Shown here in pieces: positions 1 to 64,000 of a stretch of 64,000 nt of DNA. Within the stretch, counting starts at the first letter, position 1. Each line of letters opens with the position of its first letter. Position numbers and translations under genes: made by a program. The notes beneath the pieces were generated by a model. It saw only the letters and a program-made list of their open reading frames with translations. It did no database searches and had not been told where the DNA came from. The stretch is from Zygnema cylindricum (taxonomy: Eukaryota > Streptophyta > Zygnematophyceae > Zygnematales > Zygnemataceae), in contig JBBHKE010000413.1 of the NCBI GenBank assembly GCA_037447655.1, positions 124,001-188,000 on the forward strand, in the 5' to 3' direction.

Positions 1-2738
1 CTCTCAATGGTATTATCGGGATTCAGCTTTAACTTGAATACCCACTTACAACCAATCGCTTTTCGATCCGGTGGAAGTTCCACAAGCTCCCAAGTTTGAG
101 CCTCCATAATTGACTTTATCTCGTCATTTGCCGCAGCAATCCACAGATCTTTTTCCGGAACAGAGAAAGCTTCTTGAATGGTAAGAGGCTCCCCTGTGAT
201 TGCAGAATAAGCATGATCCACTCGGTCACCTCTTAGCCGGCTGCTTTGTCTTCTTCCCCCCGGAAAATCTGAAGCGAGAATTGTTGGTCCCCGACGCAGT
301 CTTGGAGGAGGAGGAGGAGGAGGAGGAGGAGGAGGTCCGGTAGTAGTTGCAATAGTAGGTGGATCAGGCAGCCCCAAAACATGTGGTAGTTCAGATGTAG
401 ATGAAGAAACCGTTGTTTGCTTGAAAGGAATCTGCTCAAGGATGACATATTCCTGCAATTTTTCTGCCTTTTCCGCCTCATTCATGCTAAAAACATCAAC
501 AGATTGACTTTCTTCTTTGATTTGAATATTCCTAGCAATCTGAATAGTATTTTTCTGAGGATTATACACTCTATATCCTACCAACTCATCATCATAGCAC
601 AAAAATATGCCAGGTATAGATTTTGGACATAATTTCCAATTTGGAAGGTTATCCAACATAAAACACTTACTTCCAAATACTCTAAACTGACTAACATTCG
701 GCTTTCTTCTTGTCCACATTTCATAAGGTGTTTTATCCTTCACAGATCAAGTTTCTATTTTATTTCTAATGTAAGAAGCACACTGAAAAGCTTCCCCCCA
801 AAATTTCGGATCTACACTTTTATCCATCATCATAGACATATCACATTCAGTCAAGGTCCTATTGAGTCTTTCAGCCACACCATTCTGTTTCGGAGTGTAA
901 AAAACAGTAAACTCATGAGAAATTCCATTTTCTTTCAAGTATTCAGCAAAGGCATTTGATACATACTCTCCACCGTTGTCAGATCGCAAAGCAAGGATCG
1001 ATTTTCCGTGAAGTTTCTCCGCCCAGATCCGGAAATGCTTGAAATGTGTGAAGACCTCGCTCTTCTCCTTCATAAAGTACACTCGGCTGAAACGTGAGTG
1101 GTCATCAGTGAATGTAACAAGGTATTTCCTTCCACCAAGGGAAGGAACTTTGGCCGGTCCCCATACATCCGAGTGGATAAGGCCGAGAAGATCCTTTGCT
1201 CGATGATCTGAAGTCTGAGGTAAGGGAAGCTTATGAAGCTTTCCTAGAGCACAACCATCACAAACATGGGATTCCTTTTCACCAAGCTTGACACCTTCTA
1301 TCATATTAGTCTTCACCATCTTTTCAAGCCTCTCATTATGAACATGCCCAAGCCTTTTATGCCACAAAACATTTTCAGAAAGGACACTGGAGTACACAAA
1401 ATCAACTTTATTAACCAGGTCCATCCGATACAACATGTTTGGGCCTCTAGTTCCCACTAAGGCTACTCTCCCATCTTTGCTTACTATCTTTTTGCCTTTG
1501 CTCTGAAGAACATCAAAACCTTTACTTTCTGCAACTGAGGTAGAAAACAAATTTTTCTTAAATTTAGGCACATATAACACATCATGCAAAGTTCTTTTTA
1601 CAGCTTTGCCATCTATCTCACAATTCAGATCTATGCTACCCTTAGCATTAGCTTCCACCGTGGCACCACAAGCATAAAAGATTTGACGAGTAGGGATAGG
1701 TGTCATATCCTTGAAATACGATTTGTTCCAACACATATGGGAAGAACTTCCGGAGTCCATAATCCACCCGAGATCTCTCTCTCCCTCCATCATCTTTGCC
1801 ATAGCAAAGAACTCGGTGTCATCAGTTTTAGGAAAACTAACAACCTCTGATTTCTCCTTCTCCATCTCCTTTACCGGCTCCTCTTCCACCGCTGAAAAAG
1901 CTGCGGTTTTGCTCGGAGGTTTCGGTGTAAATGGAGCTCCTCTCACCTTCCATCCTTTGCGATAAGAACCTGTTTCACACGCTTTTATATACAAAGAACA
2001 AAACTTGTACAAATGACCATTATTATAGCAATAGACACACCGTTCATATTGCTGAAATGACTGATTTCCTTGAAATCTATTATCTCTCTGAAACTGAGCA
2101 TTGTAAGCTACAGCTGGCTTTCCAGAATTAAATGCCAATTGATTCGCTTCTTCTTCTAGCACATACTCTATAGCTGTAGCTAGATTCCACTGTGTCTTAT
2201 CCAATTTTTTCAGTTCATCATAGGCACCTTTATACTCACTAGGAAGCCCCCTCACTAAAATCATTGCTTGGTGATACTCAGGAAATGAACCACCTGAACA
2301 TGCATTTTCAGCAACTAGAAGTCTGAATTTATTGCAATATTCTGCCATGCTTCCGCCTGTATACTTATATTCCCAGATCTGCCCAGCAGTTATAATCTCA
2401 TGTTGTGCATTAGCCCTAGAATATGTCTTTTTCAAAGCATCCCAAATCTCTGATGCTTTAGAAGCCTGAATATATGTCATATGCAGCTCCTTAGATATCA
2501 TTAATTTTATCAAATGAAGAGCCTGCTCATTCTTTTGATCATAGGTTACATCAGTTTCTACCATAGATCCATTAACAACATCAAAAAGCTTTACTTGTAC
2601 AAAATACGACCTTACAAGATCTGCCCAATACAGATATTCTCTCCCATCAAAAACCGGAATTCGTGAAGGCGGGCCCGTAACCTGTTGTTCTGAGACAACA
2701 GCCGGAACCGAAGACGATGAGGATGCCGGTGTAGTCAT
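1..2738 (-). pseudogene. Cop-1 gag-protease-integrase-RT polyprotein, one in-frame stop, C-terminus off window
   Basis: Single frame from ATG at 2738 to position 1, broken only by a TGA at 747-749 (E-T-stop-S, probably from an Arg CGA codon). Gag spans about residues 1-300 with knuckle CVYCYNNGHLYKFC (CX2CX4HX4C) near 234-247. Protease has WIMDSGSSSHMC near 325-337. Integrase has HKRLGH and CDGC near 457-500, HSDVWGP near 521, DNGGEY near 588 and KQNGVAERLNR near 615. Beyond the stop the frame continues through FRVFGSKCF, a poly-proline run coded by a GGA-type repeat (about 305-335), and [21 protein letters not shown] at the start of RT. The start is chosen because the Ser-rich N-terminus continues in frame through the LTR end. 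It could be an intact element with one recent nonsense mutation. Confidence 0.9.
2668..2682 (-). other. Cop-1 primer-binding site, initiator tRNA-Met anticodon type
   Basis: Immediately next to the LTR and read on the minus strand, GGTTACGGGCCCGCC matches 13 of 15 bases of GGTTATGGGCCCACC, the complement of the anticodon stem-loop of a plant-type initiator tRNA-Met as I recall it. It lies inside gag and codes for V-T-G-P-P. Confidence 0.72.
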
Positions 2739-3521
2739 CTCGGAACCAAACCAAGCAAGAAACTTTCACAAAAACCAGTCTGAAAAACAGCAACTTCAAC
2801 AGTTGATAAAAACCAAACCAGAGACACAATAGCTCTGAAAATCTACCACAATGTAGATAATATCAAGATGAACATACACACAAAATTACATGTAATTCTG
2901 CTAACAGATCTGTGAGATATCCACAGATGAAAATGCCAAAAACAGGCTGTACAGTTTTGACTACAAAATGTTCATACCTTCAAAGTTATCTAAGTCCTAC
3001 TAATATACACCGAAGCCTATGCTGCTGAACGTACGGAGGCATACCAGCCGTACAATAAATACCTGCGGCTCGAACCGAACAAGGTACGTCATACAAAAAG
3101 ATTCCTTTACTAATCAACTAACCACACAAAGACAAAAATCTACTTAACTAGATATTTACAAAGGAGTAGGATTCTATATGCCACGTCATTTGTCGTGTAT
3201 GTGGCTCACACGGACCAGCATTTGTCGGCGGTCTCCCTCAGCCGCGTACATATCACATTCGGCACCGTAAACAAATCTCCATGTGCCATTTTGTCCTCAA
3301 GTGTATATATGCACAAACAATCGGATATTCTGGAGTGTCCTCTTTCTTGTAGTGACTTGTGTCTCGAGAGTGTATACAAAGGTGTACTCCCTACCGATCT
3401 AGTGGAACATCAATTCTGGTATGTAATGAAACGAACTTACAACCAAACATATGCTAATTCGTGAAACTCTCTCTCCCTCACACTCGAGGCATAGAGAGGA
3501 CTAAAGCTTTCCAAAACAACA
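2683..3521 (-). repeat. Cop-1 5' LTR (839 bp)
   Basis: On the plus strand it runs from TGTTGTTCTG to CAAAACAACA, giving a terminal inverted repeat TGTTGTT/AACAACA. Read in element orientation, the head TGTTGTTTTGGAAAGC is close to the heads of the other LTRs at 10676, 21336, 61681 and 63778. Its last 56 bp in element orientation code for the first 18 gag residues plus two bases of the next codon. The only copy in view, so the pair cannot be compared. Confidence 0.88.
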
Positions 3522-3547
3522 CTGTGTGCTATATTGTCCCTTTTACA
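3522..3547 (+). repeat. Gyp-1 5' LTR remnant
   Basis: The 26 bases CTGTGTGCTATATTGTCCCT followed by TTTACA match the end of the 3' LTR (about 9694-9720) with few differences. The upstream part of this LTR is separated by the Cop-1 insertion and lies outside the window. Confidence 0.82.
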
Positions 3548-3548
3548 C

Positions 3549-3560
3549 TGGTATCAGAGC
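3549..3560 (+). other. Gyp-1 primer-binding site, tRNA-Met 3'-end type
   Basis: TGGTATCAGAGC starts one base after the LTR end. It is the standard plant-type site complementary to the 3' end of initiator tRNA-Met. This contrasts with the copia elements here, which use the internal anticodon region of the same tRNA. Confidence 0.88.
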
Positions 3561-3580
3561 ATTTCCTGTGACTCGACAGC

Positions 3581-4482
3581 ATGGATGAACACGGCGTATC
3601 CACGACAGATATATTGGCGCAAGTTCTCAAGGAGTTAGAAAGTGTGAGATTACAGAACGCGCAACTGAGCAACACCGTCGCAGCCTTGGAGTCTCGTCTT
3701 GGTGAGCGTCCTCATGGAGGAATAGAGAGAGACTTCAGGAGATCGAAATTAAGACTTCCCGACGAGTTTGACCCTGCAAGACACAAGAACCTTCACACAT
3801 GGTTATTCTCCGTTGCAAACTATCTCGAGAATTTTCCTAGTCTATCGGATCGTGACTAGATTCAAACGCAGGTGGTCTTCTTAAAGGGGCAGCGGGGGCA
3901 TGGTGGAGGACATTGGTGGAGGATGATGGGATACCGACCGTCTGGGCGCTCTTCGTCCAACTTCTCCGCGACGCTTGGCAGCCCGTCAACACGGTGAAGG
4001 CGGCAAGAGATAAGATTGTAGTATTGAAGCAACGAACTTCAGTGATGGAGTTTACGTAGCCGTTCTTGGAGTGCAAAGTTCAAATACCTACGATGACGGA
4101 GGATGAAGCCGTGGATCGCTACGTGAAGGGGCTTAAATTGTCTATTCGTAGGAATGTTGAACAATGGCTTGCTCGGGAAAACACGACTCCTACTCTCTCG
4201 GCAATCATCCAAATTGCGGAGCGGACCGATTCGGTCGTCTTTAACCTCCGGAGACTTTATCACTATGGGTCGAGCAGTAGCGGAGGAAACCGACGAGACG
4301 AAGGTCCAACCCCCATGGAGCTCGGCGCAATTAATGAGGATAAAGAAGTGGTCAACGTCCTGCGCACAAAAGAAGAAACCTACCAAGACCGAGACCAATG
4401 ACTTATCCCCCGAGGAAATCCAGCGGAGGAGGCAAAATGGCCTATGCTTCCAGTGCGGTTCCCCAGATCATATGGCTTGAGA
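3581..4482 (+). pseudogene. Gyp-1 gag, broken
   Basis: ATG 3581 opens a 92-codon frame with a coiled-coil-like heptad stretch (VLKELESVRLQNAQL, residues about 15-30) and SKLRLPDEFD, ending at TAG 3857-3859. Downstream text still reads as a retrotransposon gag domain (GAWWRTLVEDDG near 3894; RYVKGLKLSIRRNVEQWL near 4120). A CCHC knuckle begins GLCFQCGSPDHMA near 4440-4478, where the frame stops before the final Cys. Capsid and nucleocapsid function is therefore lost; at least two stops and a frame change are visible. Confidence 0.82.
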
Positions 4483-4525
4483 ATGTTAAAAACGGAAAGG
4501 TCCCACAAAGGGAAAACTTACCGTT

Positions 4526-7500
4526 ATGAGGTTAGCCGGTGAAGGAGGAGAGCCTTTGATGTTTCGGTGTCAAATTGGAATGAGCGCAGCTAACTTCATG
4601 TTGGACTCCGGAGCATCGGGAAACTTCATTAACGAGGCGACGGTGAAAAGGTTGAAACTTCCTCTTGTGGTACTAAAGGACAATCAGTTGGTACAATTGG
4701 CCGACGGAAGTTCCTTAACGATTACCCATCGTACCCCGAGGTTACGCGTCGGCATTGAGAAATTCGGATGGTATGACACGCTTCATATATTACCTCTTGG
4801 GGACCATGAGGTAATCTTGGGGAAGCCGTGGCTGAAAAAATGGAATCCGACGATCGATTGGAGAAGTGGCGCCATGAGAGTGAAGAAAGGTGAAGAATAG
4901 TTTGAGGTAAATACAAGAGCGGCTGGTAAGGAAGCGGAAGAGGGACGCCTGCTTTCGGCCTTACAGCTGAAGAGGGCACTCAAGAGAGGGGAAACGATTA
5001 GTATGGCGATCGTCCAGCTAATAGAGGAGGCGAAGGAGGAGATTCCGGAAGAATGGAAGAAGGACCTCGACTTTGACTCAAAAGAGAGGGACGACGTAGG
5101 AAAGACTTCCGAAGAGGCCCCGAAAGTCGTGACAAAACTTCTCGAGGAGTACGTAGACATATTTCCCCCTAAGCTCCCCGAAGGATTACCTCCAAAGCGC
5201 GAGGTAGACCATAAGATAGAGCTTGTTCCAAGAGTGGTACCCCCGGCTAATCGGATGTACAAGATGAGTTACACTGAGTTAGACGAGCTCAAAAAGCAAC
5301 TCGCGGAGTTGGTCGAAGCCGGAGCAATCGAACCGAGCAAGTCACCATATGGAGCCCCCGTGCTTTTCGTAAACAAGAAAGATGGAGGTTTCCGTATGTG
5401 TATAGACTACCAAGCGCTAAACAAATTAACGGTGAAGAATGCGTACCTTTTACCGAGGATTGACGAGTTATTGGATCGACTGCGCGGAGCTAAATATTTT
5501 TCCAAGATAGACTTACAGAGCGGCTACCACCACATCAGAATTGTTGAGAAGGATGTGGAAAAGACGACATTTAGAACTCGGTACGGTCATTTTCAGTTTC
5601 GGGTAATGCCGTTCGGGTTGACTAATGCACCGGCAACTTTTATGCATTTAATGAATTCCATCTTTCGGGAATATCTGGATGCGTTTGTAATCATCTTCCT
5701 CGACGACATCCTGGTGTATAACCGAACGCAGGAGGAACATATAAAGCATTTGCCGACGGTCTTACAAGTCCTTCGGGAAAATAAGTTGTACGCAAATAAA
5801 AGCAAATGTGATTTCTTCAAGGAGAAAATTGATTTTCTGGGCCATGTGGTGAGCCAAGACGGAATCGCAGTGGATCCAAACAAAACGAAGGCAGTGAAGG
5901 AGTGGCCGCAGCCGGCGAATACTACGGAATTACGGAGCTTTCAAGGATTATGCTCCTACTATCGCCGTTATGTCGAAGGTTTCGCAAAAATCGCTACACC
6001 CCTCACCGAGTTACTCAAGAATGATGTGCCCAATGAGTGGAAATCGGCGCAAAGGGCAGCCTTTAACACGCTAAAGAAGCGGTTGGTCACCACCCATGTG
6101 TCAGCTGTTCCCGACCCGGACTTACCTTGGACGATAATCACCGACGACAACGATACGGCTATTGGAGCAATCCTTAAGCAAGATCAAGGAAAAGGCCTTC
6201 AACCCATTGCCTACGACAGTCGAAAACTAAAGGCAGCAGAGCTTAACTGGGCCACCCATGAAAAAGAGACTATTGCGATCATCAATGGGCTGGAAGTTTG
6301 GAAATGTTACGTCCAAGGAAAACGGATCACAATTATCACGGATCACCACGCCCTACAATATCTGCAAACCTAGCCAAAGTTGTCCAAGAAATAAGTGCGA
6401 TGGATGACGTTTCTTTTGACCTTTGGATCGGAACTTGTCATCGAGTATAAGCCGGGCAAGACGAACCCGGCGGATGCGCTGTCAAGAAGACCCGGAGTCG
6501 CTGCGCTAGTAGCGGAGCAACGACCGCAAGCATCGCAGCATGTAAACGTGAACTCTGTGAAAGAGAACACCGCAGCGTCGACTGCAGCGCAAGATCCGAA
6601 ACTCAGCGCAGTCACAAGTACTGTGCAAGTGGACGAACAATGGTTAAGCAGAATAAAGGCCGCCTACGGCGACGACAACACACTGAATGAACTCATTAAA
6701 CGGAAGGTACTAATTCGAACCGCCAACGGTAAGTGGCGCTACAGACTGGGTAAAACAATACGACTGTATGTTCCGACAAATATGGAGTTACGTCATACGA
6801 TTCTTATAATGAGTCACGATGAGCCGCTCAGTGGACATTTTGGGCGGGATAAAAGAATTGCGCGTGTCGCTGAGGCGTATTACTGGCCGAGCATGACTTG
6901 CGACATTGCGGAATATGTCCGAACGTGCGACTCCTGTAACAAGAACAAATCGGAACCAGGGCAACAAGGTCTGTTACAACCCCTTCCCATACCATTTGTC
7001 CATTGGGAAGCAATTTCGATGGACTTCATCGTAGCTCTTCCGTTGACAAAGGAGGGCTACGACTCAATCTTCGTCGTCATGGATTACTTAACGAAAATGG
7101 CCCATTTCTTACCCACGTCCACCACAACCACTACACGAGATATCGCGGACTTATTCTTTCAGAGATATTCCGCCATCACGGACTTCCGAATAGGATCTTC
7201 AGCGACAGCAATCGCAAATTTATGAGCCACTTTTGGCGAAATCTATTTACGCTGTGTGGCACGCACTTGGCCATGTCCACAGCTTATCACCCTCAAACTG
7301 ATGGTCTGACTGAAAGGGTGAATCGAACTCTAGGCGATGCTGGCTTATGTCTCGGTGCACTAAACGGATTAGGTGGACCATTTTACGACGATCGAGGTGG
7401 CGTACAACAGTGCGGTGCACTCGTCTACGAATGCTACGCCATTCTCACTAAATAGACGACAACCCACTCTTCCCCAAAACTTATTGGTAGCGGATTGCCA

Positions 7501-7795
7501 TACGCCGGCAGCTCTGGATCTTGCCAAAACGCTGGAAGGAAACTTGGAAAAGGGGACCAAGGCACTACAGTTAGCAAAAGATCGCCAAAAGTCGCAGGCC
7601 GACGCTCACCGGAAGGACGCCGTCTTTGGCGTGGGGGAAAAAGTTTGCCTTAATATGGCAAACTCTGCTTCAAGGTCCCTCCCATTCCCATCCCATCCCC
7701 AAACCATCCCACCCAACCCCAGTCCCACCCAGCATGATCCCATTCCACCTAATATTCAGGTGAAGGGCTACCAGGTCGGCATGGCCCCAAAGTGA
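4526..7795 (+). pseudogene. Gyp-1 pol: protease, RT, RNase H, integrase, broken
   Basis: One frame carries protease (FMLDSGASGNFINE, about 4589-4630), RT ([20 protein letters not shown] near 5345; [11 protein letters not shown] near 5686, an FLDD active site), RNase H ([14 protein letters not shown] near 6140) and integrase (zinc finger HFGRDKR...YVRTCDSCNKNK, 6834-6945; MDFIVALPLTKEGYDSIFVV near 7019). In-frame stops are TAG 4898, TAG 6371 and TAA 6392. Integrase then changes frame near 7150 (FSDSNRKFM, TERVNRTLG) and returns near 7370. The C-terminal VGEKVCLNMAN is cut near 7665; the frame stays open through C-rich repeat to 7795. No chromodomain is recognisable. Confidence 0.88.
7668..7765 (+). 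repeat. C-rich low-complexity tract (CCCAT/CCCAC-like)
   Basis: Irregular repeats of TCCCATTCCCATCCCATCCC type start where the integrase homology stops, marking an insertion or expansion that separates pol from the downstream segment. No target duplication is visible. Confidence 0.7.
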
Positions 7796-8270
7796 CCAGG
7801 AGGACCGCGATTCCCTGAAGCCGCTTCGGCTTTCACCAAAGTGCCACACCCTACACACCTGAGGGGCACCGTCATGGCTGGGGCGCTGCAGCCGCAAACT
7901 ATCGCACTATATTGGGACACCAGGAATGGGCCGCACAAGGCTATGCAGCGAGCCGCAACACCGCAAAGCAACATGGTTAAGATGCCGCCGAAATAGCCAG
8001 CCACCGCCCACATTCCTGGTCAATGACGAATCAGAGCCACGTTGCAACAACGAACTTTCGCCGCACCGACGCAGCTTTATAAATGTTGGACGCTACCATA
8101 CCCTCGCACGCTGCGACGCTTCAGAAGTGAAACCCTCAACACTCGTTGATAAAGCCGCCATCCACCCTCGCGACCAACCTAGTCTTGGCAGCTTAGAAAT
8201 TACTTCCCTCCGCACAGTCACTTTGCCTTCACTTTTGGAATTACCAGAATTGTCTTCTACAACGGTGTCT
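7766..8270 (+). other. Unassigned GC-rich segment after gypsy integrase
   Basis: An open frame runs through most of it (from 7926), but the peptide is unlike any family I recognise. It contains TTTATAAAT at 8076-8084, about 190 bp before the ATG at 8271, which could be chance or a promoter. Composition is clearly richer in GC than the copia and satellite neighbours. Confidence 0.4.
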
Positions 8271-8954
8271 ATGGCGTCATCGTCCTCGCCACCACCAAAA
8301 AGGAGGAGACTTGTACGAGTGGGGCAAGAGGATGTGACCCGTCCCAAGAGATTATTAATGGCGGCGGAGGCCATGGTAGAGGCAGACCGGAGAAGAGAGG
8401 TAGAAGCGCAGCCGGAACCAGAAAAAACCGCCAGTAGCGTGGCAGGGCCGGCAAGGAGCAGTGGAGGGGAGGGGTCGGATAGTTCACAGGACCCCAAATA
8501 CACTCCAACCTGGGAAGGGGATCAAGAATATAAAGAAGATCATGAGCTCTCAGAGGCGGAGGAACCAGAACAAGAAACAACGCCTCTGCCAATTGAGGAG
8601 CGAGCCTCGGATCTAGAGGTGATGAGGGACCCCAACAAGGAGAGTATCGCTAACGAGCAAGCCTCCAAAAGCGCGGAAAACAAAGCGGAAGCACAATACC
8701 CTAATGGAGAAGAGGTGTATCTCCTTTGGGGAAATCAAAGGGAGACGGCCGAGGAGAGTGAACAAGGAGAGGAAATTCCCGATTACCTCTTTCCACTTCT
8801 TGCCGACACACAGCATCCGGATCTCACCTTCAGCTTCGCGACACGCTTGTATTGGGATCCTTGGAGTGGCACCTGGAGTGGCATACGGGAAAACCTAGGG
8901 ATCCTATCTTTATTTCCGCCAGCGTACCATCACACCCGGCTTGGAATTTTATGA
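8271..8954 (+). CDS. Hypothetical acidic protein within Gyp-1, function unknown
   Basis: The frame is open from 7926; ATG 8271 is preferred because it begins a typical disordered N-terminus (MASSSSPPPKRRRL) with a basic KRRR cluster that could be a nuclear signal. It continues with RPKRLLMAAEAMVEADRRR, then a long Glu/Ser/Pro-rich acidic region (SDSSQDPKYTPTWEGDQEYK; SEAEEPEQETTPLPIEERA), predicted disordered. It stops at 8954 while the adjacent frame (8852-9268) takes over coding-like text, so the C-terminus is probably frameshifted. It lies between integrase and 3' LTR, the place of extra (env-like or accessory) ORFs in some gypsy lineages. No transmembrane segment or envelope motif is seen. 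It may instead be captured host sequence. Confidence 0.4.
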   Translation: MASSSSPPPKRRRLVRVGQEDVTRPKRLLMAAEAMVEADRRREVEAQPEPEKTASSVAGPARSSGGEGSDSSQDPKYTPTWEGDQEYKEDHELSEAEEPEQETTPLPIEERASDLEVMRDPNKESIANEQASKSAENKAEAQYPNGEEVYLLWGNQRETAEESEQGEEIPDYLFPLLADTQHPDLTFSFATRLYWDPWSGTWSGIRENLGILSLFPPAYHHTRLGIL

Positions 8955-9268
8955 GAACAAAAGACCTCGGGAACAATCACAAGGGTTATGTGCAGTTAAA
9001 CCCACATACTCTTCCGTTTGTGGAAGTAGTGGGGGACAACTACCGGTGCAGGATATATGTTCCAAGGTTACTCTGTCAGTATCACCCGTGGGATGTCCGC
9101 CTCTATGACATCAACTCGACGCCCTTCACCAGGAGTTCGAGGAGTATCGCGAGGAAACATACGATATACTCCGGCAGTTGCAATTTCCCTGAGTCAGTCA
9201 AGGTTCAGCGGGACGTTGAATCCTTGGTGGGAGGCACTGTAATAGGGTTACAGGATTCGGGTACTTAG
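8852..9268 (+). pseudogene. Probable frameshifted C-terminal part of the Gyp-1 accessory ORF
   Basis: Frame +2 relative to the preceding ORF, overlapping it by about 100 bp. The peptide is coding-like in composition (PIFISASVPSHPAWNFMRTK; YRCRIYVPRLLCQYHPWDVR) and ends at TAG 9266-9268. I do not recognise a family. A 12-bp imperfect tandem duplication (8862-8873 and 8874-8885) lies in the overlap but does not by itself change frame. Confidence 0.35.
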
Positions 9269-9413
9269 TGGCTAGGGCTAGGCTGCTATAGTTGCGATTC
9301 CAGAACAGCGCAGCTGCAATTCCAGACCAACGCAGCGTAGCAGCATAGCAACTTAGCGGCGTAGCAACTTAGTAGCGCCGCAACATAGCAGCGAAGCAGA
9401 GCAACGCCGCAGA
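9269..9413 (+). repeat. GCAGC/TAGCAA-rich stretch before the gypsy 3' LTR
   Basis: Short degenerate repeats built on GTAGCAGCATAGCAACTTAG. Similar words recur in the Cop-5 3' untranslated region (26480-26600) and LTRs (26290-26420, 31340-31462). No coding potential. Confidence 0.5.
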
Positions 9414-9720
9414 ATGTAGAATGAGCGGTATAGTTCTGGAAGAATGTTTGGATAGATCTAGGTTGACCGGGTAGGTCCACGTGTACAGTTGTATCGTACT
9501 AGGTTTACTAGTAGCTAGCTTGTTTAAATAGTCAGGTAGGCTTGTAAATAGAGGACGCGAAGTAAACCTATGAAGCAAGCGCAACCTTGTACTCTCTTCC
9601 AAGTAATAAAGCGCAACCTTGTCTGCCAGTGATGTGTGCTCCGACTGTTGCTACGGGAAGATCCTTAGTGATTTCCGCTGTGCATTATGGCGTGCTGTGT
9701 GCTATTTTGTCCCTTTTACA
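9414..9720 (+). repeat. Gyp-1 3' LTR (left edge uncertain)
   Basis: The right edge is firm: TGTGCTATTTTGTCCCTTTTACA ends at 9720 and matches the 5' remnant. The left edge is a guess at TGTAGAATGAG (9414), which would give a TGTA...TACA inverted repeat; no clean polypurine tract precedes it. Direct repeats of AAGCGCAACCTTGT occur inside (about 9579 and 9610). Confidence 0.55.
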
Positions 9721-9796
9721 ATAAGCATCTGTTCACTAAGCTGAGAAATATTTTTACAGTGGAGATTGAATATGGAGATGGGAGGGTAGTTACAGC
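9721..9796 (+). pseudogene. Cop-3 family protease fragment between gypsy and Cop-2
   Basis: Translates to HLFTKLRNIFTVEIEYGDGR, the segment just after the protease active site; the same segment occurs at 15920-15960 and 63505-63560. It is the remains of a plus-strand Cop-3 copy hit by Gyp-1 on its left and Cop-2 on its right. Confidence 0.75.
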
Positions 9797-10676
9797 TGTT
9801 CTGTGATTGCTATACCAACTGAAGATGAAGATGATGTTGGAGTAGACATCTCAGAATTGAGATAAGCAAGAAGCTCTCACAGATGCTCAAAAAAATACAC
9901 ACAACTTTGGAACACAGCCAAAGATAATTTAGGTAATTAAATGGCATTAAAAATCTTACACAATGCAGATAATACACAAAAGAACACAAGTGCAAATTTA
10001 CACAGAAATCTGCAAACAGATCTGAGAGATATTTTCAGTCAAAGATATCAAAAATGTCATAGCATAATTTTGATACAACAAGTTCCTAATTTTAAGATGG
10101 CTAAGTCCTATTCTTATACCTAAAAGATCTATTCTTCTAAGAGCTAGCAGCCACTTATTCCCCTAACTAAGCAAAGGAGGCATACCAACCATGCATCAAT
10201 AATATCTACTTTTCTAAAAGAGGATACCTGAATATGTCAAGTTATGTCATACAAAAAGAATTTGAACTGAGGCACTAATAAAACAAAACACGCTTCTGTA
10301 CAAATTAGAGATAAGTAACATCACTGTACATCGTGTACAAACACGTTAGATAATTACAGACGTGGTCTCGGATAACCACCTTCCGTCGGCGGCAAATCTT
10401 CACCGTCTATCATTTCGAAGTTTCATCCAAGATGAAACTTTTATGTGACAATTCGGTCTTTATGGTAAGCCTGAATAGTACGAACGGATCTTTGTAGAGA
10501 GTCTCATTTACCGACGCGTGTCTTGAAGTGTCTCACACCGTGAACTCCCTCACTGTTCAGTGAAGTATTAATTTTGGTACATACTGAACCAAACTTTTCA
10601 AAAAATATTCTAAATACTGAGAAAACACTCCCCTCGCCTATGAAACTTAGTGAGGACTAAAGCTTTCAAAATAACC
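9797..10676 (-). repeat. Cop-2 3' LTR (880 bp)
   Basis: Runs from TGTTCTGTGATTGC (one TGT shorter than family members) to CAAAATAACC, a mutated form of the CAAAACAACA end. Similar along its length to the LTRs at 20456-21336 and 60800-61681. In element orientation the last 53 bp code for 17 gag residues plus CA, three bases fewer than relatives but still in phase. Confidence 0.85.
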
Positions 10677-10693
10677 CTCCCCTAAAGCTTTAG
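10677..10693 (-). other. Cop-2 polypurine tract
   Basis: On the minus strand, CTAAAGCTTTAGGGGAG directly precedes the 3' LTR, where plus-strand priming is expected. Identical tracts are found at 26448-26464 (Cop-5) and 61682-61698 (Cop-4L). Confidence 0.75.
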
Positions 10694-13688
10694 ACAGTAC
10701 TTGTCACTTATACAACATCCCTCTCTACAGAATTTCAATTTTGGGGCAGGTAAGGGTTTTGTCATCATATCTGCCAACATTTTCTCATCAGGTAAGTAGC
10801 TGAGTTTTAGAATTATGCCTTTGACCTTTTCCCTCACAAAGCGCAATTTAATGTCAATATGCTTGCTTTTGAAATGATGACTACGATTAGAAGCAATAGC
10901 AATAGCAGCTTGATTGTTACACCAAATAACTTGAGGACCAGACTGCATAAATTTCAGTTCTTGTAAAAGAGACTTTACCCAAAGAAGTTCCTTAACAGCT
11001 GAGCTAGCTGCCATGTATTCAGCTTCCATGGTGGACTGAGCACTCACCTTTTGGAGCTTGCTTGTCCAGTAGCAAGTACCATTACCGATATTCAGAATGA
11101 ATCCAGTGGTAGAACGTCGGCTTGGCATATCACTATAACTCGCATCGCTCCAGGTGTTGATCTTCACTTCATCTCCTCTAAGAGACAGTCGAAGATCTCG
11201 TGTTCCTGCAAGATATCTCAGAACTCGTTTTGCTGCCTCCCAATCTGATTTCTTCGAATTCTGAAAACTTCGACTCAGAGCTCCAACAACCGCTGCAGAT
11301 TACTTTAAGAAAAGTAGGATTGTTGTGTAGGAAAAACTGCGAAGCAGTTTTTGGGTGTGTTTGAATTATAAGATCATTGTGATCTTTTGGCAGAACTTTG
11401 TGAAATTCTGCATGTGGTTTCTCTAGTGTATATTTTATATTGTGGCAAATTTGCAGACCTAGGGTGTGTCTGGTTTGCTTTGGGCTTCATTTTGAAATTG
11501 GTTGTTTGTGGGATTTCGTGAGAGTTTCCTCTTTACACAATTGATTATCATGGCAACTGCTGGTGCTTCTTCATCTTCTTCAATGGCACCGGCTGCCTCA
11601 AATCAACATCTCTGAGTGAGGTAAATAACTCTTTGACTCTAATCTCTCTCTACTTGAATGCCTAGGATATACTTAGCTTCACCTAAGTCTTTCATTTCAA
11701 ACCTGGCATTCAGAGATGCTTTTATTTTATTTATTTCATTCAATGATTTGCTGATTAGCAGCAGATCATCAACATACAGTGCTACATAAGTCACACCATC
11801 ATCTCGTTCAATGATATAAACAGAGTGATGTGAGCTGATCCTTGTAAAGCCCAAGCTGGTAAAAAACTCATCCAATTTCAAATTCCACTGTCGTGGAGCC
11901 TGTTTCAATCCATACAACGATTTCAACAATTTTGCAGACTAGATTCTCCTTTTCTTTTTCTACATAACCTTTAGGTTTTTTCATATAGATTACTTCCTCT
12001 AAGTCTCCATGCAAGAAGGCAGTTTTAACATCCATTTGATGCAATTCCATATTCTCAATTGGAACTAAGGACAACAAGACTATGACAAAAGGAAACTTGA
12101 CAACAGGAGAGAAGGTTTTCTTTTAGTCTATCCCATCCTTTTGACTAAAACCCTTTGCAACTAGACGAGTTTTATACCTTTCAATGGTGTTGTCTAGGTT
12201 GAGCTTCACTTTAAAGACCCACTTGCATCCAATGGCTTTCCGATCCGATGGAAGCTCCACAAGTTCCCACGTTTGGGCTTCCATGATCGATTTCATCTCA
12301 TCATTTGCAGCTGAGATCGAATGATCCTTTTTAGGAACAAAAAATGCCTCCTGAATGGTAAGAGGCTCCTCAGTGCTTGCAGAAAAAGCATATTGAACTT
12401 GTTCTCCCCTTAAACGAGAACTATGTCTTCTTCCCCCTGGAAAATCTGAGGTTGGAAATGTTGGATACTGAGCTCCACCTTGAGGTCTTGGAAGATGAGG
12501 ATCAACTGTTGTTTATTGTTCAGAAGCTGACGGTCCTCCAGTATTTTGCAAACCTGTAGAAGCTGCAGCAGACTGAAAGGGAATCTGATCGAGGATGACA
12601 TATTCTTGCAGTTTTTCTTTCTTCTCATTCTCATCCATACTAAATATGTCTATGGACTCACTCTCATCCTTTACTTAAATATTTTTAGCAATCTGGATGG
12701 TATGTTTCCGATGACAATAAATTCTATATCCTACAGATATATCAACATATCCCATAAAGATTCCAGGTTTAGACTTTGGACTCAGTTTCCAGTTTGATAG
12801 ATTATCTAGTACAAAGCACTAGCTACCAAAAACTTTAAAGTGAATGACATCTGGTTTTCTGCCAGTCCACACTTCATAAGTTGTCATTCCCTGAACACAT
12901 CTAGTTTCTAATCTGTTCCTCATATATGCTGCAGTTTGGTTCAGCCCAAAATTTAATATCTATTCCTTTATCAGCCATCATAGATTTGACACTCTCAGTT
13001 AGAGTTTTGTTTAGCTTTTCTGAGACTCCATTCTGCTCAAGAGTGTAAGGTACAGTGAACTGGTGAGATATACCATTTTCTTTTAAATAAACAGCAAACT
13101 CATTGGAAGTATATTCACCTCCATTATAAGATCTTAAGGAGAGAATCGATCTACCATGAAGTTTCTCCGCCCACATCCGAAAGTGTTTGAAGTGGGTGAA
13201 GACCTCCTTTTTCTCCTTTATAAAATAGATTCTGCTGAATCTGGAGAAGTCATCTTTGAATGTGACAAAGTATTTGTTGCCAGCAAAAGATGTTACTTTG
13301 GAGGGTCCACACACATCTGAAAGAACAAGTTCTAAGATATTAGTTGCTCTGAAATTTGCAACTTGGGGTAAGGGAAGTTTATAAAGCTTGCCCAAAGAAA
13401 AACCATCACAAATACTTGACTGTTGATGACCAAGCTTAACTCCTTCTACCATATCATTTTTGACCATCTTTTCTTATCTGTCATAATGAACATGACCCAA
13501 CCTTTTATGCCACAAAACATTATCAGATAAGACACTGGAGTAAGCAAAAGAAGATGTATTCACCAGGTCCATCCGGTACAAATTATTTGGGCCTCTAGTT
13601 CCCATTATGGTTACCCTTCCCTCTTTGTTGACTATTTTTTTTCCGTGTTTCTAAAGTATTTAAAAACCTCTACTTTCTGCAACTCATG
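10682..13688 (-). pseudogene. Cop-2 integrase-RT-RNase H, fragmented
   Basis: RNase H (10682-11167) shows WSDASYSDMPSRRSTTGF, MEAEYMAAS, KHIDIKLRFV and LADMMTKPLP, but the usual WCDNQ is WCNNQ, so a likely catalytic Asp is lost. RT (11639-12300) has [15 protein letters not shown] and an intact YVDD (LYVDDLLLIS). Integrase (12901-13467) has CDGFSLGK in place of CDGC and NGGEY preceded by Tyr rather than Asp. About 215 bp between RNase H and RT are replaced by the foreign LTR at 11301-11608. Frames change several times; it is non-functional. Confidence 0.85.
11301..11608 (+). repeat. Partial LTR of another copia family inside Cop-2
   Basis: Foreign sequence between two Cop-2 segments. It probably starts at TGTTGTGTAGG (11321) and ends AATCAACA at 11608. 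It carries ATG 11550 and codes MATAGASSSSSMAPAASNQ plus two bases, the same gag-in-LTR layout as the other families. About 215 bp of Cop-2 is missing at the site and no target duplication is visible, so it arrived with a deletion or was left by recombination. Bases 11301-11320 are unexplained. Confidence 0.65.
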
Positions 13689-14743
13689 TGTAGAAAATAA
13701 TGGTCCATTTTAAGTATTTTATAGGTCTAAATAGAAATATAGAAAGAAGTTGAGGCTGTCTACCTCTAACTTCTTTCTCCAACTCTCAAACTTGTTACAG
13801 TCACTGATAAATTAGAGAGGGAGCTAAAGCCAAGGCTACCTAGGCTATCTCGAGGTTTACGCGAAATTTATATTAGTTAGGGGTTTATTTACTAAAAGGG
13901 TATGTGGCGGCCACAGGATTTGATCTTGGTACGTACCGGCCGACAGACAGCAGTTAGCCGGTAGCCTTAGCCGTTAAGTCTAGAACTAATATTACGTAGT
14001 ATATGGTTTGATATTTATTTAAACATGAATACGTAGGATAAATCATTTAACTGTAATTGTTTAGGGGATACATAGATCCGGTAATGTATAAGTACGGCTT
14101 ACTAAACGGACAAGAAATCAATACCGCACATATGTTTCTTTAGTGAAACAAATACCCCGTATGTATTTATTACGGCTACGATTAAAATCGAATTTAATCG
14201 GACGGCCGGAATTAGCGCTGAGATCGCGGAAGAAGATTTCGGCGGATTGTGGCCATCTCTACATCGGATGACACGTGGCGAAATTACATTGGATGGTGGT
14301 ATCTCCGGAGATTATGGCACCGAATCCGGATATGAGATGAATCGACATTTAGGCCATGTCGTACAATGTCCTTAGATAAAGTACACCGGTAGCTGTACTT
14401 TTGCGTACATAACTCTAATCTGATTGGTTCCATACATCAGTATATAGAGTCTGTGAGAGAGATAGGACTTAGAAAAATTTGGAGATAGGACCCTCTCTCC
14501 CAGAGAGCTTATGTACAAAAGGTCAACTTTGATCCTCCATAACTTACTGCTCAGGGGAGCAAATGCAGAGATTCTTTTTGCTATCGACTCAGCCAAGTCT
14601 TCCTTTCACATGGGTGCAGGTGTTCAGAGTTTTTGTTCGCCAGGGTGGCAGTTGATTTTGCTGAAACACAAAGGGGTCAAAGTTATCTTAGAGGCTCTTG
14701 GAAGCTGTCCACTCTGAGGACTTATGGAGGTCTCAGAGTTACA
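13689..14743 (+). repeat. Cop-3 5' LTR (1055 bp)
   Basis: Starts TGTAGAAAATAATGG and ends GAGTTACA, with TGTA/TACA ends. It aligns over its length with 62025-63059 and over its last third with 16297-16663. The terminal 20 bp carry ATG 14724 and code M-E-V-S-E-L plus CA. Confidence 0.87.
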
Positions 14744-15961
14744 GGTTATGGGCCAACCCTCTAATGTACCAATCTTTAATGGAACTGACTTCATATACTA
14801 GGAAAGTATGATGATAGGAGCTCTATGCGAAAAAAGGTTTTTGGGGATAGTGAGTGGACGGTTGGGGCGTCCATCAAGTCTTGGAATCCCTCCAGGATTT
14901 GGAAGAAGCAGATTCACCTGGAAAGAGGATCCACCTTCAATGGAGGAAACAAAGGAAGGAGAAGTGGTGGACAAAGGAAATGAGAAGGTGGCGACCACAC
15001 CAATAGCAACTGGTTCGGCATTCATGTCACCTATTCGAGGAACGAGGAGAATGATACTGAAACCTGGGACTTCAACAATTTGACGCCAAAGCACTTCATC
15101 CTACGCCATCTCACTCAAGGACTTGCATGTCCTCATTTGCAGGTAGAAAGGGCATCCGATCTTTGGATGGCTCTCATAGAGATGTACCGAAGTGGTACGA
15201 TTCAGCAACAACAGTTGGCTGATCAGAAAGTTAAGGAGTATGTATACAAAGAGGGAGGCATATTCGATTTTTGCAATGAGCTTGCTACACTCTTCATGGA
15301 GCTAGAGAATGCGGGAAAAGATTTTAGTGAAAAAGAAAAGGTTAACTGTTTACTGATGAAGTTACCCGATGAGTTCGAAAACATAGTCAACCGTGTGCAG
15401 GACTTGCCGGACTCAAGGTGGATATGGAACTCAATGGTAGGGATGATTCTCGTTCGGAAGAATACGATTGAGATCCAAAGGGGAAGAAAGAGTAGCCAAG
15501 CCTTGGCAACTGCTACCGATTAGAGGAACAAGGATTCACGGAAACCGGTCGGAAACTATGGAGGGAGGGAGCACAAAAATCAGACCGACGAGTTTGGACT
15601 TAGGGCTCCCAAAGGTTTATGTCATTTTTGTAAGAAACCTGGGCACTATATGGCAGAGTGCACTAAGCTAATCCAGCTTCGGTTAAAGGAGAGGCAGACC
15701 GGTGGTTCCCGGAGAGGAAAGAAAAAGGCCCTTGTGAAACAGGTACATGAGGCGGAATCCAAGGACGAGGACGATGAGCTCATTTTGGATGAGGAGTTGG
15801 AGGCGAAAAACGAGGTCGAAATTCCACGAAGGCAGAAATGTGCCTACGGTGGATTGAAAGGTGAAGCAGGCTGGATTGTAGATTCAGGTGCCTCCATACA
15901 CATGTGTAAGGATACGCACCTGTTCACTAAGATAAGAAATATTCCCACCGTAGAGATAGAG
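14724..15961 (+). pseudogene. Cop-3 gag and protease start, broken
   Basis: From ATG 14724 the frame reads through the primer site to N-G-T-D-F-I-Y and a TAG at 14799-14801, where relatives have Trp, then continues in frame. The gag core lies at 15080-15523 (LTQGLACPHLQVERASDLWM; LLMKLPDEFENIVNRVQDLP). The knuckle CHFCKKPGHYMAEC (CX2CX4HX4C) is near 15617-15660, in a different frame from the core. Protease has GWIVDSGASIHMC near 15870-15905. Homology stops at 15961 inside the protease domain. There is at least one stop and two frame changes. Confidence 0.82.
14744..14758 (+). other. Cop-3 primer-binding site, initiator tRNA-Met anticodon type
   Basis: GGTTATGGGCCAACC, directly after the LTR, matches 14 of 15 bases of the expected complement GGTTATGGGCCCACC. 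It is read in gag as V-M-G-Q-P. Confidence 0.85.
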
Positions 15962-16063
15962 TGAAGATGATTTTGAAAGTTTAGATGGCTAGGATGTTCT
16001 CATCACCACTGATAGGAGGGTAGGGGCATGAGATAGAGATGCCACCCTTATAAAGAATAGAAT
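15962..16063 (+). other. Unassigned end of left contig
   Basis: Starts abruptly after the Cop-3 protease homology with TGAAGATGATTTTGAAAG. No similarity to other parts of the window seen; no coding signal. Confidence 0.5.
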
Positions 16064-16073
16064 NNNNNNNNNN
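16064..16073. other. Assembly gap (10 N)
   Basis: Fixed-size N run marking a scaffold join; true distance and even adjacency are unknown. Confidence 0.98.
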
Positions 16074-16296
16074 ATAGATGACTACATGCCTTGATTAGTC
16101 TAATCTCAAGACATGTGTTTTCATGTCAACGGCCACATGGAATATTTGTTTGTAACATGCTGTACCGGATTTACAGGTGTGCACCTTATAGGCCTAAGCG
16201 AGGAAATTAGGAGGCTCTACGGCGCGAGGTTACAATGTAGCGGTGCACAGTAGGCTACACCGCTACGGGTGTTTGGCGACTTAAGAGGTAGGTTAT
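16074..16296. other. Unassigned start of middle contig, with a small hairpin
   Basis: Not similar to the matching part of the Cop-3 LTR. It may be 3' internal sequence of the nested Cop-3. It contains a perfect 9-bp inverted repeat GTAGCGGTG / CACCGCTAC (16237-16245 and 16258-16266, 12-base loop). Confidence 0.5.
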
Positions 16297-16663
16297 AAGG
16301 TACACCGGCAACTGTACTTTTGTGTACAGAACTCTAATCTGATTAGTTCCGTACATCAGTAGATAGAGTCTGTGAGAGAGATAGGACTTAGAAAAATTAG
16401 AAGATAGGACCCTCTCTCCCAGAGAGCTTCTGTACAAAAGGTCAACTTTGACCCTCTATAACTTACTGCTCAGGGGAGCAAATTCAGAGATTCTTTTTGC
16501 TATCGACTCAGGGGAGTCTTGCCTTCACAAGGGTGAAGGTGGTTAGAGTTTTTGTCTGCCAGGGTGGCAGTTATTTTTGTTTAAACACAAAGGGGTCAGG
16601 ATTATCCTAGAGGCTTCTTGGAAGCTCTCCACTTTGAGGACTTATGGAGGTCTCAGAGTTTCA
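16297..16663 (+). repeat. Cop-3 3' LTR, last third, joined to Cop-4R
   Basis: Closely similar to the last part of the LTR at 62025-63059 and slightly less so to 13689-14743. Ends GAGTTTCA at 16663, then Cop-4 RNase H sequence begins. It retains ATG 16644 and 20 bp of gag coding in the same phase. The first two thirds of the LTR are absent. Confidence 0.82.
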
Positions 16664-17450
16664 AGAGCTTCCATGGTTGACTAAGCAGTCACCTTTTGGA
16701 GCTTGCTTGTTCAGCAGAAAGTACCATTATTGATCTTCAAAATGAATACAGTGGTAGAACATCGGCTTGGCATATCACCATAACTCGCATCGCTCCAGGT
16801 GTTGATCTTCACTTCATCTCCTCCAAGAGACAGTCGGAGATCTCGTGTTCCTGGAAGATATCAGAGAACTCGTTTTGCTGCCTCCCAATCTGATATTTTC
16901 GGATTTTGAAGACTACAACTCAAAGCTCCAACAACCGCTGCAATATCAAGACAAGTGCAGTTCATAAAGTAGATAAGACTCCCAACAATTTTTTGGTAGG
17001 GAATCGTGGACATGAAGTCTGACTCCTTTGGTTCCATATCATCTTCGAGGGTCATTCCTCCATCTGTTTCCTTTCCTTGCACCTTTTGCGTGAACTCCAT
17101 AGGAGTGGCACTCCCTTTTGCATCTATCATGCCAAATCTTTCAAGTACATTTCCAATGACCTCTCTCTGGGTGAGGTAAATAACTCTCTACCTCCTATCT
17201 CTCTCTACTTGAATGCGTAGGATATACTTAGCTTCACCTTACTCTTTCATTTCAAACCTGGCATTCAGAGCTACCTTTATCATATTTATCTCATTGAATG
17301 ATTTGCTGATTACTAGCAGATCATCTATATACATTGCTACATAAATCACACCATCATATCCTTCCATGACATAAACAGAGTGATTTGACCTGATCCTTGT
17401 AAAGCCCAAGCTGGTAAGAAACTCATCCAACTTCAAATTCCACTGTCGTG

Positions 17451-17520
17451 GAGCCTGTTTCAATCCATACAATGATTTCAAAAGTGAGCCTGTTTCAATC
17501 CATACAATGATTTCAAAAGT
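17451..17520. repeat. 35-bp perfect tandem duplication in Cop-4R RT
   Basis: Two identical 35-base units starting GAGCCTGTTTCAATCC (17451-17485, 17486-17520). Cop-2 has one copy. The length is not a multiple of three, so it is a direct cause of frameshift in RT. Confidence 0.95.
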
Positions 17521-20440
17521 TTACACACTAGATTTCCCTTTCCCTTTTCTACATAACCTTTAGGTTGTTTCATATAGATTACTTCATCTAAGTCTCCCTG
17601 CAAGAAGGCAGTTTTAACATCCATTTGATGGAAATCCATATTCTCAATTGCAGCTAAGGACAGCAAGACTCTGACCGTAGGAAACCTGACAACATGAGAG
17701 AAGGTTTCCTCATAGTCTATTCCTTCTTTTTGACTATAACCCTTTGCAACCAGACAAGCTTTATACCTATCAATGGCGTTGTCTGCGTTGATCTTCACTT
17801 TGAAGACCCACGTGCAACCAATGGTTTTCTGATCTGGTGGAAGCTCCACAAGTTCCAACGTTTAGGCTTCCATGATCAATCTCATCTCATCATTTGCAAA
17901 CTTAGATCCAATGATTATTTTTAGGAACAGAAAATGCCTCTTGAATGGTAATAGGCTTCTGGGTGCTTGCAAAAAAAACATATTGAACTTGTTCTCCCCT
18001 TAATCAAGAACTCTTTCTTCTCCCCCCCGTAAAATCTGAGGCTAGAACTGTCGGATACCGAGCTCCACCTTGAGGTCTTCGAATGAGATGATCAACTGCT
18101 GTTTGTTGTTGAATGCCTCATGGTTCTCCAGTATTTTGCACTCTTGTAAAAGAAGAAGTAGAAGCTGCAGCAGACTGAAAGGGAATCTGATCCAAGATGA
18201 CATATTCTTGTAGTTTTTCTTTCTTCTTGTTCTCATCCATACTAAATACATCTATGGACTCACTCGTATCCTAAACTTGAATATTTCTATCAATCTTGAT
18301 GGTATGTTTCTGAGGAGAATAAATCCTATATCTTACAGATTCATCATTATATCCCATAAAGATTCCAGGCTTAGACTTTGGACTCAGTTTCCTGTTTAGT
18401 AGATTATCTAGTACAAAGCACTTGCTACCAAAAACTCTGAAGTGACTGACATCTGGTTTTCTAACAGTCCACACTTCATACGGTGTCATTCCCTAAATAG
18501 ATCTAGTTTCTAATCTGTTTCTAATATATGCTGCAGTTTGGTAAGCTTCAGCCCAAAGTTTAATATCTATTCGTTTATTAGCCATCAGAGATTTGACGCT
18601 CTCAGTTAGAGTTATGTTTAGCCTTTCTGAGACTCCATTCAGCTCAAGAGTGTAAGGCACAGTGAACTGGTGAGATATACCATTTTCTTTTAAATAAGCA
18701 ACAAATTCATTAGAAGCATATTCACCTACATTATCAGATCTTAAAGAGAGAATCGATCTACCATGAAGTTTCTCCGCCCAGATCCGAAAGTGTTTGAAGT
18801 GGGTGAAGACCTCCTTTTTTTCCTTCATAAAATAGATTCTGCTGAATCTGGAGAAGTCATCTGTAAATGTGACCAAGTATTTGTTCCCAGCAAGAGATGG
18901 TACTTTGGAGGGTCCCCACACATCTGAATGAACAAGTTCTAAGATATTAGACGCTCTGAAATCTGCAGCTTGGGGTAAGGGAAGTTTATGAAGCTTGCCC
19001 AAAGCACAACCATCACAAATACTTGACTGTTGCTGACCAAGCTTAACTCGTTGTACCATATCATTTTTTACCATCTTTTCGAATCTATCATAATAAACAT
19101 GACCTAACCTCTTATGCCACAAAACATTATCCGATAAGAAACTAGAGTAAGCAAAAGAAGATGTATTCACCAGGTCCATCTGGTTGAAATTTTTTGGGCC
19201 TCTAGTTCCCATTACGGCTACCCTTCCCTCTTTGCTGACTATTTTCTTTCCTTGTTTCTGAAGTATTTCAAAACCTCTACTTTTTGCAAATGAGGTAGAA
19301 AATAAGTTCTTTTTGAACTGAGGAATATACAATACATCATAGAGAGTTCTAAGAACTGCTTGTCGATATATCTCACATATAAGGAAGACGGTTCCTTGAG
19401 CCTTTGCTTCAACTGTGGAACCAGAAGCATAACAATTCTGCCTTGTTGGAATAGGTTGCAAATCTGTGAACGAAACTTTGTTCCAGCACATATGAGATGA
19501 GCTTCCTGAGTCCATGATCCACCCGTGGTCTTTGTCTCCCTCGATCAGTTTTGCAAGGGCAAAGAATTCTTTGTCATCAGTTTTTGGAAAATTGACAACA
19601 TCTGGCGCCTTTCGCTTGTCAAATGATTCTGATCTCGGCGTATCAGCTGAAAATGCTTCGGTTTTGGAAGAAAGAGTCGGTGGTGTGTGTGGTGTCTTTT
19701 AGGGGGTGTACATTCCTTTTGGCCTCCATCCATTTCTGGACATACCTGTCTCACAAGCTTTAAAAAACTTAGGACACTGTTTGTACAGATGTCCTTGATT
19801 GTAACAGTAGACACACTTGTTATAAGGTTGAAAACCTTGGTACCCTTGAGATCTGTTTCCTTAATACTGTGCATTAAAAGCTACAGATGATTTTCCTGGA
19901 TTATAAGTTGCTATATTGGATTCCTCCTCTAACACTAGTTCTATAGTTGTTGCTAAGTTCCAAGCTGACTTATCCAACTTTCTCAAATTTGCCGAGGCTC
20001 CTTTATATTCCTCAGGAAGACCTCGCATAAGAGTCATAGCCTGATGATAAGGGGAGAAGTTCCCCTTTGAATATGAATTTTCTGCCAACAAAAGCCTAAG
20101 ACCATTCCAATATTCAGCCATGCTACCTCCTGTATATCTATAATCATAAATATTCCTAGCTGTGATAATTTCATGTTGGTCATTAGCTTTCAAATAGATG
20201 GTTTTCAACGAAGACCAGATTTTTGATGCCTTTTTTATTTTGATATGTGACATAAGTAAATCTTATGAGAACATTAACTTCAACAAATGCAGAGCTTGCT
20301 GATTTTTCCCATTATAGGACGTTTCAGTTTCTGCAAGGCTGCCATCAACTACATCAAACAATTTAACCTGAGTGAAATAAGACTCAACCAGATCAAACTA
20401 ATAGATGTATTTCCTTCCATCAAAAAATGGGATCCGTGAG

Positions 20441-20455
20441 GGTGGGCCAGTGATT
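20441..20455 (-). other. Cop-4 primer-binding site, degenerate
   Basis: Next to the LTR on the minus strand, AATCACTGGCCCACC keeps the GGCCCACC half of the initiator-tRNA-Met complement (10 of 15 bases). It is read in gag as I-T-G-P. Confidence 0.6.
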
Positions 20456-21336
20456 TGTTGTTCTGTGACTGCCACACCAACAGAGGATGAAGATGATGCA
20501 AGAATAGACATCACAGAATTCAGATAAGCAAGAAGCTATCACAGATGCTCAAAAAAGAACACACAACTTTGGAACACAGCCAAAGATAATTTAGCCAACC
20601 AAATGGCCTACAAATCTGATACAATGCAGATAATACACAAAGGAACACAAGTGCAAACTTACACAGAAATCAGCAATCAGATCACAGAGATATTCTCAGT
20701 CAACTGATATCAATAGTGACACAGCATAATTTTGACACAACAAGTTCCTAATTCTGAAATGCCTAAGTCCTATATTTATACCTAAAATATCTATTATTCT
20801 AAGAGTTAGCAATCACTCACTACCCTTACTAAGCAGAGAAGACATACAAGCCATGTATCAATAATATCTATTTTCTGAAACTATGATACCTGAATATGTC
20901 AAAGTATGTCATACAGAATGAATCTGAACTGAGACAAAATCAAACAAAACAAGTTTCTCTACAAACTAGAGATAAGTAACGTCACAATATACTGTGTATA
21001 AACACGTTAAGTAATTATAGACGTGGTTCTGGATGACCACCTTCTGTTGGAAGCAAATCTTCACCGTCAATCATTTAGAAGTTTCATCCAAGATGAAACT
21101 TTTATATGACGCCTCGGTCTTTATAGTATGTCTGAATAGTACGAACGGATCTTTATAGAGTGTCTCAATTACCGACGCATGTCCTAAAGTGTGTCAAACC
21201 ATGAACTCCCACACTGTTCACAGTAACATTAATTTTGGTTCATAGTGAACCAGATTTTCAGAAAATATTCTAAGTATAGAGAAGACACTTCCCTCACCTA
21301 TGAAGCTTAGTGAGGACTAAAGATTTCAAAACAACA
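20456..21336 (-). repeat. Cop-4R 5' LTR (881 bp)
   Basis: TGTTGTTCTG to CAAAACAACA with matching terminal inverted repeats. Very similar to 60800-61681 (882 bp), its proposed partner. The flank after 21336 is satellite beginning CTTAG. Confidence 0.9.
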
Positions 21337-22152
21337 CTTAGCCCTAACAAAAATTGTTTCCCAACTTACACAAACTGTTAACGATAACAAGAATTTATAT
21401 CAAAATTACAGAAACACTTAGCGATAACAGGAATGGTTATCTAAATTACATAAATTGTTACCGATAACAGGAATTATAATCAAAATTACACAAAATATTA
21501 GCGATAACAAGAATAATTACCTAAATTACACAAACAATTAGCGATAAAAAGAATTATTACCTAAATTATAGAAACAGTTAGCTATAACAGGAATTGTTAT
21601 CTAAATTACACAAATTGTTAGCGATAACAAGAATTGTTACCTAAATTACACAAACAATTAGCGATAACAGGAATTGTTACCTAAATTACACAAAAAGTAA
21701 GCAATAACAACAAATGTTATCTAACTTACAAAAACTGTTAGCGATAACAAGAATTGTTACCTAAATTACACAAGCAGTTAGCTATAACAAGAATTGTTAA
21801 TTTACTTACACAAACTGTTAGCTCTAACAAAAATTGTTACCTAAATTACACAAACAGTTAGTGATAACAAAAATTGTTATCTAAATTACACAAAATGTTG
21901 GCAATAACAAGAATTGATATCTAATTTACAAAAAAACAGTTAGCGATTACAAGAATTGTTATCTAAATTACACAAATAAATAGCAAAAACAAGAATTGTT
22001 ACCTAAATAAGAAAAACAGTTTGTGATAACAATAATTGCTATCTAAATTACACAAACAACTAGCGCTAATAGGAATTGTTACCTAAATTACAAAAACAGT
22101 TAGCGATAACAAGAATTACTACCTTAATTATACAAACAGTTAGTGATAACAA

Positions 22153-22280
22153 TGTTGATATTTGGGTATTTTCTAGGTCTTTATTAGATAGAAAAGAGTA
22201 GAGGCAGTCTGCCCCTGACTCCCTTCTCCAAGCCCCCACACTTGTCGTAGTCACTGAAGGCTGGAAAGGGAGCTAGAGCG
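22153..22280 (+). repeat. Terminal fragment of a Cop-3-type LTR inside the satellite
   Basis: Starts TGTTGATATTTGGGTATTTT and follows the first 130 bp or so of the Cop-3 LTRs (GAGGCAGTCT, GTAGTCACTGA, GGGAGCTAGAG). It is divergent from both long copies. Satellite resumes at 22281 about 9 bp further into the monomer, so the insertion or rearrangement removed a few bases; no target duplication. Confidence 0.8.
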
Positions 22281-25200
22281 CCTAAGTTACACAAACAGTT
22301 AGCGATAACAGGAATAGTTATCTAACTTACACAAACAGTTAGCGATAACAAAAATTGCTTCCTAAAATACAAAAACAATTAGGTATAACACGAATTGTTA
22401 CCTAAATTACACAAAAAGTTAGCGATAACAGGAATTGTTATCTAACTTACACAAAATGTTAGCGATAAGAAGAATTGTTACCTAAATTACACAAGCAGTT
22501 AGCGATAACAATAATTGTTACTTTACTTATACAAACTGTTAGCGCTAACAAGAATTATTAACTAAATTACAAAAGCAATTAGCGATAATAAGAAATAATA
22601 TCTAAATTTCACAAAGTGTTAGCGATAACAATAATTGTTATATAAATTACACAAACAATTAACGATAAGAAGAATTGTTACCTCAATTATAGAAATAGTT
22701 AGCGATAACATAAATTGTTATCCAACTTACACAAACACTTAGAGATAACAGAACTTGTTACCTAACTTACACAAACTATTAGCGCTAACAAGAATTGTTA
22801 CCGAAAATTACACAAATTCTTAGCGTTTCCCAAAAAAATTTCCAAACTTACACAAGGTGTTAGCGATAAAAAAATTGATATCTAAATTACACAAAAAGTT
22901 AGCAATAACACAAATTATTATCTAAATTACACTAACTATAAGAGATAACTAGAATTGTTACCTAACTTATACTAATAGTTAGCAATAACAAGAATTGTTA
23001 CCTAAATTACAAAAACAGTTAGCGATAACAATAATTGTTACCTAAATTAAACAAAATGTTAGCGATAAGAAGAATTGTTACCTATCTTACACAAACAATG
23101 AGCGATAACAATAATGGTTACCTAACTTACACAAACAGTTAGCGATAACAAGAATTGTTACCAAAATTACACAAAAAACACTTAGCGAGAACCGGAATTG
23201 TTCTCGTAATTACACAAACTGTTAGCAATAACAGGAATTGTAATCTCACTTACACAAACTTTTAGCGATAACAAAAATTATTACCTAAATTACAAAAACA
23301 CTTAGCAATAACAGGAATTTTAACCAAACTTACACAAACTGTTAGCGCTTACTAGAATTGTTACCTAAATTACAGAAACTGTTAGCGATAAGATGAATTG
23401 TAATCTAAATTACACAAACAGTTAGTGATAATAAGAATTGTTACCTAAATTACACAAACAATTACTGATAACAAGAATTTTTACATAAATTACACAAAAA
23501 AAATTCGATAACAATAATTGTCACCTAAATTACACAAACATTTAGCGATAACAAGAATTTTTACCTACATTACAGATTCAGTTGGCGATAACAAAAATTG
23601 TTATCTAACTTACACAAACTATTAGCAATAACAACAATTGTTACCTAAATTATAAAAGCACTTAGCAATAACAAGAATTGTTACCTAACTTACACAAACT
23701 TTTAGCGCTTACTGTAATTGTTACCTAAATTACATAAATTCTTAGCGCTAATAGGAATTGTTTCCTAAATTACACAAACAGTTAGCGATAACAAGAATTG
23801 TGACCTAAATTACACAAACAGTTAGCGATAGCAAGAATTGTTACCTAAATTATAGAAACGGTTAGCTATAACAGGAATTGTTATCTAAATTACACAAACT
23901 GTTAGCGATAACAAGAATTGTTACCTATATTACACATATAATTAGCGATAACAGGAATTGTTACCTAAATTACACAAAAAGTAAGAAATAACAACAAATG
24001 TTATCTAACTTACACAAACTGTTACCGATAACAGGAATTGATATCTAAATTACACAAAAAGTTAGCAATAACACAAATTGTTATCTAAATTACACAAACT
24101 TTTAGCGATAACAGGAATTGTTACCTAAACTACACAAACACTTAGCAATAGCAAGAATTATTACCTTAATTACACTAACAATAGGAGATAACAAGAATTG
24201 TTACCTAAATTATACTAATAATTAGCAATAACAACAATTGTTACCTAAATTACAAAAACAGTTAGCGATAACAAGAATTGTTACCTAAATTAAACATAAT
24301 GTAAGCGATAAGAATAATTGTTACCTATCTTACACTAACAATTAGTGATAACAATAATGGTTACCTAACTTACACAAACAGTTAGCGATAACAAGAATTG
24401 TTACCAAAATTACACAAACAATTAGCGATAACAAGATTTGTTACCGAAATTACCCAAACACTTAGCGAGAACAGGAATTGTTTTCTAAATTACACAAACT
24501 GTTAGCAATAACAGGAATTGTAATCTCACTTACAGAAACTTTAAGCGATAACAAAAATTATTACCTAAATTACACAAGCAGTTAGCCATAACAAGAATTG
24601 TTACCTAAATAACACAGACATTAGAGATAACAAGAATTTTTTCCTAAATTACACAAATAGTTAGCGATAACAAGAATTGTTACCTAAATTACACACTTAT
24701 TTAGCAATAACAGGTATAGTTACCTAAATCACACAAACAGTTAGCGATAACTGGAATTGTTATCTAATTTACAAAAATTGTTAGCGATAAAAAGAATTGT
24801 TACCTAAATTCAACACACACAATTAGAGATAACAAGAATTGTTACCTAAATTACAGAAATAGTTAGCGATAACAAGAATTGTTACCTAAATTACACACAC
24901 AATTAGCGATAACAGGAATTGTTACCTAAATTACACAAAAAGTTAGCGATAACACGAATTGTTATCTAACTTCCACAAACTGTTAGTGCTAACAAGAATT
25001 GTTACCTAAATTACACAAGCAGTTAGCGATAAGAAGACTTGTTACCTAAATTACAAAAACAGTTAGCGATAACAAGAATTGTTACCTAAATTAAACATAA
25101 TGTAAGCGATAAGAATAATTGTTACCTATCTTACACTAACAATTAGTGATAACAATAATGGTTACCTAAATTACACAAAAAGTTAGCGATAACAGGAATT

Positions 25201-25679
25201 TTTACCTAAATTACAAAAACAATTAGTGATAACAAGAATTGTTGCCTAAATTACACTCACATTTAGCGATAGGAGGAATTGTTACCTAAATTACACAAAC
25301 TGTTAGCGATAACAAGAATTGTAACTATTTTACACAAACTTTTAGCGATAACAAGAATTATTACCTAAATTACACAAACAATTAGCATTAACAATAATTG
25401 TTACCTATATTACACAAACATTTAGCAATAAAATAGTTTTTACCTACATTACAGATTCAATTAGCAATAAAAAAAATTGTGACCTAAAATAAACAAAATA
25501 TTAATGATAAGAAGAATTGTTACCTAAATTACACAAACAATTAGCAATAACAAGAATGGTTACCTAACTTACGCAAACTGCTAGCGCTAAAAGGAATTGT
25601 TATCTTACTTAAACAAAATGTTAACGATAACAACAATTGTTACCTAAATTACACAAACAATTAGCGATAACAAGAATTG

Positions 25680-25684
25680 TTACC
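25680..25684 (+). other. Left target-site duplication of Cop-5 (TTACC)
   Basis: TTACC ends the satellite at 25684 and is repeated at 31494-31498, directly after the other end of Cop-5. Confidence 0.9.
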
Positions 25685-26447
25685 TGTTGTTCTACAACCA
25701 CCGGTGCAGGTGGAGGAGCAGCAGTAGTAGTAGAAGTAGACATGATACACTCTCAGAAGCTATCAAGAATCCTACCAAACAGCTGTTCTTAAGTGCTCAC
25801 CACCTCTTATACAAGCATTCAAACCTCACAAAACTCAAACAGAATATAGAGTAGAATAAACACTGATAACTCCCAAAGTTATAGCATAATTGACCTGACA
25901 ACACTCAAGATATAATACTAAGAAGTTTCCCAAACATTGTATGCAGTTTTACTACTTCGAAGTCTGGATACATCATGTGTTTTGAGTCCTTAGTCTTATA
26001 CTAGTGTTGTACCGGCAATACCACTGTACCTAAGAGTTACGTCAAGCTGCCAAGCTAATACTAAGCTACCACTGAGCTACCACAGAGCTACCATTGAGCT
26101 ACCACTAAGCTACCATTGAGCTACCACTAAGCTACCCACTAAGTTACCACTGAGTTCCCACTAAGTTGACTAGAATCGTATCTATCGCAGTTGCTCTATC
26201 CTGTACAGAATCACATTAAGAATATCAGACGTTGCGTTGTCCGTACGGACCATATCAAATATAATCATGGTTGCCTTGTCCTATCTGTGTTGCTGCTTCG
26301 CTGCTGAGCTATTCTGCTGCTGCACTGCTGTATAGCAGCTGCGCTGCTGTATAGCAGCTGCGCTGCTCTGTTGTATAGCAGCAGCGCTGCTCTATCTATA
26401 TAGCAGCTGCGCTGCTCTGAGACTAAAAGCTTTCCCAAAAGACAACA
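25685..26447 (-). repeat. Cop-5 3' LTR (763 bp)
   Basis: TGTTGTTCTACAACC to AAAAGACAACA. Inside are a 12-bp-period repeat built on GAGCTACCACT (26060-26160, seven GCTACC units) and a GTATAGCAGCTGCGCTGCT hairpin repeat (26290-26420). ATG 25743 (minus strand) opens 19 codons plus CA to the LTR end; the terminal CA is intact here, unlike the 5' copy. Confidence 0.93.
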
Positions 26448-26464
26448 CTCCCCTAAAGCTTTAG
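26448..26464 (-). other. Cop-5 polypurine tract
   Basis: Minus strand CTAAAGCTTTAGGGGAG directly before the 3' LTR, identical to the Cop-2 and Cop-4L tracts. Confidence 0.78.
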
Positions 26465-26635
26465 ACTTGTATTCCGGCGCAGCTGCGGTGATAAACTAGC
26501 GCTGCATCGCAGCATAGCAATATAACAATTAGCAAGTCACCCAGTACCACTACCTCACAATGGTGGAAATATCGCAGAGTGGCAGTATAGCAGTGCAGCA
26601 ATTCAACTATTCACTTAATCCCACTGCGTCCCTAC
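26465..26635 (-). other. Cop-5 3' untranslated region with GCAGC/TAGCA words
   Basis: Between the RNase H end and the polypurine tract. Contains repeated TAGCAG, GCAGC and TATAGCA words similar to 9300-9410 in Gyp-1. No coding potential seen. Confidence 0.5.
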
Positions 26636-28290
26636 AATACTTCAGCTTAGGAGCAGGAAGAGCTTTAGTGAGCATATCAGCAATCATTTTTGCATCTGGC
26701 AAATAACATAATTTAATCACTCTAGAGTACACCTTTTCTCTTACAAAGTGTAATCGTTCATCCATGTGCTTGCTTTTGAAGTGATGACTCGAGTTAGAAG
26801 CAATGGCAATGCAGCCTGGTTATCACACCAGATCACCTGTGGACCAGCTTGCATGTATCCTAGTTCTTGTAACATGGATTTTACCCATAAGAGTTCTTTG
26901 AGGGCCAAGCTTGCTGTCATATATTCTGACTCCATTGTCGATTGTGCTGTAACCTTTTGAAGTTTGCTGCTCCAACAGCAAGTACCGTTCCCAATTTGTA
27001 GAACAAATCGCGTGGTGGATTTCTGGCTTGGCATGTCGCCATAGCTTGCATCACTCCATGTTTGCAGTTTGACTTCTCCTCCGCCTAGAGTGAGTTTGAG
27101 ATCTTTAGTTCCTGCCAAATATCTTAAGAATCTCTTTGGTGCATCAAGATCAGATTTTCTCAGATTTTATAGACTCCTACTCAGTACCCCGAGTGCTGCA
27201 GCAATGTCAGAACGGGTACAGTTCATGAAGTATATTAAGCTTCCCACTATCTGTCTATAATGTATTATTGTCATAGGATCATTCTCTCCTGATTCTAAAT
27301 ACTCGCTAACAATGACACCTGGTTCTGTCTCTTCTCCCTGTAACTTCAGCCGAAACTCCATTGGAGTTAAACATCCTATTGCCCCCCGCATTCCGTACTC
27401 ATCTAACATGTTTCCAATAGCCTTTTTTTGAGTCAATTTTATTATTTTCTTATTTCTGTCCCTCTCTACCTGGATACCCAAAATATATTTTGCCTCACTG
27501 AGGTCTTTCATCTCGAACCGTGAGTTTAGAGCAGTTTTGATTTTGTTAATTTCAGCCATTGATTTGCTAATTAATAGCAAATCATATATATATAATGCTA
27601 TATACACTATCCCATCTTCACCCTTTAGAACGTAGACAGAGTGATCAAAACTTATCCTTTAAAATCCTAGACTAGTCAAGAATTCATCAAGCTTTATATT
27701 CCACTTTCTGGGGCCTGTTTTAGGCCCTACAAAGATTTTAGCAACTTGCATACTAAGTGCTCTTTTCCTGGTTCCACATACTTTTCAGGCTGCTGCATGT
27801 AAATGGTCTCTTCTAGTTCTCCATGCAAAAAGGCCGTTTTTACATCCATCTGATGAATTTCCATATCTTCTATAGCAGCTAAGGACAGCAAAATCCTAAC
27901 TATTGGAAATCTTACAACCGGAGAAAATGTTTCTTCAAAATCGATTCCTTCCTTTTGATTGTACCCCTTCGCCACAAGTCTGGCCTTATAGCGTTCAATT
28001 GTGTTATCGGGATTTAACTTCACCTTGAATACCCATTTGCTGCCGATCACTTTTCGGTCCGGAGGAAGGTCCACAAGCTCCCATGTTTGAGCCTCCATGA
28101 TCGACTTCATTTCGTCGTTTGCCGCCTCAATCCAATCATTCCGCTCTGGTGATGAGAAGGCCTCTTGGATAGTCAAGGGCTCCCCTCAGACTGCCGAGTA
28201 GGCAAAGTGAGAGCTTGCTTGCAAGCGGCTGCTTGATCTTCTTCCCCCCGGAAATTCTGAGGCTGAGATCGTCGGATGCCGCGCATTGCG

Positions 28291-28350
28291 CTGATTGCGC
28301 TAGTTGCGATCCGTGTCTTGCTGATTGCGCTTGTTGCGATCCGTGTGTAT
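28291..28350 (-). repeat. 30-bp tandem duplication in Cop-5 pol linker
   Basis: CTGATTGCGCTAGTTGCGAT-type unit twice (28291-28320 and 28321-28350) with about three differences, in phase with coding. It lies between integrase and RT, a tolerant linker. Confidence 0.9.
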
Positions 28351-30717
28351 TGACTGCTCTTGGTCTGTCAGGACCCGAAGTTGGTGAGGAAGTTGGAGAG
28401 AGTCTGACGCTAGAGTCATTACCGGAGTTTGTGGAATCTGCGGGACAATTTCCTGCATGCAATCTAAGATGACATACTCCTGTACTTTTTGTTGCTTTTG
28501 CTGCGCTGTCATTTGAAATAAATCTATGGAGTCTAGTTCATCGTTAACAATGATGTTTCTAGCTAGAACTATTTTCTACTTTTCAAACACAAAGACTCTA
28601 TAACCTTTCGAGTGATCATCATATCCTAACACAATACCTGGTAATCCCTTCGGTTCCATTTTACATCTATCTGTAGACGTATCCAATATAAAGCATTGAC
28701 TACCAAAGACCTTGAAATGGCTAACATCTGGTTTGCTACCTGTCCAGATTTCGTAAGGAGTTGTTTCTACCGATTTTGATCCTATCCTATTTTTAATATT
28801 AACTGCCCAATTTAGAGCCTCAGCCCATAATTTCGGATCCACATTTTTATCTGCGAGCATACATCTAGAGCTTTCGGTGAGAGTTTTATTCAGCCTTTCC
28901 GACACCCCATTTTGTTCCGGTGAATATGGAACAGTCAATAGATGACTAATGCCTTCCTCGAGTAAAAATGTTTCAAATTCTTTCGATGTATATTCACCAC
29001 CATTGTCCGATCTGAGCTATAAAATAGATGTATTATGAAGTTTTTCAGCCCATGCTTTATAGTGTTTGAAGTGACCAAACATTTCACTCTTCTCCTTCAT
29101 GAAGTAAACTTTTGTTAACCTGGAGAAATCATCTGTGAAAGTGACCATATATTTCATCCCTCCGGCAGAAGGAACCTTCGCCGGACCAAAGACATCCGAA
29201 TGAATTTGTTGTAAAAGTTTCGTTGACCGATGCTCAGACTCCTTAGGAAATAGCAATCTATGGATTTTTCCTAAAGCGCAACCATCGCAAGTTTTGACCG
29301 GCCCATCGTTGATTGATACACCCTCTATTTATCCAGCAATGACCATTTTCCTCAAACTATCATAATTAACATTGCCTAATCTTTATGCCACAACTCATCT
29401 GAGTGCAAAACACCGGAGTACAAAACATCATTCTCCTTGGTATTAGCCATATCCATGGGATACATCTTGCTACTATCTCTAGTACCTGTAACCGCAACTT
29501 TGCCAATTTTGCTAACAACCTGCCGACCATTTTTCAAATTAACCTCAAAGCCTTTGCTCTCTACCAACGACGTAGAAAACAGATTTTTCTTAAAGTCAGG
29601 TACAAATAAGACATTGTGAAGAGTCCTTTCAATTGCTATTCCTTCTACATCAACTAGTAAGGACACATCACCCAGAGCACGAGTTTGGACAATCATTCCA
29701 CAAGCATAATAAATATTTTTCTCCGGCGTTGATTTCAGATTTTTGAAGATGGTCTTGTTCCAGCACACATGGGCTGACGCTCTTGTATCTATTATCCATC
29801 CTGGGTCTTTCGCGCCCTCCATTGCAACCGCCAAAGCGAATAGATCCGTATCGTCCTCCGTAGAAACCGTCAAAGTCTCGTCTAGGAGAGACGAAGAAGC
29901 CGAAAATAGTGCATTTCCACGAGGCGGAGTCCTCGTGAAGCCTTTATGAAACTGGCTTTGTTGCCATCCTGGCCGGTATAAACCTGTATCGTTAGCTTTT
30001 TTAAGCTTAGGACAAAATTTGTATCCATGACCTCTCTCACTACAATAAAAGCATGCATTGTTGGATTGTCTATTTCCACTTTGATTAAAATGTCTGAACT
30101 GATTTAATTGATTCCTTTGCTGATTAATCTGTCCTTTTCTCTCAAAGTCTGAATTAAAAGCCTCTACTTGCTCAACATTGAGCATATTAGATGTAGCTTC
30201 CTCCTCTAGTAAAATATTGATGGCTAACTGTAAAGTCCAGCTAGCTTTCTCTTTTTGTTTGAGCATGTCAGATGCTCCTTTCATACTACGAGGGAGACCC
30301 CTCATTAGCAGTGCCGCCTGTTGAAAAGGACGAAACACCCCACCTGCACAAGCATGTGCATCTACAAGGATACGAAATTTGTTAGAATATTCAGCCATTA
30401 TACCGCCAGTGTACTTATAGTCCCAAATTTTTCCAGCCAATAGAAGCTCTTCCTGGACATTGGACTTTTCATAATCACTTTTAAGAGATTTCCAAATATC
30501 AATTGCTTTTTTCATTTTTATCCGAGACATAGCCAAGTCCTCAGATATACAAAATTTCAGAATAGAACGAGCTTGCGTATTTTTCTTAGACCATGACGGA
30601 TCAGATTCATCCAGCGAACCATCCAATATATCCAAACGATTGACATTTTCAAAATGTGTTTCCACCATATCCGCCCAGTAAACATACTTATCCCCGGAAA
30701 AGATAGGAATTCTTGAT

Positions 30718-30732
30718 GACAGGCCCATAACC
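30718..30732 (-). other. Cop-5 primer-binding site, initiator tRNA-Met anticodon type
   Basis: On the minus strand GGTTATGGGCCTGTC follows the LTR with no spacer; the first 11 bases match the initiator-tRNA-Met anticodon complement exactly. Read in gag as V-M-G-L-S. Confidence 0.85.
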
Positions 30733-31493
30733 TATTGTTCTACAACCACCGGTGCAGGTGGAGGAGCAGCAGTAGTAGTAGAAGTAGACATGATACACTC
30801 TCAGAAGCTATCAAGAATCCTACCAAACAGCTGTTCTTAAGTGCTCACCACCTCTTATACAAGCATTCAAACCTCACAAAACTCTATCAGAATATAGAGT
30901 AGAATAAACACTAATAACTCCCAAAGTTATAGCACAATTGACCCGACAACACTCAAGATATAATACTAAGAAGTTTCCCAAACACTGTCTGCAGTTTTTC
31001 TACTTGGAAGTCTGGATACATCATGTGTTCTGAGTCCTAGGTCTTATACTAGTTTTGTACCGGCAATACCACTGTACCTGAGAGGTACGTCAAGCTGCCA
31101 ATCTAATACTAAGCTACCACGAGCTACCATGAGCTACCACTGAGCTACCACTAAGCTACCATTGAGCTACCACTGAGCTACCCACTAAGTTACCACTGAG
31201 TTCCCACTAAGTTGACTAGAATCGTATGTAACGCATTTGCTCTATCCTGTACAGAATCATTTTAAGAATATCAGACGTTGCGTTGTCCGTACGGACCATA
31301 TCAATTATAATCATGGTTGCCTTGTCGTGTCTGTGTTGCAGCTTCGCTGCTGCGCTGTTCTGCTGTTGCGCTGCTGTATAGCAGCTCCGCTGCTGTATAG
31401 CAGCTGCGCTGCTGTGTTGTATAGCAATTGCGCAGCTCTGTCTGTATAGCAGCTGCGCTGCTCTAAGAATGAAAGCTTTCCAAAAAGACAACA
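30733..31493 (-). repeat. Cop-5 5' LTR (761 bp)
   Basis: TATTGTTCTACAACC to AAAAGACAACA. Nearly identical to the 3' LTR, including the GAGCTACC (31112-31200) and GCAGCTGCGCTGC (31340-31462) repeats. The plus-strand TG edge is TA, a change that also makes the gag stop. Confidence 0.93.
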
Positions 31494-34400
31494 TTACCTA
31501 AATTACACAAACTGTTAGCGATAACAAGAATTGATATCTAAATTACACAAACTGTTAGTGATAACAACCATTGTAATCTAAATTACATAAAATTTTAGCG
31601 CTAACATGAATTGTTATCTAACTTACACAAACTATTAGCGATAACAAGAATTGTTAACTAAATTAAATAAACAATGTGCCATAACAATAATTGTTACCTA
31701 AATTACACAAACAATTAGCGATAACAAGAATTGTTACCTACATTATATAAACAGTAAGCGATAACAGAAATTGTTATCTAACTTACACAAACTGTTAGAG
31801 ATAACAAAAATTGTTACCTAAATTAGACAAGCACTTAGTGATAACAGTAATTGTTACCTAACTTACAAAAACTGTTAGCGCTAACTAGAATTGTTACCCA
31901 AATTACACAAATTCTTAACGCTAACAAGAATTAATTCCTAACTTACAAAAACTGTTAGCAATAACAAAAATTTATATCTAAATTACCCAAAAAGTTGGCG
32001 ATAACAAGAATTAGTATCTAAATTACACAAACTGTTAGCAATAACAATAATTGTTACCTAAATTATATAAACAGTTAGCGATAACAGGAATTTTGACCTA
32101 AATTACACAAACAGTTAGCGATAATAAGAATTGTTACCTAAATTACACAAACTGTTAGCGATATCAGGAATTGTTACCTAAATTACACAAATAGTTAGCG
32201 ATTACAGGAATTGTTATCTAACTTACACAAACTGTTAGCGATAATAAGAATTGTTACCTAAAAATACACAAATTCTTAGGGTTGTTTTGATTTTTTTTCA
32301 AACTTACACAAACTGTTAGCGATATTAGGAATTGATATCTAAATTACACAAACAGTTAATGATAACACAATTTGTTATCTAAATGACACAAACAGTTAGC
32401 GATAATAGGAATTGTTATCTAAAATTAACAAACTATTAGCGATAACAAGAATTATTACCTAAATTACACAAATAATTAGAGATAACAAGTATAGTTACCT
32501 AAATCACACAAACTCTTAGCAATAACAACAATGTTTATTTAACTTACACGAACTGTTAGCGATAACAAGAATTGTTACCAAAATTACACAAACAGTTAGC
32601 GATAAAAGGAATTGTTATCTAAATTACACAAACTGTTAGTGATGACAAGAATTGTTATCTAACTAACACAAATTGTTAGCGATAATAAGAATTGTTACCT
32701 AAATTACACAAACAATTAGTGATAACAAGAATTGTTACCTAAATTACACAAAAAGTTAGCGATAACACGAATTGTTATCTAAATTACACAAATTGTTAGC
32801 GATAACAGGAATTGTAATCTAAATTACACAAATTGCTAGCGATAACAATAATTGTTATCTAAACTACACAAACTGTTAGCGATAACAGGAAATGTAATCT
32901 AACTTACACAAACTCTTAGCGATAACAAGAATTGTTACCAAAATTACACAAAAAATTAGCGATAACAAGAATTGTTACCTAAATTACAAAAACAGTTAGC
33001 GATAATGGGAACTCTTACCTAAATTACACAAACTGTTAGCAATAACAAGAATTGTTACCTAAATTACACAAACAATTAGCGAAAACAGGAATTATGACCT
33101 AAACTACACAAAAAGTTAGCGTTTACAGAAATTGTTATCTAACTTACACAATCTGTTAGCGATAACAAGAATTCTTACCTAAATTACACAAGCTGTTAGC
33201 GATAACAGTAATTGTTACTTTACTTACATAAACTGTTAGCGCTAACAAGAATTGTTACCTAAATTACACAAGCAGTTAGCGATAACAAGAATCATTATCT
33301 AAATCACACAAGTTATTAGCGATAACAAGAATTATTATCTAACTAACAAAAACAGGTAGAGATAACAAGAATTGTTACCTAAATTACAGAAACAGTTAGC
33401 GATAACACGAATTGGTATCTAAATAACACAAATTGTTAGCGATAACACGAATTGTTACCTAAATTACACAAACAGTTAGCAATAACAAGAATTATTTCCT
33501 AAATTACAAAAACAGTTTGCAATAACAATAATTGTTATCTAAATTACACAAAAAATAAGCGATAACACGAGTTGTTACCTAAATTACACAAACAGTTAGC
33601 GATAACATCCATTGTTACCTAAGTTACACAAACAGTTAGTGATAATAAAAATTGCTACCTAATTACACACATAATTAGCGATAACACGAATTGTAACCTA
33701 AATTAGACAAACAGTTAGCGATAACAGTAATTGTTATCTAATTTACAAAAACTGTTAGTGATAACAATAATTGTTACCTAAATTACATAAGGAGTTAGAG
33801 ATAACATAAATTTTTTGCCTAACTTACACAAACTGTTAACGCTAACAAGAATTGTTACCCAAAATTACACATATTTTGTGTTGACAATAAATTTTACCTA
33901 ACTTACACAAACTGTTAACGATAACACGAATTGTTACCTATATTACACAAACAATTAGAGATAACAAGAATTATTATCTAAACTACAAAAGCAGTCAGCA
34001 ATAACAAGAATTGTTACCTAAATTAAAGAAACAGCTAGCGATAACAAAAATTGTTATCTAAATTAAACAAAATGTTAGCAATAACAGAAATTGTTCCCGA
34101 AATTACACAAACAATAAGCAATAACAAGAATGGTTACCTAACTTACACAAACAATTAACGATAACAAAAATTGTAACCTTAATTACACAAGCATTTAAGA
34201 ATAACAAGAATTTTTACCTAAATTACACAAACAATTAGCGATAACAAGAATTAATACCTTAATTACACAAACAGTTAGCGAATACAGGAATTCTTATCTA
34301 ACTTACACAAAATGTTAGCAATAACAAGAATTGTTACCTAAATTACTCAAACTGTTGGCGCTAACAAGAGTAGTTACCTAACTTACACAAATTGTTAGCA

Positions 34401-36971
34401 AAAAGAGGAATTGTTATCTAACTTACACAAACTCTTAGCGATAAAAAAAAAAATTACCTAAATTACACAAGCAGTTAGTGATAAGAGGAATTGTTACCTA
34501 ACTTACAGAAACTGTTAGCAATTACAAGAATTGTTACCTAAATTACACAAATTGTTAGCGATAAGAGGAATTTTTTCTAAATTACACAAACTCTTTGGCT
34601 TATAGACATTATTACCTAACTTACACAAACTGTTAGCGATAACAAGAATTGATAACTAAATTACACAAAGAGTTAGCGATAACAAGAATTGTTATCTAAA
34701 TTACACAAACAGTTAGAAATAACAATAATTGTTACCTAAATTACCCTAACTGTTAGCGATAATAAGAAATGTTACCTAAATTACACAAACAATTAGTGAT
34801 AACAAGAATTGTTATCTTAATTACACAAACTGTTAGCGATAACAAGAATTGTAACCTAAATTACACAAACAGTTTTCACTAACAAGAATGGTTACTCAAC
34901 CTACACAAACTATTTGCGCTAACAAGAATTGTTACCTAAATTACACAAACAGTTAGGGATAACAAGAATTGTTACCTAAATTACACAAATTGTTAGCAAT
35001 AACATGAATTGTTATCTTAGTTACACAAACTATTAGCGCTAAAAGAAATTGTTATCTAACTTACACAAACTATTGTGATAAAAAGAATTGTTACCTAAAT
35101 TACACACACAATTAGCGATAACAGGAACTGTTACCTTAATTACACAAACAGTTAGCGATAACAAAAATTGTCACCTAAATTAAACAAAATGTTAGGAATA
35201 ACAAAAATTGTTTCCTAAATTACACAAACAATTAGCGATAACAAGAATGGTTACCTAACTCACATAAACCGTTAGCGCTAATAGAAATTGTTATCTAACT
35301 TACACAAACTGTTAGGGATAACAAGAATTAAAACCTAAATTACAGAAATAGTTAGCGATAACAAGAATTGTGACCTAAATTACACAAACAATTAGCGATA
35401 ACCGGAATTATTATCTATATTACACAATTTGTTAACAATAACACCAATTGTAATCTAAAATACACTAATTGTTAGTGCTAACATAAATTGTTATCTAACT
35501 TACACAAACTGTTATCGATAACAAGAATTCTTACCTAAATTACACAAACAATTAGCGATAACAAGAATAGTAACCTTAATTACCCAAGCACTTAAGGATA
35601 ACAATAATTGTTACCTAAATTACTCAAATAATTAGCGATAACAAGAATTAATACCTAAAGTACACAAACAGTTAGCGATAACAATAATTCTTATCTTACT
35701 TACACAAAGTGTTTGCGATAACAAGAATTGTTACCTAAATTACACAAATTGTTAGCGCTAACAAGAATTGTTATCTAACTTACAAAAAATGTTAGCGATA
35801 ACAAGAATTGTTACCTAAATTACACAAACAGTTAGCGCTAACAAGAATGGTTACCTAAATTACACAAACAGTTTTTGCTAACAAGAATTGTTACTCAACT
35901 TACACAAACTGTTTGCGCTAACAAGAAATGTTACCTATATTACACAAACTGTTAGTGATAACAACAATGGTTACCTAAATTACACAAACAGTAAGCGATA
36001 AAAAGAATTGTCACCTAAATTATAGAAACTGTTAGCGATAACATGAATTGTTATCTAACTTACACAAACTATTAGCGCTAACACGAATTGTTATCTAACT
36101 TACACAGACTGTTAGTGATAACAATAATTTTTACCTAAATTACACACACAATTAGCGATAACAAGAATTGTTTCCTTCATTGCACAAACTGTTAGCGATA
36201 ACAACAATTGTAACCTAAATTACACAAACAGTTTTTGCTAACAAGAATGGTTACTCAACTTACACAAACTGTTTGCGCTAACAAGAAATGTTACCTATAT
36301 TACACAAACTGTTAGTGATAACAACAATGGTTACCTAAATTACACAAACAGTTAGCGATAAAAAGAATTGTCACCTAAATTATATAAACTGTTAGCGATA
36401 ACATGAATTGTTATCTAAATTTCACAAACAGTTAGCGATAACAATAAATGTTATCTAACTTACACAAAATTGTTAGCGATAATAGGAATTGTTATCTAAC
36501 TTACACAAACTATAAGCGATATCAAGAATTGTTACCTAAATTAGAGAAACAATTTGCGATAACATGAATTGTAACCTAAATTACACAAACAATTAGCGAT
36601 AACAAGAAAGGTTACCTAACATACACAAACTATAAGCGCTAACAGGAATTGTTATCTAACTAACACAAACTATTAGGGATACCAAGAATTGTGACCTAAT
36701 TTACACAAATAGTTAGCGATAATAGGAATTAGTACCTTACTTATAGAAATTGTTTGCGATAACAAGAATTGTTACCTAAATATCACAAACTGTAAGCGAT
36801 AACAAGAATTGTTTTCTAAATTACACAAACTGTTTGTGCTAAAAGACATTGTTACCTAACTTACACAAACTTTTAGCGCTAACAAGAATTGTTACCTAAA
36901 TACACAAATAGTTAGCGATAACACGAATTGTTATCTAAATTACACAAATAGTTAGGGATAACAAGAATTGG
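31494..36971 (+). repeat. Sat40 satellite, block 2 (about 137 monomers)
   Basis: Same 40-bp monomer and orientation as block 1. The first five bases are the right TTACC target duplication of Cop-5. Nine-monomer block 35868-36010 is repeated 360 bp later at 36228-36370, including the unusual CAGTTTTTGCTAAC and GTTTGCGCTAAC variants. The right edge is the ATTGG target duplication of Cop-6 (36967-36971). Confidence 0.97.
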
Positions 36972-37661
36972 TATTGAAAAGTAAGCTTTAGTAAGTCTTA
37001 GAAATTTGAGTCTAAGCCTTATAATATTTTTGGAATACCAACAGTTCAATATTGACCAAATTTAGTGTGGATTTTTTGTAGTATCTACACGAATTGATAT
37101 CTTTAAGTTAATTAGTGTGTAGGGCCGCCAATGAATGTAGACGTGATAAGAATCACCCGGATTTTTAGGGTATAGATATTGTTAGTGGACAATTCTGGTC
37201 CAAACACTTAGATTTTCGTTAGTACACTGTCTGGTGAACCATGTACATACGTTTTAGATGTTTTCTAGATATTTTAGATGTTTTTTAGATCTTTTGAGTA
37301 TTTAGTTCAATTAGGATTGATCATTTCAATACAGAATGTACATTCTACACAAGAATTAAGGAAATGAGAGCACTAAATGCAGTTTAAGGTGTTTTATGCT
37401 CTATTGTCTATAATTTGCTTGTAGTACATGTTTGTTTGGTTGAAATACCTCTTTCGTTTGGAGTTACATATCTTACACTATAGATCTAGTGTTTTAGGCA
37501 TTTCTCTTTGGGTTTGCTTCCGCTAACATGTCTGATAATGGCTCAGCTCCTATTGCAAGTGCTCCTATTAGCCCTAGTGCTCCACCTGCTCTTGCTGGTG
37601 CAAGTGTGGCTCCTAGTGGGAGTGGATCACAGCCGAGTCTTAATGCCCATGACCTTCAACA
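36972..37661 (+). repeat. Cop-6 5' LTR (690 bp)
   Basis: Starts TATTGAAAAG and ends CTTCAACA, an imperfect terminal inverted repeat. Contains ATG 37528 followed by 44 codons plus CA up to its end, the longest LTR-encoded gag N-terminus in the window. Confidence 0.9.
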
Positions 37662-39288
37662 AGTTATGGGCCCACCGCCCAAATTGCCTATTTTTGACAG
37701 AACTGACTACTTATACTAGGAAGATATGTTGAGCTCATATTTCGAGGAGAGGGACTTGTCACCCATTGTGGAAGGAACAGCGGATGTGACTGCGCCGGAT
37801 TGGAGAAAGAAGAATCTCCATTGCCTCAACGTCTTAAAGCAATGTATGACAAAAGATTTGGTAATGTCGTATCTTGAGATGAAGAAAGCCTTTGAAGTTT
37901 GGTTTAGTATACGTGCTATGTATGTTCAGCTAGATGTTACCGTTCAGACTAACATAGCAACTCAGATTTTTGAATTTAAGTGTTCTAGAGGTAGTATCTC
38001 TGATCATTGTCATGCTAAGAAAAGGTTGTTTCTTCAGAGTACTAGTGCAGTTGGGGACTTTTCACCACCTCAGTAGACTATGTTCTTGATGAGAACTTTG
38101 CGCGATGAATATAAGGGAGCCATGGATAGGCTTAGGACTATTCCACAACGTCAATCGAACATAGCTTTAGCAAAACAACTTATTTTGAGCGGAGAAGCTA
38201 ACCAAATGTCACAAAGAGGTAGTAGTAAGTCTGTTCAGGCACTAGCTAACCAGTTTTCAGACTCTAAGATTGGCAATGGCAGTGGCAGAGGTAGTGGTCC
38301 TAGAAGAACACCTTTGACATGCTATTATTGTGATCAAAAAGGCCATGTTTTCAGATTGTGTAATGCCTACAAGAGAGCGAAAGCTACATGAAATTTTTGC
38401 TCTGGTTGGGACGAAAGCCGGGTTCCTTCTCAATCTGGTGGACGGCCAACTTCTCTATTCAACGAACTAAAGCAGGAGGATGTGAGCAGCTATCCTATCA
38501 ACAGCGAAAAGAAATACTTTACGATGGCAAAAGCAACGAAAGGAGTGGAGAAAGACGAATGGATAATGGACTGCGGTGCATCTGCCCACATGTGCCGGAA
38601 TCGCCATCTATATGAGAGCATTCAATCTATTTCACCCATCAAAATTTATTTTAGTGATGATACCTTTGTTGAGTCAAAAGCAAAGGGGAGGGTGTCACTT
38701 ATGTTGAACGTAGAGGGAAAACCTGTGAAAAGGGTTTTGGAAGATGTGTTGCATGTCCCAGCTTTTAAAAGAAACTTTTTCTCTACGTCGGTGGTAGAAA
38801 AGAAAGGTTTTAAAACTATATCTGAGAATGGAAAGAAAACAGTGAGTAAGAATTGGAAAATAGTTGTAGAAGGATTTGCTGGAGGAAACAATTTGTATCG
38901 GTTGAGTCTTGCAAATGATAATGACAATGATGTTATGTACTCAAGTGTAATCAGTGATTGTGATTTATGGCATAAACGTTTAGGACATGTGAATTATGAT
39001 AGATTAGAAAAGATGGTAAATCAAAAAATGGTGGAAGGTGTAAAAATTAGTCAAAAACCAGCATCAAATGTATGTGATGGTTGTGCAATGGGAAAAATTC
39101 ATAAGTTGCCTTTCCCTTTGCAAACTGATCATAAAAGTAGCAGGGTGCTAGAACTAATTTATTCAGATGTATGGGGGCCATCTAGGTATCCATCTGTGGG
39201 AGGTGCTAAGTTTATGCTTTCCTTTACTGATGAATATAGTAGATTTACTACAGTTTATTTTTTAAAGAGTACATGTTTGTTTGGTTGA
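37528..39288 (+). pseudogene. Cop-6 gag-protease-integrase fragment, with stops
   Basis: ATG 37528 opens a Ser/Ala/Pro-rich N-terminus inside the LTR, crosses the primer site and reads PKLPIFDRTDYLY to TAG 37717-37719 at a conserved Trp position. Further stops are TAG 38074-38076 and TGA 38389-38391. Gag knuckle CYYCDQKGHVFRLC is near 38320-38360. Protease-integrase is open at 38482-39288: WIMDCGASAHMC (DCG where DSG or DTG is usual), HKRLGHVNYDR, CDGCAMGK, YSDVWGPSR. The last residues TCLFG are already LTR sequence beyond the deletion joint. Confidence 0.88.
37662..37676 (+). other. Cop-6 primer-binding site, initiator tRNA-Met anticodon type
   Basis: AGTTATGGGCCCACC follows the LTR directly; 14 of 15 bases fit GGTTATGGGCCCACC, the best full-length fit here together with Cop-3. 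Codes V-M-G-P-P in gag. Confidence 0.88.
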
Positions 39289-39485
39289 AATACCTCTTTC
39301 GTTTGGAGTTACATATCTTACACTATAGATCTAGTCTTCTAGGCATTTCTCTTTGGGTTTGCTTCCTCTAACATGTCTGATAATAGTTTAGCTCTTATTG
39401 CAAGTGCTCATATTAGCCATAGTGCTTTACCTGCTCCTAGTGAGAATGGATCACAGCCGAGTCTTAATGCCCATGACCTTCAACA
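39268..39485 (+). repeat. Cop-6 3' LTR, last third
   Basis: Begins at AGTACATGTTTGTTTGG, matching 37422 onward in the 5' LTR, and ends CTTCAACA. ATG 39373 starts 37 codons plus CA; relative to the 5' copy it lacks 21 bp, exactly seven codons. The joint shows AGTA microhomology with the integrase coding text. Confidence 0.88.
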
Positions 39486-42400
39486 ATTGGTACCTAAATT
39501 ACACAAACACTTAGCAATAACAAGATTTGTTACCTAAATTACAGAAACAGTTAGCGATAACAGGAATTGTTACCAAAATTACACAAACTGTTAGCGATAA
39601 CAAAAATTGTTACCTAAATTAGAAAAACAATTAGCGATAACAGGAATTGTTTCCTTAATTACACAAAAAGTTGTCGATAACAGGAATTATTATCTAACTT
39701 ACATAAACTGTTAGCAATAACAAGAATTGTTACCTAAATTACACAACCACTTAGCAATAACAAGAATTTTTACTTTACTTACACAAACTGTTAGCGCTAA
39801 CAAAAATTGTTACCTAAATTACACAAGCAGTTCGCGATAACAATAATTGTTACTTTAATAACACAAACAGTTAGCGATAACAAGAATTGTTACCTAAATT
39901 ACACACTTATTTAGCAATAACAGGTATACTTACCTAAATAACACAAACAGTTAGCGATAACTGGAATTGCTACCTAAATTACACACACAATTAGCGATAA
40001 TAGGAATATTTACCTAAATTACACAAGAAGTTAGCCATAACAAGACTTGTTACCTAAATTACAAAAACAATTAGCGATAACAAAATTTTTTATCTAAGTT
40101 ACACAAACTATTAGCGATAACAAGAATTGTTACCTAAATTACACAAACAATTTGCGATAACAAAAATTGTTATCTAAATTACACAAACAATTAGCGATAA
40201 TAGGAATTGTTACCTAAATTACACAAACAGTTAGCGATAACAAGGATTTTTACCTAAATTACAGAAAAAGTTAGCGATAACAAGAATTGTTACCTAAATT
40301 ACACTCACATTTAGCGATAACAGGAATTTTGACCTAAATTACACAAACTGTTAGCGATAACAAAAATTGTAACTAACTTACACAAACTTTTAGCGATAAC
40401 AAGATTTATTACCTAAATTACACAAACAATTAGCGATAACAAGAGTTTTAACCTACATTACAGATTGAATTATCGATAAAAGGAATTGTGACCTAAATAC
40501 AGAAACAGTTAGTAATAAAAGGAAATGTTACCTAAAATAAACAAAATGTTAGTGATAACAAGAATTGTTACCTAAATTACACAAACAATTAGCGATAACC
40601 AGAATGGTTACCTAACTTATACAACTGTTAGCGCTTAAAGGAATTGTTATCTAACTTAAACAAAATGTTAACGATAACAAGAATTGTAACCTAAATTACA
40701 AAAACAATTAGCGATAATAAGAATTGTTACCTAAATTACACAAACTGTTAGCGATAACAAGAATTATTATCTAACTTACACAAACTTTTAGCGATAACAA
40801 GAATTATTACCTAAATTACACAACAATTAGCGATAACAAGAATTGTTACCTAAATTACACAAACAATTAGCGATAACAAGAATTGTTACCTACATTATGC
40901 AAACAGTTAGCGATAACAGGATTTGTTATCTAACTTACACAAACTATTAGAGATAACAAAAATTGTTACCTAAATTACACAAGCACTTAGCGATAACAGG
41001 AATTGTTACCTAAATTACACAAATTCTTAACGCTAACAAGAATTGTTTCCTAACTTACACAAACTGTTAGCAATAACAAGAATTTATATCTAAATTACAC
41101 AAAAAGTTAGCGATAACACGAATTAGTATCTAAATTACACAAACGGTTAGCGATAATAATAATTGTTTCCTAAATTATAGAAACAGTTAGCGATAACATG
41201 AATGTTTACATAAATTACACAAACAGTTAGCGATAATAAGAATTATTACCTAAATTACACACATTTAGCGATAACAGGAATTGTTTCCTAAATTACACAA
41301 ACAGTTAGCGATAACAGGAATTGTTATTTAACTTACACAATTGTTAGCCATAATAAAAATTGTTACCTAAATTACATAAGCAGTTAGAGATAACAGGAAT
41401 TGTTACCTAACTTACACAAACTGTTAGCGATAACAAGAATTGTTACCTAAATTACTTAAGTACTAAGCGATAACAAGAATTTATATCTAAATTAAAAAAA
41501 AAGTTAGCCATAACACGAATTGTTATCTAAATTACACAAACTGTTAGAGATAACAGGAATTGTAATCTAAATTACACAAACTGCTAGCGATAACAAGAAT
41601 TGTTATCTAAATTACACAAACTGTTAGCTATAACAGAAAATGTAATCTAACTTACACAAACTATTAGCGATAACAATAATTGTTTCCTAAATAACACAAA
41701 CAAATAGTGATAACAAGAATTGTTATCTAAATTACACAAACTGTTAGCGAAAACAAGAATTGTTACCTAAATTACACAAACAGTTAGCGATAATAAGAAT
41801 TGTTACCTAAATTACACACATTTAGCGATAACAGGAATTGTTTCCTAAATTACACAAACAGTTAGCGATAACAGGAATTGTTATCTAACTTACACAATTG
41901 TTAGCCATAATAAGAATTGTTACCTAAATTACATAAGCAGTTAGAGATAATAGGAATTGTTACCTAACTTACACAAACAGTTAGCGATAACAAGAATTGT
42001 TACCTAAATTACACAAGTACTAAGCGATAACAGGAATTTATATCTAAATTAAATAAAAAAAAAGCCATAACACGAATTGTTATCTAAATTACACAAACTG
42101 TTAGAGATAACAGGAATTGTAATCTTATTTACACAAACTGCTAGCGATAACAAGAATTGTTATCTAACTTACACAATCTGTTAGCAATAACAAGAATATT
42201 TACCTAAATTACAGAAACAGTTAGCGATAATAGGAACTGTTGCCTAAATTACACAAACTGTTAGCGATAACAAGAATTGTTACCTAAATTACACAAACAA
42301 TTAGCGAAAACATGAATTATTACCTAAACTACACAAAGAGTTAGCGATAACAGAAATTGTTATCTAACTTACACAATCTGTTAGCGATAACAAGAATTGT

Positions 42401-45400
42401 TACCTAAATTACACAAGCAGTTAGCGATAATAGTAATTGTTACTTTACTTACATAAACAGTTAGCGCTAACAAGAACTTTTACCTAAATTACACAAGCAG
42501 TTAGCAATACCAAGAATTATTATCTAAATCACACAAGCTATTAGCAATAACAAGAATTGTTACCTAAACTACAGAAATAGTTAGCGATAACAGGAATTGT
42601 TATCTAAATTACACAAATTGTTAGCAATAACAAGAATTGTTACCTAAATGACAAAAACAGTTAGCAATAACAAGAATTGTTTCCTAAATTACAAAAACAG
42701 TTTGCGATAACAAGAATTGTTATCTAAATTACACAAAAAATTAGCGATAACAGGAGTATTACCTAAATTACACAAATTGTTAGCGTTAACAAGAATTATT
42801 ATCTAACTTACAAAAACTGTTAGCGATAACAAGAATTGTGACCTAAATTACACAAACAATTAGCGATAACTGGAATTATTATCTTAATTACACAATTTGT
42901 AAGCAATAACACCAATTGTAATCTAAATTACACAAACTGTTAGTGCTAACATGAATTGTTATCTAACTTACACAAACTGTTATCGATAACAAGAATTATT
43001 ACGTAAATTACACATACAATTAGCGATAACAAGAATTGTTACCTAAATTACACAAACAGTTAGCGATTATATAAATAGCTACCTAAATTATATAAAGAGT
43101 TAGAGATAACACAAATTTTGCCTAACTTACACAAACTGTTAGCGCTAACAAGAATTGTTACCCAAAATTACACAAATTTTGTGTTGACAAGAATTTTTTC
43201 CTAACTTACACAAACTGTTAATGATAACAGGAATTGATATCTAAATTACACAAACAGTTAGGGATAACACAAATTATTACCTAAATTACAAAAACAATTA
43301 GAGATAATAAGAATTGTTATCTAAACTACAAAAGCAGTTAGCAATAACAAAAATTGTTTCCTAAATTAAAGAAATAGTTAGCGATAACAAAAATTGTTAC
43401 CTAAATTTTCTAAATGTTAGCAATAACAAAAATTGTTACCGAAATTACACAAACAATTAGCAATAACAAGAATGGTTAAGTAACTTACACAAACAATTAA
43501 CGATAACATGAATAGTAACCTTAATTACACAAGCACTTAACGATAACAAGAATTGTTACCTAAATTACACAAACAATTAGCGATAACAAGAATTAATACC
43601 TTAATTACACTAACAGTTAGCGATAACAAGAATTCTTATCTAACTTACACAAATTGTTAGCGATAACAAGAATTGTTACCTAAATTACACAAATTGTTAG
43701 CTTTAACAAGAATTGTTATCTAACTTACAAAAAATGTTAGCGATAACAAGAATTGTCACCTAAATTACTCAAACTGTTCGCGCTAACAAGAATAGTTACC
43801 TAACTTACACAAACTGTTAGCGATAAGAGGAATTGTTATCTAACTTACACAAACTCTTAGCGATAAAAAAAATAGTTACCTAACTTACAGAAACTGTTAG
43901 TGATAAGAGGAATTGTTATCTAACTTACACAAACTCTTAGCGATAACAAGAATTGTTACCTAAATTACACAAACTTTTAGCGATAAGAGGAATTTTTTCT
44001 AAATTACACAAACTATTTTGGCTAATAGACATTATTTCCTAACTTACACAAACTGTTAGCGATAACAGGAATTGATATCTAAATTACACAAAGAGTTAGC
44101 GATTGCTGGAATTGTTATCTAAATTACACATATAGTTAGCGATAACAAAAAATGTTACCTAAATTACATAAACAATTAGTGATAACAAGAATTGTTACCT
44201 AAATTACTCAAACATTTAGTGATAACAAGAATTGTTATCTTAATTACACAAACTGTTAGCGATAACAAGAATTGTAACCTAAATTACACAAACAGTTTTT
44301 GCTAACATGAATGGTTACTCAACTTACACAAACTGTTTGCGCTAACAAGAATTGTTACCTATATTACACAAACTGTTAGTGATAACAAAAATTGTTACCT
44401 AAATTACACAAATAGTTAGCAATAACAAGAATTGTTACCTAAATTACGGAAACTGTTAGCAATAACATGAATTGTTATCTAACTTACACAAACTATTAGC
44501 TCTAATAGGAATTGTTATCTAACTTACACAAACTATTGTGATAACAAGAATTGTTACCTAAATTACACACACAAAAAGCGATAACACGAATTTTTACCTT
44601 AATTACACAAATAGTTAGCGCTAGCAGGAAATGTTATCTAACTCCACAAATTTGTTTGCAAAACACGAACTGTTATCTAAATTACACAAACACTTAGAGA
44701 TAACAAGAATTGTTATCTAAAATACACAAGCAGTTAGCAATAACAAGAATTGTTACCTAAATTACAGAAACAATTAGCGAAAACAAAAATTGTTACCTAA
44801 ATTAAACAAAATGTTAGCAATAACAAAAATTGTGACCTAAATAACACAAACAATTAGCGATAACAAGAATGGTTACCTAACTTACATAAAATGTTAGCGC
44901 TAACAGAAATTGTTATCTAACTTACACAAACTGTTAGCGATAACAAGAATTATAACCTAAATTACACAAACAATTAGCGATAACAGGAATTATTATCTTA
45001 ATTACACAATTTGTAAGCAATAACACCAATTGTAATCTAAATTACACAAATTGTTAGTGCTAACATGTATTGTTATCTAACTTACACAAACTGTTATCGA
45101 TAACAAGAATTATTACGTAAATTACACATACAATTAGCGATAACAAGAATTGTTACCTAAATTACACAAACAATTAGCGATAACAAGAATTATAACCTTA
45201 ATTACCCAAGCACTTAAGGATAACAATAATTGTTACCTAAATTACACAAATAATTAGCGATAACAATAATTAATACCTAAAATACACAAACAGTTAGCGA
45301 TAACAGGAATTCTTATCTTACTTACACAAACTGTTAGCGATAACAAGAATTGTTACCTAAATTACACAAATTGTTAGCGCTAACAAGAATTGTTATCTAA

Positions 45401-48400
45401 CTTACAAAAAATGTTAGCGATAACAAGAATTGTTACCAAAATTACACAAATAGTTAGCGCTAACAAGAATGGTTACCTAACTTAAAAAAACTGTTTGCGC
45501 TAAAAAAAATGGCTACCTTACCTACACAAACTGTTAGCGTTAACAAGAATTGTTATCTAATTACTCAAACTGTTAGCGCTAAAAAGAATAGTTACCTAAC
45601 TTACAGAAACTGTTAGCGATAACAAGAATTGTTATCTAACTTACACAAACTCTTAGCGATAACAAGAATTGTTACCTAAATTACACAAGCAGTTAGTGAT
45701 AAGAGGAATTGTTACCTAACTTACAGAAACTGTTAGCGATAACGAGAATTGTTACCTAAATTACACAAACTTTTAGCAATAAGAGGAATTTTTTCTAAAT
45801 TACACAAACTATTTTGGTTAATAGACATTATTTCCTAACTTACACAAACTGTTAGCGATAACAGGAATTGATATCTAAATTACACAAAGAGTTAGCGATT
45901 GCTGGAATTGATATCTAAATTACACATACAGTTAGCAATAACAAGAATTGTTACCTAAATTACACAAACCTTTAGCGATAAGAGGATTTTTTTCTAAATT
46001 ACACAAACTATTTTGGCTAATAGACATTATTACCTAACTTACACAAACTGTTAGCGATAACACAAATTGATATCTAAATTACACAAAGAGTTAGCGATTA
46101 CTGGAATTGTTATCTAAATTACACATACAGTTAGCGATTACAAAAATTGTTACCTAAATTACACAAACAGTTAGAAATAACAAGAATTGTTACCTAAATT
46201 ACCCAAACTGTTAGCGATAATAAGAATTGTTACCTAAATTACACAAACATTTAGTGATAACAAGAATTGTTATCTTAATTACACAAACTGTTAGCGATAA
46301 CAAGAATTGTAACCTAAATTACACAAACAGTTTTTGCTAACAAGAATGGTTACTCAACTTACACAAACTGTTTGCGCTAACAAGAATTGTTAACTTTATT
46401 ACACAAACTATTAGTGATAACAACAATGGTTACCTAAATTACACAACTAGTTAGAGATAACAAGAATTTTACCTAAATTACAGAAACTGTTAGCAATAAC
46501 ATGAATTGTTATCTAACTTACACAAACTATTAGCGCTAACCCGAATTGTTACCTAATTTACACACACAATTAGCGATTATTACAATTATTACCTTAATTA
46601 CACAAAGAGTTTGCGATAAAAGGAAATGTTATCTAACTTACACAAAATTGTTAGTGATAACAGGAATTGTTACCTAACTTACACAAACAATTAGCGCTAA
46701 CAATAAGTTTTACTCAAAATTACACAAATTTTTATGCTTACAGGAATATTTTCCTAACTTACACAAACAGTTAGCGATAACAGGAATTGATATCTAAATT
46801 ACACAAATAGTTAGCGATAACAAGAATTGTTACCTAAATTACACAAACAGGTAGCGATAAGAGAAATTCTTATCTAACTTACACAAACTGTTAGCAATAA
46901 CAAGAATTGTTACCTAAATTACACAAGAAGTTAGAGATAACACGAAATGTAACCTAACTTCCACAAACTATTAGCGCTAACAAAAATTGATACCCAAAAT
47001 TACACAAATTCTTAGCGCTGAAAAGAATTTTTTCCTAACTTACACAAACTGTTAGCAATAACAAGAATTGATATCTAAATTACACAAAAATTTAGCGTTA
47101 ACAAGAATGGTTACCTAACTTACACAAACTGATAGCGATAACAAGAATTGTTATCCAAATAACACAAACAGTTAGCGATAACAATAATTGTTACCTAAAT
47201 TACACAAACAATTAGCGATAACAAAAATTGTTACCTAAATTACACAACATTTAGCGATAAGAAAAATTGTTACCTAACTTACATAAACAATTAGCGATAA
47301 CAATAATAGTTACCTAAATTACACAAACAGTTAGCGATAACATCAATTGTTACCTAAATTACACAAACAGTTAGTGATAACAAGAATTGTTACCTAAATT
47401 ACACACACATTTAGCGATAACAATAATTGTTACCTAAATTACACAAATAGTTAGCGATAACAGCAATTGTTACCTAACTTACACAAACAATTAGCGCTAA
47501 TAAGGAGTTTTACCCAAAATTACACAAATTTTTAATGCTGACAGGAATTTTTTCCTAACTTACACAAACTGTTAGCGATAACAGGAATTGATATCTAAAT
47601 TACACAAATAGTTAGCGATAATAAGAATTGTTACCTAAATAATACAAACAATAGAGATAACAAGTATTGTTACCAAAATCACACAAACAGTTAGCAATAA
47701 CAAGAATTGTTACCTAAATTACACAAACAGTTAGCGATAACAAGAATTGTTACCTAAATTACAAAAAGAGTTAGAAATAAAAAAAATTATTACCTAAATT
47801 GAACAAAATGTTAGTGATAACAAGAATTGTTACCTAAATTACACAAACTATTAGCGATAACAAGAATGGTTACCTAACTTACACAAACTGTTAGCGCGCT
47901 AATAGGAATTGTTATCTAACTTACACAAATTGTTAGCGATAACAAAAATTGTTACCTAAAATTCACAAACAGTTAGCGACAACAAGAATTGTTACTTAAA
48001 TTACACAAGTAGTTAGCGATAACAAGAATTGTTATCTATAATACACAAACTGTTAGCTCTACCTGGAATTGGTACCTAAATTACACAAACTATTAGCGAT
48101 AACATGAATTGTTTTATAAATTACACAGACTGTTTGTGCTTAAGGACATTAATACCTAACTTACACAAAATTTTAGCGCTAACAGGAATTGTTACCTAAA
48201 TACACAAATTCCTAGCGCTATTAGAAATTGTTTACTAACTCACACAAACTGTTAGCGATAACAATAATTGTTACCTAAATTACACAAACAAATAGCGATA
48301 ACAAAAATTGTTTTTTTAACTTATACAAATTGTTAGTGATAACAAGAATTGTTATCTAACTTATACAAATTGTTAGAGATAACAAGAATTGTTACCTAAA

Positions 48401-51400
48401 TTACAAAAGCAGTTAGCGATAAAAGGAATTGTTACTTTAGTTACACTTTTTGTTAGCGCTAACAAGAATTGTTACCTTAATTACACAAACAGTTTACAAC
48501 AAGGATTCACATTCAAAACACACAAACTCTATCGATGCAAACGCTAACCCACAGAAAGAGTTGGATACAGGAAATGTTATCTAAGTTACACAAATTGTTA
48601 GCGATGACAAGAATTGTTACCTAAATTACACAAACTGTTAGCGATAACAAGAATTGTTATCTATATTACAAAAGAATTAGCGATAACAGAAATTGTAACC
48701 TTAATTACACAAACTGTTAGCGATAACCGGAATTGATACCTAAATTACACAAACAGTTAGCGATAACAAGAATTGTTTCCTAAATTACACAAATAATTAG
48801 CGATAACAGGAATTGTTACATAAATTACACAAAAAGTTAGCGATGTCAAGAATTTTTATCTAACTTATACAAATTGTTAGCGATAACAAGAATTGTTACC
48901 TAAATTACAAAAGCACTTAGCGATAAAAGGAATTGTTACTTTAGTTACACTTTTTGTTAGCGCTAACAAGAATTGTTACCTTAATTACACAAGCAGTTAG
49001 CGATAACAAGAATTGTTATCTAAATTACACAAACTGTTATCCAGAACAAGAATTGCTATATAATTACAAAAAGAGTTAGAGAAAACATGAAATGTTATCT
49101 TAATTACACAAATTATTAGCGATGACAAGAATTGTTACCTAAATTACACAAACTGTTAGCGATAACAAGAATTGTTATCTATATTACAAAAACAATTAGC
49201 GATAACAGAAATTGTTACCTAAATTACACAAACAGTTAGCGATAACCAGAATTGTTACCTAAATTACACAAACAGTTAGCGATAACAAGAATTGTTACCT
49301 AAATTACACACATAATTAGCAATAACACGACTTGTTACCTAAATTACACAAAAAGGTAGCACTAACAGGAATTATTATCTAACTTACACAAATTGTTAGC
49401 GATAACAATAATTTTTACCTAAATTACACAAGCATTTAGAGATAACACGAATTGTTACCTAACTTACACAAACTGTTAGCGATAACAAGAATTACACAAA
49501 TTTTTAGCGCTGACAAGAATTTTTTCCTAACTTACACAAACTTTTGGCGATAACACGAATTTATATCTAAATTACACAAACACTTAGTAATAACATGTAT
49601 TGTCATCTAAATTACACAAAATTTAGCGATAACAAAAATTATTACCTAAATTACACAAACAATTAGAGATAACAAGAATTATTACCTAAATTACACAAAC
49701 AATTATCAATAACAACAATTGTTACCTAAATTACAGAAACAATTAGCGATAACACGAATTATTACCTAAATTAAACAAAATGTTAGCGATAACAAGAATT
49801 GATACCTAAATTACACAAACAATTAGCGATAACAGGAATTGTAATCTAAATTACACACACTATTAGCGATAATAGGAAATATAATCTAAATTACACAAAC
49901 TATTAGCAATAACAATAAAAGTTACCTAAATTACACAAACAATTAGTGATAACAAGAATTGTTACCTAAATTACACAAACAGTTAGCGATAACAGGAATT
50001 GTTATCTAAATTATACAAACAATTAGCGATAACAAGAATTGTTGTCTAAATTACAAAAACAATTAGCGATAACATGAATTGTTACCTAGCTTACACAAAC
50101 AGTTAGCGATAACAAGAATTGTTATCTAAATTACACAAACTGTAAGCCATTACAGGAATTGTAATCTAAATTACACAAACTCTTAGCGCTACTATAAATT
50201 GTTATCTAACTTACACCAACTGTTAGCGATAACAAGATTGTTACCTAAATTACACAAACAATTAGCGATAACAAGAATTGTTACCAAAAATAACACAAAC
50301 AATTAGAGATAACAAGAATTGTTACCTAAATTACAAAAGCACTTAGCGATAACGGGAATTGTTATGTAACTTTCACAGACTGTTAGCGCTAATTGTAATT
50401 CTTACCTTAATTTCACAAATTCTTTGCGCTAACAGGAATTGTTTCCTAATTTACAAAAAATATTAGCGATAACAGGAATATATATGTAAATTACACAAAC
50501 AGTTAACGATAACACGAATTGTTATCTAAATTACACAAACTGTTAGTGATAAAAGGAATTGTAATCTAAATTACACAAACTCTTAGTGCTAACATGAATT
50601 ATTATCTAACTTACACAAACTGTTAGAGATAACAAGAATTATTACCTAAATTACACAAACAATTAGCAATAACAAGAATTGTTTCCTAAATTACACAAAC
50701 AGTTAGCGATAACAAGAATTTTAACCTAAATTACACAAACTGTTAGCGATAACAAAAAATTGTTACCTAAATTACACAAAAAGTTAGCGATAACAGGAAT
50801 TTTTATCTAACTTACACAAACTTTTAGCGATAACAAGAATTGTTACCTAAATTTCACAAGCAGTTAGAAATAACACATATTGTTACCTAACATACACAAA
50901 TTGTTAGCGCTAACAGGAATTGTTACCTAAATTACACAAGCAGTTAGCAATAACACGAATTGTTATCTAAATTACACAAACTGTTAGCGCTTACATAAAT
51001 TGTTATCTAACTTACACAAACTGTTAGCGATAACAAGAATTTTTACCTAAATTACAAAAAACAGTTTGCGATAACAAAAATTGTTATCTAAATTACAAAA
51101 ACAATTAGCGATAATAAGAATTGTTATCTAAATTACACAATCAGTTAGCGATAACAAAAATTGTTATCTAAATTACACAAAATATTAGCGATAACAAGAA
51201 TTGTTACCTAAATTACACATACAATTAGCGATAACAAGAATTGTTACATAAATTACAGAATTAGTTAGCGATAACAGGAATTGTTATCTAACTTACACAA
51301 AATGTTAGCGATAATAAGTATTGTTACCTAAATTACAAAAGCATTTAGAGATAACAGGAATTGTTACGTAACTTACACAGACTGTTAGCGCTAATTGTAA

Positions 51401-54400
51401 TTCTTACCTAAATTACACACACAGTTAGAGATAATAGGAATTCTTATGTTAATTACTCAAACGGTTAGCGATAACAAGATTTGTATTCTAAATTACACAA
51501 ATTGTTACCGCTAAAATTTATTGTTATCTAACTTACACAAACTGTTAGCGATAATAGAAATTGTTATCTAAATTACACAAACTGTTAGCAATAACAAGAA
51601 TTGTTACCTAAATTACACAAACAGTTAGCGATAACAGAAGTTGTTATCTAAATTACACAAACTATTAGGGATAATAGGAATTGTCACCTAAATTACAAAG
51701 AAAGTTAGCGATAACAAGATTTGTTATCTAAATTACACAAACAGTTAACGATAACAACAATTATTATCTAAATTACACAAGAAGTTAGCGATAACAATAA
51801 TTTTTATCTAAATTACACAAACAGTTAGGGATACAATGAATTGTTATCTAAATTACACAAATTGTTATCGATAATACGAATTGTTATCTAAATTGCATAA
51901 ACATTAGCGCTAACATGAATTGTTATCTAACTTACACAAACAATTAGCGATAACAAAAATTGTTAACTAAATTAGAAAAATTGTTAGCGATAACAGGAAT
52001 TGTAATCTAAATTACACAAACTATTAGCGATAACAGGAATTGTAATCTAAATTACACACACTATTAGCAATAATAGGAATTATAATCTAAATTACACAAA
52101 CTATTAGCGATAACAAGAATTGTTACCTAAATTACACAAACAATTAGTGATAACAAGAATTGTTACCTAAATTACTCAAACACTTAGCGATAACAGGAAT
52201 TGTTATCTAAATTATACAAACAATTAGCGATAACAAAAATTGTTACCTTAATTTCACAAACACTTAGCGATAACAAGAATTGTTACCTAAATTATGGAAA
52301 CAGTTTGCGAACAAAAATTGTTATCTAAATTACAAAAACAATTAGCGATAAAAAGAATTGTTACCTAAATTCACAAACAGTTAGCGATTACAAGAATTGT
52401 AATCTAAATTACACAAACTCTTAGCGCTAACATGAATTATTATCTAACTTACACAAAAAATTAGCGATAACAAGAATTATTACCTAAATTACACAAAAAA
52501 TTAGCGATAACAAGAATTATTACCTCAATTACACAAACAATTAGCGATAACAAGAATTTACCAAAATTACAAAAACAGATATTGATAACAGGAATTGTTA
52601 TCTAACTTACACAAACTGTTAGCGATAATAGAAATTGTTATCTAACTTACACCAACTGTTAGCGATAACAAGAATTGTTACCTAAATTACACAAACAATT
52701 AGCGATAACAAGAATTGTTACCTAAATTAAACAAACAATTAGAGGTAACAAGAATTGTTACCTAAATTACAGAATTAGTTAGCGATAACAGTAATAGTTA
52801 TCTAACTTACACAGACTGTAAGCGCTAATTGTAATTCTTACCTAAATTTCACAAATTCTTTGCGCTAACAGGAATTGTTTCCTAATTTACAAAAACTATT
52901 AGCGATAACAGGAATATATATCTAAATTACACAAACAGTTAACGATAACACGAATCGTTATCTAAATTACACAAACTGTTAGCGATAAACGGAATTGTAA
53001 TCTAAATTACACAAACTCTTAGTGCTAACATGAATTATTATCAAACTTACACAAACTGTTAGCTATAACAAGAACTGTTACCTAAATTACACAAAAAATT
53101 AGCGATAACAAGAATTATTACCTAAATTACACAAACAATTAGCGATAACAAGAATTTACCAAAATAACAAAAACAGATATTGATAACAGGAATTGTTATC
53201 TAACTTAAACAAAGTGTTAGCGATAAAAGAATTGTTACCTTAATTACAAAAGCACTTAGTGATAACACGAATTGTTACCTAAATTACACAAATTCTTAGC
53301 GATACAGGAATTGTTTCCTAAATTACAAAAACGGTTAGCGATAACAAGAATTGTAACCTAAATTACACAAACAATTAGCGATAACAAGAATTGTTACCTA
53401 AATTACACAAACAGTTAGCGATAACAAAAATTGTTACCTAAATTACACAAACTATTAGAGATAAATAGAAAAGTTACCTAAATTACACAAACAGTTAGCG
53501 ATAACAAGAATTGTTTCCTAAATTACAGAAACAGTTAGCGATAACAAGAATTTTAACCTAAATTTCACAAACTGTTAGCGATAACAAAAATTGTTACCTA
53601 AATTACCCAAAAAATTAGCGATAACAGGAATTTTTATCTAACTTACACAAACTTTTAGCAATAACAAAAATTGTTACCTAAATTACACAAGCAATTAGAG
53701 ATAACACATATTGTTACCTAACATACAAAAACTGTTAGCGCTAACAGGAATTGTTACCCAAAATTACACAAATTTTTAGCGCTAACAATTTTTTTTTCCT
53801 AACTTACACAAACTGTTAGCGATAACAAGAATTGTTACCTAAATTTCACAAGCAGTTAGCGATAACAGGAATTGTTATCTAAATTACATAAACTGTTAGT
53901 GCTAACATAAATTGTTATCTAACTTACACAAACTGTTAGCGATAACAAGAATTGTTACCTAAATTACAAAAACACTTAGCGATAACAAGAATTGTTACCT
54001 AACTTACACACACTTTTAACGCAAACTGTAATTGTTACCTAAATTACACAAATTCTTAGCGCTAACAAGAATTAATTCATAACTTACACAAACTGTTAGT
54101 GATAACAAGAATATATATCTAAATTACAAAAACAGCTAGCGATAACACGAATTGTTATCTAAATAACATAAAATATTAGCGATAACAACAATTGTTACCT
54201 AAATTACACAATCAATTAGCGATAACAAGAATTGTTACCTAAATTACACAAGCAATTAGCGATAACATGAATTGTTACCTAAATTACACAAACAACTAGC
54301 GATAACAGGAATTGTTCTCTATCTTTCACAAACTGTTAGCGATAACAAGATTTTTTACCTAAATTACACAAACAATTAGCGATAACAAGAATTGTAACCT

Positions 54401-57400
54401 AAATTACACAAACAATTAGCGATAACAAGAATTCATACTTATCTTTCTCAAACTGTTAGCAATAACAAGAATTGTTACCTAAATTACACAAGCAGTTAGT
54501 GATAACAGAAATTGTTACTTTACTTACACAAAATGTTAGCGCTAACAAGAATTGTTACCTAAAACACAAAGTGTTAGGGATAACAAGAATTGTTACCTAA
54601 ATTACACAAACAATTAGCGATAACAAGAATTGTTACCTAAATTACAGAAACAGTTAGCGATAACAGGGATTGTTATCTAACTCACACAAACTATTAGCGA
54701 TAAAAACAATTGTATCTAATTACACAAATTTAGGATAAAAAATAGTTACCTAAATTACAAAAGCGCTTAAAGATAACAGGAATTGTTGCCTAATTTACAC
54801 AAATGTTAGGGCTAACTGGAATTGTTACCTAAATTACACAAATTCTTAGCACTAACACGAATTGTTTCCTAACCTATACAAACTTTTAGCAATAACATGA
54901 ATTGTTACCTAAATTACACAAAAAGTTAGCGATGACACAAATTAATATCTAAATTACACAAACTATAAACGATAATAAGAATTGTAATCTAAATTACACA
55001 AATTGTTAGTGATAACAAGAATTTTTACCTAATAACACAAACAGTTAGCGATAACAAGAATTATTACCTAAATTACACAAACAGTTAGCGATAACAAGAA
55101 TTGTCACCTAAATTACACAAAAAGTTAGCGATAACAAGAATTGTTCCTAAATTACACACACATTTAGCGATAACAGGAATTGTTACCTAAATTACACAAA
55201 CAATTAGCGATTACATGAATTGTTATCTAACTTACACAAACTGTTAGCGATAACAAGAATTGTTACATTAATTACACAAACAGTTAGCGATAACAAGAAT
55301 TGTTACCTAAAATACAGAAATAGTTTGCGATAACAAAAATTGTTATCTAAATTACACAAACAATTAGCAATAACAGGAACTTTTACCTAAATTACACAAA
55401 CTGTTAGCGATAACAAGAATTGTTACCTAAAGTACACAAACAATTAGCGATAACAGGAATTGTTACCTTAATTACACAAAAAGTTAGCAATAACACGAAT
55501 TGTTATCTAACTTACACAAATTTTTAGCACTAGCAAAAATTGTTTCCTAACTTACACAAACTGTTAGTAATAAAAGGAATTGTTACCTAAATTACATAGC
55601 AGTTAGCGATAACACGAATTGTTATCTAAATTACACAAAAAGTTAACAATAACACATTTGTTATCTTAATTACACAAACTGTTAGCGCTAACATAAATTG
55701 TTATCTAACCAACACAAACTTTTAGCAATAACAAGAATTGTTACCTAAATCACAAAAGCACTTAGCGATAACAGGAGTTGTTACCTAACTTACACACACT
55801 GTTAGCGCTAACTGTAATTGTTACTTAAATTACACAAATTCTTAGTGCTAACTGTAATTGTTTCCTAACTTACACAAACTGTTAGGAATTACACGAATTG
55901 TTATCTAAAATACATAATCTATTAGCGATAACAAGAATTGTAATCTAAATTACACAAAATGTTAGCGATAACAAGAATTGTTACCTTAATGACACAAACA
56001 ATTAGTGATAACAAGAATTAATACCTAAATTACACAAGCAGTTAGCGATAACAAGAATTGTTACCACAATTACAGAAACAATTAGCGATAACAGTAATTG
56101 TTAATTATCTTACACAAATTGTTAGAGATAACAAGAATTGTTACCTAAATTACACAAGCAGTTAGCGATAACAGGAATTGTTATCTAACTTACACAAACT
56201 ATTAGTGATAAGAAGAATTGTTACCTAAATTACAAAAGCACATTGCGATAACAGGAATTGTAACCTAACTTACACACACTGTTTGAGTTAATTGTAATTC
56301 TTACCTAAATTACACAAATTCTTAGCGATAACAAGAATTCTTTCCTAAATTACACAAACTGTTAGCGATAACAAGAATTGTTACCGAAATTACACAAACA
56401 ATTAGCGATAACAAGAATTGTTACCTAAATTTAACAAACAGTTAACGATAACAAAAATTGTGACCTAAATTACACAAACAATTAGCGATAACAAGAATTG
56501 TTACCTAAATTTCACAAACAGTTAACGATAACAAGAATTGTTATCTAACTTACACAAATAGTTAGCGATCACAAGAATTGTTACCTAAATTACAGAAACA
56601 GTTACAGATAACAAGAATTGTTACCTAAATTACAAAAGCACTTAAAGATAACATAAATGTTGCCTAACTTACACAAACTGTTAGCGCTAATTGGAATTGT
56701 TTCCTAACTTACACAAACTGTTAGCAATAAATGGAATTGTTACCTAAATTACACAAACAGTTAGCTATAACACGAATTGTTATCTAATTTACACAAACTA
56801 TTAGCAATAAAAGGAATTGTAATCTAAATTACACAAACTGTTAGCGCTAGCATGAATTGTTATCTAACTTACACAAACTATTAGCGATAACAATAATTGT
56901 TATCTAAATTACACAAACAATTAGCCATAACAAGAATTTGACCTAAATTACACAAACAGTTAGCGATACTAAGAATTCTTACCTTAATTACAGAAACAGT
57001 TAGCGATAACAGGAATTGTTACCTAACTTACACAAACTGTTAGCAATATCGGGAAATTTTAATCTAAATTACACAAACTATTAGCGCTAACATGAATTGT
57101 TATCTAACTTACAAAAACTGTTAGCGATAACAAGAATTGTTACCTAAATTACATAAACAATTAGCGATAACAAGAATTTTACCTAAATTACACAAACAGT
57201 TAGCGATACCAAGAATTCTTATCTTAATTAGAGAAACAGTTAGCGATAACAAGAATTGTTATCTAACTTACACAAAATGTTAGCGATAAGAAGAATTGTT
57301 ACCTAAATTACAAAAGCACTTAGGGATAACAAGAATTGTTACCTAAATTACACAAACAATTAGCGATAACAAGAATTGTTACCTAAATTACACAAACAGT

Positions 57401-60400
57401 TAGCGATAACAAAAATTGTTACCTTAATTACACAAACAATTAGCGATCAGAAGAATTGTTACCTAAATTACAGAAACAGTTAGCGATAACAGGAATTGTT
57501 ACTTTACTTACTCAAAGTGTTAGCGCTAACAAGAATTGTTACCTAACTTACAGAAGCAGTTAGCGATAACAAGAATTGTTATCTAACATACACAAAGTGT
57601 TAGGGATAACAAGAATTGTTACCTAAATTACACAAACAATTAGCGATAAAAAGAATTGTTACCTAAATTACAGAAATAGTTAGCGATAACAAGAATTGTT
57701 ATCTAACTTACACAAACTGTTAGCGATAACAAAAAATTGTAATCTTACTAACACAAATTGTTAGCGATAACAAGAATTGTTACCTAAATTACACAAACAA
57801 TAAGCGATACCAATAATTGTTACCTTTTTATAGATTTAGTTAGCGATAACAGGAATTGTTATCTAACTTACACAAACTGTTAGTGATAACAAGAATTGTT
57901 ATCTAACTTACACAATATGTTAGCGATAAGAAAAATTGTTACCTAAATTACAAAAGCACTTGAAGATAAGAGGAATTGTTGCCTAACTTACACAAACTGT
58001 AAGCGATAGTAAAAATTTATATCTAAATTACACAAACAGTTAGCAATAACCTGAATTGTAATCTAACTTACACAATCTGTTATCGATAACAAGAATTGTA
58101 ACCTAAATTACACAAACAGTTAGCGATTACAAGAATTGTTATCTAAATTTTAGAAACTGTTAGCGATAAAAGGAATTCTAATCTAAATTACACAAACTCT
58201 TAGCGATAACAAGAATTGTTACCTAAATTACATATACAATTAGCGATAACAAAAATTATTACCTACGTTAAAGATTCACATAACGATAATAGGAATTGTT
58301 ATCTAACTTACACAAATTGTTAGCGCTTTCAGGAAGTGTTACCTAAATTTCACAAACTGTAAGCGATATCAAAAATTTATATCTAAATTACAGAAACAGT
58401 AAGCGATAACACAAATTGTAATCTAAATTACACAAACTGTTAGTGATAACCTGAATTAAAATCTAAATTACACAAACAGTTAGCGATAACAATAATTGTT
58501 ACCTAAACTACACAAACAATTAGCGATAACAAGAATTGTATCCTAAATTACACAAACAGTTAGCGATAACAAGAATTGTTACCCAAATTACAAAAACAGT
58601 TAGCGATAACAAAACAATAATGGTTACCTAACTTACACAAAATGTGATCCATAACAAGAATTGTTATCTAACATAAAAGCAGTTAGCGATAACAAGAATA
58701 TTTACCTAAATTAGACAAACAGTTAACGATAACAAAATTTGTTACCTAAATTACACAAACAGTTAGCGATAAGAAGAATTGTTACCTAACTTACATAAAT
58801 TGTTAGCGATAACAATAATTGTTACCTAAATTACACAAACTTTTAGCAATAATATGAATTGTTACCTAAATTACACAAACAGTTAGCGATGACAAGAATT
58901 GTTAACTAAGCTACTGAAACAATTAGCGATAAGAAGAATTCTAACCTAAATTTTACAAGCAGTCAGCGATAACAAAAATTGTTACCTAACTTACAGAATC
59001 TGTGAGCAATAACAACAATCATACCTAAATTACACAAACTGTTAGCGATTATAGGAGTTGTTGTCTAAATTACACAAATTAATAGGGCTAATAAGAATTG
59101 ATATATAACTTACACAAAATGTTAGGTATAACAAGAATTGTTACCTAAATTGCACAAACAATTAGCGATAACAAGAATTTTCACCTAAATTACACAAACA
59201 ATTAGCGATAACAATAATTGTTACCTAAATTACACAAACAACTAGCGATAACAAAAATTGTTACCTAAATTACACAAACAATTAGTGATAACAATAATTG
59301 TTACCTAAATTACACAAACAGCTAGCGATAACAGAAATTGTTACCCAAATTACACAAGCAGTTAGCGATAACATGAATGGTTACCTAACTTACACAAAGT
59401 GTTAGCGATAACACGAATTGTTATCTAAATTACACAAACAGTTAGCAATAACAGGAATTGTCATCTAAATTACACAAACTGTTAGCGCTAACAAGAATGG
59501 TTATCTAACTTACACAAACTGTTAGCGATAACAACAATTGTTATCCATTACACAAACTGTTAGCAATAACAAGAATTGTTTCATGAATTACACAACCACG
59601 TAACGCTAACAGGAATTCTAACCTAAATTACACAAAATGTTTGCGCTAACATGAATTGTTACCTAAATTACACAAACAGTTAGTGAATACAAATATTGTT
59701 ATCTAACTTACAGAAATTGTTAGCGATAACAACAATTGTTACCTAAATTACACAAACTGTAAGCGATAACAGATGTGTCTAAATTACACAAACTATTAGC
59801 GCTTATAAGAATTGATATTTAACTTACACTAACTTTTATCTATAACAAGAATTGATATTTAACTTACACTAAATTTTATCTATAACAAGAATTGTTACAT
59901 AAATTACACAAACAGTTAGCGATAAAAAGAGTTGTTACCTAAATTACAAAAACAATTAGCTATAACAATAATTGTTACCTAAATAACACAAAAAGTTAGC
60001 GATCACTAAAAATTGTTACCCAAATTACACAAACTGTTAGCGATAACATGAATTGTTACCTAAATTACACAAGCAGTCAGCGATAACAAGAATTGTTAAT
60101 TTACTTACACAAACTGTTAGCGCTAACAAGAATTGTTACCTAAATTACACAAGCATTTAGCGATAACACGAATTGTTATCTAAATTACACAAATTGTTAG
60201 TGATAAGAAAAATTGTTACCTAAATTACACAAGCATTTAGCGATAACGTGAATTGTTACCAAACTTACAAAAACAGTTAGCGCTAACAGGAATTGTTACC
60301 TAAATTACACAAATTCTTAGCACTAACAGGAATATATATCTAGATTACACAAACAGTTAGCCATAACATCAATTGTTATCTAAATTACTCAAACTATTAG

Positions 60401-60799
60401 CGATTATAGGTATTGAAATTTAAATTACACAAACTGTTAGCGATAATAAGAATTGTTACATAAATAATATAAAGAATTAGCGATAACAAGAATTGTTACC
60501 TAACTTACACAAACTGTTAGCGCTAATAGGAATTGTTATCTAACTTACATAAACTGTTAGCGATAACAAGAATTGTTACCTAAATTACACAAGCAGTTAG
60601 CGATAACAGGAATTGTTACCTAACTTATAGAAACTGTTAGCGATAACAAGAATTGTTATCTTAATTACACAATGTGTAAGCGATTACAGGAATTGTTTTC
60701 TATATTACACAGACTGTTTGTGCTAAAATACATTGTTACCTAACTTACACAAAATCTTAGTGCTTATAGGGATTGTTACCTAAATACACAAATTTTTAG
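39486..60799 (+). repeat. Sat40 satellite, block 3 (about 530 monomers)
   Basis: More than 21 kb of the same 40-bp monomer in one orientation. Higher-order copies are visible: 41220-41500 repeats 556 bp later (41780-42060). The irregular monomer with TTTTTTCTAAATTACAC and ATAGACATTATT occurs near 43990, 45790 and 45985, and also at 34575 in block 2. A GATAACAAGAATTTACCAAAA run occurs near 52540 and 53140. The only clear non-satellite text I saw is a segment of about 70 bp at 48495-48567. It ends in TTTAG at 60799, where Cop-4L begins. There are no coding frames of note. Confidence 0.97.
48495..48567. other. Short non-satellite insert in Sat40 block 3
   Basis: About 70 bp (CAACAAGGATTCACATTC ... 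GAAAGAGTTGGATACAGG) between normal monomers. It resembles no other part of the window. No target duplication recognised; it may be a heavily mutated monomer cluster or filler at a repaired break. Confidence 0.6.
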
Positions 60800-61681
60800 T
60801 GTTGTTCTGTTGCTGCCACACCAACTGAGGATGAAGATGATTCTAGAGTAGACATCACTGAATTCAGATAAGCAAGAAACACTCACAGATGCTCAGAAAA
60901 ATACACACAACTTTGGAACACAGCCAAAGATAATTTAGTCAACCAAATGGCCTACAAATCTGACGCAATGCAGATTATACACAAAGGAACACAACTGCAA
61001 ATTTACACAAAAATCTGCAAACAGATCTAAGAGATATTTTTGATCAAAAAATATCAACAATGACTCAGAATAATTTTGATACAACAAGTTCCTAATTCTG
61101 AAATGGCTAAGTCCTATATTTATACCTAAAAGATCTATTATTCTAAGAGTTAGCAACCACTCACTACCCTAACTAAGCAGAGAAGACATACCAACCATGC
61201 ATCAATAATATCTAATGTCTGAAAAAAGGATACCTGAATATATAAAAGTATGTCATACAAAATGAATCTGAACCGTGACACTAATCAAACAAAACACGCT
61301 TCTGTACAAACTAGAGATAAGTAACCTCATAGTACACCGTGCATAAACACGTCAAATAATTATAGACGTGGTCCCGAATGACCACCATCCGTCGGCAGCA
61401 AATCTTCACCGTCCATCATTTAAAAGTTTCATCCAAGATGAAACTTTTATGTGACACCTCGGTCTTTATGGTAAACCTGAATAGTACGAACGGATCTTTG
61501 TAGAGTGTCTCAATTACCGACGCGTGTCCTGAAGTGTGTCACACCGTGAACTCGCTCATTGTTCACTGTAACATTAATTCTGGTACATACAGAACCAGAT
61601 TTTCACAAAATATTTGAAGTACTCAGATGACACTTCCCTCACCTATGAAGCTTAGTGAGGACTAAAGATTTCAAAACAACA
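60800..61681 (-). repeat. Cop-4L 3' LTR (882 bp)
   Basis: TGTTGTTCTGTTGCTGCC to CAAAACAACA, with matching terminal inverted repeats. Closely matches 20456-21336 and 9797-10676. ATG 60855 (minus strand) opens 18 codons plus CA to the LTR end. Confidence 0.9.
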
Positions 61682-61698
61682 CTCCCCTAAAGCTTTAG
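61682..61698 (-). other. Cop-4L polypurine tract
   Basis: Minus strand CTAAAGCTTTAGGGGAG just before the 3' LTR; identical to Cop-2 and Cop-5. Confidence 0.78.
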
Positions 61699-61704
61699 AC
61701 TATA

Positions 61705-62024
61705 CTAAACACTTGTACCTCCTACCTCTCTACAAAATTTCAATTTTGGAGCAGGTAAAGGTTTTGTCATCATGTCTCCCAACATTTTCTCATCAAGTAA
61801 GTAGCTTAGTTTCAGAATTCTGGCCATCACCTTTTCCCTCACAAAGTGTAACTTAATGTCAATATGCTTGCTTTTGAAATGATGATTAAGATTAGAAGCA
61901 ATAGCAATAGGAGCTTGATTATCACACCAAATGACTTGAGGACCAGACTGCATAAATTTCAGTTCTTGTAAAAGAGACTTTACCCAAAGAAGTTCCTTAA
62001 CAGCTGAGCTAGCTGCCATGTATT
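61705..62024 (-). pseudogene. Cop-4L RNase H C-terminal part
   Basis: 104 codons covering MAASSAVKELLWVKSLLQEL, WCDNQAPIAIAS (catalytic Asp retained, unlike Cop-2), KHIDIKLHFVREK and MMTKPLPAPKLKFCRE. It is truncated on the N-terminal side where the Cop-3 LTR begins at 62025, within the codons for MEAEYMA; the apparent Met start is that residue, not a true start. Confidence 0.85.
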
Positions 62025-63059
62025 TGTAGAAATTAATGGTTTTTAAGAATTTTCTAGGTCTGAATAGAAATAAAGAAGCCGAGGCAGTCTACCTCTAACT
62101 TCTCTCTCCAACTCTCAAACTTGTCGCAGTCACTGAGAAATTGGAGAGGAAGCTAGAGCCATGGCTACCTAGGCTATCCTCGGTTTTCCGGGAATTTTAT
62201 ATTAGTCTAGGGATTAATTACTAAAAGATATGTGCCGGCGATAGGATTTGATCCTGGTACCTGCCGGCCGTTAGAGAGAAGATAGCTGGTAGCCTTAGCC
62301 GTTAAGTCTAAAAGTAGTCTTACATAATATATAGTACGATAATGATTTAATCATGTACACGTAGGATAAATCATTTAACTATAACTGTTAACGGGATACA
62401 TAGATATGGTAGTGTAAAAGTACGAATTGCGGTACGAATAAGAAATCAATACCGCGCATTGATTTCGTAAGCGAAACAAATACCGCGCATATATTTATTA
62501 CGGCTACAATCAAATGCGAGTTTAATCGGACGGCCGGAATTAGCGTCGAGATCGCGGAAGGAGAATTCGGCGGTTTGTGGGCATCGCCATATCGGATGAC
62601 ACGTGGCGATGTAACATTGGAGCGCGGCATCTCCGAGGATTAAAAGAGCGAATCTGGATATTCCACGTGTGGAGATTCAAGCCATGTCGTACAATGTCCG
62701 TACATAAAGTACACCGGCAGCTCTACTTTTCCGTACATAACTGTATTTTGATTGGTTCTGTACATCAGTAGATAGAGTCTGTGAGAGAGATAGGACTTGG
62801 AAAAATTAGAAGATAGGACCCTCTCTCCCAGAGAGCTTCTGTACAAAAGGTCAACTTTGACCCTCTATAACTTACTCCTCAGGGGAGCAAATTCACAGAT
62901 TCTTTTTGCTATCGACTCAGGGGAGTCTTGCCTTCACAAAGGTGAAGCTGGTCAGTGTTTTTGTCTGCCAAGGTGGCAGTTATTTTTGCTTAAACACAAA
63001 GGGGTCAGGATTATCCTAGAGGCTTCTTGGAAGCTGTCCACTCTGAGGACTTATTGAGG
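62025..63059 (+). repeat. Cop-3 LTR (5' copy of the nested element), cut by gap
   Basis: Starts TGTAGAAATTAATGG and follows the whole 13689-14743 LTR up to ACTTATTGAGG, about 12 bp short of the expected end. The ATG near the end is ATT here. Its last 370 bp or so are nearly identical to 16297-16663, as expected for the two LTRs of one element. Confidence 0.88.
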
Positions 63060-63069
63060 NNNNNNNNNN
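63060..63069. other. Assembly gap (10 N)
   Basis: Second scaffold join, bounding the middle contig. Confidence 0.98.
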
Positions 63070-63379
63070 TTATTAGGTAGGAAGAAGTGCTCGAAGAGAA
63101 TTAGGAGACTTTCGTGTGAAAACGGAGTAAGCTTAGAAGCCGAGTGGAAAGTGGAGGTCGAGGAGCAACTCAAGAGGTAGCAGGAGTAGCCTTAGGAGAG
63201 GGAACTTAACACAACGGTGTTTACGGAAGAAGAAAAACGCCAACCAAAAGTCTAAACGAGGAGGAAGTTAGAGTTGAAACAGTTAAATCATGTGAGCCGG
63301 TACATTACAGAGCTGAAGAATGTTTTCACTGTTTCAACTCTAACTTCCAGAAAGGAGAAGGAGGAGGTGGTGGAGCTGG
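63070..63379 (+). other. Unassigned purine-rich segment with inverted repeat
   Basis: Rich in AGGAG/GAAG words on the plus strand; perhaps Cop-3 gag-derived, but I cannot align it. It holds a perfect 21-bp inverted repeat GGAAGTTAGAGTTGAAACAGT (63263-63283) with its complement at 63328-63348, separated by 44 bp. Confidence 0.6.
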
Positions 63380-63750
63380 AGGTGAAAGGTGAGCCGAAGA
63401 TTCGAATGAGGCAAAAGTGTGCTTTCAGAGGATTAAGAGAAGCTCGTGAAGAAGGATGGATTATTGATTCATGAGCGTCTATACATATGTGTAGAGAAAA
63501 ACCATTGTTTACATAAATGAGAAACATCCCTACTGTAGAGATAGAGTATGGGGATGGGAGAATAGTAAGCACTAATTTAGTGGGATCTGTGGATCTGAGA
63601 GTCTTAGTAGATGGAAAGACATCCATACTCACTTTCTCTGATATTCTTTTTATTCTAGAGTTCTACAAGAATCTTATCTCTACGTCAATCTTAGATGATA
63701 AAGGTTTTGAGACTAGTACTAAGAAAGGAGTCTTTGTTGCTAGCCAATAG
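63380..63750 (+). pseudogene. Cop-3 family protease region
   Basis: One frame reads RQKCAFRGL, GWIIDS-stop-ASIHMC (TGA 63472-63474 replaces the Gly of the DSG active site), a second stop TAA at 63514, then MRNIPTVEIEYGDGRIVSTN, VDGKTSILTFSDILFI and LISTSILDDKGFET, typical of the stretch between copia protease and integrase. Homology ends near VFVASQ and TAG 63748-63750, shortly before another LTR. It is related to 15837-15961 and 9721-9796. Confidence 0.82.
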
Positions 63751-63777
63751 AATTAAGTGTATTTCATAGCTGAAAAA

Positions 63778-64000
63778 TGTTGGATTTGGAAACCTTTAGT
63801 CCTCTCTATATCTCGTGTGAGAGAAAGAGATTCTAGACTTAGTAGGTTTTGTATACAGATTGAGTCGACGTAGACAAGACTTGGTGTGGCTTGTAACTCC
63901 AAAGGGAGTTCACAGATTCGGTACACTCCATATACACGTGTCGGTCAGTGGGGAAGTCAAGCTTGGTTGAGTTGGTTGACAAAGTACAAATTTACTTGAG
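63778..64000 (+). repeat. Start of a plus-strand copia LTR, continues off window
   Basis: TGTTGGATTTGGAAACCTTT followed by AGTCCTCTCTATATCTCG closely matches the head of the Cop-1 LTR read in element orientation. Similarity continues to TACAAATTTACTTGAG at the edge. It is a Cop-1-like element or solo LTR inserted beside the Cop-3 fragment. Confidence 0.72.

Follow-up and report, generated by a model that had tools for sequence, protein, structure and literature searches.

The gag gene of several Ty1/copia families of Zygnema cylindricum most likely starts inside the LTR and is translated through the LTR end and the primer-binding site, a reading to which we assign a probability of about 85%. 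An earlier note on a stretch of 64,000 nucleotides (the window) had put this reading forward. It came out as the best one, given an open frame, a near-constant phase, and a conserved LTR start codon, all evident in the DNA itself, together with codon-level selection in one family. The layout, a start codon in the LTR and a primer site within the gag frame, was found at the sequence level. All 32 fully open copies among 100 genome sites sampled share one phase, the LTR ATG is kept in Cop-1, and the Cop-1 changes are synonymous for the most part; therefore, Gag most likely starts in the LTR. Ribosomes would first translate the LTR codons, 6 to about 50 of them, followed by the primer site, read as CAG GTT ATG GGC CC (Gln-Val-Met-Gly-Pro), and by the Gag domain. 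Thus, with its codons translated, the LTR end would combine three roles: end of the element, substrate of integrase, and coding sequence.

The bases from the LTR ATG to the LTR end had been counted in 11 window copies. Our recount reproduced all 11 distances, each of which leaves a remainder of 2 on division by 3; because the copies are related, these are not 11 independent events. In Cop-1, the LTR-encoded gag start MTTPASSSSSVPAVVSEQ lies at 2683–2738 on the minus strand (ATG at 2738, 56 nt to the LTR end), and an ATG stands here in 28/28 loci read. Primer site GGTTACGGGCCCG (2670–2682, minus strand) is translated QVTGP and is without AUG. The gag-protease-integrase frame starting in this LTR is open for 663 codons (747–2738, minus strand) and holds the domains Retrotran_gag_2, Pol_BBD, gag_pre-integrs, and rve; Cop-1 is the only one of the 11 copies with hundreds of codons open from the LTR ATG. 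Also on the minus strand are the 3′ LTR of a Cop-1-related subfamily, with an LTR-encoded segment of 53 nt (9797–9849, LTR end 9797), and the 5′ LTR of a Cop-1-related subfamily, with 56 nt (20456–20511) followed by the site AATCACTGGCCCA (20443–20455). Another copy of the latter subfamily has 56 nt as well (60800–60855, minus strand); we took it to be the Cop-4L of the earlier note, and it lies outside the range 2668–39485 given there.

On the plus strand, two Cop-3 LTRs share a 20-nt segment, encoding MEVSEL at 14724–14743 (primer site 14744–14756) and MEVSEF at 16644–16663. Each Cop-5 LTR has 59 nt on the minus strand: the 5′ segment MSTSTTTAAPPPAPVVVEQ (30733–30791; primer site 30720–30732) and the 3′ segment (25685–25743), which ends in CA next to the target repeat GGTAA (25680–25684). 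Copies of GGTAA on either side of the element fix the position of the Cop-5 LTR end, and the codon at the junction of LTR and primer site is TAG at the 5′ LTR and CAG at the 3′ LTR. In Cop-6 (plus strand), the 5′ LTR encodes 134 nt (37528–37661) before primer site AGTTATGGGCCCA (37662–37674), and the 3′ LTR 113 nt, which is 21 nt shorter (39373–39485). The LTR end of another family encodes 59 nt, MATAGASSSSSMAPAASNQ (11550–11608, plus strand); in genome copy L101, a similar N-terminus is followed by the primer site and 76 open codons. An in-frame stop lies 9–57 nt upstream of each of the 11 ATGs. Remainder 2 is likewise found in the Cop-6-type segments of the genome (92, 134, 143, and 152 nt, in copies chosen because they are in frame) and in that of 113 nt in the window.

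The elements follow the Ty1/copia order, in which reverse transcriptase comes after Gag, protease, and integrase. In L026, a Cop-1 relative, the downstream piece contains SH3_retrovirus and then RVT_2; the other window copies yielded no more than some gag- or integrase-side domains. The Cop-5 LTRs, which were checked for this, read TGTTG...CAACA, with TG...CA ends and a short target duplication. Directly past the LTR stands GGTTATGGGCC, which matches the initiator anticodon arm and is a putative half-tRNA primer site. Whole-tRNA 3′-end sites (TGG type), a trait of the genus Pseudovirus, were not seen at the LTR ends read. Neither a search of viral contigs for close relatives nor a protein search with gag residues 1–300 at E 0.01 returned any. 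Reverse transcriptase relatives (120 listed of 7851) were 34–56% identical across the whole query or a portion of it and came from plants, oomycetes, an alga, and metagenomes. A search of the assembly for the RuBisCO large subunit gave no match.

ACA followed by GGTTATGGGCC occurs 2252 times in the genome, versus 6 times for a reversed control. The first 100 listed of these 2252 places, chosen regardless of phase, served as a phase sample. A downstream run of at least 60 codons was open at 61 of the 100 sites. Such runs had remainder 2 at 59 sites, remainder 0 at 2, and remainder 1 at 1; for the best frame at each of the 61 sites, the numbers were 59, 1, and 1. The whole 430 nt fetched was open at 32 sites with remainder 2 and at none with remainder 0 or 1. 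This sample favored the claim: all 32 fully open copies have remainder 2 and 30 have the in-frame ATG, the two exceptions being decayed copies (CAA to TAA in L056, ATG to ATA in L090). Could an open LTR ATG with remainder 2 be random among related, decayed copies? Window copies are indeed mostly decayed and related, and LTR segments are short, but the bias of runs of at least 60 codons in this sample (59 versus 2 and 1) and the start codon kept in 62/63 Cop-1-type loci listed make chance a negligible explanation.

An in-frame LTR ATG was found at 74 of the 100 sites, in copies selected for that very frame; homology served to place just 10 more genome copies. Eleven of the other 26 sites belong to one family, in which the frame is closed 12 codons past the primer site. 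This corrects the earlier note, which had spoken of every copia family: the genome contains one with no gag frame right behind the site. Eight sites keep the phase (start codon mutated in 5, new stop in 3), and the remaining 7 have a frameshift (2; 25 and 73 nt) or a start that is not alignable (5). Counting against a start in the LTR, 30 of the 59 gag-open copies in this sample also have an open LTR ATG with remainder 1, mostly at −10, −13, −16, or −19 and, in 24/30, nearer to the LTR end than the in-frame ATG. An open LTR ATG with remainder 0 was present in 1/59.

We propose a reason for this phase. A site pairing with a CAU anticodon would have an AUG four bases past the LTR end, and remainder 2 would be the sole phase that places it in the gag frame; the primer-site AUG would therefore be no out-of-frame start and would yield, at most, a shorter Gag. 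Alternatively, Gag could begin at this AUG, the complement of the anticodon, with the LTR ATG lying in an untranslated leader. Of the 61 copies with 60 or more open codons (first 100 of 2252 sites), 59 have the primer-site AUG in frame with gag, and the Cop-5 frame is open for 450 codons from this AUG. However, the LTR ATG stands upstream of the primer-site AUG, and among the Cop-1-family loci listed, the primer-site AUG is missing in 59/63, long-open copies included, whereas the LTR ATG is kept in 62/63, a number biased toward ATG-keeping copies by the dropping of 5 rows whose match fell short of the start. As the Cop-1 LTR codons also evolve as coding, we regard a start at the primer site as very improbable. 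The 63 loci came from a capped list, for which 67 of 35678 candidates were scored; in all 63, the LTR ATG or the position corresponding to it lies 56 nt before the LTR end, and several have an open frame of 1423–1428 aa with no stop.

The coding character of the Cop-1 LTR codons is seen in their substitutions. Between two Cop-1 subfamilies, changes are mainly synonymous (P = 0.0008): in frame, 7 codon changes are synonymous and 3 nonsynonymous, versus 0 and 9 in either other frame. In the 51 LTR-encoded nt of L026 and L004, there are 3, 0, and 9 differences at the first, second, and third codon positions (P = 0.0008), with pS of 0.57 and pN of 0.08; in the next 100 codons, pS is 0.48 and pN is 0.15. 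Upstream of the ATG, the identity over 120 nt is 59% in an ungapped comparison. When the same codon test was applied to 7 pairs, it was significant only in two Cop-1-family pairs, and no significant codon-position signal was found in four Cop-5-type pairs (P = 0.12 to 0.64) or one Cop-6-type pair (P = 0.16). Cop-3- and MAEIGYG-type pairs (5 pairs) gave no clear signal, their segments being too short to tell. Coding constraint on the LTR end, which had been claimed in general, was thus borne out for the Cop-1 family, with no significant signal in the Cop-5 and Cop-6 types and no clear one in the short segments of the Cop-3 and MAEIGYG types.

Most primer sites of the Cop-1-family loci listed differ from the canonical site, the lineage having GGTCACGGGCCC in place of GGTTATGGGCCC. 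Rare copies of Cop-1-lineage subfamilies match the canonical site at each of the three changed positions (L002, L015, L140), and others of the same subfamilies at the first changed position only (L001, L005, L028). Two accounts of the changed site were rejected. A palindrome-keeping co-change of positions 6 and 13 fails on L162 and L163, which have one without the other. Nor would the site need a new tRNA: its predicted pairing with a generic initiator half (−22.5 kcal/mol) equals that of the Cop-5-type site, so that use of a mismatched initiator half is possible.

The half-tRNA primer site could also carry a double code, in which initiator pairing forces the AUG, locks the gag phase, and thereby provides a built-in second start that yields a shorter Gag. 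In that case, the Cop-1 lineage would have broken the lock and would persist via a mismatched initiator half or another half tRNA, and L002, L015, L140, L001, L005, and L028 would record how far along the tRNA primer reverse transcription had gone. Taken jointly, this is speculative and rather unlikely; those copies may be ancestral forms instead. Another account, compatible with a start in the LTR, is that the phase was merely inherited from one ancestor and kept by the need for an unbroken gag frame, without any special tie to the primer-site AUG. The similar stretch past the primer site (GPPSRIPVFDG, GPHPWLPIFDG, GPPPKLPIFDG) suggests related families, and the Cop-1 family holds the phase mostly without the AUG. 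GGTTATGGGCCC is stop-free in every phase, so the choice of phase is not dictated by stops; by our arithmetic, remainder 2 is also that of Ty1, which has a full-tRNA site. Nothing decisive was found against such inheritance, to which we give a little under even odds.

Both AUGs may be in use, the LTR AUG for the full Gag and, via leaky scanning, the primer-site AUG for a shorter one, with the second start lost in Cop-1; this too agrees with the best explanation. Of the 59 gag-open copies (first 100 of 2252 sites), 52 have the two AUGs in frame. An analogue is the truncated Gag p22 of Ty1, which is translated from AUGs inside a separate RNA that is itself started internally, and which restricts Ty1 movement (PMC5408680). 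We consider such dual use possible, if on the unlikely side.

For gag to start in the LTR, transcription would have to begin there, upstream of the LTR AUG, and that AUG would have to be used, as we infer. A TATA-like box lies 257–283 nt upstream in 7 of the 8 LTRs examined in the window, namely those of Cop-1, of the three Cop-1 relatives, and of one Cop-3 copy, and both Cop-5 LTRs; the second Cop-3 copy has TAGATA at this place. In the presumed leader of Cop-1-type long-open copies, out-of-frame ATGs lie at −199 (6/6) and −124 (5/6). A ribosome scanning from the TATA-predicted start would meet these first, which counts against use of the LTR ATG. Upstream ATGs were below the shuffled mean in all 8 window LTRs, with P < 0.05 in only 4; depletion as a proof of scanning was dropped, being weak in the window LTRs and absent in L025–L030.

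The Ty1 primer site abuts the LTR, and that of copia is complementary to the initiator anticodon arm. The earlier note knew of no description of gag beginning upstream of an internal initiator-tRNA site across several families, but a Ty1/Ty3 review places the Ty1 primer site within the GAG ORF (PMC4974528); in open-access searches for an LTR-start gag outside Ty1, it was the only paper found to put the primer site in gag. The Ty1 5′ UTR is given as nt 1–53 and the primer site as nt 95–104 (PMC5454406), from which we calculate 41 nt from AUG to LTR end, remainder 2, assuming that the site abuts the LTR. Ty1 differs in being primed by the 3′ end of whole tRNAiMet (PMC5454406, PMC5371799), whereas the site here matches the anticodon arm, and therefore its canonical form contains AUG. 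It differs also in that seven types of LTR-encoded N-terminus occur here in one genome. Drosophila copia, other hemiviruses, and yeast Ty5 resemble the present elements, with their putative half-tRNA site, in being primed by a half tRNA or internally cut initiator tRNA (PMC8515867, PMC5371799); a gag start upstream of the primer site in hemiviruses was not found described in the open-access literature, the comparison being by description. The plant lineages Osser, Bryco, and Gymco-II are likened to ours by primer site: in Osser, Bryco, and a portion of Gymco-II, the sites are complementary to half tRNA-Met (PMC6317226).

In conclusion, a layout itself known from Ty1 appears, on sequence grounds, to recur here in several families with a half-tRNA-matching primer site, nearly always in one phase. 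If true, this would carry the Ty1 layout over to a set of copia families whose primer sites are of the half-tRNA kind. LTR ends could then carry protein-coding constraint, with consequences for the finding of LTRs, for models of U5, and for dates based on LTR divergence, and both 3′ and solo LTRs would have a start codon whose short open frame continues into host DNA. Any genome with half-tRNA elements could serve to examine the phase rule.

On recount, the distances from the LTR-internal ATG to the LTR end in the 11 copia copies of the window were 56, 53, 56, 56, 20, 20, 59, 59, 134, 113 and 59 nt (the copy ending at 60800 was taken as the Cop-4L of the earlier note). All leave remainder 2 on division by 3, which bears out the claim that the phase is constant. 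An in-frame stop lies 9–57 nt 5' of every one of these ATGs, and thus each opens its own frame. The primer site GGTTATGGGCCC or a variant adjoins the LTR end in the 5' copies, and presumably corresponds to the initiator tRNA-Met anticodon arm; the LTR end of Cop-5 was set by the GGTAA flanking the element on both sides. Gag had been proposed to start at the LTR ATG in every copia family here. The ATG is in frame in 11/11 copies, but a long open frame follows only in Cop-1 (747–2738, 663 codons, with gag, protease and integrase domains), the only copy with hundreds of open codons from the LTR ATG. The other copies are decayed: the 5' LTR/primer-site junction of Cop-5 reads TAG, and the Cop-3 and Cop-6 frames end 17 codons past the primer-site AUG. 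Cop-1 differs from three decayed relatives by few nonsynonymous changes (P 0.014 to 0.023), while comparisons of these relatives with each other gave P 0.18 to 0.47. By themselves, the window data are only suggestive of an LTR-encoded gag start.

Copia copies, including Cop-5 and Cop-6, sit between and within extensive arrays of a diverged 40-bp satellite (about 21300–25680, 31480–36980 and 39490–60800). At 11298–11608, the LTR end of another family sits within a Cop-2-type copy, and a clean target repeat was not seen alongside. Ty3/gypsy-type remains occupy about 3540–9630, with RVT_1 and RNase H in 5003–6373 and, at 3549, a site of the full-tRNA type, TGGTATCAGAGC; their 342-codon frame at 7926–8954 had no Pfam match.

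The 352.8-Mb assembly containing the window was then searched with a phase-blind pattern, ACA followed by GGTTATGGGCC, which occurred at 2252 places as compared with 6 for the reversed control. The sample comprised the first 100 places listed (30 as loci and 70 fetched), with 430 nt downstream of each. Runs of at least 60 open codons downstream of the primer site numbered 59 in remainder 2, two in remainder 0 and one in remainder 1; counted by best frame, 59 of 61 such copies had remainder 2. All 430 nt were open in 32 copies in remainder 2 and in none in either other frame. An in-frame LTR ATG was present in 74 of the 100 copies and in 30 of the 32 long-open ones; the two long-open exceptions (L056 and L090) are decayed. 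Among the 26 copies lacking an in-frame ATG, five had a mutated start codon and three a new stop, both with phase kept, two had a frameshift, and in five the start could not be aligned. The remaining 11 (L031, L059, L065, L066, L069, L070, L074, L076, L077, L116, L125) form one family; they share the primer site, but the frame ends 12 codons later. In the two members whose frames were read over 1500 nt downstream (L031, L059), a long gag-like frame was not seen, and the family is perhaps non-autonomous. L038 shares this primer site but is divergent and decayed; by eye, its gag-like stretches fall in a different frame, possibly as an exception to the phase rule or by mere decay.

Seven types of LTR-encoded N-terminus were found: MEVSEL; MAEIGYGQ or MARNGYGQ; MSTSTTT...; MSDNGSAP...; MATAGASSSSS...; MGDSATSGS...; and MTT(P/A)ASSSSS..., the Cop-1 type. 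A second open LTR ATG, in remainder 1, occurs in 30 of the 59 gag-open copies and is closer to the LTR end than the in-frame ATG in 24 of these 30, which counts against a unique gag start.

The Cop-1 family, copia-type by domain order, is the clearest case and bears on whether gag could start at the AUG of the primer site instead. A protein search in which 67 of 35678 candidates were scored listed 68 rows; several of these have a stop-free open frame of 1423–1428 aa. Five rows whose match fell short of the start were dropped (L019, L024, two on C1283 and one on C608), which favours copies retaining the ATG. Among the matches listed, 63 loci were kept, read in batches of 28 and 35; the start codon was ATG in 62/63, and in 63/63 its position and the LTR end are 56 nt apart. 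In these same listed loci, the primer site was GGTCACGGGCCCG in 40, GGTTACGGGCCCG in 3, GGTCACGGGCCCA in 2 and GGTTATGGGCCCA in 3, with other variants in the remaining 15. An AUG within the site was kept in just 4/63; a gag start there is thus unavailable to most of the family. The GGTCACGGGCCCG site possibly reflects a primer switch. The lineage may prime with a different half tRNA, or with a mismatched initiator half, for which predicted pairing is −22.5 kcal/mol as compared with −31.0 for the canonical site (generic tRNA sequence). In the first 13 bases after the LTR of L001–L030 and L131–L165, the canonical GGTTATGGGCCCA occurs in L002, L015 and L140, while L001, L005 and L028 have only the first of three canonical bases. 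These rare sites could mark the extent to which the tRNA primer was copied into each element; they could also be ancestral forms.

The LTR end had also been claimed to be coding, which held for the Cop-1 family. Between L026 and L004, members of two Cop-1 subfamilies, the 51 nt of LTR coding sequence that follow the ATG differ by seven synonymous and three nonsynonymous codon changes in frame (P = 0.0008), and by zero and nine in each other frame. Values of pS and pN are alike in the LTR codons (0.57 and 0.08) and the next 100 codons (0.48 and 0.15); over the 120 bases preceding the ATG, identity is 59% in an ungapped comparison. Of seven hand-chosen pairs, two were significant, both from the Cop-1 family; significance was not reached in four pairs of the Cop-5 type (P 0.12 to 0.64) or in one of the Cop-6 type (P 0.16), and the short Cop-3- and MAEIGYG-type segments gave no clear signal. 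In the Cop-5 type the LTR-encoded segment is nevertheless more similar than its upstream sequence, again ungapped. Cop-6-type segments of 92, 134, 143 and 152 nt in the genome, in copies selected for being in frame, and of 113 nt in the window differ by whole codons.

From sequence, the most likely reading is that ribosomes initiate at the LTR AUG and would translate across the end of the LTR, through the primer site and on into Gag. In 7/8 window LTRs examined, a TATA-like box lies 257–283 nt upstream of the ATG, and transcription probably begins below it. In L025–L030, out-of-frame ATGs precede the gag ATG at −199 (6/6) and −124 (5/6), so either transcription begins nearer the gag ATG or these ATGs are bypassed. 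The gag frame in these six loci is open 5' of the LTR ATG as far as a stop at −165 (5/6) or −96 (L028).

In Ty1, the primer site falls within the GAG ORF (PMC4974528); it occupies nt 95–104, and the 5' UTR measures 53 nt (PMC5454406). A layout with gag starting in the LTR is therefore already known. If site and LTR abut, the Ty1 AUG lies a computed 41 nt from the LTR end, also remainder 2. A site pairing with the CAU anticodon would carry AUG, which remainder 2 alone would put in the gag frame, a possible reason for the near-constant phase. Plain inheritance of one ancestral frame would explain it as well, and is favoured by the remainder shared with Ty1 and by the Cop-1 family, which retains the phase mostly without the primer-site AUG. 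The primer site here presumably matches a half tRNA, the initiator anticodon arm, as in the half-tRNA priming of hemiviruses and as in the plant lineages Osser and Bryco and a portion of Gymco-II. In the open-access literature, a gag start in the LTR was found neither for copia elements of the half-tRNA kind nor in several families at once; what appears new in Zygnema cylindricum is this layout in half-tRNA copia elements, and in several families of them.
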